64,000 bases of DNA. Origin: Bolinopsis microptera. Lineage: Eukaryota; Ctenophora; Tentaculata; Lobata; Bolinopsidae. The stretch spans positions 6,280,858-6,344,857 of the forward strand of contig NC_087075.1 of assembly GCF_026151205.1 (NCBI RefSeq), in the 5' to 3' direction. A program made the translations under genes and the position numbers. How positions within the stretch are numbered: position 1 is the first letter of the stretch; the number at the start of each line of letters is the position of its first letter. Below are positions 1 to 64,000 of this stretch, piece after piece. A model generated the notes under the pieces. That model was not told the origin of the DNA and made no database searches. It saw nothing but the letters and a program-made list of their open reading frames with translations.

Positions 1-52
1 ATGGTAACTAGTAGCGTAACTATGGTAATTCGAAATGTAACTTTGGTAACTA

Positions 53-950
53 CCTTATCGGACCTTATTTGGACGGACATTACTTGAACGCTGGAGGCCC
101 TAGCGTTCATTTTAATGTCCGTTCAAATAAAGTCCGTTCAATTAATGTCCGTCCAAGTTAAAGTCCGTTGAAATTTTTTCAAAAATTTTTTCATTTCGAA
201 CTTTTTGTCCAGAATATGACAACTTTGAGAACTTTATTGTGCCGTAAGTTAACGATGGAAAGGTTCTCTTTGGTCTGCCGGAGGCACAGAAAACTCTGCT
301 AGTATATGATATTTTCAAGGGTCACTTGGCGGAAAAAAGTCAACAAAATTATGGCACTCAACAGCATAGTTCATGAACTAGTCCCCGCTAACATGACAAA
401 CTTGTTCCAGCCTCTAGATATTAGTATTACGGTAAATCGTGTTTCCAAGGACATTGCCCGACGTTGTTATAGTTCATATTACTCGGGGCGGTAATGAAAC
501 AGTGCTAGCAAAGCTCCACGTGATGTTAAGGTTAACCTTAAGTTGTCTAAGATAAAACCACTTCACGCCGAATGGCTTGTAAAAGTTAACACTGAAATGC
601 AGGACCGGGGTAGTTTGATAAAAAAGGTTTCCATAAACTTAAAGCTGGAAATCACTGATGCTTTAAACATGGACTATTTCATGCACGAAAACCCATTTGA
701 TGAAGATGATATGTGATATTAGACACTGATCGAGTACACATATTTTAACATTTTTACTGCTCAATGACAGCTTTTCTTACTTACTGTATAAAAATGGATT
801 TAAAAATCATTTGCTGAAATTTAAAAACGTCAACAAAATTGAAAAAATTCGGATTTTTGATGGTTTTGAATGCCTTCGAGCGTTCATATTAATGTCCGTT
901 CATAATTATGTCCGTTCACGTAATGTCCGTCCAAATAAGGTCCGATAAGG
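53..950 (+). mobile_element. pogo-like DNA transposon, internally deleted (copy 1)
   Basis: The 898-bp element has near-perfect terminal inverted repeats of about 30 bp beginning CCTTATCGGACCTTATTTGG and is flanked by TA on both sides (51-52 and 951-952), the target duplication expected of Tc1/mariner/pogo elements. Inside, 306-494 encodes a piece of a DDE-type transposase with the motif VPANMTNLFQPLD typical of pogo/Tigger-like proteins. Degraded C-terminal coding sequence continues to about 717 and ends in NPFDEDDM plus stop. A 6-bp insertion and a frameshift break the frame, so this is a non-autonomous relic. Copy 2 has the same length in the opposite orientation. Confidence 0.9.
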
Positions 951-989
951 TAGTTACTACTAGTAGTGTAACTATGGTAACTGTCACCC

Positions 990-3564
990 ATGTCACCTCC
1001 TATGTCAGGTGACAGTGATGAGCCAGATAGTTTAGATGAATTCCTTGTAGACGAAACTGCACACCCACAAACTGACCATCTCTGTATGTACGAGTAAGTA
1101 CTTAATTAATTAACCGTAATTAATTAATTAAGCGTAATTAGCACACTCGAGTAGGTGCTGTGATGAGTGATCCGTAGTCCGTATTTAGTACTTTAGTACT
1201 TTGAGAGACACAAGATAACATTATCAGTCTTCTAAAGAATTATGCTGCTCCGGACGTTCCTGACTCCGGAGGTACCTGACTCTGGAGCAGGTTATCCCAC
1301 TTATAACTATACAATTAAACGGCGACAATCTGGCTGTTGGAATAGTTAAATTATAACACTGAGTTTATGTAGTTATATCAACCTGATCATTGTGAGAGTC
1401 TACTTTAGGAAAGAGCACGGTGATCCTAGATACTCGGTGGATAGAAGAGGGAAACAGTCTGGTAAATGGGAGTGGAGAAACAATCATGACAGCAGCTTGA
1501 TTCCACCTGGTTCGTAAGTTTGCAATTTGCAATGTCACGTGACGTAATACTGTCACGTGACGTTACATTGTCACGTGATGTTACATTGTCACGTGATATT
1601 ACATTGTCACGTGATGTTACATTGTCACGTGATGTCACATTGTCACGTGATGTTACATTGTCACGTGATATTACATTGTCACGTGATGTTACATTGTCAC
1701 GTGACGTTACATTGTCACGTGATGTTACATTGTCACGTGATGTTACATTGTCACGTGATGTTACATTGTCACGTGATGTTACATTGTCACGTGCCCTGGT
1801 CCATGATAGGCCACAGCAGAAACTGTATAATATTAGATCGCCCGATAAAATTCCAGAATAGATATGGTACATTTTTTCGCCGTCGTCCACCCTTTCCCAT
1901 TTATATAAGATCAATTGATAAGTTTTCTCCCACTGTATTCTTGTGTAAATTTGTATTGATCCTGCTTGATGTGACAAGGAAAAATGCTCTTATCAGGAAA
2001 GGAATTACTCAACGTTTCAATGTTACAACAAATTATTTGTTACCCGGATTTTACATTTCCCCCAGTGTTAGAAAAGATACGTGCACCACCTGTTAGATTA
2101 ACCAGTGACTATACTCCACAGAGAATCAGGGAGAAGGGGCCGAGATGGTAAGTTAAAATGTTTCTATTAGAACCTGATAACTTATTCTTGAAGTCGTAAA
2201 TTATAAAACATTTAGATTGTTAAAGATTTGATCAGTGTGTTAATTATGATAATAGGATAATTATGATATGTGTTAAGAACATCAGATCTTCAATTATGAT
2301 CATAATAATATGTTCTTATGAGCATTATTAACTTAATATCTACAGGTTTGTAGAGAATGTTGTAAAGCAGCTTGACAAGGACCCTCTGTCTCTAGATCAC
2401 GTTGGCAATGTTGCAGTGCTGATTACCAAGAGTTTCCCTCTTGTTATATTTAATAAGCGAGGTACAGTTGTTGCAGTGCTGATTACCAAGAGTTTCCCTC
2501 TTGTTATATTTAATAAACGAGGTACAGTTGTGGAATTGTTCATATCGCGTTATCTTGAATCTTTGAATAATATTAATTATGACATATTATATTAGCATTG
2601 GTTTTGCTGAATTCTTTTAATCAATTAAAATTACATTAGATCTAAAAAATAAAGCGATAAAGCGAAACTAAAACTACAATATTACCGCTTTTACGTTCTT
2701 CAGCCAGCAAATCTGGTAGAAAAACGACGGAGATGATTCGGCAGATAATGGCAAACCAAAGTATTTCAGATAACGCTTTACTGGATATTATCATTGATGT
2801 TGTTAATTCAAGGTAAACATTATCTGACGAAAGAGTGTTTGAAAACCTCGGATATAAGCACATTCGTCAATAATTTCATTTTATCAGCTATGAGAAATAT
2901 TATAGAAATAAAATCACAAGTATGTACTCAGCGAATACATCAAGACTGAATTGTTAATTTCATCAGTTTTTAAATTACACTTCAATTTAAATTACAGAAC
3001 CTCAATCCAGGGCAGCAAAGAAGATTTTCAAAGATTTGCACCTCGCAACGGGTTTACAAACATTGCCAGTTGTTTTTGTAAACGAAAAGGCAATTGGGAA
3101 TTATGAAGCTCTGAAACGGTCTAACAAAGTTGGTGAGTATGGTAAAGGGCGGTAATTTTGCGGTAATTTTGCGGTAATTGTGCGGTAATTGTGCAGTAAT
3201 TGTACGGTAATTGTACGATAATTGTACGATGATTGTACGGTTATTGTACGGTAATTGTGTGACAATTGTGCAGTAATTGTGTGACAATTGTTCAGTAATT
3301 GTGCAGTAATTGTGCAATAATTGTGCGGTAATTGTATAATGATTGACTTAATAAGTTGATAGTTTGTTATATACTGGACGAAAATGAATTACGACTAATT
3401 ACGTTCAGTTGATTTTGCAATGCTTCCTAATTAATAGCAACTTCTTTTAGGGGCATTATTATTATTCTTTTATATACTTTTAAAAACATCGTTCAGGGGC
3501 GCTCTTGGCTTTGATAAAAAATGCAGTCAAGTTGGATTTGAGCAAATGTAAAGACTGCAACTGA
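990..3564 (+). CDS. glutaredoxin-like gene A, active site lost (spliced)
   Basis: Probable exons are 990-1093, 1409-1509 (or 1409-1461), 2066-2147, 2346-2461, 2704-2812, 3011-3132 and 3497-3564, giving about 233 (or 217) residues. The start of the third exon is the weak point; both options for exon 2 keep frame. A short charged N-terminus leads to a helix with the block GNVAVLITKSFPLVIFNK (first strand of the fold). The active-site loop reads ASKSGRK with no CxxC, then comes LPVVFVNEKAIGNYEAL (cis-Pro strand and glycine loop) and a C-terminal CKDCN followed by stop. Reading it as a glutaredoxin-fold protein rests on these motifs; loss of thiol chemistry is inferred. It is the first member of a same-strand array of nine paralogues. 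Confidence 0.75.
1530..1795. repeat. 18-bp minisatellite with an E-box in every unit
   Basis: About 15 near-identical units of TGTCACGTGATGTTACAT lie in an intron of glutaredoxin-like gene A. Each unit carries the palindrome CACGTG (E-box/bHLH core). All three frames on each strand happen to be partly open, so the apparent long ORFs across it are artefacts of the repeat. Confidence 0.95.
2410..2529 (+). repeat. 60-bp direct tandem duplication across an exon end
   Basis: Positions 2410-2469 and 2470-2529 are copies differing at a single base. The unit contains the end of exon 4 of gene A and its donor (CGAG|GTACAG). Splicing at the first donor (2462) or the second (2522) changes the product by exactly 20 in-frame residues. 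Confidence 0.9.
3145..3340. repeat. minisatellite, unit about GGTAATTGTGC
   Basis: About 17-19 degenerate units of 10-11 bp fill the start of the last intron of gene A, beginning just after the donor at 3133. Confidence 0.9.
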
Positions 3565-3897
3565 TAACAGAAATTTGACGTCAACTAAAAGTCAATGATT
3601 GAGTGGGGACCCCTAGGAACCTTGTTACCATGCAAATTACCTTGCATCTGTTTTACGCTGAATTCTCACACCAGATATTAACAATGGTCCTTCTTTCTTT
3701 TTTTTAAGAGAGGCTGGGCCAAGTTAGCCCACGAGAGGTTAGCATTGAGATGCTCTGCCTACCTCTGGGGTGTGGCAACCCTGGGGAAGGTTGCCGGTGA
3801 AATAAGAGTGAATGGTGGAGGATGGTGTAAAAAGTGACATGAGTCAAGATGTTACGCTTAAGTGCCAGCTGGGTTTGGAAAAGTAGAATGAGACGAG

Positions 3898-4228
3898 CAG
3901 TGGCGTAACTTTGCTTGTTGGCGCCCCCCCGCTCAGTGGCGAAAAGCGCCCCTAAAATTGTTTGTGTCCCTAAAAAATAAAAAAAAAAAAATAAAAGGTC
4001 GGGTACTTTTTTTCTCGCCCCCCTACAGCTTTTTGCGCCCCTGAAGCAAAAAAGGGTACCCCAAATATTTTTTTCGCGTCGACCGAACGCTAAATTGGAC
4101 AGGGAAATACACAAACAAGGCGTTTTTTCAGTGAAAGGGCCTAAAATTCAGGAAAATTGCGCCCCCCCTTATACGGCGCCCCCCCCCCCCGCAGAGCGGG
4201 GTCTGCGGGGCCCTAAGTTACGCCACTG
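3898..4228 (+). mobile_element. hAT-like MITE (CAGTGGCGTAAC ends)
   Basis: The 331-bp element begins CAGTGGCGTAACTT and ends with the exact inverse AAGTTACGCCACTG. It is flanked by the 8-bp duplication GAGACGAG (3890-3897 and 4229-4236). An 8-bp target site with CA...TG ends fits the hAT superfamily. There is no credible transposase; the interior is C/G-run rich. It lies in the A-B intergenic region. Confidence 0.88.
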
Positions 4229-4680
4229 GAGACGAGACAGCATATGAGTTAATACTCTAAATCACCCCGTTCTGATCCAGCTTTAGGAACCTTGCATCTG
4301 TTTTACGCTGAAAGTGAATTGTCACGCCAGATATTTATAATGGTCCTGGTAGCTTATTTAATTATTCCAATTATTTGACTATTCTCAAGTCATGCTTAAC
4401 CAACATTTGTTTGGTCGTTTAGTTACTTTAGTGATGCTATTTATTCTCTGTTGAGTAACACTATTATTTTATAATGCGATGTTTTTATACATTATTTGTT
4501 TTGATATCAATGTCGTCTCCACGAATACAAATGAGTAAATAAAAAGATACAAAATATCAAACATTTCTCGTGACTCAACTCTGGTTGATCCTGGATCACA
4601 GTTTGATTGGTTATTGATTTCTTTTTCGGCTGATCGTTCCACTATGACAAAACAACATTATATACTATAGGTCCTATGAA
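4229..4680. other. A-B intergenic region
   Basis: Beyond the MITE this stretch is ordinary AT-rich DNA. It has an AATAAA at about 4538-4543 and an acceptor-like ACTATAG at 4665-4671, about 10 bp before the ATG of gene B. I see no further gene. Confidence 0.5.
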
Positions 4681-7600
4681 ATGTCAGCGATAAATGTGGT
4701 TTCAGACCAGCCGAGCAGTGCACGTTCTGAAGACAGATCTACCAAGAGGATAGCAGTAGGTAACCAGGGCAACAGTGTAGATGATGTGGTGGCTGCTATA
4801 GCAAGTCAACATGATGACTCAGACTCAGATGACAGTACCGTTCCAGACCACCATCAAATCTACCAACGCAAGTTAGTTATAGTTTAACTTCTGTTATAAT
4901 GCATACAGTTCTATAAAGTGTATTAAAGTTTAGCACCAATTATAATGAATTGATGGGTTTGATTCAGCTGATCAGGGCCTTGTCTCAGCTTTTAATTTAT
5001 TCAATTTATTCTGTTGTTACATAATAAACTGAACAACAGAAATACTCAGGCCTACCATATTGTTATATACCCAGACCAGAGTACGATTATCTAATGGACA
5101 AATACTGGAAACAAAAAGAAAAGGAAAGGATACGAAACAAGGACTTAGAAAAACAATCGGAGAAAGGACATGGGTTGCATTGGCAGCACAAGCATTTCAA
5201 ACCGAGAGATATATTCGGATACAACGAAAAGGAGATTAAGGAGGTGAAAAAGCCTGAACTGAAAATAAAACAAAACAGGTTATTTTGGCTGCATTTTGTG
5301 GCTAAATTATCAGCTCAAAATATCAAACAAATCCTAACTCACTGCAGAGTTTCATGTTGCCTCATTTTCACTCATTGTAATAGGTTGTATAACCCGCCGC
5401 GCACGAGTGCGCGGCTCCCCCTGCATCGTAGAAACTCTACATAGTGAAACTAGTTACCACCTAGTTACCACCTAGTTACCACCTAGTTACCACCTAGTTA
5501 CCACCTAGTTACCACCCAGTTACCACCTAGTTACCACCTAGTTACCACCTAGCGACGTGATACAAGTAATTCCGCAGCTCATACCATCTGAAAGAAGGAG
5601 ATAACTATGTAATGAGCGAATATAATCAGCGGGTAGCCAGAAAGAACATGGCGAAGTCGAGGGAGCAAAACAAACTGAAGCAACTTATAGGGTATGTAAT
5701 ACCTTATCGGACCTTATTTGGACGGACATTACATGAACGGACATAATTATGAACGGACATTAATATGAACGCTCGAAGGCTTCTAAAACCATCAAAAATC
5801 CGAATTTTTAAAATTTTTTTGACGTTTTTTAAATTTCAGCAAATGATTTTTAAATCTATTTTTTATACAGTAAGTAAGAAAAGCAGTCATTAAGCAGTAA
5901 AAATTTTTACATATGTGTACATGATCAGTGTCTAACATCACATGTTTAAGTTGAATTCCAGTTTAATTCCAGTTTAATTCTTCATCAAATGGGTTTTCGT
6001 GCATGAAATAGTCCATGCTTAAAGCATCAGTGATTTCTAGCTTTATGGAAACCTTTTCTATCAAACTACCCCTGTCCTGCATTTCAGTGTTAACTTTTAC
6101 AAGCCATTCGGCGTGAAGTGGTTTTATCTTAGACAACTTAAGGTTAACCTTAACATCACGTGGAGCTTTCCTAGCACTGTTTTATTACCGCCCCCGAGTA
6201 ATATGAACTATAAGTATAACAACTTCGGACAATGTCCTTGGCAACACGATTTACCGTAATATCTAGAGGCTGGAACAAGTTTGTCATGTTGGCGGGGACT
6301 AGTTCATGAACTATGTTGTTAAGTGCCATAATTTCGTTGACTTTTTTCCGCCAAGTGACCCTTGAAAACATCATATAATACTAGTAAAGTCTTCTGTGCC
6401 TCCGGCAGACCAAGGAGAACCTTTCAATTCTGTCATATTCTGGACAAAAAGTTCGAAATGGAAATATTTTTGAAAAAATTTCAACGGACTTTAACATGGA
6501 CGGACATTAATTAAACGGACTTTATTTGAACGGACATTAAGGTGAACACTAGGGCGTCCAGCGTTCAAGTAATGTCCGTCCAAATAAGGTCCGATAAGGT
6601 ATCAGCAAATATCAGCAAATTTGTATTGCGACAACGAAAAGGGTAACCGAAGTAGCGGGTAACTAGCCGGCTACTAACTTCTTTATCAAATTAAGAGTCT
6701 ACAGTCATGTTATCATATTAGATGGCAGATGTCAAGAGGCCTGGTTACCTACTGTTGCCCTTTTTTAGGGATGATATTGCTGAGAGGGAAGCTATGCATA
6801 GAATAATGGAGCTAAAAACTAGAGACAAGGATTGGGATAAAAATTACCACGCGGAAAAGGGTGACTTCTACCTTCAACGAAAACATGGGTAAGCTGCAAT
6901 ACTCACATGTTAATTCTTTTCGTTTCATAGTATCATGTTTATTCAGTGGCGTAACAAAGGGCCCCGCCGACCCCGCTGTGTGGGGGGGGGGACCATCTTA
7001 CTTCTTAGCGGGGGGGGGGGGGGGGGGGGGGCAACAGGCAACGTAACGCTGGCACAACAAGACACAAAAGACACACTACTTATGTCACATGGGTGCGTCC
7101 TCAGAAAGTGTGTTATTACGATTGACATATTATCAGAATGATTGCAATTCAGAGACGGAAACTACAGTCAAGTTTGATATTTAGCTAGTTGTATTAGGGA
7201 AAGATTAGACTTGGTTTTTAACAACCCCTTGTTTAGAACTTTTATTTGATTCTGTTCAGAGATTTTGACAAGCACTGGAAACACCACGATGATAACTGGA
7301 ATGAAAGTTTCCGGAATGTAGCAGATTGGAGTTCCAAGAAGAAGAGTCACCATCACAAGTAGGCTTAAGAACCTTTACGTTATTGAGGCTAGGCCTAGAA
7401 ATTATTTCCACCGGTATTTTTTTCGAGCTGAACATCTTGCACCCTTTGAACATCCTCGATTTGCTTGAACCTCAAAAATGGCGAGCTGGAGGCCAGTTTT
7501 ACAGGTTTCTAATCGAAAGTATCAGAGCTACTTCAGCTATTGAGTTATGTCCAATTGAAGGAGAATTTGTGTGCCATTATATTGAGCACAATTTATTTGA

Positions 7601-10218
7601 GCCCGAAAAATTTGGGCAAAAAATTTGAACTCATTTGGGCGACCGAAAATTTGGGCACAAATTCTTCGAAAAATGAACGATTTTCCACTAAAATTTCAGT
7701 TAGATATTTGCCTTAGTTCATTATTATTCCAGTCATTTTGCTTTCAATTTTAAGCAAAATTAGAAAACTAAAATTTCCAATATTATTTCACTTGGATATG
7801 AAGAAAAAGCCATCTTTCTATAGATTTCAGGGCCACAGGCCAAATGCCAAAAGTTTGGTTAGCAAAAAATTTAGCAGACGGAAAAGATTTATGCAATTAA
7901 TTTGGTCTGCAAAAAATTTGGGCGAGAGGCCCGCTCAAATTTTTTGTCGCCCAAATTTTTGGGAATTAAGGTAAGCTAACATTTATCTTTATATCATCCA
8001 TCCTTAGGAACGGGTCTATGATAAACCAATACAACTTTGGCAGAGATCCAACTTTTGTGCCCCCACAACAAGCTTACCCTCACCATGACAAATATTGGTC
8101 CCGGCAATGGTTCGACCACTATCATTCATTCGAACGAAGCAAGAAAATGACTCTTGCAGTGCATCATAGGTTTGGGAAGCCTTTAAAAATCTCATTTTAA
8201 ACGTAATAACATGATGATGGTAATTATTATTTTTTAACCATCTCTAATAATTAAAAATAAATTCAATTGCAAAGATCTATGAATCCTATTATGCAGATTT
8301 CACGACGAAAGTATTACGCTAGAAGATTATTATCATCCCGATATTCGAAACATGGGTAAGTGCGGTCAGTGTCTCCCACCTCTAATCTCCATCTATATAT
8401 TAATCATAAGTCAGTGTCTCCCACCTCCAATCTCCATCTATTTAATAATCTTAAATCATTATAGCAGCCTACACTTACTTTATTCTCTGATTTTTATAAC
8501 TCACAAATTAATTCACTTATTAACTCACTAATTATCTCACTAATTAACTCACTGATTATCTCACTAATTACCTCACTAATTAACTCACTAATTACCTCAC
8601 TAATTACCTCACTAATTAACTGCGAACTCCTCCTGGTCAGGTCCTGACTGGTGGTTAAAGCATTTAAAAAGACAACTAGAAACAGAACCTCGTCCTATAA
8701 ATGCTATTGGCAATGTTGCAGAACTCATCATTAACAACTTCCCCATCACAATATTCACTGCTAGATGTTTGTAATGATTTATCTGCTCTAGTAGTTTTAA
8801 AGCGAGGATTTTCTTACCTGATATAATAGCGTTCTATCGTAATTTATCTGCACTAAATGAAACGAATACTTATAGATTAACCGTAGTTTTATAGCAAGGA
8901 GTTTCTTAGTTGATACTTATTAGCAGATGTACTAACTAACTATTACCATATATTTTAAACTTTCTTCATCTCTACTTCCAGACGAAAAGGACCACAAGAA
9001 GGTACTAGAAACAGTTGAGAAGTACCGTAAGAAAGCAGACGTCCTACCTGATGCTGTTATTTCTATAGAGTTAGATAACTCCAGAGCTGGGCTGAAGATC
9101 TTCAGTGACCTTCGTTATTATTCACCAGTAAGTTACCACCTAGTTACCACCTAGTTACCACCTAGTTACCTCCTAGTTACCACCTAGTTACCACCTAGTT
9201 ATCACCTAGTTACCACCTAGTTACCTCCTAGTTACCACCTAGTTACCACCTAGTTACCACGTAGTTACCACCTAGTTACCACCTAGTTACCACCTAGTTA
9301 CCACCTAGTTACCTCCTAGTTACCACCTAGTTACCACCTAGTTACCACCTAGTTACCACCTAGTTACCTCCTAGTTACCACCTAGTTACCACCTAGTTAC
9401 CACGTAGTTAGAAGATCTGAAGATCTTCAGTGACCTTCGTTATTATTCACCAGTAAGTTACCACCTTGTTACCACCTAGTTACCACCTGGTTACCACCTA
9501 GTTACCACCTAGTTACCACCTGGTTATCACCTAGTTACCACCTAGTTACCACCTAGTTACCACCTAGTTACCACCTAGTTACCACCTAGTTACCACCTAG
9601 TTACCATCAAGTTACCACCTGGTTACCACCTAGTTACCACCTAGTTACCATATATATTAATGCATTAATACTGATATTATCATTTAAAGTGCAGTTAACG
9701 AGTTATAGATGTGTTTTTAGATTAATCTGAATTCCGTTAAGAAATTAACAATTAAACACTTTTTCAGATGACCATGCTACCTCAAGTTTGGTTTAATGGT
9801 GAACTATTAGGTACTCTCGAGACCTTAAAGAAGCTAAAAAGGTGGGTTTTTCTAATTATTATTTATTTCTTTATTCTTTTATTATTTATACGAATAACAA
9901 CTTTCAAGTTATACGCGTCCCACTCCTTATCTTAATTTCAAATGACTTAGGTAAAACAAAGTTATCACTTTTATGTAAATTTCATACAACAACAATGAAA
10001 ATCTCTACAAAAAAACTAATTTATGATAATTTTTTGCTTAATGTAAATCAAATATCGTCAGGTTAAACCGTATTACACCCCTGTTGAGAGAAGCGGAGTT
10101 TGAGGGTAAAATGCCGTGTGAACTGTGTCAAGATGTAGTTAAGGGCTGGTACTCCCAGTGGCACCGACAACACTACCCATACTTTGACAGAAACATTCCT
10201 TACGAAGGATGGGGCTAA
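4681..10218 (+). CDS. glutaredoxin-like gene B with long charged N-terminus (11 exons)
   Basis: Exons 4681-4871, 5075-5278, 5578-5691, 6769-6888, 7260-7358, 8008-8169, 8297-8355, 8641-8766, 8982-9127, 9768-9841 and 10062-10218 total 1452 nt, or 483 residues plus stop, with every junction in phase. Residues 1 to about 310 are very polar, with an acidic first exon and then basic, aromatic and His-rich segments such as DKYWKQKEKERIRNK, DKHWKHHDDNWNESF and DKYWSRQWFDHYHSFE. These share a D-K-x-W pattern, so they may be internal repeats. Residues about 317-483 form the glutaredoxin-like part: GNVAELIINNFPITIFTAR, a loop without CxxC (YEKDHKK), VISIELDNS, LPQVWFNGELLGTLETLKK and PCELC. The role of the N-terminal region is unknown. 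A pogo element sits in intron 3, 8 bp past its donor. Confidence 0.85.
5448..5554. repeat. TAGTTACCACC minisatellite
   Basis: About nine 11-bp units lie in intron 2 of gene B, immediately upstream of exon 3. Confidence 0.95.
5702..6599 (-). mobile_element. pogo-like DNA transposon, internally deleted (copy 2)
   Basis: An 898-bp element with the same terminal repeats as the copy at 53-950 but opposite orientation, flanked by TA (5700-5701 and 6600-6601). The minus strand at 6171-6374 encodes the DDE-transposase fragment with VPANMTNLFQPLDITVNRVA, without the 6-bp insertion seen in copy 1. It is inserted in intron 3 of gene B. Confidence 0.9.
6944..7052 (+). mobile_element. decayed hAT-like MITE
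   Basis: The left end CAGTGGCGTAACAAAGG matches the hAT-like MITE family at 3898 and 23139. The right end (ACGTAACGCTGG) is degraded and the interior is dominated by a run of about 24 G. It lies in intron 4 of gene B. Confidence 0.65.
7380..7985. other. intronic block rich in ATTTGGGC motifs
   Basis: Intron 5 of gene B contains repeated ATTTGGGC/GCCCAAAT words in both orientations, for example near 7610-7660 and 7915-7965. This suggests an unclassified palindromic repeat. I found no target duplication and see no gene. Confidence 0.35.
8505..8625. repeat. ACTCACTAATTA minisatellite
   Basis: About ten degenerate 12-bp units lie directly upstream of exon 8 of gene B. Just before them, a segment beginning GTCAGTGTCTCCCACCTC is duplicated at about 8366 and 8411. 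Confidence 0.85.
9128..9655. repeat. TAGTTACCACC minisatellite seeded at a splice donor, with exon-end copy
   Basis: The array starts at the donor of exon 9 of gene B (CCA|GTAAGTTACCACC) and has over 40 units. In the middle, at about 9412-9455, the last roughly 35 nt of exon 9 plus its donor are repeated, then the array resumes. Confidence 0.95.
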
Positions 10219-10671
10219 AGTTGAACTGTAGTCTATAATTAGATTTAACTAACGTCAACCACTAGAGTTAAGGAACATAGTTTTCTGTTTTAACGTGTTT
10301 TTAGTGTGCCGATTTTATTCAGGGATTAAGCTGTTAGATTGATTTTTAAACTTTTTGTAATTGTTCATTTTTGTTTCTTTATGGATATTGGATAGTAAAT
10401 GTAAAACGACTAAGTTTTTTATCCGATTCTCATTGAAACTATCTTACATGGATATGGATAAAGTTTACGATTAGCACGTTTTAATACCATTTGATCTAGC
10501 TGTTCACAACCTGTATTTGTGCAGTGAATCTTAGAAACAAGAGTTCATGTTTAGAGCAAGGATATTATCTAAATAATAGTTCAGTATTTACCACCTGCCT
10601 AATAAATTTCTATCCTAATATCCAACAAAAAAGTACACTGTCAGTCAATTAAATATAGTCCTGCCGTAGTG

Positions 10672-13160
10672 ATGGGAAAGTCTATTCAGATTGAGTTAGT
10701 CAGTTCAAGCAGTTCAGAAGAAGACACTTCAAAGAATGAAGAAGAAAAGAAGAAACAATTGAGAAGTGTTGTAAACAGGCAGATCCCTGATTACCAACGA
10801 GAGTTTGGTATGTAACTTTTTCAATGAAAATATCACTATATATATTAACTATATAATATGTTTAAAAGGTTCGTTTGCGAAAGTGTAAACGCGATAACTA
10901 GCGCCATCCAGCGACAACTAGCGCTGGATAGCGCTAGTTGTCGCCATCCAGCGCTAGTTGTCGCCATCCAGCGCTAGTTGTCGCCATCCAGCGCTAGTTG
11001 TCGCCATCCAGCGCTAGTTGTCGCCATCCAGCGCTAGTTGTCGCCATCCAGCGCTAGTTGTCGCCATCCAGCGCTAGTTGTCGCCATCCAGCGCTAGTTG
11101 TCGCCATCCAGCGCTAGTTGTCGCTGGATGGCGGTAGCTATCGCGTTAACACTTTCGCAAAAGAACCGTTTAAAAAAAGGTTTGGTTAGATTTGGATTTT
11201 TTAGAACAAACACACTTATGAAATTAACCTTGAAATCCTTACAGAAGTCTCTGACGTACAAAAGATGAGCAAAAATAAAAGGAAAAAGAATAAATCCAAA
11301 GATCAAAGTTTGAAGGACTTCTATTCTTCGCACTCAAACAAGAACAGGTAACTAGGTGGTAACTAGGTGGTAACTAGGTGGTAACTAGGTGGTAACTAGG
11401 TGGTAACTAGGTGGTAACTAGGTGGTAACTAGGTGGTAACTAGATGTTAACTAGGTGGTAACTAGGTGGTAACTAGGTGGTAACTAGGTGGTAACTAGGT
11501 GGGAACTAGGTGGTAACTAGGTGGTAACTAGGTGGTAACTAGGTGGTAACTAGGTGGTAACTAGGTGGTAACTAGGTGGTAACTAGGTGGTAACTAGGTG
11601 GTAAGTAGGTGGTAACTAGGTGGTAACTAGGTGGTTACTAGAATTTATTCCCATTGTCACTGCAGGGATCAGAAGATGACATTGGATGGAAAGCTTTACC
11701 GAAGTGTTGGGGCTCCCTTAACTAACAATAAAGACTCATCCCTACCACACGCTTTTCAGTCACTAAACAAATCTTCATCTCAGTATTTCATGTCTAAAGA
11801 AAGAGCTGAACATTGGAGGTTAGTTTTGGTTGTGATTAAAAACAAAACAGCTATCAAGGTACCGCCAAGTTCAACTGGTTAATAACTGGTAAACTTTTTT
11901 CATTTACATCAGCTAAATTCATAAACCGGCAAAGTTAAACAAAATTATTTTTAAGTTTCTGGAATGACAAAGCACGAGTTCTCTCCTCAGAAACCCACCT
12001 TCTGATTCTATAACAGTCGAAGAGTTCAGCACTGATTTGTTACGAAAATATGGAGCTCAATACTGGGTATCTGAGCTGATGAGGAAATTGGAGAAGGACC
12101 CTGGCAGTCTTATTGATATTCCCAATATTGCGCACGAGGTCATCAGGAACTATCCAGTTGTTGTATTTACTGCAAAAGGTTCGTTTATAGCTTCCTTACA
12201 ACTTTGAAACATTGCATATTTATTGAGGACGTTACAGAAGGAATTAATTTAATGTAGTTTGAGGAGTCCTCACTCTCCTCACGTCCGAAAATGGTGTTCC
12301 TCTTGTCGCTAATATAAACTCTTTTGTGTCTGTCTAATGTAAGATTATTGCCTGGCGTTTAGCTGTCATCAACATATTTTCAGGCAGCAAAAATGGAAGG
12401 GCCACGTCAAAGATACTTGATGCAGTCAGATACAAACATAACCTTTCCAAAAGTGACAATTGTTTATTACTTTATTATTCCATCCACCAGATCGTCGAGC
12501 AAATAAATTACTTTTATTTTATTTTTATTTTTTATTTTACTTTTATTTTATTATTTTACGCTTGATCATTCGGTCAATCAGCGCGGGAGTTCTTTTGTAG
12601 AAAACAAACCTTTTTCCAGAGATTGTCCTAGAGTTAGTAATGGATGACAGCAAAGCTGGAGCAAAGACTTATAACGATCTCATCATGCTTACTCAGGTAA
12701 CATTACTGGCATTCTCACTAAAAGTAAAAAACAATTTAAATGTATATAATAATATGGGAGAATTTATAAGTCAAACATATTATTATATAAGTAATAATAT
12801 TCTGTGTAAAATTATCTTTATCCCGGTAATAATATATTTGACTTATAAATTCTCCCTTATCATTGTTTACATTGCTTTGATTTCTGTATACTAAGAAAGT
12901 TTGTACAGATGCGAGGACTTCCACAAATATTCATCGGGGAAACCTTCATCGGAGGTTACGACTCCTTAAAGAAACTACACAAATTCAAAAAGCTTGGTCC
13001 GATGATATTAGAATCACTTGGCTATGATACTTGGCCGTGTAAGCTATGTGAGAAAGAGGCAAAGGACTCTAGAAAAGTTAATTATGTTCAGAGCAGTAGA
13101 GACTTCCACGAGAAACAGTATCTTAGAACTCATTTGATGCCTGAACACCATTTATTATAG
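10672..13160 (+). CDS. glutaredoxin-like gene C (7 exons)
   Basis: Exons 10672-10807, 11245-11347, 11666-11818, 11991-12178, 12384-12452, 12620-12696 and 12909-13160 total 978 nt (325 residues plus stop), all in phase. Residues 1-130 are charged and Ser/Lys-rich with a basic cluster (KNKRKKNKSKD). The glutaredoxin-like part follows: VEEFSTDLLRKYGAQYW, DPGSLIDIPNIAHEVI, YPVVVFTAK, then a loop GSKNGRATSK without CxxC, VLELVMDDSKAG, LPQIFIGETFIGGYDSL, and a terminal CKLC within WPCKLCEKE. The ATG was chosen as the first in the open exon; AATAAA of the preceding gene lies about 70 bp upstream. The donor of exon 5 (A|GTGACA) is the least certain junction. Confidence 0.83.
10868..11167. mobile_element. 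foldback-type MITE with internal 20-bp minisatellite
   Basis: A 300-bp element with roughly 50-bp imperfect inverted ends starting GGTTCGTTTGCGAAAGTG and ending CACTTTCGCAAAAGAACC. It is flanked by an 8-bp duplication GTTTAAAA (10860-10867 and 11168-11175). The interior is about ten units of GCGCTAGTTGTCGCCATCCA. It lies in intron 1 of gene C. It could be a hAT-derived or foldback element; no transposase is present. Confidence 0.85.
11348..11637. repeat. GGTAACTAGGTG minisatellite (inverse orientation of the common unit)
   Basis: About 26 units of GGTAACTAGGT begin exactly at the donor of exon 2 of gene C (AACAG|GTAACTAGG). This is the reverse complement of the TAGTTACCACC unit found in the other introns. 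Confidence 0.95.
12755..12857. mobile_element. short palindromic MITE-like hairpin
   Basis: Arms of about 30 nt begin GGGAGAATTTATAAGTCAAA and end with the inverse TTTGACTTATAAATTCTCCC, separated by an AT-rich loop. It lies in intron 6 of gene C. Confidence 0.6.
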
Positions 13161-13378
13161 TATAGCTTATTACTTTGTTATTGAAATTCGTGGTAACTTT
13201 GATAAAAGTTGCTTTTCTTTAATTGATAACTGATACCTTTCATAATACAAATAATCGTGTTGTAAAATTAACTTCATTTTGACAACTTTGTGTACGGTTT
13301 TACAAATTCTAAAATAACTGCATTAACTTTTTCTCTTTTATTATAATAAATCCCCAGCCACAGATCATATCTGCCAAC

Positions 13379-15408
13379 ATGAACAAACTCTCAACAAGGT
13401 ATCATGTAAACACAATGAACAAGCTGCTCAAAAAGATCAGAGAAAGACCCCCAGAAGAACCACGAGGTAAACATGTAAACACAGCTCCCTACTTCGTCCA
13501 GAAGTTAAATGTGGTGCTATCTAGTTACCACCTAGTTACCATCTATTTACCATCTATTTACCACCTAGTTACCACCTAGTTACCATCTATTTACCACCTA
13601 GTTACCTAGGTAAACATGTGAACACAGCACTCTACGTCCAGAAGTTCAATGTGGTGCTACATAGTTACCACCTAGTTACCACCTAGTTACCACCTAGTTA
13701 CCATCTATTTACCACCTAGTTACCTAGGTAAACATGTGAACACAGCACCCTACGTCCAGAAGTTCAATTTGGTGCTACCTAGTTACCACCTAGTTACCAC
13801 CTAGTTACCACCTAGTTACCACCTAGTTACCACCTAGTTACCACCTAGTTACCACCTAGTTACCATCTATTTACCACCTAGTTACCACCTAGTTACCACC
13901 TAGCTACCATCTAGTTACCACTTAGTTACCTAGGTAAACATGTGAACACAGCACTCTACGTCCAGAAGTTCAATGTGGTGCTACCTAGTTACCACCTAGT
14001 TACCACCTAGTTACCATCTATTTACCACCTAGTTACCACCTAGTTACCACCTAGTTACCTAGGTAAACATGTGAACACAGCTCTCTACTTCGTCCAGAAG
14101 TTCAATGTGGTGCTATTCCTACAGAAAAAGAACAGGGATGGTATCAGGACCCAAGCCTTGCTGCAGAAGGTATTACTCTTCTACTATTGCAATGACAATA
14201 GGGTTTAAGAAATACTTTATACTTTTATTTCGCAAAATCAAATCGACTTGCTCATTGCTGAATGTAAAATGGTTAGAATATAAGATTATAATTTTCATAT
14301 TGAGCCATTGCCTTATATGCTCCAATAGCTTGACAGGTTCATTATCTCCAGTTAAAGAGTTAAGATGGAGATACGACCTAGTTACCACCTAGTTACCTCC
14401 TAGTTACCGCCTAGTTACCACATAGTTACCACATAGTTACCACATTGTTACCACATTGTTACCACATAGTTACCACCTAGTTACCACTTAGTTACCACAT
14501 AGTTACCACCTAGTTACGACCTAGTTACGACCTAGTTACGACCTAGTTACCACATAGTTACCACATAGTGACCACCTAGTTACCACATAGTTACGACCTA
14601 GTTACGACCTAGTTACCACATAGTTATCACCTAGTTACCACATAGTTACGACCTAGTTACTCCCTAGTTACTCCCTAGTTACCACATAGTTACCACCTAG
14701 TTACGACCTAGTTACCACATAGTTACTACATAGTTACCAAATAGTTACCACCTAGTTACCACATAGTTACCACCTATTTACCACCTAGTTACCACATAGT
14801 TACGACCTAGTTACCACCTAGTTACGACCTCGTTACCACCTAGTTACCACCTAGTTACCACCTAGTTACCACCTAGTTACCACCTAGTTACCACCTAGTT
14901 ACCTCCAGTTAAGATGGAGGTACGACCTTCCCTCTGAGTTCAGTGTGACAGTGGAGATAGATGGAGGTAATGATGGTAAGAAGTTGTTTACTGATCTGGT
15001 AGCTATCTCCGGGTCTGACAAACTCCCTCAGGTCCGATCATACTTCAAATTAACGAATTTTGCTTCAAATTATTTCTTTTAAAACTTTTATTTTATTTTA
15101 TTTATTACTTTATAACTTTATTAAATCGACCATACTGTAACTTATAAAGGCCAGACCATACTTCAAACTATTTCCTATAAAACTAATTTACCATCATGAG
15201 TTATTTTATGTCATATATTAAAAAAAGCTGGGCTTTACTGTAACTTACTATAATTAGTATTACTGTACAGGTATTTGTGAATGAAACCTTTTACGGAGGC
15301 TACCACCAAATAAAAGCGTATTACACAAGCGGATTTTTAGCTGATCAGATGCTGAAAGGAGCGGGGAAATGCCCTGATTGTGAAAACTGTAAATTTGAAA
15401 AGTCTTGA
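13379..15408 (+). CDS. glutaredoxin-like gene D (small, 4 exons)
   Basis: Exons 13379-13466, 14063-14169, 14909-15031 and 15271-15408 total 456 nt (151 residues plus stop), in phase. The product is close to a minimal glutaredoxin fold: KIRERPPEEPRGKHVNTA, FVQKFNVVLFLQKK, a loop NRDGIRTQ instead of CxxC, FSVTVEIDGGNDG, LPQVFVNETFYGGYHQIK, and a terminal GKCPDCENC (Cys140, 143, 146). Exons 1 and 2 are separated only by an array of minisatellite units and copies of exon 2, so the intron may be young or the split an artefact. The ATG lies 219 bp past the stop of gene C. AATAAA at 13345-13350 is followed at once by CCCCAG, consistent with processing of an upstream message and trans-splicing. Confidence 0.75.
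13467..14062. repeat. higher-order repeat: TAGTTACCACC arrays plus copies of an exon piece
   Basis: Five copies of a piece starting GTAAACATGTGAACACAGC and running into AGAAGTTCAATGTGGTGCTA start at about 13467, 13609, 13725, 13932 and 14063. They are separated by variable numbers of TAGTTACCACC-type units. Only the last copy continues into the rest of the exon. Confidence 0.93.
14348..14908. repeat. TAGTTACCACC/TAGTTACCACA minisatellite with a copied exon start
   Basis: The array begins after a truncated copy of the start of exon 3 of gene D, including its acceptor (CTCCAG, then TTAAGATGGAGATACGAC at about 14357-14378). It ends at the true acceptor of that exon at 14908. Confidence 0.93.
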
Positions 15409-15639
15409 TTTAGGACAGTTTTTATTAATGTTTTAAAGTTAACCCGATTTAAGTTTTAAGTTCAATTCATTAGTGTATGTAATTTGTATATATTGCGAAG
15501 CCTGCATTTAATCGAATTTGAAACATTCTTGTGCTATTTTCAAATATTGACTTGACTTTTCCGCTCAAAAATGACATCGACCAACAGGTCATGGCTGTAG
15601 AATTTTAAAAAGTATGAAATAATAACCTCAATTTAGGAT

Positions 15640-18471
15640 ATGGATATTGGACCACTCAGTCCGGCCAACAACCGAGCGCTATACTACGTCCAAAAACACA
15701 CTGCAGTCATATTCTCCGTCACGGGAAGTGGTTAGTAATACTTAGTGACACTTAGTAACACTTAGTTACACTTAGTAACACTTAGTTACACTAAGTAACA
15801 ATTAGTAACACTAAGTTACACTTAGTTACACTTAGTAACACTTAGTAACACTTAGTTACCCTTAGTAACACTTAGTAACACTTAGTAACACTTAGTAACA
15901 CTTAGTAACACTTAGTAACACTTAGTAACACTTAGTAACACTTAGCTACACTTAGTGACCATGACACTTAGTAACACTTAGTAACACTTATTAACACTTA
16001 GTAACACTTAGTAACACTTAGTAACACTTAGTAACACTTAGTAACACTTAGTAACACTTAGTAACACTTAGTAACACTTAGTAACACTTAGTAACACTTA
16101 GTAACACTTAGTAACACTTAGTAACACTTAGTAACACTTAGTAACACTTAGTAACACTTAGTAACACTTAGTAACACTTAGTAACACTTAGTAACACTTA
16201 GTAACACTTTCATTTTTTCCGTTCACCCTTTTGTAAAAATGCAATAGTGAAAGGTTACGATGGACGTTTTTGCGCAAAAACGAGGATTTTGGAGAACAAA
16301 GTAGGTGGGTATAAGTATGTCGTGTGTCCTTCCGTCCGTTACCATGACAACTAGCGCGCAGTGCAGCACGCGAGTATTGCTTGCGGACTGCGGAGATGTG
16401 ATGTATAGTATTAAGTAATAAGCACAATTTGTACGTGGTATGCGTAGTATAGTGTACTGATGTGTATCAATATCATTATTATGAAGTGAGCTGATTGGAG
16501 CCTATATTTATAGTTATAGTGAACGGAAATCTAGCGTCCGCCAAAACGAAATCAACGGGCGCAATTCTTGTTATTATATGAACTGGAAGTGGTCAGTTAC
16601 AACTTTACAAAGTTCATTTCAAAAAATATACGAACTTGCTTGGATATATAACATCCATATATCCATTCCATATTTAAGAATTTGGTTTATCGTATCCTTA
16701 ACCAGATTGAAAACTAACTGCAATTAATGTATTTTTGTAACTTCAGTAAGTCTTTAATTTAGATATCAACGTATTATGGAATTATCATCCTTCCTTTCAG
16801 CGGAGGGTAGAAAATGTGAAAGATTGCTGCAACAAGTGAGACACAGGCACAAACTTCCCGCACAGCTAATCATCAAAATTAAGCTAGACCCTGAGGTTAC
16901 CACCTAGTTACCACCTAGTTACCACCTAGTTACCACCTAGTTACCACCTAGTTACCACCTAGTTACCACCTAGTTACCTCCTAGTTACCACCTAGTTACC
17001 ACCTAGTTACCACTTACTACTTAGTTACCACCTAGTTACCACCTAGTTACCACCTAGTTACCACATAGTTACCACCTAGTTACCACCTAGTTACCACCTA
17101 AACTTCCCGCACAGCTAATCATCAAGATAAAGCTAGACCCTGAGGTTAATGATAAAATACTCTTTTTGTCTCTCCATACTCACAAGTGTGGCAATTTCCA
17201 CCGATCCTTTATTACATTACTAGGCAGCTGATATAATTTCTTATAATTTCATGTAAAACTTTAGATTTGCAATTGCAATTGCCAAAATGAATATACAAAT
17301 GAATAATAAACTTATATGGGAACAACAGAATTCTTCTATACACATTAAATATCGTCAAACTATGAACTTATGAATGTGTTAACAATTAATTTAGCCTGAT
17401 AATCATTTCACGTGAGAATGTTTATTTCAGATGAAGGGATCCAGGGATATAATGGCAGATTTATTCAAGGTGACAGGAACGACGAACCTTCCACAAGTAA
17501 CTGAATTCAAAAACCGTTGAACATTTTAATAACAATAATAATCTTATTTTATTTCAACATCTCTTGATAGTCTAACGAAGCTTTGCTGAAGAAATCAAAT
17601 AAAGTTTGGAATTGATTTCCCGCTCAAATTGACAATGCACATTTATAAACAAAGTTTACTCCTTGAAACTGTCCAGTAAAATAGGATAAAGGTAAAAAGT
17701 TGTGTCAACAGGTATTTGTTAACCAGACCTGGGTAGGAGGATACTATCAGTTAAAAGCCGAGTTACCACATAGTTACCACATAGTTACCACATAGTTACC
17801 ACATAGTTACCACATAGTTACCACATAGTTACCACATAGTTACCACATAGTTACCACATAGTTACCACATAGTTACCACATAGTTACCACATAGTTACCA
17901 CATAGTTACCACATAGTTACCACATAGTTACCACATAGTTACCACATAGTTACCACATAGTTACCACATAGTTACCACATAGTTACCACATAGTTACCAC
18001 ATAGTTACCACATAGTTACCACATAGTTACCACATAGTTACCACATAGTTACCACCTAGTTACCACATAGTTACCACCTAGTTACCACATAGTTACCACA
18101 TAGTTACCACATAGTTACCACATAGTTACCACATAGTTACCACATAGTTACCACATAGTTACCACATAGTTACCACATAGTTACCACCTAGTTACCACCT
18201 AGTAACCACCTAGTTACCACCTAGTTACCACCTAGTTACCACCTAGTTACCACCTAGTTACCGCCTAGTTACCGCCTAGTTACCACCTAGTTACCACCTA
18301 GTTACCACCTAGTTACCACCTAGTTACCACCTAGTTACCACCTAGTTACCACCTAGTCCACAGGTATTTGTTAACCAGACCTGGGTGGGAGGATACTATC
18401 AACTAAAAACCACTAAGAACAGTGGTCAGCTTGGTAAAGAGCTCGTCAAAGGGCACGGTGAGCTAAAGTGA
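15640..18471 (+). CDS. glutaredoxin-like gene E (4 exons, alternative end possible)
   Basis: Exons 15640-15730, 16801-16895, 17431-17496 and 18364-18471 total 360 nt (119 residues plus stop). Features are the strand TAVIFSVTGSG, AEGRKCERLLQQ (one Cys, no CxxC), LIIKIKLDPE, LPQ, then VFVNQTWVGGYYQLK. It ends KGHGELK without the C-terminal CxxC of its paralogues. A strong donor inside the last codons (CACG|GTGAGC, 18458) could join an exon at 18623-18804, giving 175 residues with a His-rich tail; that acceptor lacks a good pyrimidine tract, so I do not prefer it. The ATG is only 2-3 nt after ATTTAG, and 232 bp after the stop of gene D. Confidence 0.72.
15731..16207. repeat. 10-bp minisatellite ACACTTAGTA
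   Basis: About 47 units start at the donor of exon 1 of gene E (AGTG|GTTAGTAATACTTAGTG). The same unit returns at 19227-19327. Confidence 0.95.
16208..16800. other. remainder of intron 1 of gene E
   Basis: No gene is seen. There is a perfect 18-bp palindrome CGTTTTTGCGCAAAAACG at 16265-16282. The stretch is otherwise AT-rich with a pyrimidine tract before the acceptor at 16800. Confidence 0.4.
16896..17145. repeat. TAGTTACCACC minisatellite ending in a copy of the exon end
   Basis: The array starts at the donor of exon 2 of gene E (CCTGAG|GTTACCACC). After about 18 units it runs into a second copy of the last roughly 45 nt of that exon (about 17099-17145), followed by GTTAATG, probably the ancestral donor context. 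Confidence 0.93.
17712..18363. repeat. TAGTTACCACA/TAGTTACCACC minisatellite between two copies of an acceptor-exon start
   Basis: At 17712 the start of the last exon of gene E (GTATTTGTTAACCAGACCTG), with its acceptor, is followed after about 50 nt by more than 50 11-bp units. A second full copy of acceptor and exon follows at 18361. Only the second copy leads into the rest of the exon. Confidence 0.94.
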
Positions 18472-18805
18472 TTTTATATGAATACAATTTACTTAGAGAC
18501 AACTGGCAAGGTGTTAGGTGAGTGATCTCACTCCTAGACAGTATTATTTGCTTTTGCCACCTGAAGCTGAACTAAAATTCCTGTGATTTTGAAACTGGAT
18601 ATTTTACATAATCTCAATGAAGGGTTTGAAGAAGCAGAAGAACACCAACTGGGAGAAGCCCATGTTCATCGTGATGATGCCTCCCACCCCACACACCCCT
18701 ACTTTGGGAGCCGTGTTTCTAGAATAGTCCTCACCACGCCTCACGCTCCTAGGATTACTTACTTTGATTATGAGAAGACACAGTTTCCACGGAATCGCCG
18801 CTGAA

Positions 18806-18860
18806 GTTACCACCTAGTTACCAGCTAGTTACCCCCTAGTTACCACCTAGTAACCACCTG
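18806..18860. repeat. short TAGTTACCACC array
   Basis: About four units lie immediately after the stop of the 18583-18804 open frame downstream of gene E. Confidence 0.8.
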
Positions 18861-19226
18861 AAGTGATTATCGACTGAACCTTTTTTTAATTTTGATGAGA
18901 AAGTTTTCACGATTCGTAATTAAGATATATGCTATTATATCAATATTGCTGACTTTTTAATATGCTAATATGGCAATCTGAGTAATACGCATCCAAGAAA
19001 TGACGAAATTTCATATGTGATGTGTTTATCAGTTGAAATCGTTTTTGTGATTTCACTTTAATTATCCTTCTTACTTTCTTATGTAATGAGGCCGTTTTTA
19101 TTCTTGAATTGTTGTTGATATAACAGTAGCACAAATTATGCAAACAAGATCCTGTAATCTAACCATTAATTAGTTAATATCTCCACAATTGATAAAGGAG
19201 ACAATGTCACCACTAACAGTCTGACA

Positions 19227-19327
19227 AGGTAGCACTTAGTAACACTTAGTAACATTTAGTAACACTCAGTAGCACTTAGTAACACTTAGTAACACTTAGT
19301 AACACTTAGTAACACTTAGTAACACTT
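19227..19327. repeat. 10-bp minisatellite ACACTTAGTA (second array)
   Basis: About ten units lie just upstream of the acceptor-like CTCTGTAG and ATG of gene F. Confidence 0.92.
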
Positions 19328-19342
19328 CTCTGTAGCCTGCAC

Positions 19343-20496
19343 ATGGATGCGTTAGTAGCACTGGGTATAACAAACTACGCTCTGTGGATAATACGCAACA
19401 CCAGATCAGCTCTGTTCACTAAAGACGGGTGTACTGTTTGTAAAGCTGCTATCAAGGTCTTAAAGAGATTGGGTTAGTAACCACATAGTTACCACCTAGT
19501 TACCACCTAGTTACCACCTAGTTACCACCTAGTTACCATCTAGTTACCACCTAGTTACTACCTAGTTACCACCTAGTTACCACCTTCTTACCACCTAGTT
19601 ACCACCTAGTTACCACCTAGTTACCACCTAGTTACCACCTATTTACCACCTTCATACCACCTAGTTACCACCTATTTACCACCTATTTACCACCTTCTTA
19701 CCACCTTCTTACCACTTAGTAACCACCTAGTTACCACCTAGTTACCACCTAGTCACCATCTACTGTTTAGGAAAGACTATTGGTATTGTTGACAAAGATG
19801 TGACGGTAATCGATTTGGATAAGAGGCCTGATAAGGAGAAAATCATCAGAGAGCTGGAGCAACTTACAGGTACTCTTTATCTTAAGGGGGATATAAAGTT
19901 AGAGAATTATTTTATGCTTAATCTCCCGTGCTTTGAACTGTGATCGTTTTCCATTTTAACTGTTTTAGCGAGCAATCTCTCAGGATCAAACACAGTTCCA
20001 CAGCTGTTTGTAAACGAACGTCACGTCGGTGGACTGGATAATATCAAGGTGATATTCATTAACATCTTTAATCTTATGTTCACGATAATTGTATGCATCA
20101 TTGTGACTGGTTTTAACCTATCACTTGAGGAACTGTACATCTCCGACAGGTAACTTTAAGGCATCGTGTACCGTCTAATATTGATATGTGAACCTGGGTC
20201 AGATCACTAAAAAATAAACCAAAGTTTACCATGAATCTTGATTTCATTGCGGTTTGATAATAAAATAATAATACGATCTCTATAAACAGAACGAGTACAA
20301 AAACCGAACGTTGCACAAAGAGTACGCGATAGCTCGTGCTATGGAGAAGCAGACTTGTGTTAACTGTGAGCTTAAGAACGTTGAAAAGTCATTACGAATG
20401 AGAACTCAACAGGGCTCACAACACGGTGCTGATCATCAAGAGAGTGTTCAGAGCAACTATAATGTTGACAGTTCCGACTCGGAGTCAGATTTTTAG
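19343..20496 (+). CDS. glutaredoxin-like gene F with CTVC active site (4 exons)
   Basis: Exons 19343-19472, 19771-19869, 19969-20048 and 20290-20496 total 516 nt (171 residues plus stop), all in phase. LWIIRNTRSALFTKDGCTVC puts a dithiol CTVC at residues 30-33, in the position of the glutaredoxin active site after the first strand. Then come VTVIDLDKRPD, VPQLFVNERHVGGLDNIK, a second pair CVNC at 126-129, and an acidic Ser/Asp tail (DSSDSESDF). A dithiol oxidoreductase role is the simplest inference. Possible AATAAA lies at 20569-20574, and gene G starts 227 bp after the stop. Confidence 0.85.
19475..19758. repeat. TAGTTACCACC minisatellite
   Basis: About 25 units, some mutated to CTTCTTACCACC, fill intron 1 of gene F from its donor (GG|GTTAGTAACCACATAG) nearly to the next acceptor. 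Confidence 0.93.
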
Positions 20497-20722
20497 TATA
20501 TTTTAAATGATATTATGTTAGAAATTAAGTTTTTTTTTTCAATTTCATGAAACTGTAAATTTCACAATAATAAAACTATAATTTCAAACATTTTGATTTA
20601 ATTTCGTCCAATATGATTCAATTTTATATAAAGCGTCAAAGATGTTAAATCCATGTTTAGAATTACTGATATTCTAAAAATAATCCGCTATATGTTTGTA
20701 TATATTCTCATAATGCTTTAGG

Positions 20723-23700
20723 ATGGTCCATCCGATAGACATCCTCAATGCAGGAGTTCCAGTGGACATCAAATGGCTTCTTGAACAGGTAATTATCAAA
20801 CTTCATTTCAAACTTTACACAAATCTGAAGTAGTTAACAGTAAACATTTTGAAGATCTGATAAGTCTACAAAGAAGATCGGTAAAAACTTAAAATTATAA
20901 TTAAATGGCAATAAACTTAAAAACTAAAACATAAAACTTAAACAGCTAGGTAAACACATTGATAAGTGACTCAAACCTTATTTTAGAATTTTTGCCAAGT
21001 CAAAAGCCAAATAATGTCTGCTTTAATTTTTGTCTGAACGTATTGAACTATAATTTGTAAATGACACGGACACATTGCAGGTACGAATATTGGTGATATC
21101 GAGCAGGGAATGTTACCTAGTTACCACCTAGTTACCACCTAGTTACCACATAGTTACCAACTAGTTACCACCTAGTTACCACCTAGTTACCACCTAGTTA
21201 CCACATTGCAGGTACGAATATTGGTGATATCGAGCAGCGAATGTCATTGGTGCATGAAGACGAAGGACATCTTGTACAAGGTTACGATTTATTACATTTT
21301 ACCTCACTTTTTATTAAGTTTTAATGTATTTTCTAGTATTGGGGTTTTTATTTTTAACTGATTATGATGTAAACAATAAATTAGTCCATTAGAGACAATC
21401 CCCTCACGAGAGGCTTTCAACCAGGTCGGAAAACAGTGCATGCTGAATGATAACGAAATGTTGTTCCTCAATATCGACTCATTTAAAAAGGGTAAAAAGG
21501 TTTGTAACTTTCATTATATCTATATTCAAAAAGGGTAAAAAGGTTTGACGTTTTACCTATTGTAACAAACATATTAATTCATTACCTATTATCATTACCA
21601 ACACCTATACAGCTGTTTGACCAAGTATCGAAAATGACCGACATAGAGACAGTCCCCCAAGTGTTCATTGACGAGACTTTTATCGGGGGGTACCCTGATG
21701 TTAAGATGCTTCACGAGAGGCGATACATTCATGAAATGTTGCTACCAAAGCCTGGGGTTAGTAATACGTTTACTTAGTTACCACCTAGTTACCACCTAGT
21801 TACCACCTAGTTACCACCTAGTTACCACCTAGTTACCACCTAGTTACCACCTAGTTACCACCTAGTTACCACCTAGTTACCACCTAGTTACCACCTAGTT
21901 ACCACCTAGTTACCACCTAGTTACCACCTAGCTACCACCTAGTTACCACCTAGCTACCACTTTGTTACCACCTAGTAACCAAAGCCTGGGATTAGTAATA
22001 CGTTTACCTAGTTACCACCTAGTTACCACCTAGTTACCACCTAGTTACCACCTAGTTACCACCTAGTTACCACCTAGTTACCACCTAGTTACCACCTAGT
22101 TACCACCTAGTTACCACCTAGTTACCACCTAGTTACCACCTAGCTACCAAAGCCTGGGGTTAGTAATACGTTTACCTAGTTACCACCTAGCTACCACCTA
22201 GTTACCACCTAGTTACCACCTAGTTACCACCTAGTTACCACCTAGTTACCACCTAGTAACCAAAACCTGGGGTTAGTAATACGTTTACCTAGTTACCACC
22301 TAGTTACCACCTAGTTACCACCTAGTTACCACCTAGTAACCAAAGCTTGGGATTAGTAATACGTTAACTTAGTTACCACCTAGTTACCACCTAGTAACCA
22401 AAGCCTGGGGTTAGTAATACGTTTACCTAGTTACCACCTAGTTACCACCTAGCTACCACCTAGTTACCACCTAGTTACCACCTAGTTACCACCTAGTTAC
22501 CACCTAGTAACCAAAGCCTGGGGTTAGTAATACGTTTACCTAGTAACCACCTAGTAACCAAAGCCTGGGGTTAGTAATACGTTTACCTAGTTACCACCTA
22601 GTTACCACCTAGCTACCACCTAGTTACCACCTAGCTACCAAAGCCTGGGATAAGTAATACGTTTACTTAGTTACCACCTAGTTACCACCTAGTTACCACC
22701 TAGCTACCACCTAGTAACCACCTAGCTACCAAAGCCTGGGATAAGTAATACGTTTACTTAGTTACCACCTAGTTACCACCTAGCTACTACCTAGTAACCA
22801 CCTAGCTACCAAAGCCTGGGATAAGTAATACGTTTACCTAGTTACCACCTACCTTATCGGACCTTATTTGGACGGACATTACATGAACGGACATAATTGT
22901 GAACGGACATTAATATGAACGCTCGAAGGCATTCAAAACCATCAAAAATCCGAATTTTTATTAATTTTGGACGTTTTTTTAATTTCAGCAAATGATTTTT
23001 TAATCCATTCATTATACAGTAAGTAAGAATAGCAGTCATTAAGCAGTAAAAATGTTAAAATATGTGTACATGATCAGTGTCTAATATCACATATCATCTT
23101 CATTAAATAGGGTTTCGTGCATGAAATAGTCCATGCTTCAGTGGCGTAACGAAAGGCCCTGCTGACCCCGCTGTGCAGGGGGGCGCCCGGCGCCGTCTTA
23201 GGGGGGCGCCAAATCGTCGTTTGAATGTGGGACAATTTCGAAAACTTAACTAAAGTACTAGCAAAACTGCGCGTTTTGCTCTAGATACACACCTTTTTAG
23301 AGATTTTACCGGCGTATTCTTTAAAATCACCTAATTTGTTCAATTTTAGAGAGGGGCACCAAAAGGGGAGGGGGCGCCAACAAGGGGGCGCTTTTTTCGG
23401 CAGGGGGCGCCAACAGGCAACGTTACGCCACTGCCATGCTTAAACAAGCATCAGTGATTTCTAGCTTTGTGGAAACTTTTTTTATCAAACTACCCTGGTC
23501 CTGCATTTCAGTGTTAACTTTTACAAGCCATTCGGCGTTAAGTGGTTTTATCTTAGACAACTTAAGGTTAACCTTAACATCACTTGGAGCCTTCCTAGCA
23601 CTGTTTCATAACCTCCCCTCAGTAATATGAACTATAAAAACGTCGGACAATGTCCTTGGCAACACGATTTACCGTAATATCTAGAGGCTGGAACAAGTTT

Positions 23701-25568
23701 GTCATGTTGGCGGGGACTAGCTCATGAACTATGTTGTTGAGTGTCATGATTTCGTTGACTTTTTCCGCCAAGTGACCCTTGAAAACATCATATACTAGTA
23801 GAGTTTTCTGTGCCTCCGGCAGACCAAGGAGAACCTTTCCGTCGTTAACTTACGGCACAATAAAGTTCTCATAGTTGTCATATTCTGGGTAAAAAGTTCG
23901 AAATGGAAAAATTGTTGAAAGAATTTCAACGGACTTTAACTTGGACGGACATTAATTGAACGGACTTTATTTGAACGGACATTAAGATGAACGCTAGGGC
24001 CTCCAGCGTTCAAGTAATGTCCGTCCAAGTAAGGTCCGATAAGGTAGTTACCACCTAGCTACCACCTAGTAACCACCTAGCTACCAAAGCCTGGGATAAG
24101 TAATACGTTTACTTAGTTACCACCTAGTTACCACCTAGCTACCAAAGCCTGGGGTTAGTAATACGTTTACCTAGTTACCACCTAGTTACCACCTAGCTAC
24201 CACCTAGTAACCACCTAGCTACCAAAGCCTGGGATTAGTAATACGTTTTTTAGTTACCACCTAGTTACCACCTAGTTACCAAAGCCTGGGGTTAGTAATA
24301 CGTTAACTTATAAGTTGACGGAATTCAAGTTTACTTTTAGTTTATTGACAATTTTGATAGCTAGCGAACATATAAAGGTGTAGACACATTTAGATTTTTA
24401 AGATGTAATATGAGAATTCATCACAGAAGAAATCTGACGGAGCTAAAGAAGAAACAAAGTTTGCCAGTCGTCTAGATATAAATAATGAGGTTTGTACTTT
24501 TTTTAAACGGATTGAGAAAGATGTAGCAGTTTCAATTTCCTTAGAACTTTAGAAGAATTTCAGTAAGATCTTTTATAACTAATAGTTACGATAGCTATAT
24601 TAATTTAACCTGTATTCAAAACCTCGGGCGTCTATTTCAGTTGTGTCCAATGTGCGTGGCAGAAGAAATACAGAAAGGTAGACTTGAAAAACGAGAAACT
24701 GATCTGAAAGAAAAAGCTAAGGATTACATGTAAGTGAATGTAAAATTCTAAAATGAATAAGTGGTTATACAATTTACCAATTACCATAAACTTAAAGCGA
24801 CGTCAACCAAAAAATTATGTATTTTTCATAGCTGGTCCGTCGATTTTCTCCGTCCGTACACTAGAGTACCTTGGTTTTTACCGTACCTCGAGAGTACCCA
24901 AAGTATTTTTGCAACTTTTGACGCTATTTTCACACGTTTTAAACAACTTTTAAAAAGTTTAAATTCTTCAATTTATCATCAAGATAAAGTTAAAGATATT
25001 AAGCGGAATCAATAAACATCTCATTCTCATATTCACTGTCTTCAGCCGTAGGGAAGTACAAAATTGAGCTTGTGTAATAATCTTAATGCTTTACGTACCT
25101 TAAATTAAATTTTTCCTGCTGTTTTAACGTACCCTAGAGTGCGTACGGACTACGGACCAACAATGGTATTTTTATTTCGTGTTTAACATGACATATACGT
25201 CACACATATGTACCTGTACCTTTATTCGAATATCTAAATTATCAGCTGCTTCCACTCTAATCTTCAGGTTAGCTGGTTCAGCAGTAGAACTTGCCAGAAA
25301 ACAACTAACTAAACATCACAACAGACACTCACACTCTAGTTAACACCTAGTAACCACCTAGTTACCACCTAGTTACCACCTAGTTACCACCTAGTTACCA
25401 CCTAGTTACCACCTAGTTACCCCCTAGTTACCACCTAGTTACCACCTAGTTACCACTTCCATTTTCAGGTTAGCTCGTTCAGCAGTAGAACTTGCCAGAA
25501 AACAACTAACTAAACATCACAACAGACACTCACACTCCAAGAAAAGTTTCATGTCGAGCTTCTTTTAA
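20723..25568 (+). CDS. glutaredoxin-like gene G with CHWC active site (7 exons)
   Basis: Exons 20723-20788, 21212-21280, 21425-21499, 21613-21756, 24415-24489, 24641-24729 and 25469-25568 total 618 nt (205 residues plus stop). The fold shows VRILVISSSECHWCMK (CHWC at 33-36), NEMLFLNIDSF, VPQVFIDETFIGGYPDVK and a second pair CPMC at 145-148. A Lys/Glu-rich helix and a His/Arg/Ser tail follow. The ATG sits 1 nt after a TTTAG acceptor-like site. Three introns contain exon-edge copies, and the intron 21757-24414 also holds a pogo element with a nested MITE. The acceptor at 21424 was preferred over an upstream in-frame one because it fits the fold better. Confidence 0.82.
21068..21211. repeat. TAGTTACCACC array between two copies of an exon start
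   Basis: The acceptor and first roughly 45 nt of exon 2 of gene G appear at about 21068-21113, run into about eight 11-bp units, and then recur in full from about 21201. Confidence 0.93.
21757..22849. repeat. higher-order repeat of exon end plus donor and TAGTTACCACC units
   Basis: The exon 4 end of gene G with its donor (AAAGCCTGGG|GTTAGTAATACG) recurs about ten times here, at roughly 21981, 22149, 22261, 22342, 22399, 22512, 22560, 22640, 22731 and 22811. Each copy is followed by a variable number of 11-bp units. The structure continues after the transposon insertion at 24045. Confidence 0.95.
22852..24044 (-). mobile_element. pogo-like DNA transposon (copy 3) carrying a nested MITE
   Basis: A 1193-bp element with the same terminal repeats and TA flanks (22850-22851 and 24045-24046), inserted into the minisatellite of gene G. 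It is oriented like copy 2, with minus-strand transposase remnants. Removing the nested 295-bp insert and its 8-bp duplication leaves about 890 bp, the size of the other two copies. Confidence 0.9.
23139..23433. mobile_element. hAT-like MITE nested in the pogo element
   Basis: A 295-bp element with ends CAGTGGCGTAACG and CGTTACGCCACTG. It is flanked by the 8-bp duplication CCATGCTT (23131-23138 and 23434-23441). The uninterrupted site CCATGCTT is visible in pogo copy 2. Confidence 0.92.
24045..24310. repeat. continuation of gene G higher-order repeat
   Basis: Four more copies of the AAAGCCTGGG exon-end word (about 24084, 24145, 24226, 24281) with TAGTTACCACC-type units between them. Confidence 0.93.
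25266..25468. repeat. TAGTTACCACC array between two copies of the last exon of gene G
   Basis: A truncated copy of the last exon with its acceptor (25259-25340) runs into about ten 11-bp units. The acceptor and exon then repeat in full from about 25461. The copies differ by a few bases. Confidence 0.93.
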
Positions 25569-25828
25569 AGTTTTAAAAGTAGTGAGATACAATTTATAGC
25601 AGATATATTGGTAATAAATTGTACTTAAATATATCAAATTATATGTGTACCAAATTGTATATTATATATATCAAACTTACATATCAAATAATATAGCAGT
25701 GGCTACTTTACACTTACATTTGGTCTATATTATATTATTCGACTGTTAATAGAGGAGATTATATTTTTGTAGACAGACATTAGATCAATTGTTACTGCTT
25801 TACTGGCCAGGATTTTCATTGCCTTCAA

Positions 25829-25920
25829 GGTTACCACCTAGTTACCACCTAGTTACCACCTAGTTACCACCCTGTTACCCCCTAGTTACCCCCCTAGTTA
25901 CCACCTAGTTACCACCTAGT
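25829..25920. repeat. TAGTTACCACC minisatellite
   Basis: About eight units lie between genes G and H, about 30 bp before the ATG of gene H. Confidence 0.93.
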
Positions 25921-25949
25921 TTTGTTGTATATCGATCGTTGTAAAATTA

Positions 25950-28454
25950 ATGACCACATACAACACGCTAAAAAATCTTTTCACCGATAATACAAATGAT
26001 ACGTTAGATAAATCCAATAGCATGTCCGGATTAGAAGTGCTACTGGGACTCGGGATCACTGCCAACGCTATGTGGATTATTCAGAACGCTAGAATTGCTA
26101 TCTTCGGGAAAAATGGATGCAAATGGTGTAAAAAGGTATAAAGATGAAATACTGTTGTGCTGAGAAGTTTTACTATGTTCCTTTTGCCTGCCTCTTTCAC
26201 TATGGCTCATTTTTGAAATCCTTTAAAAGCACATGTTATCTCGGGAACGTACATATTATCGGAGATTTCTAATATTGGATCATTTTCCCGGCTTCAGATT
26301 TGGTTCCAAATGTTTAAATAAAGCAATGAGCCAATAAATCAAACAAAAAATCACGAAAATAAATTCCCACAAAAGCCAATGATTTTACAGTCATCAATTT
26401 TGCAGTTGAAGAGGTACCTATCAAAGTTGAGTCAGGATTACAGTTTCCAAGAGGACGACATTGTAGAGGTCGACATTGACAAGATCAAGGATGGTTACGA
26501 TGTGAGTTGCACTTCTGGTAATCAAGATAGAACCCCCTAGTTACCACCTAGTTACCACCTAGTTACCACCTAGTTACCACCTAGTTACCACCTAGTTACC
26601 ACCTAGTTGCCACCTAGTTACCACATAGTTACCACCTAGTTACCACCTAATCACCACCTAGTTACCACCTAGTTACCACCTAGTTACCACCTAGTTACCA
26701 CCTAGTTACCACCTAGTTACCACCTAGTTACCACCTAGTTACCACCTAGTTACCACCTAGTTACCTAGGAATAGACATTTGGTTAAATTTGGTTAAAGGG
26801 CAGGGGGTGGGGGTTTGAGGGAGGGCAATAACATCGGATTACGTTGAATTTTCTTGCAAGCTATAAGTTTTCTGTTAATTAAGTTTGCACCATGTTCCAT
26901 TTCAGATGTTTGATGGCTTGAGTAAAATTACAGGCAACAATACGGTTCCACAGGTAGGAGAAATTTTCAGTTACTTAATTGATTAATATTATTATGCAAA
27001 AGGAAGATTCAATGGTTTTCTGCGATGCATTCTGCAGCTGAATCCAGAAATCATATTTAAAGGATAAATCAGTCCTTTTTGCAGCTCGGGTTTAAGGTGA
27101 GGTACTAATAATCTTTTATTTTTGGATATTGTTTCTTTGAGTTATAATTCAAGGTTTTCGTTGACGAGACTTACGTTGGGGGATACCCGGAGTTAGTTAC
27201 CACCTAGTTACCACCTAGTTACCACCTAGTTACCACCTAGTTACCACCTAGTTACCACCTAGTTACCACCTAGTTGCCACCTAGTTACCACATAGTTACC
27301 ACCTAGTTACCACCTAATCACCACCTAGTTACCACCTAGTTACCACCTAGTTACCACCTAGTTACCACCTAGTTACCACCTAGTTACCACCTAGTTACCA
27401 CCTAGTTACCACCTAGTTACCACCTAGTTACCTAGGAATAGACATTTGGTTAAATTTGGTTAAAGGGCAGGGGGTGGGGGTTTGAGGGAGGGCAATAACA
27501 TCGGATTACGTTGAATTTTCTTGCAAGCTATAAGTTTTCTGTTAATTAAGTTTGCACCATGTTCCATTTCAGATGTTTGATGGCTTGAGTAAAATTACAG
27601 GCAACAATACGGTTCCACAGGTAGGAGAAATTTTCAGTTACTTAATTGATTAATATTATTATGCAAAAGGAAGATTCAATGGTTTTCTGCGATGCATTCT
27701 GCAGCTGAATCCAGAAATCATATTTAAAGGATAAATCAGTCCTTTTTGCAGCTCGGGTTTAAGGTGAGGTACTAATAATCTTTTATTTTTGGATATTGTT
27801 TCTTTGAGTTATAATTCAAGGTTTTCGTTGACGAGACTTACGTTGGGGGATACCCGGAGTTAGTTACCACCTAGTTACCACCTAGTTACCACCTAGTTAC
27901 CACCTAGTTACCACCTAGTTATCACCTAGTTACCACCTATATAATTCCAGGTTTTCGTTGACGAGACTTACGTTGGGGGATACCCGGAGTTTAAAAACAT
28001 GTACAGAAGTAAACAGATTCAAAAGATGCTGAACCCCGTAATGATGAACAAACAGATAACCCATTGTAAAAAGTGTAGCCAGGTGAGTTTGTTGTTGATA
28101 AATTATGTTGATTAATTGATTTCTCATTTGATAAAATTAATGGATTTCCCGTCGGACAGGAAGAAAAATCAAATGTTGGCAAATTAAAAAGGTTATTACA
28201 TGTAATAATGTTGAAATTATCTAATCTCAATTACTCATACTTAGTCATAGTTATAGTTATTCTTTATCTATCGAAGAATGCTTTAATTTAAACAGAAATT
28301 CGTAACGGTCATGGTTTATTAATGAGTAAATTCTCAGGAGAAAAAAGAGGAGAAACGAAAAAGGAAAAAGAAGATGGATGACCTCTTAAAAGACAATGAT
28401 GATGAATTGTTATTTGCTAATAACGCAATTGCGATTCCACAATTCGATTCTTGA
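25950..28454 (+). CDS. glutaredoxin-like gene H with CKWC active site (5 exons)
   Basis: Exons 25950-26135, 26406-26501, 26906-26953 (or its identical copy 27573-27620), 27951-28082 and 28338-28454 total 579 nt (192 residues plus stop). The N-terminus has a hydrophobic stretch (LEVLLGLGITANAMWII) and then ARIAIFGKNGCKWCKK, with CKWC at 57-60. IVEVDIDKIKD, MFDGLSKITGNNTVPQ, VFVDETYVGGYPEFK and a second pair CKKC at 149-152 follow, then a Lys-rich then acidic tail. A 667-bp duplication gives two identical copies of the 48-nt exon 3. Using both would add 16 in-frame residues and duplicate the helix before the cis-Pro, so I assume one is used. Confidence 0.83.
26530..27860. repeat. 667-bp tandem duplication containing an exon
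   Basis: Two apparently identical copies offset by 667 bp each contain a TAGTTACCACC array, exon 3 of gene H, its intron and the first roughly 40 nt of exon 4 with its acceptor (27154-27193 and 27821-27860). A third copy of the exon 4 start at 27951 is the functional one. Confidence 0.93.
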
Positions 28455-28654
28455 CAGTTGTTGATATTTTCTTTCTTTCTGTCGTTCTTATCAAATCATA
28501 AAGTAAAGACTAAAGCTACGCGAAAAGCTACAAACGAAAATGTTCACTAATGTATCAAAACTGAAGTTCCATTGCATTATTTCCGTATTGGTTAAAATTG
28601 TTTTATGTAAATTTAGGAGCATGTTATGAAGTTCACTAACGACTGAAGAGATCA

Positions 28655-28700
28655 TGTAACCTAGTTACCACCTAGTTACCACCTAGTAACGACTGAAGAG
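28655..28700. repeat. short TAGTTACCACC array with flanking direct repeat
   Basis: About three units sit between two copies of AACGACTGAAGAGATCATGT (28638 and 28688); the second copy contains the ATG of gene I. Confidence 0.9.
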
Positions 28701-28703
28701 ATC

Positions 28704-29852
28704 ATGTCTATGTTGTGGAGTATCATAAGCACCATACAGCTTAAAAAGGTCGTCATTTTTAATAGGTAGAACTAATGTGCATAGAACCATCCTTTGTTAT
28801 ATGATTTTATTTATGGTATTTATATTGTATTATGCGAGGTCACTAAGAGTTTGCCTTCCTTTAACGTTAATCTATGATGGAAATTACCTCGATTTTATTT
28901 TCAAAGAAAGAATGGAAATGAAATAATAGTAAATATCTCAGGAGCAAATCAGTATACACGAAGAAAGTTAAAAAGTTGATAACCAAGAATGGTTACAGTG
29001 AGGACGATGCTTTAGTTATAAATCTTGATGAGATGAAAGCAGGGGATACAGTCCTGGCTCATCTATACAAACTTACAGGTACCTGGAATTTATTAAATCA
29101 CTGTGTCGGAAAATAGATTTTTGGATCATGTCTGCATTATTGCGTTTTTGTCTGCAATAAATGTTCTCTCCATGAAAACCCCACTCGAATATCAACAAAC
29201 TTCCCTCCGCAAACTTTCTTCCGCAAATTCAGGAGACACGGATCTTCCAAAAGTGTTTGTAGAGGAAACCTACATGGGAGGATACAATGACTTGAAGGCA
29301 GCGATCATGTCCGGACAGTTCAAATTCATCACCAGAGACAGGTTTAATATCTAGTAATGGAGAAAGTTATTTTAAAGTTCTCAAGCTTAACTGAAGGCAC
29401 TACAGTAATATAATCAATAGATAAGAACGATTGCATTTATGAATAATTATGACACTCGCAGTTAAAGTAATGATCAAGTTTTATTTGTTGGATATTTCCA
29501 AAGTGTTGACTGGATAAATCATAATTGCAACACTACAAATCTATTACATTTTTTGAGTATTATGTATCACCATGGAAATATTTTAAGCGGGTAAAAGCCT
29601 GTCCAAACCCAGGCTACATAACATTAAGACTTTGTTGTAAATTGTATGAAAAGCATTAATAGATTATTTTAACTTTCCAATTATTCCAGGGGCTGTATAG
29701 AGTGCACAGATGACTGGAGGAGTAACAGATTTACAGATAAACTTGATATTTTACCAACACTACCTGCATCGTCAGCTGTTCCTCCACAGACTTCAGCTTT
29801 CTCTTTCACTGACAAACTCATGGGAATTAAACCTTTCTTTAAGAAACATTGA
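28704..29852 (+). CDS. glutaredoxin-like gene I, active site lost (4 exons)
   Basis: Exons 28704-28765, 28942-29078, 29233-29341 and 29690-29852 total 471 nt (156 residues plus stop), in phase. The first strand LKKVVIFNR is followed by SKSVYTKKVKKL where CxxC would lie, then ALVINLDEMKAGD, LPKVFVEETYMGGYNDLK, the C-terminal pair CIEC at 105-108 and a 48-residue tail (FTDKLDILPTLPASS, ending GIKPFFKKH). The ATG is 250 bp after the stop of gene H. Part of its last intron and last exon is found again three times in the LamG gene units further right. Confidence 0.84.
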
Positions 29853-29888
29853 CATGATCCTTATTTCGGACCTTTGCCGATTGTTGAG

Positions 29889-30091
29889 ATTCGACATCTA
29901 GCGTCAGATAGCGTTAGATGACGCTAGATGACGCTAAATGACGCTAGATGACGCTAGATGACGCTAGATGACGCTAAATCACTAAATGACGCTAAATGAC
30001 GCTAGATGACGCTAGATACCGCCAGTTAGCGACAATGTCGTCAATTGTCGTGTACCCTTTCAATGTCGCTATCTAGCGCTAGATGTCGCAT
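29889..30091. mobile_element. foldback-type element with 10-bp GACGCTAGAT repeats
   Basis: Inverted ends (GACATCTAGCG... and ...CGCTAGATGTC) enclose about ten units of GACGCTAGAT. It resembles in design the element at 10868-11167. The target duplication was not resolved. Confidence 0.65.
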
Positions 30092-31279
30092 AAACCTATA
30101 AGAAGAATTTAACAGGCTTTTGTAAATGAACTAAGATAAGCTGTGTATAGTACAAAAGAAGAATGGCTCAGTGGACAGAGACTAACTTCCTTGGATCTGG
30201 AGATCACGCCATGTAACCATGCCTTGGAGTTTACTTTTAGGGTAAAAAATAGATAAAAATACAGTGCTTTCACCATGCGTTGTGCGCCCGTCGTCAGAAA
30301 ATCAAATTGCCAAAATTATATCATGAATGAGAACGGAGGGATGCAGAATGATCGTGATTCGGGTTAGTGTGGGCTTTGGTGTGAAAGTTACTCCAGAGGC
30401 CCGGAAATATGCCTTGCAACTATCTGAAAAGTTTGGGAAGAGACCCATGATCAGGTCTGGAGATATCTGCCTGGAAAGTTTTGAAAATTCTATTGGTCTT
30501 CATTCCCCGAGATATCTCCGCTGGTTCCAAAAATGGTGCTTTCAATCATATCTCAATGAAATGCCCACGAAATTCGCCCAAACTCGCACAGATTACTTGT
30601 CGTGGGTTTTATTTTGTAATTTGTAAACCACAACCGTTTATTGCCTTCAGTGTCAACAATTTTATAACCTTGGCTTTGTAAGTAGTGCCAATTAAAATCC
30701 CAAATGATAGACTTTCATTTAAACAAAATGATTAAAAGTTACAAAAATTATATGACAAAGAAGAACACGCAAAAAAATCCAAAATTTCTCAGTTCTAATC
30801 TTAAATTCTATCACACCAAACTAAAGATTACAACATTAATAGAAAAAGTAAATTTAAAAATCAATCCACAATTCATAATTCATTTAGTCTGGAAAAGATA
30901 ACAACATGAACAAATCATTCAACCGATACACAATAATCAAACTTCGAGTCTAAACGTAAATATACAAAAATTACAGTATAGTTGGCAGATGTCATCTCGT
31001 TACAAATGTCAGAAACAAAACATAGAATTATATGAAAGAATCTCCAAGAACTACTGCCAAAGTTTCGTAGATTTTCAATGTTTTGAAAATAAGTCCATAA
31101 ATGGACATAAATCATGACATTCATCTTAACGCGTTTGAAATCGTCGTCAAGTTAAGTTGATAAGTCTGAGAAGCCTTTTCAGACTTATCAACTTAATTTG
31201 ACGAATTTTCAAAATTAATGTAATATAAAGTTTACAATTTTTTCAACACTAAAAAGAACAAAAAACAGTCATTTAAAAT
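30092..31279. other. gene-poor interval
   Basis: No supported gene is seen; open frames at 30327-30626 and 30704-30901 lack family features. A degenerate A-box-like GGCTCAGTGGACAGAGA at about 30165 may be a SINE relic. A 24-bp inverted repeat at about 31147-31201 (arm ...AAGTTGATAAGTCTGA) could form a hairpin. Confidence 0.4.
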
Positions 31280-31344
31280 CTAATGAGAAGATCCAAATCC
31301 TTTCTGATGGTGTCCAGGGTTGAATCCGCCGTGATGGTGCCCAC
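31280..31344 (-). CDS. alternative last exon of the DM9 gene
   Basis: The 65-nt minus-strand stretch is preceded by an acceptor (CATCAG|GT) in the same phase as the main last exon. It encodes GGHHHGGFNPGHHQKGFG, then SSH and stop, which is one repeat unit plus an end very like that of the long exon (GGFGSHQ). If joined to exon 3 it gives a 160-residue protein with a short tail. It may instead be a relic of exon duplication. Confidence 0.6.
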
Positions 31345-31441
31345 CTGATGAAGGGGTGATAAGTCTGAGAATGTAATCAAGTAATTTAACAAATTCTTCA
31401 ACACGGTTAAACTGTACGGAAAATAATCTATCATTCAGAAT

Positions 31442-33357
31442 CTACTGATGAGATCCAAAGCCTCCACGATGGTTTCCGGGATTAAATCCACCATGGTGAT
31501 GCCCTGGCCCAGGATTGAAACCACCATGATGATGTTCTGGTCCAGGATTGAATCCTCCATGGTGATGTCCTGGCCCAGGATTGAAACCACCATGGTGATG
31601 CTCTGCCCCGGGATTAAATCCACCATGGTGATGCTCTGGCCCAGGATTGAGACCACCATGGTGATGCTCAGGCCCAGGATTGAATCCTCCATGATGATGT
31701 TCTGGCCCAGGATTGAAACCACCATGGTGATGTCCTGGCCCTGGATTAAAGCCTCCATGGTGATGCCCTGGGTTAGGATTGAATCCACCATGGTGATGAC
31801 CACCTGGAGATGGATTGGTTAGATTAGAGGTTAAGCTATGAAAACATCCAGAGCAGTAGCATAGGATAAATGAGTCTTCATTTGTCTAGTAGGAATAGGG
31901 TTAGAAATAGAGCAACACACTCTATAACTACAACAAGGACATGATCGTACTTATATTTAAAACAAATCATTTAACCGAAAAAAAAGATAATTACTCCCGC
32001 ATTGTGGCTGTAAAGATAACGCTTTTAAGATAACAAACCTTTAACAACAACATAGGAATAATCGTGAGTCTCATGCTCCTTCCCTCCCCAACTGTACCAT
32101 CCTTTTACCCCGTTCGATTTGCCGGGAATCTTCCCGTGGCTGGTATGGTGACAAATAACCATGTAGTATGTTCCGTTGGGCTGATGGCCGGCAACAGCTC
32201 CTTTCGGTGGAGATCTGGGAGAGATGACGTCACGTGATGTTATGAGATGACGTCACGTGATGTTTTGAAATGACGTCACGTGATGTTATGAAATGACGTC
32301 ACGTAATCCAAATAATTGCGGATAAGATATAGGAGCAGCAAGCGTGATGCAGTTTATACGTCAAGGGATATGATAGATTATGCTAAAAAATGCTAAAACT
32401 TACTGTTTTTTGTGGAACAAATAACAGTAAACTTAATGTTTTCTGTGGTAACAAATTATAGTAAACTTACTGTTTTTTGTGGTAACAAGTAAACTTACCG
32501 AGATTTCTCCAAGACCACGTGGGTACCAGGGTGAGCTTTAGCGTACTGGAAGTCAGTGGTCTCGTGTTCTTTTCCGCCGTGTGCGTACCACGCTTTGTTT
32601 TGCTTAGCCTGTACATGTTATCATGATATTTATAGTAATATCAAATAGTAGTGGAATTTGGGGAAATGGCATTTGTCTTCAAGCTTAGATTAAGAATTCG
32701 ATATTAACTGTGGTCCGACAGAAACGTCCAAAAAGTTTAGCAATTTACTACTTGGAGGTATTTAATTTGTCAAACAGTGAACATGAAATTTGAAAACGTC
32801 GTTAAGTTAGAAACGTTATCTGATGACGGCACTAATTTATGCGATGACGTAAATAAATTATGTGATGACGTCACGATGTCTGTGGTCCCCTTGACCGAAA
32901 ACTCGCGGTTTTGACTAAAATTTTGATCAGTGACCAATCAGTGAGGTCGGTGAGACTGACACAATTCGCCATCAAGGTACTGAGCAGTATACCTGGAGAA
33001 AACTTTGATGCAATGAACATTTTTAATATGTCCTATTGGTAGGGCATTTTTTCACAAGGTCACTGAGGATGACACAAGACACCATTGAGTTACTCAAAGT
33101 TCTATTCCCAAAGAAAGCTTTGATAAACGGAAAATCATCAAAATATAAAAAGAGATTTTGGAAGAATTTTAAGAGAAGCTTTTATGCAGCATGCAGAAAA
33201 GCTCCTCCTCAAAAATCTGACGTACCTTTGCTGGAATCTGTCCGTGGGGAGTGTTAGCTATTACACACCACAAGTGACCTGATCCGTCGTTCTGGTGACC
33301 CTGTTTGAAACTATCACAAGGAGGGATCTGACCCATGTTCTGCACCAGGTCATACAT
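31442..33357 (-). CDS. DM9-domain protein with His-Gly-Asn-Pro repeat tail (4 exons)
   Basis: Minus-strand exons 33226-33357, 32499-32608, 32039-32214 and 31442-31803 total 780 nt (259 residues plus stop), all in phase. Residues 1-139 form a tandem DM9 pair (also called DUF3421): WCVIANTPHGQIPAKV with WYAHGGKEHETTDFQY, then PPKGAVAGHQPNGTYYMV with KSNGVKGWYSWGGKEHETHD. Residues about 140-259 are about ten repeats of HHHGGFNPGP(G/E). DM9 proteins are known as mannose-binding lectins, for example in oysters; the His clusters suggest metal binding, which is inference. There is no signal peptide, so it is probably cytosolic or released by an unconventional route. The ATG at 33357 gives the usual DM9-pair length. 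Confidence 0.85.
32221..32310. promoter_or_regulatory. four tandem CRE/E-box units in an intron
   Basis: A 23-bp unit with TGACGTCACGTGATGTT occurs four times (the last one altered) beside the acceptor of exon 3 of the DM9 gene. Each intact unit overlaps a perfect CRE (TGACGTCA) with a perfect E-box (CACGTG). Regulatory function is inferred. Confidence 0.55.
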
Positions 33358-33498
33358 CTTGCTATATAGTTCATAGTTTTAATTAGTTAATAGTTTAAAT
33401 AAGTTAAATCTTAACTTTAAGACGTGCAATTGATGCAGGAACAGAATGATACAATTTTGAAATGGAAATAACTTTGCGGTCTCCAGAAATTTTGTAAA

Positions 33499-34610
33499 AT
33501 ATGACAAATCATATTTAGTGGTTACTCTAGTAAGACAAACGAGCGGTGTAGACATACTGTTGTCTGTTTCAGTTTGATACTGGTGTCATGCCCTAATGCT
33601 TACAATATTTTTGATTCTCACAACGGCTAATAAATCACATGCACATTAATTGCAATTAAAAATACGAGTCTTAAAATAAAATTCGTTGGAAAAAATCAGC
33701 TAAAACAATAATATCTATATTGGTATTAATAATAATAATTAATTTTAACAGATAAAACAATAATATCTATATTGGTATTAATAATAGTAATTACTATTAT
33801 ATCTATAATGGTATTAATAATAGTAATTACTATTATATCTATATTGGTATTAATAATAGTAATTACTATTAACAAATATCATTTGAAAGCAAAATCAAGG
33901 ATGCGCTGACTAATGAAAGTAATGCGGCTCTGAAAATTATTCTAATGAAAATAATAAAAATTAGTTAAACTATATTATTGTATCAACAGAATTTGTAGTT
34001 GATAGAAATAAAAATGTTTGCCTCGAAGAAGTGCAAGTTTTAACTTTCAGCCTTAATATGACAAATCATATTTAGTGGTTACTCTAGTAAGACAAACGAG
34101 CGGTGTAGACATACTGTTGTCTGTTTCAGTTTGATACTGGTGTCATACCCTAATGCTTACAATATTTTTGATTCTCACAACGGCTAATAAATCACATGCA
34201 CATTAATTGCAATTAAAAATACGAGTCTTAAAATAAAATTCGTTGGAAAAAATCAGCTAAAACAATAATATCTATATTGGTATTAATAATAGTAATTAAT
34301 TTTAACAGATAAAACAATAATATCTATATTGGTATTAATAATAGTAATTACTATTATATCTATAATGGTATTAATAATAGTAATTACTATTATATCTATA
34401 TTGGTATTAATAATAGTAATTACTATTAACAAATATTATTTGAAAGCAAAATCAAGGGTGCGCTGACTAATGAAAGTAATGCGGCTCTGAAAATTATTCT
34501 AATGAAAATAATAAAAATTAGTTAAACTATATTATTGTATCAACAGAATTTGTAGTTGATAGAAATAAAAATGTTTGCCTCGAAGAAGTGCAAGTTTTAA
34601 CTTTCAGCCT
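33499..34610. repeat. 556-bp tandem duplication
   Basis: Copies 33499-34054 and 34055-34610 are nearly identical, starting AATATGACAAATCATATTTAG. Each contains a small internal array of TATATCTATAATGGTATTAA-like units. No gene is seen. Confidence 0.93.
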
Positions 34611-34650
34611 TATCGTTATCAGAACAGAACATGACACTATTACCTCATAA

Positions 34651-36700
34651 AAATACAGGGTCATCACTCCACTAACTTTTAGATAAAAGAGAAATTTGAT
34701 CAGGACACTCCTTGGAATGCGGTGATGTGACGCATTTTATCTTACACGGGACTAAGAAATGCAAGAGAAAATACTGCAGTCAGCGTGACTACAATTACTC
34801 TTTAGTGGATATAAAGGATATAATTTAAGCTCAAAGGATGTAGTCATAAGGATGGAGTCATAAGGATGTAGTCATAAGGATGGAGTCATAAGGATGGAGT
34901 CATAAGGATGGAGTCATACGGATGGAGTCATAAGGATGGAGTCATAAGGATGGAGTCATAAGGATGGAGTCATAAGGATGGAGTCATAAGGATGTAGTCA
35001 TATTAGAAACGCGCTGGATAGGTTATCAGTCAGCACAATAATAATCACAAAACATGTTTTGAAGTGAAAGTTTCATTTTAACTTGTAAGTGATATGAGCT
35101 TTATGAGTATTATATCTGAATTCAAGAAAAGGAAACTACTCCTTGAGGAGGAAAGCGCGGGGCAGAGGATCAAGTGAAACAAAATTTTAGTAAAGAAATA
35201 TAATTAATAGAAAAATGGTTTAGTAATTAAGAAACCAATAAACCGGGATGAGACACTTTAAAATACAGGGTTATCACTCCACTAACTTTTAGATAAAAGA
35301 GAAATTTGATCAGGGCACTCCTTGGAATGCGGTGACGTGACGCATTTTATTTTACACGAGAAATACAAGATAAAATACTGCAGTCAGCGTGACTACGACT
35401 ACTCTTTAGTGGATATAAAGGCTATCTATAAAGCTCAAAGAATGGAGTCATAAGGATGGAGTCATAAGGATGTAGTCATATTAGAAACGCGCTGGATAGA
35501 GTATCAGTCAGCACAATAATAATCACAAAACATGTTTTGAAGTGAAAGTTTCATTTTAACTTGTAAGTGATATGAGCTTTATGAGTATTATATCTGAATT
35601 CAAGAAAAGGAAAGTACTCCTTGAGGAGCAAAGCGCGGGGCAGAGGATCAAGTGAAACAAAATTTTAGTAAAGAAATATAATTAATAGAAAAATGGTTTA
35701 GTAATTAAGAAACCAATAAACCGGGATGAGACACTTAAAAATACAGGGTTATCACTCCACTAACTTTTGGATAAAAGAGAAATTTGATCAGGATACTCCT
35801 TCGAATGCGGTGATGTAATACATTATTACACGAGAAATACAAGAGAAAATACTGCAGTCAGCGTGACTACGACTACTCTTTAGTGGATATAAAGGCTATC
35901 TATAAAGCTTAAAGAATGGATTCGTAAGGCCAGGATGGAGTGATAAGGATAGAGTCATAAGGATGGAGTCATAAGGATGGAGTGATAAGGATAAAGGATG
36001 GAGTGATAAGGATGGAGTGATAAGGATGGAGTGATAAGGATGGAGTGATAAGGATGGAGTGATAAGGATGGAGTGATAAGGATGGAGTGATAAGGATAGA
36101 GTCATAAGGATGGAGTCATAAGGATGGAGTCATAAGGATGGAGTCATTAGGATGGAGTCATAAGGATGGAGTGATAAGGATAAAGGATGGAGTGATAAGG
36201 ATGGAGTGATAAGGATGGAGTGATAAGGATGGAGTGATAAGGATGGAGTGATAAGGATGGAGTGATAAGGATGGAGTGATAAGGATGGAGTGATAAGGAT
36301 GGAGTGATAAGGATGGAGTGATAAGGATGGAGTGATAAGGATGGAGTGATAAGAGAAGCGCGGGCACTGGGCAGGGAATCAGGCAGCACAATAATATTCA
36401 CAAAACATGTTTTAAAGTAGAAGTTCCACTTTAACTTGTAAGTGATATGAGCGGGGCTATTATATTTGAATTCAAGCGAAGGAGCAGCTCTGAAACTACT
36501 CCTTGAGTAGCAAATCGTGGGGCAGGATTCAAGAAAAGATTCAAGAAAAGGATCGCACTTTCATTTCCTAGAAATATAGAAAAATTCTATTTCGGGCAAT
36601 GCTTATGTTGAGTCTCCACCAGATAAAAATATTTTTTGTACATTGTGAGGATTTTGGTACAGAAATATAAATGATATAAAAAAGGTTTAGTGAGCTACAC
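34651..36700. repeat. three-copy tandem repeat with 14-bp minisatellite
   Basis: Units start at 34651, 35261 and 35739 with AAATACAGGG(G/T)TATCACTCC-type sequence. Each holds a GGATGGAGTCATAA (or GGATGGAGTGATAA) array at about 34850-35000, 35440-35480 and 35940-36355, then a conserved block ending near CAGAGGATCAAGTG. Copies 1 and 2 share a 27-codon open frame (MSFMSIISEFKKRK start) of doubtful meaning; copy 3 has lost it. Confidence 0.9.
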
Positions 36701-37838
36701 CAAAAAAACCTGGCCAGGGCCTAACTTCAAAAGTAAAAGAGCTAGAGGCTTCTGTTTTTTTTTGCAAAATGTGCGCCTTGTAAAAATAACGTTTCCCCCA
36801 GGGAGAAAATTCAAGACAGACGTAGATTTTGAGTCATCTTAAAATCTTCAGAAAAGTCTCATTTTGGGCCGATCAAAACTTTGCAGATTTCTGTACTCGG
36901 ATTGGCTGAATTGTGTCACGTGCTAGCTGCTTGAACATTGGAATGCACCGCGCGTGCAAATCATTTAATGTCGCGCGAGCGTGCTAAATCACTTTACACA
37001 TTACAGTCGATCTTCGAGATTGTTCCAAAAGGGCCCCCGTCGCGCGCTAGCTCGAGCCATCTGTTTATTAAATTATACCACCTCTATATTCTATAAGTAA
37101 CACGGCCAGCCAGACTGAGCCAGTAAGGTTTGGTGGGTGTGACTCAATATGCATGTGGCTACTTTTTGATTGTATAAAATCAGGTCTGTGATTTATGAAC
37201 TATCATTACACATTACTGCCGTTTATTATACTTAAAACGTTATTGGATTGATTTAGGGAAGTGGTCTTTTACTCTTGGTTACGGTTTAAAGTATCAAAAT
37301 GAAGAAACGAAATTTAGGAGAAATATTTCAAACTGATATTAATTGATTCATTCATATTCTAAAACAAAAATATTTAATTTAACGTCGTAACTCAAGTGAA
37401 TCAAAAAGATATCCCCAAATTAATTGTAATTTATAAATTAGTTCATTACAAAAATCATAAGCCATTAATACTAAAATGTTGTTTAGAGAAGGTTCGCATT
37501 ATGTCACCAGCTAAATAAGTTTTATCTTGTTTTTTAAATTGTTAACTCTTATAACACTAGACGAAGCTAGTGACAGAAATGTCACTAGCTTAATAAATCC
37601 TCATCTTAAGCTGCGTATCATTGTGTCTTTTCCTGGTTTCGTAAATCTGCAGGGACAGAATAATATGTTAAGGTGACAAACATATCATTTTAAGAAGTGG
37701 TGAATATTTAGGTTTTATCAGGTGGTAAATAAAAAGATAGCGTTTTTATTTTTCTAGTATTAAGGTTTACCATGCCATTAAAAACTTGATCAGTTATTTT
37801 AACGACCAAAACCTTAAAATGACAAGGTACCGCGAGAT
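36701..37838. other. intergenic region, CpG-richer start of the LamG-array side
   Basis: About 36900-37060 is less AT-rich, with several CGCG words and a CACGTG. From about 37130 the sequence matches the region downstream of the other LamG gene copies, but without the SINE. No gene is seen. Confidence 0.4.
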
Positions 37839-39375
37839 TTATTGTTGTTCGTTGGTACAGTGATGTTCCTTCAGGTGGGATATTAAGCTATCATCTATGA
37901 CATGCCCTTCAAACTCAGCTAGAAGTTCCCATCTTTCCCTCAAATCTTGCATCATGGCGGCAGTCACTTCCTGAAAAAACTCATTAAAGATAATTTGTAA
38001 TTTCCTACAATCTTCAGCACAAACCATACCTCATATATTCATTTTGTTGGCATAACAAGATGAAATAAATAAACCCCCGATTAATTATTTACTAATTTAC
38101 TACAACTCATAATATTATCTTCACCTTATTATAGAACTCAGACAGTCGGAGGATTGTCCAGCGGTTGTTGCAGCCCCCCTCAGATTCTTCTGTTGGCGCA
38201 GCCGTTGTAGGAATCCCAGTGGTTGGTACAGCAGTGGTTGGTACAGCAGTGGTTGGTACAGCAGTGGTTGGTACAGCAGTGGTTGGTACAGCAGTGGTTG
38301 GTACAGCAGTGATTGGTACAGCAGTGGTTGGTACAGCAGTGGTTGGTACAGCAGTGGTTGGTACAGCAGTGGTTGGTACAGCAGTGGTTGGTACAGCAGT
38401 GGTTGGTACAGCAGTGGTTGGTACAGCAGTGGTTGGTACAGCAGTGGTTGGTACAGCAGTGGTTGGTACAGCAGTGGTTGGTACAGCAGTGGTTGGTACA
38501 GCAGTGGTTGGTACAGCAGTGGTTGGTACAGCAGTGGTTGGTACAGCAGTGGTTGGTACAGCAGTGGTTGGTACAGCAGTGGTTGGTACAGCAGTGGTTG
38601 GTACAGCAGTGGTTGGTACAGCAGTGGTTGGTCCAGACGTGGTAAGAATCCCAGTGGTTGGCTCGTGTGTGTGATCCGGACAGGTCAAGTTTAACTTCAC
38701 AATGTTTCCATGTTTTTCCGTATCATCGGAAAGTAGCGTCTCCCACGAAAGATGGGTGTCAGTTTCAAGCGTTTCTTCAAAGCTGGAACAGATGCCTGAC
38801 TTGTACATTTTGGCTACCTCTTGTTCGGTCAGTTCTCTTTTCAGGATGTTCAACTTTGTGATTTCACCTCCGAATGAGGATTCATTAACAAACGAAGCCT
38901 CCATCTTGTAGGTGGTATGTTATTGTCCGATAACGAGAGAGCTGGTTGTGTCAGATAACTTACGTCCAGAGTACGACGGGACAGTCCCAATCTGCACGCC
39001 ATTGTAGAAGAGGGTGGTCTTCCCGCTGCTGTAAGACCATGTAATGCAAAGATGGTACCACTCCGAATGTACCGGAGTCTGACTCTTTGGAATGTAGCCA
39101 GACAAGAGATAAGCCCAGCCAAGGTTATCAGAGAGAAGTATCGCATGGACCCTATCCACAGTCCTGTAATGAAGCCACGTTCCTCTACGAGAAGTAGGAC
39201 TCAATTGCTTTATCCAGGCACAGATTGACACCTCTTCCTCTAGTGGGGACATGTCCGGGGCAATCATTATATAACTTGAGGTATCATAACCAAACTTTAG
39301 AGCAACGTGGGGTTTGTCCGAGATCACAGCTGTCAGAAAGAGGAGTATTAGAAGCGAGGTTCTGTACGCAGTCAT
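37839..39375 (-). pseudogene. LamG/mucin-stalk secreted protein copy K1, nonsense mutation
   Basis: Minus-strand exons 38125-39375 and 37839-37970 would give 460 codons. The layout is signal peptide (MTAYRTSLLILLFLTAVIS), a ConA-like LamG/pentraxin-type domain (VSICAWIKQL, SEWYHLCITW, FGGEITKLNILKRELTEQEV), about 28 PTTAV units, and a helical end from exon 2 (LRERWELLAEFEGHVIDD). The frame is broken by one TAA at 38920-38922, where K2 has TAT (Tyr) and K3/K4 have TTT (Phe). All else stays in frame. It may be a young pseudogene, a truncated product, a read-through case or a sequence error. The PTTAV stretch is the longest of the four copies. Confidence 0.85.
38210..38640 (-). repeat. 15-bp coding minisatellite (PTTAV), about 28 units
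   Basis: Nearly perfect 15-bp units (GTGGTTGGTACAGCA on the plus strand) encode Pro-Thr-Thr-Ala-Val. The Thr/Pro-rich stretch suggests an O-glycosylated stalk. Open plus-strand frames across it are shadows. Confidence 0.95.
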
Positions 39376-39806
39376 GTTGTAGGTGGAGGTTGTTCGTACT
39401 AGTGGTCAGGATTCAGGAAGATTTATGACTTGTTTCCTTAAAACCACCGTTGCGTTTATTGATAAAAGTTCTTTGTTTCTTGAATAATGCTCCAACACGT
39501 GCAAATTCTTAGAGCGCATGTTCACTTATGAGAACACTCTCAATTTTTGTTCGAATTTTAGGGAAGGGCAGAATTCGGTTCCGAGAAAGTTAGTTTAACA
39601 AAAGGTACAGTGGAGCTGCACGTGCCTGCTTCACTTCTTTACTCACCAGTTGGTGTTATGAGGTTCAGGAACAAACACAGGCTCATGAACTAATAAATCC
39701 GTAAATGTTTTCACCATTTATTTAGTCTGACTACCTCTTCAAGGGAAATTTAAGATTTATTCCAAACAATAACAGTGCAGGTGGTTAAAGTTAACGTGTT
39801 TCTTTA

Positions 39807-39976
39807 TTAGCCATCTGACCGCGGTTTACTCTCCAGTTCAATGGAGTTAATTTCATCCTGCTGGATGAAATATCTATTCAAGTTTAAGTAATGCTTTTCA
39901 ACTCCAGGACTGTTAATGTGTTGTTCCACTAAATTAACACGACCATCTTGAGGATGACCTGACCAATTTTCGCCGT
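39807..39976 (-). CDS. conserved terminal-exon-like open frame (unit 1 copy)
   Basis: On the minus strand an acceptor (ATATCCAG) leads into an open frame of about 56 codons (GENWSGHPQDGRVNLVEQ, later YFIQQDEINSIELESK) ending in TAA. It looks like the last exon of an unrecognised gene upstream of the LamG copy. In the other three units (about 47356-47520, 54016-54180, 63416-63560) the Trp codon is TGA while the rest is well conserved, so those copies look broken or use another acceptor. Confidence 0.45.
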
Positions 39977-40189
39977 CTGGATATGAAGAAAATTATTGCG
40001 TTAAAAATCTTACTACTATCCGATAGATCCTTCCTAGGATTTGCTCTAACTTATCTACAAGACATGTTCAGATACTTACAGTTACAAAATAGTCACTCAT
40101 TGAAACTTATTATCCTATCTTTCAAATTCTAAGTTTAGTGGCCAGAGTGTTGTCTGTGAGAGCGAGGTAGCAGCGGCAGGGACATTTTT

Positions 40190-40345
40190 TTAAAGAGATT
40201 TGCTCTTCTGGAAACACCAAGCAGAGGAGAGGACGGTGTCATCAGATTTTTTCCTGCTGTAGATATATCCGTCAGAATCAAGCACCTGTTGACATCATCT
40301 GAAACAATTGAGGAACCTGGAGAAGGAATGCATGACCTTTGGCAC
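40190..40345 (-). other. conserved exon-like block near LamG unit 1
   Basis: The minus strand has an acceptor-like CTTCTCCAG then GTTCCTCAATTGTTTCAG and an open stretch. In the copies at 47735-47868 and 54398-54531 this reads VPQLFQMMSTGAIDSDGYIY, ending KSKSLK and stop. Units 1 and 4 are 2 bp shorter there, which breaks that frame. It may be an exon of the same unrecognised gene as 39807-39976. Confidence 0.35.
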
Positions 40346-40450
40346 GAACGTCTCTTGATACGAGAAACCCCCCCCCCCCCCCCCTTAGCAAGAGCTACCG
40401 TGTCTTATGTGATCTACGAGTCGAGCAGTCAGATATCATGTTTACTTCTT

Positions 40451-41703
40451 CAATTTTTTTCTTTTTTTTTTTAAATTTTCTTTTAATTTTTTAAATATGC
40501 AACCTACTAAAACCAATGGGGCCCTCCCCGGGGTCATTACTCTCGCATTTGCGAGAGTCGTCCCAAAGGTGTGAAAGTAGGTCAAGATTTGTTCACACCA
40601 AGCCCTGGCATCGCTATTTGCTGACCATATGCCTTCACTGAAGGTATGTTTTTAGAGAGTGGAGGCCAACCGTCAGCTTGGGATGCAGGGCCAAGTGGTC
40701 AACATCGTCAAGGCCCCCTTCCACATGGGCCATGTTGGTTTTGGCAGATACTGTGGTAATAAGATATGAAGTGAATGAGTGAAATGAAGTGATTGAAAAG
40801 GGTGTAAAAGAGGAAGAGCTTGTAAGGTAGTTTAGGAGTGGAAGGAAGCAGGGCATGTACTACAAAAAACAGTTAGTAGTACTGTAAGATAGTAACAATA
40901 ACCATTGATAATAAAATAACAAAGACAGCAATATAAATGGGGTGGACAATTTGCCCTAATCGGCCAAGATCGACACAATAGAACTTTTGTGGCCTATTTT
41001 GTCTCCTGTAAGTGAAAGTTTAAGAAGTTTGATATATCCCTGCCAGATCGGCATGTCCCCTGCCTGAAATCTTTTGCTAATGTACCATTTGGCAACAATA
41101 TTAAAATAATTTATAATTTGTGAAGTGTGATTACAAACTATAAAATTAATTTTATCGGGGTCTTTGTAATTTCTATCGATTTTCCTTTTTATAAAGTCTT
41201 CAAGTATTGTGATGAAGCTATTTGTGTGGATACAATGGAGATAGATATGAGGAATTGTTTCTAAGTATGTGTTACACAGGCTACACATGGGAGTATCTGT
41301 AACCATTTTCATTTTGTGTCTCATGTATCTACACGTCGTGATCCTCATTAAAAGTTTGTACTGAAATTGAATCAACTTAAAATTTTTAGATACTAAGAAA
41401 AATAGGTTGCTAAAAACGACCGCCCATTCTATTGGTTGATTATTTAGGTCAATAACCCATTGACGTAATGGGGACAGCTCGTTTGGGCAGATAGAGTCGT
41501 ACATTTTATCCCGAATTTTACTTCCCTTCACCTGTCCAGTTACAGAATGTAAAAATTTAAGTTTTATATTTGAGTCAACAAACTCAATATTCCTTGAGTT
41601 AATAGTGGGGCAGTTATATCTCCGTATCCCCATGATAATGTTACAGTACTCAGTTTTGGAGATAGTATTTGGAGACAACTCCCACTTGTTAATGAACATA
41701 TCG
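40451..41703 (-). mobile_element. LINE 3' end (5'-truncated), minus strand
   Basis: Minus-strand 40956-41699 encodes the C-terminal part of a non-LTR reverse-transcriptase polyprotein. It has a FQYKLLMRI...YMRH block and a Cys/His pair pattern CSLC followed by H...HC, typical of the region after the RT domain. A roughly 500-bp 3' UTR follows and ends in an A-rich tail (T-rich on plus at 40452-40490). The catalytic RT domain is missing. It lies between LamG unit 1 and the 6.6-kb units. Confidence 0.8.
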
Positions 41704-41764
41704 TAGTTAAGGATTTTAAAGGTACGTACCTTACAGCCATTTTTAAAGGTACGTACCGCCGGTA

Positions 41765-42138
41765 TAGTTGGTCAGTTTGTACAAAAGTCGTAAAAAATTC
41801 GTACAGTTCGGCACCTTTTTTCAGTTCGGGATTAGTTCGGGAAAAATTCGCCTCATAAATTTTCGAAAAGCTAATTGCAAAAATCTTATAATTTGAAATT
41901 AATGAGGGGTTTAAGTTTTGTGTTAAAATGGCGGCGAGAAACGATGACGTGCGGACGTGTTAATATTTTAAATCTGAAGTGTAACCTCCTGGACAGAGTT
42001 CGGACTGAAGTGTTCGGACTGAAGTGATTTAAAAACAAAATTGTTTCTTAAAATTCGGTAAAAATTCCTCGACAGCTTTTTAAAATTCGTACAGTTCGGC
42101 ACCTTTTAAAAGTTCGTACAGTGCGTACTGACCAACTA
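41765..42138. mobile_element. 374-bp inverted-repeat element (unit 2 copy)
   Basis: Ends TAGTTGGTCAGT and inverse ...ACTGACCAACTA, with further inverted blocks (GTACAGTTCGGCACCTTTT-type words). It is possibly flanked by GTA. Copies occur at 48380-48747 and 57375-57742 in the duplicated units. No coding capacity. Confidence 0.65.
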
Positions 42139-42189
42139 GTAACTACACTTACGGTACGTCGTACCGTAAGTGCTTCTCTTGTTAGGAAC

Positions 42190-42435
42190 TATATCAATGT
42201 CGGACAATGTCCTTGGCAACACGATTTACCGTAATATTTAGAGGCTGGAACAAGTTTGTCATGTTGGTGGGCACTATAGCTCATGAACTATGTTGTTGAG
42301 TGTCACAATTTCGTTGACTTTTTCCGCCAAGTGACCCTTGAAAACATCATATACTAGTAAAGGTGGGGAGGGGGCGCTTATTCGGCGGGGGGGGGGGGGG
42401 GGGGGCCAATAAGCTAAAGCAACGTTACGCCACTG
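42190..42435. mobile_element. fused pogo internal fragment and hAT-like MITE right end
   Basis: About 42195-42359 matches the transposase part of the pogo element in minus orientation (LVPANMTNLFQPL region). It is joined directly to a G-run and the right end GTTACGCCACTG of the hAT-like MITE. Copies lie at about 48805-49044 and 57800-58043. Confidence 0.75.
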
Positions 42436-42436
42436 T

Positions 42437-42690
42437 TCCAAACCCAGGCTACATAACATTATAATGACTTTGTTGTATCTTGTATGAAAAGCATTAATAT
42501 ATTATTTTCACTTTCCAATTATTCCAGGGGCAACAGATTTACAGATAAACTTGATATTTTACCAACACTCCCCGCATCGTCAGCTGTTCCTCCACAGACT
42601 TCAGCTTTCTCTTTCACTGACAAACTCATAGGAATTAAACCTTATTAAATCAATAAGGATATTGACATGATCCTTATTTCTACAATAAAC
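42437..42690 (+). pseudogene. copied fragment of glutaredoxin-like gene I (intron plus last exon), copy 1
   Basis: The segment matches 29605-29858 (end of the last intron, acceptor and last exon of gene I). About 30 nt just after the acceptor, including the CIEC codons, are deleted. Retained intron sequence shows a DNA-level copy. Further copies lie at 49046-49275 and 58045-58272. Confidence 0.88.
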
Positions 42691-43025
42691 AGAGTTTAAT
42701 TTGTTTAAGGTGATCATCTTGCAAGAGTGCTTGGTTCGGAGGCTGCATTGATTCTTGCACCTAAGCGCTTGATAATTTACATTTCCTACAAAGATTAACA
42801 TTTACCTCAGTAGCTCTGTAATAATTTCTGGACACTTTTGAGAGGAGGAGTTTCTAACCTCTCCCTCTATTTGCAGCTAATAATTTGTCAAATCTCTGGA
42901 TTTCGTTTTTTCTTTTGAACTAATTTTGCAGAGCAAATACATTCGTTTATTTGTGATTCAATAGTCAATATGCATGTGGTTACTTTTTGATTGTATAAAA
43001 TCAGGTCCGTGATTTATATGAACTA

Positions 43026-43385
43026 TTGTTCCAGGTAGCGCAGTTGGTTAGAACGCCAGCCTTACGATCGTTTGGTTGCGAGTTCGAATCCCACTGTCTG
43101 CCTGGTCGTGGGGTGAGCGTCGTCGACGTTCAGCTAAGGATCGTAAGTGGTCTATGCATCCCCCCGGTCTACTCAGCCGAATACTCGTGAAATCGAGTGT
43201 GAGGGTTAAATGAAGAGCTGCACATTGCAGCAAAGTCTCGGGCGAAGAAAGTATGGTACACACTACCTTAACCGTCACTGGCCAAATAAATCCTTCGGCT
43301 TCCTGTAATTGGCTGGTTGCACTTGTGTAACAATGTGGCTGAAGGAATACACCGAAGTAAAATAAGTGTCATGATAAAAATATTT
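43026..43385 (+). mobile_element. tRNA-headed SINE (unit 2 copy)
   Basis: The head has a clear Pol III A box (TAGCGCAGTTGG) and B box (GAGTTCGAATCCC), and ends that pair like an acceptor stem (CCAGGTA with TGCCTGG). The anticodon stem does not pair well, so it is not a functional tRNA call. An unrelated body of about 270 bp follows. The matching place in unit 1 (about 37195) lacks it, giving an empty site. The minus-strand open frame across it is not a gene. Confidence 0.8.
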
Positions 43386-44198
43386 ACACATTACTGCCGT
43401 TTATTATACTTGAAAAGTTATTGGATTGATTTAGGAAGATGGTCCTGGTTACGGCTTAAAGTATCAAAATGAAGAAACGAAATTTAGGAGAAATATTTCC
43501 AAATGATATTAATCGATTCATTCATATTCTAAAACAAAAATTATTTAATTTAACGTTGTAACTCAAGTGAATCAAAAAGATATCCCCAAATTAATTGTAA
43601 TTTATAAATTAGTTCATTACAAAAATCATAAACCATTAATACTAATATATTATTTAGAGAAAGTTGGAATTATGTCACCAGTGATGTTTTACAAGCTAAA
43701 TAAGTTTTATCTTGTTTTTTAAATTGTTAACTCTTATAACACTAGACGAAGCTGTGTATTTTAGTTGACTGCATCAATAAGAGTTCATCGAACCGTAATG
43801 ATTAATTTTAAGTAATTAAAACCAGAAATTAATCTAATAGATTCTTAACGCTGTTTCGTTGAGTTCATTATAAAATGTATATCGTTCACAGAATGTTCAC
43901 GTGAATGTTCACATGATGTCACCAGTGAAGTCAGAAATGTCACTAGCTTAATAAATCCTCATCTTAAGCTCCGTATTATTGTGTCTTTTCCTGGTTTCGT
44001 AAATCTGCAGGGACAGAATAATATGTTAAGGTGACAAACATATCATTTTAAGAAGTGGTGAATATTTGGGTTTTATCAGGTGGTAAATAAAAAGATAGCG
44101 TTTTTTATTTTTCTAGTATTAAGGTTTACCATGCCATTAAAAACTTGATCGTTTTATTTTAACGCCCAAAACCTAAAAATGACAAGGTACCGCGAGAG

Positions 44199-45418
44199 TT
44201 ATTGTTGTTCGTTGGTACAGTGATGTTCCTTCAGGTGGGATATTAAGCTATCATCTATGACATGCCCTTCAAACTCAGCTAAAAGTTCCCATCTTTCCCT
44301 CAAATCTTGCATCATGGTGGCTGTCACTTCCTGAAAAAAAATCATTAAAGATAATCTGTAATTTCCTACAATCTTCAGCACAAACCATACCTCATATATT
44401 CATTTTGTTATAACAAGATGAAATAAATAAACCCCCGATTAATTATTTGCTAATTTACTACAACTCATAATATTATCTTCACCTTATTATAGAACTCAGA
44501 CAGTCGGAGGATTGCCCAGCGGTTGTTGCAGCCCCCCTCAGATTCTTCTGTTGGTGCAGCCGTGGTTGGTACAGCAGTTGTTGGTACAGCAGTGGTTGGT
44601 ACAGCCGTGGTTGGTACAGCTGTGGTTGGTACAGCTGTGGTTGGTACAGCAGTGGTTGGTACAGCAGTGGTTGGTACAGCCGTGGTAAGAATCCCAGTGG
44701 TTGGCTCTGGTGTGTGATCCGGACAGGTCAAGTTTAACTTCACAATATTTCCATGTTTTTCGGTATCATCGGAAAGTAGCGTCTCCCACGAAAGATGGGT
44801 GTCAGTTTCAAGCGTTTCTTCAAAGCTGGAACAGATGCCTGACTTGTACATTTTGGCTACCTCTTGATCGGTCAGTTCTCTTTTCAGGATGTTCAACTTT
44901 GTGATTTCACCTCCGAATGATTGAGGACTATAAAACGAAGCCTCCATCTTGTAGGTGTAATGATATTGTCCGATAACAAGAGAGCCTGTTGTGTCAGATA
45001 ACTTACGTCCAGAGTACGACGGGACAGTCCCAATCTGCACGCCATTGTAGAAGAGGGTGGTATTCCCGCTGCTGTAAGACCATGTAATGCAAAGATGGTA
45101 CCACTCCGAATGTACCGGAGTCTGACTCTTTGGAATGTAGCCAGACAAGAGATAAGCCCAGCCAAGGTTATCAGAGAGAAGTATCGGATGGACTCTACCC
45201 ACAGTCCTGTAATGAAGCCACGCTCCTCTACGAGAAGTAGAACTCAATTGCTTTATCCAGGCACAGATTGACACCTGTTCATCTAGTGGGGACATGTCCG
45301 GGGCAATCATTATATAACTTGAGGTATCATAACCAAACTTTAGAGCAACGTGGGGTCTGTCCGAGATCACAGCTGTCAGAAAGAGGAGTATTAGAAGCGA
45401 GGTTCTATATGCAATCAT
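44199..45418 (-). CDS. LamG/mucin-stalk secreted protein K2 (intact copy)
   Basis: Minus-strand exons 44483-45418 and 44199-44330 total 1068 nt (355 residues plus stop). Residues 1-19 are a signal peptide (MIAYRTSLLILLFLTAVIS). About 20-225 form a LamG/pentraxin-like ConA fold: VSICAWIKQL, SEWYHLCITWSYSSG, LFYNGVQIGTV, FGGEITKLNILKRELTDQEV and SGIC. About eight PTTAV units make a Thr/Pro stalk, and exon 2 adds a helical end (MMQDLRERWELLAEFEGH). No transmembrane segment is seen, so it is predicted secreted; the ligand is unknown. This is the only one of four copies with no break. Confidence 0.88.
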
Positions 45419-45419
45419 G

Positions 45420-48335
45420 TTGTAGGTGGAGGTTGTTCGTACTAGTGGTCAGGATTCAGGAAGATTTATGACTTGTTTCCTTAAAACTTTAGTATTGTTA
45501 ATTATTTAAAAAATATATCATTCTGTCTGGTAATGATGTCTAAGTTACTTATTGATCAGTGATTTGAGATAGTTGTTAAACTGCATGGCATCTGTTCAAT
45601 TTTTATAGCGGCCTTTCTTGACTGCTTTCCAATGGTCATGCTTCTTATAACGATTCTTTAAAGCAACGTGATTTGTCATTCGTCACCTTATATCAACGTG
45701 AACATTGCGCACATCCTATTTAAACAAATTGTGTCTTTGACTCCATTAAATTGTGTCTTTGGCTTAATTAATGTTAATAAAGTCTGCCATAAAACTACCA
45801 TTATACTCAAATTATGATGTCATAAAATGGCAATAAAGTTATTCAGTTTAACTGAGATTAAGAAATGTTGATGGAAAAGCTAGCAGTGCTTCATGAATTG
45901 GTCAAAAAAGGTAAACCTTAAAAATAATGATTCTGAGGATGAAATAAACAACAGTGTTCAGTCCATATCATATATTAATATATTATATTGGAAAAAAGAG
46001 AAATGAAATTAACGTAGAGCTTTTGAAAGAACTGTAAGCAGTGGGTATTCCTGCTTAATTGATACGCGAACATTGGCGATTATTTGACACTGACGTTGAA
46101 GGCCTAACAATGAACACACGTATTATGAGACGATAGAAATACCTATATTATATTTTAAACTTGATGAAATCCCCCTGGCAACGGGAAAAAACACTGAAAA
46201 TCGTCCAAAAACCGACCCTCTGGCTTGGTCAATTTCAGAATGCAAATGGAATTGAAACCTCGCCATTTTTAGCAGGGTTTGAAAAAAAGGATAGGAATAG
46301 AATATAGCATTCTTAGAATTTTGATTAAGGCTTGAGATTTTCAAAAATTAACGTCGGAAGTGAGGTAAAATAAACGTTAGAATAACTAGCAGGAAGTAGG
46401 GATGGTGCAAAGGAGGGCTAGCAGGGCTGTTAGAAGTTGAAAAAACATTATCCTGGTTTAAGATTACTGAATAGTGAATACTGATAATTTATAAGTATGA
46501 TTTTTTTTAAACTTAAACCCTTATTGTTTAATTATTACTTGTCTGTTTAAATTAACAAGAAGAGGACCCAATCATTGGTAGTAAAATGGTAGCTATTAGC
46601 TAATTTTCTTGACCGAATACAGTTAAACCCTGATTAATATTGAACAAAATGCCGAACGTTACAGAAAAATGTATAATACATTAAATTGGGGTTATAACAA
46701 CTGTAAGGTAACAAACCAAGCAGTTATAAAATGACCATGCCCTTCAATCACGATGCTGATTGTTGTTGCATGGAAACTTGCCGGTAGACAGTTGACTCGT
46801 CATAACGATACAGTCCAATAAAATTAAGGCTACCTTCTGATATCTGGACCTCAGACCGCTGCTTATATAATATTCGTAACTCTCGTCAATCCCGCCTCCA
46901 CAGGGCTCTCCATGCCTACAGCAGTCTTACCAGCTTCCTTCACAGGGCCTCCCCACACCATGTCAACTTATCAGCCAATTTCAAACCACCGTTGCGTTTA
47001 TTGATAAAAGTTCTTTGTTTCTTGAATAATGCTCCAACACGTGCAAATTCTTAGAGCGCAATATGTTCACTAATGAGAACGCTCTCAATTTTTGTTCGAA
47101 TTTTAGGGAAGGGCAGAATTCGGTTCCGAGAAAGTTAGTTTAACAAAAGGTACAGTGGAGCTGCACGTGCCTGCTTCACTTCTTTACTCACCAGTTGGTG
47201 TTATGAGGTCCAGGAACAAACACAGGCTCATGAACTAATAAATCCGTAAATATTTTCACCATTTATTTAGTCTGACTACCTCTTCAAGGGAAATTTAAGA
47301 TTTATTCCAAACAATAACAGTGCAGGTGGTTAAAGTTAACGTGTTTCTTTATCAGCCATCTGACCGCGGTTTACTCTCCAGTTCAATGGAGTTAATTTCA
47401 TCCTGCTGGATGAAATTTTTATTCAAGTTTAAGTAATGCTTTTCAACTCCAAGACTGTTAATGTGTTGTTCCACTAAATTAACACGACCATCTTGAGGAT
47501 GACCTGATCAATATTCGCCGTCTGGATATGAAGAAAATTATTGCGTTAAAAATCTTACTACTATCCGATAGATCCTTCCTAGGATTTGCTCTAACTTATC
47601 TGCAAGACATGTTCAGATACTTACAGTTACAAAATAGTCACTCATTGAAACTTATTATCCTATCTTTCAAATTCTAAGTTTAGTGGCCAGAGTGTTGTCT
47701 GTGAGAGCGAGGTAGCAGCGGCAGGGACATTTTATTTAAGAGATTTGCTCTTCTGGAAACGCCAAGCAGAGGAGAGGATGGTGTCATCAGATTTTTTCCT
47801 GCTGTAGATATATCCGTCAGAATCAATTGCACCTGTTGACATCATCTGAAACAATTGAGGAACCTGGAGAAGGAATGCATGACTGTTGATAGAATGCGAT
47901 ACTACTATACCTTCTAACTTCCAGTATATACAGCAGGGTGTCATAATTATTGCGCGTAGACGATTTTGCGTAAAATTTTAGCTTACCCAAGCTTTCAGAA
48001 ATGATCAATCTGAGGGTCAGTGTCTGACACCCTGCTGTACACCTAAGACCACTTGATCAGCCCCCTTGCATGCCTTTGGCACGAACGTCTCACATCTCTT
48101 GATACGAGAACCCCCCCCCCCCCCCCCCTTAGCAAGAGCTACCGTGTCTAATGTGATCTACGAGTCGAGCAGTCAGATATCATGTTTACTTCTTAATCAT
48201 AATGTACAGTTTCCTAATCCAAAGTCTCCCAGTGATCAACCGAGGGGGAGGGGGGTTTTCAAATGGGAAAATTTTGCAGAATTACAAAATTTTGCTAAAT
48301 TGTGGCTTTTGTACCTTATATGGTTCAATTTTAAA
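45420..48335. other. duplicated flank of LamG unit 2
   Basis: This stretch is repeated nearly unchanged at 52085-55010 and, with more differences, at 61176-64000. It holds the two exon-like blocks described near 39807 and 40190 (here about 47356-47520 and 47735-47868) and a C-run at about 48103-48128. No complete gene is seen. Confidence 0.6.
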
Positions 48336-48379
48336 GGTACGTACCTTACAGCCATTTTTAAAGGTACGTACCGCCGGTA

Positions 48380-49044
48380 TAGTTGGTCAGTTCGTACAAA
48401 AGTCGTAAAAAATTCGTACAGTTCGGCACCTTTTTTCAGTTCGGGATTAGTTCGGGAAAAATTCGCCTCATAAATTTTCGAAAAGCTAATTGCAAAAATC
48501 TTATAATTTGAAATTAATGAGGGGTTTAAGTTTTGTGTTAAAATGGCGATTAACGATGACGTGCGGACGTGTTAACATTTTAAATCTGAAGTGTAACCTC
48601 CCGGACAAAAATCACAAATTTTTCAGACTGAAGTGATTAAAAAACAAACTTTTTTCTTAAAATTCGGTAAAAATTCCTCGACAGCTTTTTAAAATTCGTG
48701 CAGTTCGGAACCTTTTAAAAGTTCGTACAGTGCGTACTGACCAACTAGTAACTACACTTACGGTACGTCATACCGTAAGTGCTTCTCTTGTTAGGAACTA
48801 TATCAATGTCGGACAATGTCCTTGGCAACACGATTTACCGTAATTTCTAGAGGCTGGAACAAGTTTGTCATGTTGGTGGGCACTATAGCTCATGAACTAT
48901 GTTGTTGAGTGTCACAATTTCGTTGACTTTTTCCGCCAAGTGACCCTTGAAAACATCATATACTAGTAAAGGGGGGGGAGGGGGCGCTTATTCGGCGGGG
49001 GGGGGGGGGGGGGGGGGCGGCGCCAATAAGCAACGTTACGCCAC
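48380..49044. mobile_element. unit 3 copies of the inverted-repeat element and pogo/hAT fragment
   Basis: The same order as at 41765-42435: inverted-repeat element 48380-48747, then the pogo fragment, then a G-run and GTTACGCCACTG. Confidence 0.7.
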
Positions 49045-49045
49045 T

Positions 49046-49275
49046 GTTCCAAACCCAGGCTACATAACATTATAATGACTTTGTTGTATCTTGTATGAAA
49101 AGCATTAATAGATTATTTTCACTTTCCAATTATTCCAGGGGCAACAGATTTACAGATAAACTTGATATTTTACCAACACTACCTGCATCAGCAGCTGTTC
49201 CTCCACAGACTTCAGCTTTTTCTTTCACTGACAAACTCATAGGAATTAAACCTTTCTTTAAGAAATATTGACATG
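49046..49275 (+). pseudogene. copied fragment of gene I, copy 2
   Basis: Matches the end of gene I (29605-29858) with the same roughly 30-nt deletion as the copy at 42437. It came along in the unit duplication. Confidence 0.88.
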
Positions 49276-49649
49276 ATCCTTATTTCTACAATTACAATAA
49301 ACAGAGTTTAATTTGTTTAAGGTGATCATCTTGCAAGAGTGCTTGGTTCGGAGGCTGCATTGATTCTTGCACCTAAGTCCTAAGCGCTTGATAACTTACA
49401 TTTCCCACAAAGATTAACATTTACCTCAGTAGCTCTGTAATAATTTCTGGACACTTTTGAGAGGAGGAGTTTCTAACCTCTCCCTCTATTTGCAGCTAAT
49501 AATTTGTCAAATATCTGGATTTCGTTTTTTCTTTTGAAATAATTTTGCAGAGCAAATACATTCGTTTATTTGTGATTCAACAGTCAATATGCATGTGGTT
49601 ACTTTTTGATTGTATAAAATCAGGTCCGTGATTTATATGAACTATTATT

Positions 49650-49995
49650 CCAGGTAGCGCAGTTGGTTAGAACGCCAGCCTTACGATCGTTAGGTTGCGA
49701 GTTCGAATCCCACTGTCTGCCTGGTCGTGGGGTGAGCGTCGTCGACGTTCAGCTAAGGATCGTAAGTGGTCTATGCATCCCCCCGGTCTACTCAGCCGAA
49801 TACTCGTGAAATCGAGTGTGAGGGTTAAATGAAGAGCTGCACATTGCAGCAAAGTCTCGGGCGAAGAAAGTATGGTACACACTACCTTAACCGTCACTGG
49901 CCAAATAAATCCTTCGGCTACCTGTAATTGGCTGGTTGCACTTGTGTAACAATGTGGCTGTTGGAATACACCGAAGTAAAATAAGTGTCTTAATA
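49650..49995 (+). mobile_element. tRNA-headed SINE (unit 3 copy)
   Basis: Nearly identical to the copy at 43026 in the same relative place, so it was duplicated with the unit. Confidence 0.8.
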
Positions 49996-50800
49996 AAAAA
50001 TTTACACATTACTGCCGTTTATTATACTTAAAAAGTTATTGGATTGATTTAGGAAGGTGGTCCTGGTTCAAATTGAAGAAAACGAAATTTAGGAGAAATA
50101 TTTCCAAATGATATTAATCGGTTCATTCATATTCTAAAACAAAAATTATTTAATTTAACGTTGTAACTCAAGTGAATCAAAAAGATATCCCCAAATTAAT
50201 TGTAATTTATAAATTAGTTCATTTCAAAATCATAAACCATTAATACTAACATATTATTTAGAGAAAGTTGGAATTATGTCACCAGTGATGTTTCACAAGC
50301 TAAATAAGTTTTATCTTGTTTTTTAAATTGTTGACTCTTATAACACTAGACGAAGCTGTGTATTTTAGTTGGCCGCATCAATAAGAGTTCATCGAACCGT
50401 AATGATTAAGTTAAAGTAATTAAAACCAGAAATTAATCTAATAGATTCTTATGACGCTGTTTCGTTGAGTTCATTATAAAATGTATATCGTTCACAGAAT
50501 GTTCACGTGAATGTTCACATGATGTCACCAGTGAAGTCAGAAATGTCACTAGTAATTTCCTCATCTTGAGCTCCGTATTATTGTGTCTTTTCCTGGTTTC
50601 GTAAATCTGCAGGGACAGAATAATATGTTAAGGTGACAAACATATCACTTTAAGAAATAGTAAATATTTAGGTTTTATCAGGTGGTAAATAAAAAGATAG
50701 CGTTTTTTATTTTTTTAGTATTAAGCTTTACAATGCCATTAAAAACTTGATCGTTTTATTTTAACGCCCAAAACCTAAAAATGACAAGGTACCGCGAGAG

Positions 50801-52082
50801 TTATTCTTGTTCGTTGGTACAGTGATGTTCGTTCAGGTGGGATATTAAGCTATCATCTATGACATGCCCTTCAAACTCAGCTAGAAGTTCCCATCTTTCC
50901 CTCAAATCTTGGATCATGGTGGCTGTCACTTCCTGAAAAAAACTCATTAAAGATAATTTGTAATTTCCTACAACCTTAATTACAAACCACACCTCATATA
51001 TTCATTTTGTTGGTATAACAAGATGAAATAAATAAACACCCGATTAATTATTTAATAGTTTACTACAACTCATAATATTATCTTCACCTTATTATAGAAC
51101 TCAGACAGTCGGAGGATTGCCCAGCGGTTGTTGCAGCCCTCCTCAGATTCTTCTGTTGGTACAGCAGTGGTTGGTACAGCAGTGGTTGGTACAGCAGTGG
51201 TTGGTACAGCAGTGGTTGGTACAGCAGTGGTTGGTACAGCAGTGGTTGGTACAGCAGTGGTTGGTACAGCAGTGGTTGGTACAGCAGTGGTTGGTACAGC
51301 AGTGGTTGGTACAGCAGTGGTTGGTACAGCAGTGGTTGGTGCAGCCGTGGTAGGAATCCCAGTGGTTGGCTCGTGTGTGTGATCCGGACAGGTCAAGTTA
51401 AACCTCACAATGTTTCCATGTTTTTCGGTATCATCGGAAAGTAGCGTCTCCCACGAAAGATGGGTGTCAGTTTCAATTGTTTCTTCAAAGCTGGAACAGA
51501 TGCCTGACTTGTACATTTTGGCTACCTCTTGTTCGGTCAGTTCTCTTTTCAGTATGTTCAACTTTGTGATTTCACCTCCGAATGAGTAGCTACTATAAAA
51601 CCCAGCGTCCATCCTGTAGGTGGTATGAAATTGTCCGATAACGAGAGAGCCGGTTGCGAGAGAGAACCTCTGTCCAGACGACGAGGCAGTCCCAATCTGC
51701 ACGCCATTGTAGAAGAGGGTCTTCCTCCCGCTGCTGTAAGACCATGTAATGCAAACATGGTACCACTCTGAATGTACCGGAGTCTGACTACTTAGAGTGT
51801 TGCCAGATGCATGAGATAAGCCCAGTAAAGGTTATCAGAGAGAACTATCTGATAGATATCATACGCAGTCCTGTAATGAAGCCACACTCCACTACGAGAA
51901 GTGGGCCTCAGTTTCTTTATCCAGGCACAGATTGACACCTGTTCCTCTAGTGGGGACATGTCCGGGGCAATCATTATATAACTTGAGATATCATCACCAA
52001 ACCTTAGAGCAACGTGGGGTCTGTCCGAGATCACAGCTGTCAGAAAGAGGAGTATTAGAAGCGAGGTTCTGTACGCAATCAT
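50801..52082 (-). pseudogene. LamG/mucin-stalk copy K3, 2-bp frameshift
   Basis: Minus-strand exons 51088-52082 and 50801-50932 match K2 and K4. Two extra bases at about 51810-51811 (GATGCATGAG against GATGTGAG in K4) shift the frame in the middle of the LamG domain, after SDNLYWAYL. The 96-residue product would stop at 51792. The rest, from MQIGTASSSG through about 12 PTTAV units and the C-terminal exon, stays open in the original frame. Confidence 0.87.
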
Positions 52083-54397
52083 GTTGTAGGTGGAGGTTGT
52101 TCGTACTAGTGGTCAGGATTCAGGAAGATTTATGACTTGTTTCCTTAAAACTTTATTATCGTTAATTATTTAAAAATATATCATTATGTCTGGTAATGAT
52201 GTCTAAGTTACTTATTGATCAGTGATTTGAGATAGTTGTTAAACTGCATGGCATCTGTTCAATTTTTATAGCGGCCTTTCTTGACTGCTTTCCAATGATC
52301 ATGCTTTTTATAACGATTCTTTAAAGCAACGTGATTTGTCATTCGTCACCTTATATCAACGTGAACATTGCGCACATCCTATTTAAACAAATTGTGTCTT
52401 TGGCTCCATTAAATTGTGTCTTTGGCTTAATTAATGTTAATAAAGTCTGCCATAAAACTACCATTATACTCAAATTATGATGTCATAAAATGGCAATAAA
52501 GTTATTCAGTTTAACTGAGATTAAGAAATGTTGATGGAAAAGCTAGCAGTGCTTCATGAATTGGTCAAAAAAGGTAAACCTTAAAAATAATGATTCTGAG
52601 GATGAAATAAACAACAGTGTTCAGTCCATATCATATATTAATATATTATATTGGAAAAAAGAGAAATGAAATTAACGTAGAGCTTTTGAAAGAACTGTAA
52701 GCAGTGGGTATTCCTGCTTAATTGATACGCGAACATTGGCGATTATTTGACACTGACGTTGAAGGCCTAACAATGAACACACGTATTATGAGACGATAGA
52801 AATACCTATATTATATTTTAAACTTGATGAAATCCCCCTGGCAACGGGAAAAAACACTGAAAATCGTCCAAAAACCGACCCTCTGGCTTGGTCAATTTCA
52901 GAATGCAAATGGAATTGAAACCTCGCCATTTTTAGCAGGGTTTGAAAAAAAGGATAGGAATAGAATATAGCATTCTTAGAATTTTGATTAAGGCTTGAGA
53001 TTTTCAAAAATTAACGTCGGAAGTGAGGTAAAATAAACGTTAGAATAACTAGCAGGAAGGAGGGATGGTGCAAAGGAGGGCTAGCAGGGCTGTTAGAAGT
53101 TGAAAAAACATTATCCTGGTTTAAGATTACTGAATAGTGAATACTGATAATTTATAAGTATGATTTTTTTAAAACTTAAACCCTTATTGTTTAATTATTA
53201 CTTGTCTGTTTAAATTAACAAGAAGAGGACCCAATCATTGGTAGTCAAATGGTAGCTATTAGCTAATTTTCTTGACCGAATACAGTTAAACCCTGATTAA
53301 TATTGAACAAAATGCCGAACGTTACAGAAAAATGTATAATACATTAAATTGGGGTTATAACAACTGTAAGGTAACAAACCAAGCAGTTATAAAATGACCA
53401 TGCCCTTCAATCACGATGCTGATTGTTGTTGCATGGAAACTTGCCGGTAGACAGTTGACTCGTCATAACGATACAGTCCAATAAAATTAAGGCTACCTTC
53501 TGATATCTGGACCTCAGACCGCTGCTTATATAATATTCGTAACTCTCGTCAATCCCGCCTCCACAGGGCTCTCCATGCCTACAGCAGTCTTACCAGCTTC
53601 CTTCACAGGGCCTCCCCACACCATGTCAACTTATCAGCCAATTTCAAACCACCGTTGCGTTTATTGATAAAAGTTCTTTGTTTCTTGAATAATGCTCCAA
53701 CACGTGCAAATTCTTAGAGCGCAATATGTTCACTAATGAGAACGCTCTCAATTTTTGTTCGAATTTTAGGGAAGGGCAGAATTTGGTTCCGAGAAAGTTA
53801 GTTTAACAAAAGGTACAGTGGAGCTGCACGTGCCTGCTTCACTTCTTTACTCACCAGTTGGTGTTATGAGGTCCAGGAACAAACACAGGCTCATGAACTA
53901 ATAAATCCGTAAATATTTTCACCATTTATTTAGTCTGACTACCTCTTCAAGGGAAATTTAAGATTTATTCCAAACAATAACAGTGCAGGTGGTTAAAGTT
54001 AACGTGTTTCTTTATCAGCCATCTGACCGCGGTTTACTCTCCAGTTCAATGGAGTTAATTTCATCCTGCTGGATGAAATTTTTATTCAAGTTTAAGTAAT
54101 GCTTTTCAACTCCAGGACTGTTAATGTGTTGTTCCACTAAATTAACACGACCATCTTGAGGATGACCTGATCAATATTCGCCGTCTGGATATGAAGAAAA
54201 TTATTGCGTTAAAAATCTTACTACTATCCGATAGATCCTTCCTAGGATTTGCTCTAACTTATCTGCAAGACATGTTCAGATACTTACAGTTACAAAATAG
54301 TCACTCATTGAAACTTATTATCCTATCTTTCAAATTCTAAGTTTAGTGGCCAGAGTGTTGTCTGTGAGAGCGAGGTAGCAGCGGCAGGGACATTTTA

Positions 54398-54531
54398 TTT
54401 AAGAGATTTGCTCTTCTGGAAACGCCAAGCAGAGGAGAGGACGGTGTCATCAGATTTTTTCCTGCTGTAGATATATCCGTCAGAATCAATTGCACCTGTT
54501 GACATCATCTGAAACAATTGAGGAACCTGGA
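54398..54531 (-). other. conserved exon-like block, unit 3
   Basis: Copy of the block at 47735-47868 with an open frame VPQLFQMMSTGAIDSDGYIY, ending KSKSLK and stop. Confidence 0.35.
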
Positions 54532-55020
54532 GAAGGAATGCATGACTGTTGATAGAATGCGATACTACTATACCTTCTAACTTCCAGTATATACAGCAGG
54601 GTGTCATAATTATTGCGCGTAGACGATTTTGCGTAAAATTTTAGCTTACCCAAGCTTTCAGAAATGATCAATCTGAGGGTCAGTGTCTGACACCCTGCTG
54701 TACACCTAAGACCACTTGATCAGCCCCCTTGCATGCCTTTGGCACGAACGTCTCACATCTCTTGATACGAGAACCCCCCCCCCCCCCCCCCCCCCCCTTA
54801 GCAAGAGCTACCGTGTCTAATGTGATCTACGAGTCGAGCAGTCAGATATCATGTTTACTTCTTAATCATAATGTACAGTTTCCTAATCCAAAGTCTCCCA
54901 GTGATCAACCGAGGGGGAGGGGGGTTTTCAAATGGGAAAATTTTGCAGAATTACAAAATTTTGCTAAATTGTGGCTTTTGTACCTTATATGGTTCAATTT
55001 TAAAGGTACGTACCTTACAG

Positions 55021-57337
55021 TACCTTGTGAAATCTGACCATAAACCTGTGGTCGCACGTTTTAAACTTGGTTGTGAATACATTGTACATAAGCGGCCCAG
55101 GTCTGACAAAATAAGGTTTGATGTCAATCGCCTTAATGATTCTGATATTAAGTCTAAATTTTTTGATTCTTTTAAAAGTAATATTGATTGTAGAGTTTTA
55201 ACTAATAATGCTATTTCTGAAAATTCTGATATTTTTGGTATATTGAGTAAATGTGCCGTCCAGGTGGTTGGTAAAGTGCCTTCGGGGAAGCCTCATCAGT
55301 ACAGCGATGATCCAACTGTCGTTAAACTTTCAGCAGAGAGAAAGTCCCTTCAGCAAGAATGTAGCCTCACAGGGATAAGTGACAGGAGTGACCTCAGAAA
55401 AAGAATCAACCATCTCAAACGTACCATCAAAAAGAGGTTGAAATCTATCAACGAGGCCACTGCTAACGCCCTAGTAGATGTCATCAACAACACCGACAGC
55501 TGCAGAAGCATGTTTGAAGCGAATAGAACTTTGGCCCAGTGTAGGATGAAGAAAGATGGAGTGACTGTCCACGATGCAGACGGCAACACCTTAGGATCTG
55601 ACTCATTAAAAGCAGAAGCTATTAAAGAATACTTTAATAATGAGTTCAATGACAAAGATGAACCCCACCTCCCAGCATTCATAGACCCTCCTGGAAGCCT
55701 CCTCTGTCCCATAACACCTGAAGAAGTTGGCCGTGCTGTTATGAAGCTGAAATCCGGTAGAGCGTGTGGCCCTGACGGTATACCTAATGAGCTAATGAAA
55801 GCTGCTGGATATCCCCTCCACTATGAGTTGGCTAGGATCTACAATCTCTCCTTTGAGACCAACACATACATCCCAGCTATTGGAGAAGGTATCCTGACAC
55901 CCCTTCAGAAGCCAGGAAAACCCCGAGGTCCGGTAAAGTCTATCCGGCCCCTCACATTGTTAAATGGAACTCGAAAAGTTCTATCCCTCGTAGCCTTGAA
56001 CAGAATCAATTACCACGTTGATATGTACACTGGACCTTGGCAGGCGGCATACAAGCAGGGTCGCAGTTGTGCTGACCTGGTTTGGTCTCAGAGAATGTTG
56101 ACATCAGTGGTTACCAGGCGCGAGTTTGAGTATAGCAAAATCAACATTGACATGACCGCTGCGTTTAATACCATCCGCAGACAGACCATCATCAACCTCC
56201 TCATTGATGCAGGATGCTCTAGAGACGACATTCGCCTGGTTCAGTACCTCCTCTCAAATACAAAGCTCAAGGTGACGGTCAACAGAGCTGAGTCTGGTGA
56301 ATTCGTGATTAATATTGGAGCTTACCAGGGAGACAGTCTGGCAGGTAAAGTGTTTACATTGACCCTTGCCGGTGCCCTGAATCACATCAGAGCCGTGATC
56401 AGTGTCACAATTCCTAGACCAAACCCCCCAGTCTCTGATAGAGGCCTCCCGTTAGAGTCCGCCTATGCTGACGATGCTGAGCTTCTGAGTGAAGATGGTC
56501 AGAGTCTGTTGAAGATACTAGAGATTGCCAGTGACATACTAAAGGACTGGAGCCTCTTTGTTAACGAATCAAAGACGGTGTTTACAAGAGTGTTTTTGGC
56601 AGAGACAGATGCTTTGGATGCCCATGGCAATAAAATCAGAGGAAATGAAGAGTGGCGAGAGTCAGTGCTATTAGGATCAAAGCTCTGTTCAGAAAGAGAT
56701 ATTGTCAACAGACGCAACAAAGCCAATGTTGCCTTCTACACCTACAAGAAAGTCTGGTTGAATAGTTCTGTTCAGATCAGTGAGAGTAGAAAGCTGAAGT
56801 TGTACGAAGCTCTTGTCACTTCAGTGTTGTTGTATAACTGTAGCAGCTGGGCTGCTCCTGAAACCGTAATGGCATCTGTCGACGTTCTTCAAAGGAAGCA
56901 TCTGAGACAGATAATCAACACCTATTGGCCTACGGTTATCAGTAACGAGAACTTATATAAGAGATGTAATGTCAGTCCCCTTACTGAAAGGATCAAGAAA
57001 GCACGATGGAAGATGCTTGGGCACGTTCTCAGAAGCGGTGATGACACTCCCGCTTTCTTATCTTTTAGATTTGCATGTTTAGGATGTCTTGACTACAAAG
57101 GAAGGAGGGGCAGACCTCGTTCAAATTTATTTGATTTATTATTAAAAGACATTATGACGAAGAATATTATTGTGATTGTAAATAAAAGATTTAGTTTAAG
57201 TAATTTTAATGATTTATTGTACAAAGCTCATGATAGACGCTTATGGAGAAGCTATGGGTGAGTCGAGACTACTCGGCCACTCGATTTTATGATTTATTTC
57301 CTATTATCTTGTGTTTGCTGTATATAGTTGATTAATA
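55021..57337 (+). mobile_element. 5'-truncated LINE with intact reverse-transcriptase frame
   Basis: The insert is flanked by the 9-bp direct repeat ACCTTACAG (55012-55020 and 57338-57346). The uninterrupted site is visible in unit 3 at about 48347. The frame is open from the insertion edge to a TGA at 57259-57261. It starts at the end of an apurinic-type endonuclease domain (SDHKPVV) and runs through RT blocks GRACGPDGIPNEL, INIDMTAAFNTI, YQGDSLAGKVF and the catalytic AYADDAELL, to a C-terminal ARWKMLGHVLRSGDD. The 3' end TTGATTAATA has no poly(A). Its clade is not resolved from motifs (CR1/RTE/Jockey-like group). Being absent from units 2 and 3, it is a later insertion. Confidence 0.9.
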
Positions 57338-57374
57338 ACCTTACAGCCATTTTTAAAGGTACGTACCGCCGGTA

Positions 57375-58043
57375 TAGTTGGTCAGTTCGTACAAAAGTCG
57401 TAAAAAATTCGTACAGTTCGGCACCTTTTTTCAGTTCGGGATTAGTTCGGGAAAAATTCGCCTCATAAATTTTCGAAAAGCTAATTGCAAAAATCTTATA
57501 ATTTGAAATTAATGAGGGGTTTAAGTTTTGTGTTAAAATGGTGATTAACGATGACGTGCGGACGTGTTAACATTTTAAATCTGAAGTGTAACCTCCCGGA
57601 CAAAAATCACAAATTTTTCAGACTGAAGTGATTAAAAAACAAACTTTTTTCTTAAAATTCGGTAAAAATTCCTCGACAGCTTTTTAAAATTCGTGCAGTT
57701 CGGAACCTTTTAAAAGTTCGTACAGTGCGTACTGACCAACTAGTAACTACACTTACGGTACGTCATACCGTAAGTGCTTCTCTTGTTAGGAACTATATCA
57801 ATGTCGGACAATGTCCTTGGCAACACGATTTACCGTAATTTCTAGAGGCTGGAACAAGTTTGTCATGTTGGTGGGCACTATAGCTCATGAACTATGTTGT
57901 TGAGTGTCACAATTTCGTTGACTTTTTCCGCCAAGTGACCCTTGAAAACATCATATACTAGTAAAGGGGGGGAGGGGGCGCTTATTCGGCGGGGGGGGGG
58001 GGGGGGGGGGGGGGGCGGCGCCAATAAGCAACGTTACGCCACT
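57375..58043. mobile_element. unit 4 copies of the inverted-repeat element and pogo/hAT fragment
   Basis: Inverted-repeat element 57375-57742 followed by the pogo fragment, a G-run and the hAT-like end, as in units 2 and 3. Confidence 0.7.
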
Positions 58044-58044
58044 G

Positions 58045-58272
58045 TTCCAAACCCAGGCTACATAACATTATAATGACTTTGTTGTATCTTGTATGAAAAG
58101 CATTAATAGATTATTTTCACTTTCCAATTATTCCAGGGGCAACAGATTTACAGATAAACTTGATATTTTACCAACACTACCTGCATCAGCAGCTGTTCCT
58201 CCACAGACTTCAGCTTTTTCTTTCACTGACAAACTCATAGGAATTAAACCTTTCTTTAAGAAATATTGACAT
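58045..58272 (+). pseudogene. copied fragment of gene I, copy 3
   Basis: Third copy of the gene I terminal fragment with the same deletion as the copies at 42437 and 49046. Confidence 0.88.
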
Positions 58273-58647
58273 GATCCTTATTTCTACAATTACAATAAAC
58301 AGAGTTTAATTTGTTTAAGGTGATCATCTTGCAAGAGTGCTTGGTTCGGAGGCTGCATTGATTCTTGCACCTAAGTCCTAAGCGCTTGATAACTTACATT
58401 TCCCACAACGATTAACATTTACCTCAGTAGCTCTGTAATAATTTCTGGACACTTTTGAGAGGAGGAGTTTCTAACCTCTCCCTCTATTTGCAGCTAATAA
58501 TTTGTCAAATATCTGGATTTCGTTTTTTCTTTTGAAATAATTTTGCAGAGCAAATACATTCGTTTATTTGTGATTCAACAGTCAATATGCATGTGGTTAC
58601 TTTTTGATTGTATAAAATCAGGTCCGTGATTTATATGAACTATTATT

Positions 58648-58993
58648 CCAGGTAGCGCAGTTGGTTAGAACGCCAGCCTTACGATCGTTAGGTTGCGAGT
58701 TCGAATCCCACTGTCTGCCTGGTCGTGGGGTGAGCGTCGTCGACGTTCAGCTAAGGATCGTAAGTGGTCTATGCATCCCCCCGGTCTACTCAGCCGAATA
58801 CTCGTGAAATCGAGTGTGAGGGTTAAATGAAAAGCTGCACATTGCAGCAAAGTCTCGGGCGAAGAAAGTATGGTACACACTACCTTAACCGTCACTGGCC
58901 AAATAAATCCTTCGGCTACCTGTAATTGGCTGGTTGCACTTGTGTAACAATGTGGCTGTTGGAATACACCGAAGTAAAATAAGTGTCTTAATA
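58648..58993 (+). mobile_element. tRNA-headed SINE (unit 4 copy)
   Basis: Nearly identical to 49650-49995, in the same relative place. Confidence 0.8.
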
Positions 58994-59796
58994 AAAAATT
59001 TACACATTACTGCCGTTTATTATACTTAAAAAGTTATTGGATTGATTTAGGAAGGTGGTCCTGGTTCAAATTGAAGAAAACGAAATTTAGGAGAAATATT
59101 TCCAAATGATATTAATCGGTTCATTCATATTCTAAAACAAAAATTATTTAATTTAACGTTGTAACTCAAGTGAATCAAAAAGATATCCCCAAATTAATTG
59201 TAATTTATAAATTAGTTCATTTCAAAATCATAAACCATTAATACTAACATATTATTTAGAGAAAGTTGGAATTATGTCACCAGTGATGTTTCACAAGCTA
59301 AATAAGTTTTATCTTGTTTTTTAAATTGTTGACTCTTATAACACTAGACGAAGCTGTGTATTTTAGTTGGCCGCATCAATAAGAGTTCATCGAACCGTAA
59401 TGATTAAGTTAAAGTAATTAAAACCAGAAATTAATCTAATAGATTCTTATGACGCTGTTTCGTTGAGTTCATTATAAAATGTATATCGTTCACAGAATGT
59501 TCACGTGAATGTTCACATGATGTCACCAGTGAAGTCAGAAATGTCACTAGTAATTTCCTCATCTTGAGCTCCGTATTATTGTGTCTTTTCCTGGTTTCGT
59601 AAATCTGCAGGGACAGAATAATATGTTAAGGTGACAAACATATCACTTTAAGAAATAGTAAATATTTAGGTTTTATCAGGTGGTAAATAAAAAGATAGCG
59701 TTTTATTTTTTTAGTATTAAGCTTTACAATGCCATTAAAAACTTGATCGATTTATTTTAACGCCCAAAACCTAAAAATGACAAGGTACCGCGAGAG

Positions 59797-61173
59797 TTAT
59801 TCTTGTTCGTTGGTACAGTGATGTTCGTTCAGGTGGGATATTAAGCTATCATCTATGACATGCCCTTCAAACTCAGCTAGAAGTTCCCATCTTTCCCTCA
59901 AATCTTGGATCATGGTGGCTGTCACTTCCTGAAAAAAACTCATTAAAGATAATTTGTAATTTCCTACAACCTTAATTACAAACCACACCTCATATATTCA
60001 TTTTGTTGGTATAACAAGATGAAATAAATAAACACCCGATTAATTATTTGCTAATTTACTACAACTCATAATATTATCTTCACCTTATTATAGAACTCAG
60101 ACAGTCGGAGGATTGCCCAGCGGTTGTTGCAGCCCTCCTCAGATTCTTCTGTTGGTACAGCAGTGGTTGGTACAGCAGTGGTTGGTACAGCAGTGGTTGG
60201 TACAGCAGTGGTTGGTACAGCAGTGGTTGGTACAGCAGTGGTTGGTACAGCAGTGGTTGGTACAGCAGTGGTTGGTGCAGCCGTGGTAGGAATCCCAGTG
60301 GTTGGCTCGTGTGTGTGATCCGGACAGGTCAAGTTAAACCTCACAATGTTTCCATGTTTTTCGGTATCATCGGAAAGTAGCGTCTCCCACGAAAGATGGG
60401 TGTCAGTTTTAAGTGTTTCTTCAAAGCTGAAACAGATGCCTGACTTGTACATTTTGGCTACCTCTTGTTCGGTCAGTTCTCTTTTCAGTATGTTCAACTT
60501 TGTGATTTCACCTCCGAATGAGTAGCTACTATAAAACCCAGCGTCCATCCTGTAGGTGGTATGAAATTGTCCGATAACGAGAGAGCCGGTTGCGAGAGAG
60601 AACCTCTGTCCAGACGACGAGGCAGTCCCAATCTGCACGCCATTGTAGAAGAGGGTCTTCCTCCCGCTGCTGTAAGACCATGTAATGCAAACATGGTACC
60701 ACTCTGAATGTACCGGAGTCTGACTACTTAGAGTGTTGCCAGATGTGAGATAAGCCCAGTAAAGGTTATCAGAGAGAACTATCTGATAGATATCATACGC
60801 AGTCCTGTAATGAAGCCACACTCCACTACGAGAAGTGGGCCTCAGGGACAAAAGGATTTCGCGATTATTTTGGCCAAATTTCGCGGTACCGCGAAATTTA
60901 ACAGGCTATACATTAAACTACACATAAAATTTGTCGCGGAGAATGGGAAATTTCGCGATTTCGTACATGCCGCGAAATCCTTTTGTCCCTGGTGGGCCTC
61001 AGTTTCTTTATCCAGGCACAGATTGACACCTGTTCCTCTAGTGGGGACATGTCCGGGGCAATCATTATATAACTTGAGATATCATCACCAAACCTTAGAG
61101 CAACGTGGGGTCTGTCCGAGATCACAGCTGTCAGAAAGAGGAGTATTAGAAGCGAGGTTCTGTACGCAGTCAT
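59797..61173 (-). pseudogene. LamG/mucin-stalk copy K4, exon split by a MITE
   Basis: Minus-strand exons 60084-61173 and 59797-59928. A 149-bp MITE plus 8-bp target duplication (157 bp, not a multiple of 3) breaks exon 1 after ICAWIKKLRPT. Without it the frame would match K3, and K4 lacks the 2-bp insertion of K3. The PTTAV stretch has about nine units. A truncated 86-residue product would end in MITE-encoded sequence. Confidence 0.88.
60843..60991. mobile_element. hAT-like MITE in the K4 exon
   Basis: A 149-bp element with ends CAGGGACAAAAGGATTTCGC and the inverse GCGAAATCCTTTTGTCCCTG. It is flanked by the 8-bp duplication GTGGGCCT (60835-60842 and 60992-60999). K3 shows the empty site at about 51896. 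Confidence 0.93.
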
Positions 61174-61175
61174 GT

Positions 61176-64000
61176 TGTAGGTGGAGGTTGTTCGTACTAG
61201 TGGTCAGGATTCAGGAAGATTTATGACTTGTTTCCTTAAAACTTTAGTATTGTTAATTATTTAAAAAATATATCATTCTGTCTGGTAATGATGTCTAAGT
61301 TACTTATTGATCAGTGATTTGAGATAGTTGTTAAACTGCATGGCATCTGTTCAAATTTTATAGCGGCCTTTCTCATGACTGCTTTCCAATGGTCATGCTT
61401 CTTATAACGATTCTTTAAAGCAACGTGATTTGTCATTCGTCACCTTATATCAACGTGAACATTGCGCACATCCTATTCAAACAAATTGTGTCTTTGGCTC
61501 CATTAATAAAGTCTGCCATAAAACTACCATTATACTCAAATTATGATGTCATAAAATGGCAATAAAGTTATTCAGTTAAACTGAGATTAAGAAATGTTGA
61601 TGGAAAAGCTAGCAGTGCGTCATGAATTGGTCAAAAAAGGTAAACCTTAAAAATATTGATTCTGAGGATGAAATAAACAACAGTATTCAGTCCATATCAT
61701 ATATTAATATATTATATTGGAGAACTGCGAAATAAAATTAACGTAGAGCTTTTGAAAGAACTGTAAGCAGTGGGTATTCCTGCTTAATTGATACGAACAT
61801 TGGCTATTATTTGACACTGACGTTGAAGGCCTAACAATGAACACACGTATTATGAGACGATAGAAATATCTATATCATATTTTAAACTTGTCGAAATTCC
61901 CCTGGCAACGGGAAAAAACACTGAAAATCGACCAAAAACCGCGTGGCCAATTTCAGCATGCAAATGGAATTGAAACCTCGCCATTTTTAGCAGGGTTTTA
62001 AAAACAAGGATAGGAATAGAATATAGCATTCTTAGAATTTTTATTAAGGCTTTTATAGATCTTCTATAATTAACGTCGAAAGTGAGATAAAATAAACTTT
62101 AGAATAACTAGCAGGAAGTGGGGATGGTGCAAAGGAGGGCTAGCAGGGCTGTTAGGAGTTGCAAAAACATTATCCTGGTTTAAGATTACTGAATAGTGAA
62201 TACTGATAATTTATAAGTATGATTTTTATTTTAACTTAAACCATAATTGTTTAATTATTACTTGCCAATGGGTATTTTTTGTGAAACTTGATTTCGAGAC
62301 CAACCAAATTTTCCCAGAAAAATTCAGAATATGGCAGCCAGATTTTGTTGGAGGCCTAAATCAAAAATCTGCGTATGCCCAAATATGGGCATATGGTTTT
62401 TGGCTCATAACTCAGTCATTTTTTTGTCCAATCTTTACGAAATTTCATATACGAGTTCAGGAGACCACTAGCTACAAGTAGATCACCATAAATCTGGGTT
62501 TTGGGCATGTTCAGGGTATTTGGCTAAATTTGGCCTAATTTGGACCAAATATGGGCGTGGTTGCCCTGCGCGCATCGTTTGGCGGTTGGGGTCCCCCCGC
62601 CCTTAACAAGAATAGGACCCAAATCCCAATCATTGGTAGTCAAATGGTAGCTATTAGCTAATTTTCTTAACCGAATACAGTTAAACCCTGATTAATATTG
62701 AACAAAATGCCGAACGTTACAGAAAATCTATAATACATTAAATTGGGGTCATAACAACTGTAAGTGTAAGGTAACAAACCAAGCAATTATAAAATGACCC
62801 TGCCCTTCAATCACGATGCTGATTGTTGTTGCATGGGAACTTGCCGGTAGACAGTTGACACGTCATAACGATACAGTCCAATAAAACTAAGGCTACCTTC
62901 TGATATCTGGACCTCAGACCGCTGCTTATATAATATTCTCAATCCCGCCTCCACAGGGCTCTCTGACTACAGCAGTCTTACCGGCGCAGCTCGTTTTACA
63001 GGGCCTCCCCACACCATGTCAACTTATCAGCCTATTTTAAACCACCGCGGTGCGTTTATTGATAAAAGCTCTTTGTTTCTTGAATAATGCTTCAACACGT
63101 GCAAATTCTTAAAGCGCATGTTCACTACAATGAAAACACTCTCAATTTTTGTTCGAATTCTAGGGAAGGGCAGGATTCGGTTCCGAGAAAGTTAGTTTAA
63201 CAAAAGGTACAGTGGAGCTGCACGTGCCTGCTTCACTTCTTTACTCACCAGTTGGTGTTATGAGGTCCAGGAATAAACACATGCTCATAAACTAATAAAT
63301 CCTTAAATGTTTTTACCATTTATTTAGTCTGACTACCTCTTCAAGGGTAATTTAAGATTTATTCCAAACAATAACAGTGCAGATGGTTAAAGTTAACGTG
63401 TTTCTTTATTAGCCATCTGACCGCGGTTTACTTTCCAGTTCAATGGAGTTAATTTCATCCTGCTGGATGAAATTTCTATTCAAGTAATGCTTTTCAACTC
63501 CAGGACCGTTAATGTGTTGTTCCACTAAATTAACACGACCATCTTGAGGATGACCTGATCAATCTTCACCGTCTGGATATGAAGAAAATTATTGCGTTAA
63601 AAATCTTACTACTATCCGATAGATCCTTGCATGCTAGGATTGGCTCTAACTTATCTGCAAGACATGTTCAGATACTTACAAAATAGTCAATCATTGAAAC
63701 TTATTATCCTATCTTTCAAATTCTAAGTTTAGTGGCCTGGGTGTTGTCTGTGAGAGCGAGGTAGCAGCGGCAGGGACATTTAAGAGATTTGCTCTTCTGG
63801 AAACGCCAAGCAGAGGAGAGGACGGTGTCATCCGATTTTTTCCTGCTGTAGATATATCCGTCAGAATCAAGCACCTGTTGACATCATCTGAAACAATTGA
63901 GGAACCTGGAGAAGGAGAGCATGACTGTTGATAGAATGCGATACTACTACCTTCTATCTTCCAGTATATACAGCAGTGTGTCATAATTATTGTGTATTGG
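61176..64000. other. diverged flank of LamG unit 4
   Basis: Matches 45420-48000 and 52085-54670 with more substitutions and small indels than those two show to each other. A unit-specific insertion lies at about 62265-62610. The exon-like blocks recur at about 63416-63560 and 63790-63920. No complete gene is seen. Confidence 0.6.
62265..62610. other. unit-specific insertion of about 340 bp, unclassified
   Basis: The sequence between TATTACTTG and AACAAGAATAGGACCC is absent from units 2 and 3, where only about 12 bp lie there. It contains repeated AAATATGGGC words and a GC-rich end. No clear terminal repeats or coding features; it may be a transposon fragment. Confidence 0.55.

What the first reader, a model, noticed from the sequence alone, without database searches (positions are those of the whole stretch)
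990..29852. Array of nine glutaredoxin-like paralogues on one strand
Hand-built exon chains give nine consecutive same-strand genes that each carry the glutaredoxin strand/cis-Pro/GG signature and, in eight of nine, a CxxC pair near the C-terminus. Eight chains close exactly in frame, which is strong internal support. I know of no described cluster of this size and layout. Sequence between paralogues is highly diverged outside the motifs, so it is an old expansion, perhaps a set of specialised redox or scaffold proteins.
Basis: partly seen in the sequence, partly recalled or inferred. Interest (0 to 1): 0.82.

Follow-up and report, generated by a model that had tools for sequence, protein, structure and literature searches.

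The report
Tandem array of twelve glutaredoxin-like genes
A comb-jelly genome carries twelve glutaredoxin-like genes in a row, nine of which have lost the catalytic cysteines while eleven keep a cysteine pair in their tail, which suggests that an old redox enzyme was turned into a set of binding proteins.

Summary
All nine same-strand chains close in frame with GT-AG introns. Their profile matches solved glutaredoxins at E 2.9e-17. Three more genes lie left of the window: twelve genes, 44 kb, one strand. Only g6, g7 and g8 keep an active-site CxxC; eleven of twelve keep a tail CxxC, exactly 39 residues after cis-Pro in seven. Eight inactive genes alone still match glutaredoxins, E 7.5e-11. The genome is a ctenophore by its photoproteins and has spliced-leader RNA gene candidates. 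From g2 to g9 the genes are 218-538 bp apart, and a moderate splice acceptor lies within 20 nt of the ATG in 8 of 12 against 19% of control ATGs, though a stricter threshold shows no clear excess: an operon is possible, unproven. Most likely these are non-catalytic glutaredoxin-fold adaptors plus three catalytic members. Mnemiopsis colloblast candidates are enriched for 'glutaredoxin', a lead only. No transcripts or other ctenophore genomes were available.

The parts
1009..3564 (+). g1 (280 aa): exons 1009-1093, 1397-1509, 1997-2147, 2346-2461, 2704-2812, 3011-3132, 3497-3564; its first exon (C4:6280659-6280737) lies left of the window. Active site lost; C-terminal CKDC
4681..10218 (+). g2 (410 aa): nine exons, Grx part 8641-10218. 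Active site lost; C-terminal CELC
10672..13160 (+). g3 (325 aa): seven exons. Active site lost; C-terminal CKLC; N-terminal IQIELVSSSSSEED
13379..15408 (+). g4 (145 aa): four exons. Active site lost; C-terminal CPDCENC
15640..18804 (+). g5 (175 aa, or 119 aa if it ends at 18471): active site lost, no C-terminal CxxC in either version; the only member without any pair
19343..20496 (+). g6 (171 aa): active-site CTVC and C-terminal CVNC; Pfam Grx E 3.2e-12
20723..25568 (+). g7 (201 aa): active-site CHWC and C-terminal CPMC; Pfam Grx E 3.9e-7
25950..28454 (+). g8 (192 aa): exons 25950-26135, 26406-26501, 27573-27620, 27951-28082, 28338-28454; active-site CKWC and C-terminal CKKC; Pfam Grx E 2e-11
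28704..29852 (+). g9 (156 aa): four exons. Active site lost; C-terminal CIEC
13161..13378 (+). 218-bp gap g3 to g4, the shortest stop-to-ATG gap; others from g2 on: g2-g3 453, g4-g5 231, g5-g6 538 (871 if g5 ends at 18471), g6-g7 226, g7-g8 381, g8-g9 249 bp
20707..20725 (+). example of a possible splice acceptor touching a start codon (g7: ...ATGCTTTAG|GATG)

Best explanation
An old tandem expansion of a class I (dithiol) glutaredoxin in a ctenophore. SHOWN: twelve same-strand gene models with open frames; glutaredoxin homology; N-terminal catalytic CxxC kept in three and gone in nine; a C-terminal tail CxxC kept in eleven. INFERRED: three members (g6, g7, g8) still do thiol-disulfide or glutathione chemistry. 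The nine others are non-catalytic glutaredoxin-fold adaptors that bind partners through the old substrate groove and, in the left genes, through variable N-terminal arms. The tail CxxC is the conserved working part: a two-cysteine hook that either shares a metal (probably zinc) or a disulfide with a second protomer or partner, and that the three catalytic neighbours could oxidise or reduce. The mRNAs are probably capped by spliced-leader trans-splicing. A role in the tentacle adhesive cells (colloblasts) is the best lead on place, no more.
For: All twelve models close with GT-AG introns. Leave-one-out detection of each of the 12. Nine-gene profile to a solved Glutaredoxin-2 (3d4m) E 2.9e-17; eight inactive genes alone, g9 left out, E 7.5e-11. 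Of 34 introns in alignment columns 0-100 of the domain, 21 share column and phase with at least one other member (my count), and some link inactive and catalytic genes: +80 phase 0 in g4, g5, g8; +32 phase 0 in u1, g4, g7; +95 phase 0 in u2, g6. Tail CxxC in 11 of 12, at exactly +39 from cis-Pro in 7; 29 of 34 cysteines in 2,799 residues lie in a CxxC. The inactive genes u1-u3, g1-g5 form one clade at 93/92 support. A recent duplicate of u1 differs from it at 3 of 654 coding bases against 51 of 3,335 non-coding bases, repeats and gaps left out (one-sided Fisher P 0.016). Precedents: ROXY9, a plant CC-type glutaredoxin, works with its catalytic cysteine mutated (PMC11887855, abstract and outline); GRXCR2 lacks the active-site cysteines (PMC6114524, passages).
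Against: No transcript, protein or structure was available. No other ctenophore genome could be searched, so purifying selection rests on the open frames and on one 4.6-kb duplicate; of its three coding differences two change the protein and one of these is a stop at codon 10. g5 lacks the tail CxxC. In g4, g7, g8 and g9 its spacing differs. The 13 other introns in the domain, all of g9's among them, are not shared. No branch of the tree passes the tool's 'starred' threshold, and the two other Grx genes of this genome that I put in fall among g6-g8 (75/69), so monophyly of the array is not shown. Metal or disulfide chemistry of the tail is untested. The colloblast paper does not say, in what I read, which glutaredoxin genes it means.
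Confidence: 0.6

Rival explanations
1. Still a redox set: the tail CxxC has taken over as the active or resolving pair, so all eleven members with a CxxC are working oxidoreductases with relocated chemistry.
For: Tail CxxC is the most constant cysteine feature (11 of 12); cysteines outside CxxC pairs are very rare (5 of 34).
Against: The match to solved glutaredoxins ends at profile position 91-109 in the rows listed, before the tail pair at about 111-114 of 117, far in sequence from the N-terminal active site. The two inner residues are not conserved (CPIC, CEKC, CKIC, CKDC, CELC, CKLC, CPDC, CVNC, CPMC, CKKC, CIEC).
Confidence: 0.15
2. A GRXCR-type family (glutaredoxin-like domain plus C-terminal cysteine-rich zinc-type region, stereocilia proteins), shortened to one CxxC.
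For: Same order of parts: degenerate glutaredoxin domain, then CxxC. GRXCR2 also lacks the active-site cysteines (PMC6114524, passages).
Against: The C-terminal pattern CX2CX7CX2CX20CX2CX7C given there is absent in 12 of 12; there is one CxxC, or CPDCENC in g4, or none in g5. Best solved-structure matches are glutaredoxins of the Grx1/Grx2 type, but GRXCR structures may simply not be in that set.
Confidence: 0.08
3. A decaying array: young or relaxed duplicates on the way to pseudogenes, with no common function.
For: Extra exon copies inside g5 and g8, some running into minisatellite; the distant u1 copy has a stop at codon 10.
Against: Twelve deeply diverged genes all keep open frames and canonical splice sites, and the tail CxxC is kept in 11.
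Confidence: 0.05
4. On expression only: independent monocistronic genes, each with its own promoter; the short gaps mean only a compact array, and the acceptors belong to trans-splicing of single-gene transcripts or are chance.
For: Left part is not tight (3,804, 2,381 and 1,116 bp for u1-u2, u2-u3, g1-g2). At the lower quartile of the array's own internal acceptors only 3 of 12 ATGs have an acceptor, against 17% of controls. Poly(A)-signal words are not clearly enriched after stops: 5 of 12 against 30% of control stretches. Operons had not been reported in ctenophores by 2021 (PMC7986045, passages).
Against: Seven consecutive gaps of 218-538 bp from g2 to g9 leave little room for a 3' UTR, a promoter and an outron.
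Confidence: 0.5

Closest known systems
Class I dithiol glutaredoxins (GLRX2, yeast Grx1/Grx2)
   Same: Glutaredoxin profile match, best 3d4m 'Glutaredoxin-2, mitochondrial' E 2.9e-17; cis-Pro, mostly GG; g6-g8 keep CxxC
   Different: Nine of twelve lack the active-site CxxC; added C-terminal CxxC tail and, in the left genes, long charged N-terminal arms; tandem array
GRXCR1/GRXCR2
   Same: Degenerate glutaredoxin domain followed by C-terminal CxxC
   Different: One CxxC instead of the seven-cysteine pattern printed in PMC6114524
Plant CC-type glutaredoxins (ROXYs)
   Same: Large family (21 in Arabidopsis) of which at least ROXY9 works without redox chemistry (PMC11887855 abstract)
   Different: Another kingdom; its active-site form and any clustering were not tested here
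Glutaredoxin domain of thioredoxin-glutathione reductase / TXNRD3
   Same: Among the solved matches (3h8q, Thioredoxin reductase 3, E 2.2e-14)
   Different: No reductase domain in any array gene

Membership tests
Glutaredoxin (Pfam PF00462) | Score over the curated cut-off (22.9 bits) | tested here: inconclusive
   Met by g6, g7, g8 (3 of 12). Below it: u1 15.3, u3 14.5, u2 14.1, g4 14, g9 13.1 bits; no match for g1, g2, g3, g5 (g1, g2, g5 in earlier, shorter versions). The inactive group as a profile matches solved glutaredoxins, E 7.5e-11
Class I dithiol glutaredoxin, catalytic | N-terminal CxxC (or CxxS) active site | tested here: not met
   Met in 3 of 12 (CTVC, CHWC, CKWC); absent in 9 of 12
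Class I dithiol glutaredoxin, catalytic | cis-Pro and GG glutathione-site motifs | tested here: met
   cis-Pro 12 of 12; GG in 9 of 12 (u1 GS, g1 GN, g2 GT)
Class I dithiol glutaredoxin, catalytic | Glutathione-dependent oxidoreductase activity | not testable with these tools
   needs protein
GRXCR | C-terminal CX2CX7CX2CX20CX2CX7C | tested here: not met
   0 of 12
Thioredoxin-glutathione reductase | Reductase domain after the glutaredoxin domain | tested here: not met
   0 of 12 models have room for one (44 to 117 residues from cis-Pro to the end); no such Pfam hit
SL trans-spliced operon | Spliced-leader RNA genes in the genome | tested here: met
   106 hits of the conserved leader end plus donor against 11 for the reversed control, most of the 100 listed in tandem arrays; leader resembles Hormiphora's by eye; 5S rRNA in 2 of the 3 stretches read. 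Candidates by sequence only
SL trans-spliced operon | Short intercistronic gaps, same strand | tested here: inconclusive
   218-538 bp for seven gaps from g2 to g9; 425 to 3,804 bp for the four to the left
SL trans-spliced operon | Acceptor just upstream of each start codon | tested here: inconclusive
   8 of 12 score 3 bits or more within 20 nt against 19% of 1,606 control ATGs, binomial P 4e-4; but at the lower quartile of internal acceptors, within 40 nt, 3 of 12 against 17% of controls, no clear excess; u2, g3, g8, g9 are weak or distant
SL trans-spliced operon | A polycistronic transcript | not testable with these tools
   no RNA data

The most novel reading that the evidence does not exclude
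The right part of the array (at least g2-g9) is a ctenophore operon: one transcript of glutaredoxin-like genes cut into mRNAs by spliced-leader trans-splicing. It makes a matched set of three catalytic and several non-catalytic glutaredoxin-fold proteins that assemble through their tail CxxC hooks, perhaps in colloblasts. It would be the first operon in ctenophores, going by the statement of PMC7986045 (2021) that none had been reported there.
Probability: 0.22. Interest if true: 0.75.

Novelty: new variant of a known kind. Interest (0 to 1): 0.5.

Why it matters
If the models are right, an animal lineage that PMC10232365 (title) places as sister to other animals turned a redox enzyme into a family of mostly non-catalytic proteins, and what selection kept was a tail cysteine pair, not the active site. 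That gives a ready test of what a glutaredoxin fold does without its chemistry. If the array is an operon, it would show that ctenophores, known to use spliced leaders, also use them to cut polycistronic transcripts, which had not been reported by 2021 according to the paper I read on this point.

Tried and rejected
Promoter/terminator scans and the prokaryote, phage and plasmid collections were not used: eukaryote window. Rfam (gathering threshold) and tRNA scans of the window found nothing. The Hormiphora leader's last 21 bases, with 3 mismatches allowed, were hardly more frequent than the control in this genome (59 hits against 46), nor was a variant taken from one hit (9 against 9); only the short conserved end plus donor found the leader genes. 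Poly(A)-signal words after stops: 5 of 12 against 30%. Pfam gave no glutaredoxin match for g1, g2, g3 or g5. One search was a first try with wrong frames for g1 and most of g2. An alternative middle exon for g4 in another frame had no compatible junction. The first g7 model had an over-long exon 6; a wrong acceptor was used and corrected to 24641. The first g1 model had a non-GT-AG first junction, corrected. g5 has two possible ends. A single giant multidomain gene was rejected because every unit closes with its own stop and the next opens with its own ATG. Horizontal origin was not pursued. Structure prediction was not run: its rule asks for proteins read letter for letter from the DNA, and these are spliced chains, so I did not submit them. 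The count '4' of cysteines outside CxxC is off by one, because two CxxC of g4 share a cysteine; one search gives 29 of 34 inside, 5 outside. By hand, with 1.2% Cys, about 0.08 CxxC are expected in the twelve tails (548 positions); the 0.001 printed uses a circular frequency and is not relied on. The acceptor test was run with windows of 10, 20, 30 and 40 nt and several thresholds. Those give P 2e-4 to 0.03 and the median test gives 0.01, all uncorrected; the stricter threshold shows no clear excess (3 of 12 against 17%). The acceptor matrix comes from the array's own introns, whose borders my script had partly chosen by splice-site score.
Full report
WHAT IS THERE. The window is C4:6280858-6344857 of a 264.65-Mb, 232-contig eukaryote genome. 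All nine close. Searching this genome with g3 showed more exons to the left. Reading upstream stretches gave three more whole genes: u1 (C4:6266533-6269164, 217 aa), u2 (6272969-6275241, 305 aa) and u3 (6277623-6280233, 222 aa), and a first exon of g1 outside the window. No further member was seen between 6242000 and u1 with any of the twelve as query. In the three protein searches of the genome no other member shows on this stretch right of g9; the only other C4 match is the distant copy of u1. So there are twelve genes on one strand over 44,177 bp, with 61 introns of median length 285 bp.

IS IT CHANCE. Leave-one-out profiles find each of the 12 genes in 3,075 six-frame pieces of 103 kb, best exon E 9.5e-6 to 4.2e-24. 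The two best hits outside the models were always the same two extra exon copies, in g5 (C4:6298542) and g8 (C4:6307736), both inside the array; the first beats the own best exon of g2 and g6 by a little. With all twelve in the profile the third such hit is at E 1.0. The nine-gene profile matches solved glutaredoxins at 2.9e-17 (3d4m, Glutaredoxin-2, mitochondrial), 7.5e-15 (2fls, Glutaredoxin-2) and 2.2e-14 (3h8q, Thioredoxin reductase 3). Because g6-g8 alone could drive that, I repeated it with eight of the nine inactive genes, u1-u3 and g1-g5: still 7.5e-11. Pfam passes only g6, g7 and g8; u1, u2, u3, g4 and g9 are below the cut-off and g1, g2, g3 and g5 have no match.

ANATOMY. Active site: g6 CTVC, g7 CHWC, g8 CKWC; the other nine have no cysteine pair there. 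Cis-Pro is kept in 12 of 12 and GG in 9 of 12. Tail CxxC: 11 of 12, at +39 from cis-Pro in u1, u2, u3, g1, g2, g3, g6; +40 in g8; +35/+38 in g4; +33 in g9; +56 in g7; none in g5. Of 34 cysteines in 2,799 residues, 29 lie in a CxxC. The glutaredoxin match stops at profile position 91-109 in the listed rows and the tail pair follows at about 111-114. The left genes carry charged N-terminal arms; u1, u3 and g3 share a hydrophobic run followed by SSSSEE.

HISTORY. Of 34 introns in columns 0-100 of the domain, 21 share column and phase with another member and 13 do not, both introns of g9 among the latter (counted): +18/1 in u3, g1, g2, g3; +74/0 in u3, g2, g3; +80/0 in g4, g5, g8; +32/0 in u1, g4, g7; +59/0 in g7, g8; +95/0 in u2, g6; +46/0 in u2, u3; +100/1 in u1, g1. 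The tree puts u1-u3, g1-g5 together (93/92) with g9 weakly beside them (75/69); no fork passes the tool's strict mark, the root is a midpoint, and the two other Grx of this genome that I added fall among g6-g8. The order of the tree roughly follows the order on the chromosome, as stepwise tandem duplication gives. Loss of the active site is thus best read as early in the left group and again, or earlier, in g9; this is inference. A 4.6-kb inverted, 96-98% identical copy of the u1 region lies at C4:11.84 Mb. Its exons differ at 3 of 654 bases against 51 of 3,335 outside (one-sided P 0.016). Its splice sites are kept, but two of the three coding changes alter the protein and one is a stop at codon 10, so the copy itself may be dead or may start elsewhere.

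WHICH ANIMAL. An aequorin query gave 55 matches, 51 of them covering query 9-184 or 9-185 in one open frame, many in tandem. The one that I translated (L012) matches berovin (1.2e-121) and mnemiopsin 1 (2.4e-121) far above obelin (2.9e-20). That makes it a ctenophore. Size and pattern hits on contigs C1-C13, of which the six whose length I saw are 16.3-26.2 Mb, fit Bolinopsis microptera, for which PMC10232365 gives 13 chromosome-scale scaffolds and about 254 Mbp (passages); the species is my inference.

EXPRESSION. In Hormiphora a spliced leader is on 56% of Iso-Seq reads, a lower bound (PMC8527503 section 37). Here the conserved end AATTTGAG plus donor GTAAG occurs 106 times against 11 for the reversed control; most of the 100 places listed are in tandem arrays on C3, C5 and C13. 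Of eleven copies read in three stretches, the eight of L013 and L015 read ...TTTCAACACTACTATATAACAAATAATTTGAG|gtaag (one cut short by the stretch) and the three of L014 are variants, like Hormiphora's leader by eye; 5S rRNA genes lie between copies in L014 and L015, not in L013. In the array, stop-to-ATG gaps from g2 to g9 are 453, 218, 231, 538, 226, 381 and 249 bp; to the left they are 3,804, 2,381, 425 and 1,116. An acceptor scoring 3 bits or more lies within 20 nt of the ATG in 8 of 12 genes, against 19% of 1,606 other ATGs (P 4e-4); within 40 nt and at the lower quartile of the array's own internal acceptors it is 3 of 12 against 17%, no clear excess. Poly(A) words are not clearly enriched (5 of 12 against 30%). 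So trans-splicing is likely, and an operon is possible. PMC7986045 (2021, passages) states that operons and polycistronic mRNAs had not been reported in ctenophores.

HOW IT LIKELY WORKS. Shown: fold family by sequence, loss of catalytic cysteines in nine, persistence of the tail pair in eleven, open frames. Inferred: the nine are adaptors. Redox-independent glutaredoxin-like proteins exist: ROXY9 works with its catalytic cysteine mutated (PMC11887855 abstract), and GRXCR2 lacks the active-site cysteines and is required for stereocilia morphogenesis (PMC6114524 title and passages). One CxxC per chain is half a zinc site or one disulfide, so I favour a hook joining two chains, serviced by g6-g8. 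Nothing here tests that chemistry. Place of action: 'glutaredoxin' is among the over-represented annotations of 189 Mnemiopsis colloblast candidates (PMC6278862 section 7); which genes is not stated in what I read.

NOVELTY. Known kind (glutaredoxin-fold paralogues), new variant (mostly active-site-free, conserved tail CxxC, twelve-gene ctenophore array). Searches 'glutaredoxin' with 'ctenophore' and with 'Mnemiopsis' list four papers each; the listings and the one paper opened (PMC6278862) describe no such array. The library is partial. Interest 0.5: solid and odd, with testable bold readings, but without RNA, relatives or biochemistry.

Noticed in passing
G000 C3:13511053-13533399, C5:21341873-21352033, C13:12783472-12952504, C13:15242051 (L013, L014, L015): Tandem spliced-leader RNA gene candidates, repeat about 591, 858 and 880 bp on C3, C5 and C13, with 5S rRNA between copies in L014 (C13) and L015 (C5).
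   Followed up: partly
G000 C1:21.999-22.007 Mb, C5:17.013-17.026 Mb, C13:11.082-11.094 Mb, C2:11.25 Mb, C3:3.4-3.8 and 16.4 Mb: Large tandem arrays of single-frame photoprotein-like genes (55 aequorin matches; one compared with solved structures).
   Followed up: partly
L003 4213-8812 and L005: Inverted 4.6-kb duplicate of the whole u1 region, 5.6 Mb away on the same chromosome, 96-98% identical; copy has a stop at codon 10. Could be a haplotype or assembly effect.
   Followed up: partly
window 26532-27939 and 17685-17792: 741-bp near-identical duplication (99.7%) that gives g8's middle exon a second copy, and a second copy of g5's GG exon running into a minisatellite; both will mislead gene finders.
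   Followed up: no
window 42526-42680, 49044-49286, 58042-58284: Copies (90-95%) of g9's last exon, and in two places of nearby intron, inside larger repeats of the right half of the window: an exon captured by a repeat, or the reverse.
   Followed up: no
window 9131-9650, 11347-11641, 14372-14911, 17761-18357, 21775-22811 and more: One 11-bp minisatellite (AGTTACCACCT and variants) in many introns, in both orientations, in places right at a splice border (11347).
   Followed up: no
u1 residues 9-26, u3 13-28, g3 5-18: Hydrophobic run plus SSSSEE (IQIVLDGSSSSEEESEED, IVVSLISDSSSSSEEE, IQIELVSSSSSEED): looks like a phospho-regulated SUMO-interacting motif (recalled pattern, not tested).
   Followed up: no
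L006 483-1955 (C9) and L007 (C1, with similar matches on C164): Other glutaredoxins of this genome: a 491-aa single open frame with an N-terminal glutaredoxin part (rest looks like DEP and DUF547, recalled), and more ordinary ones on C1, one exon with CPFC.
   Followed up: no
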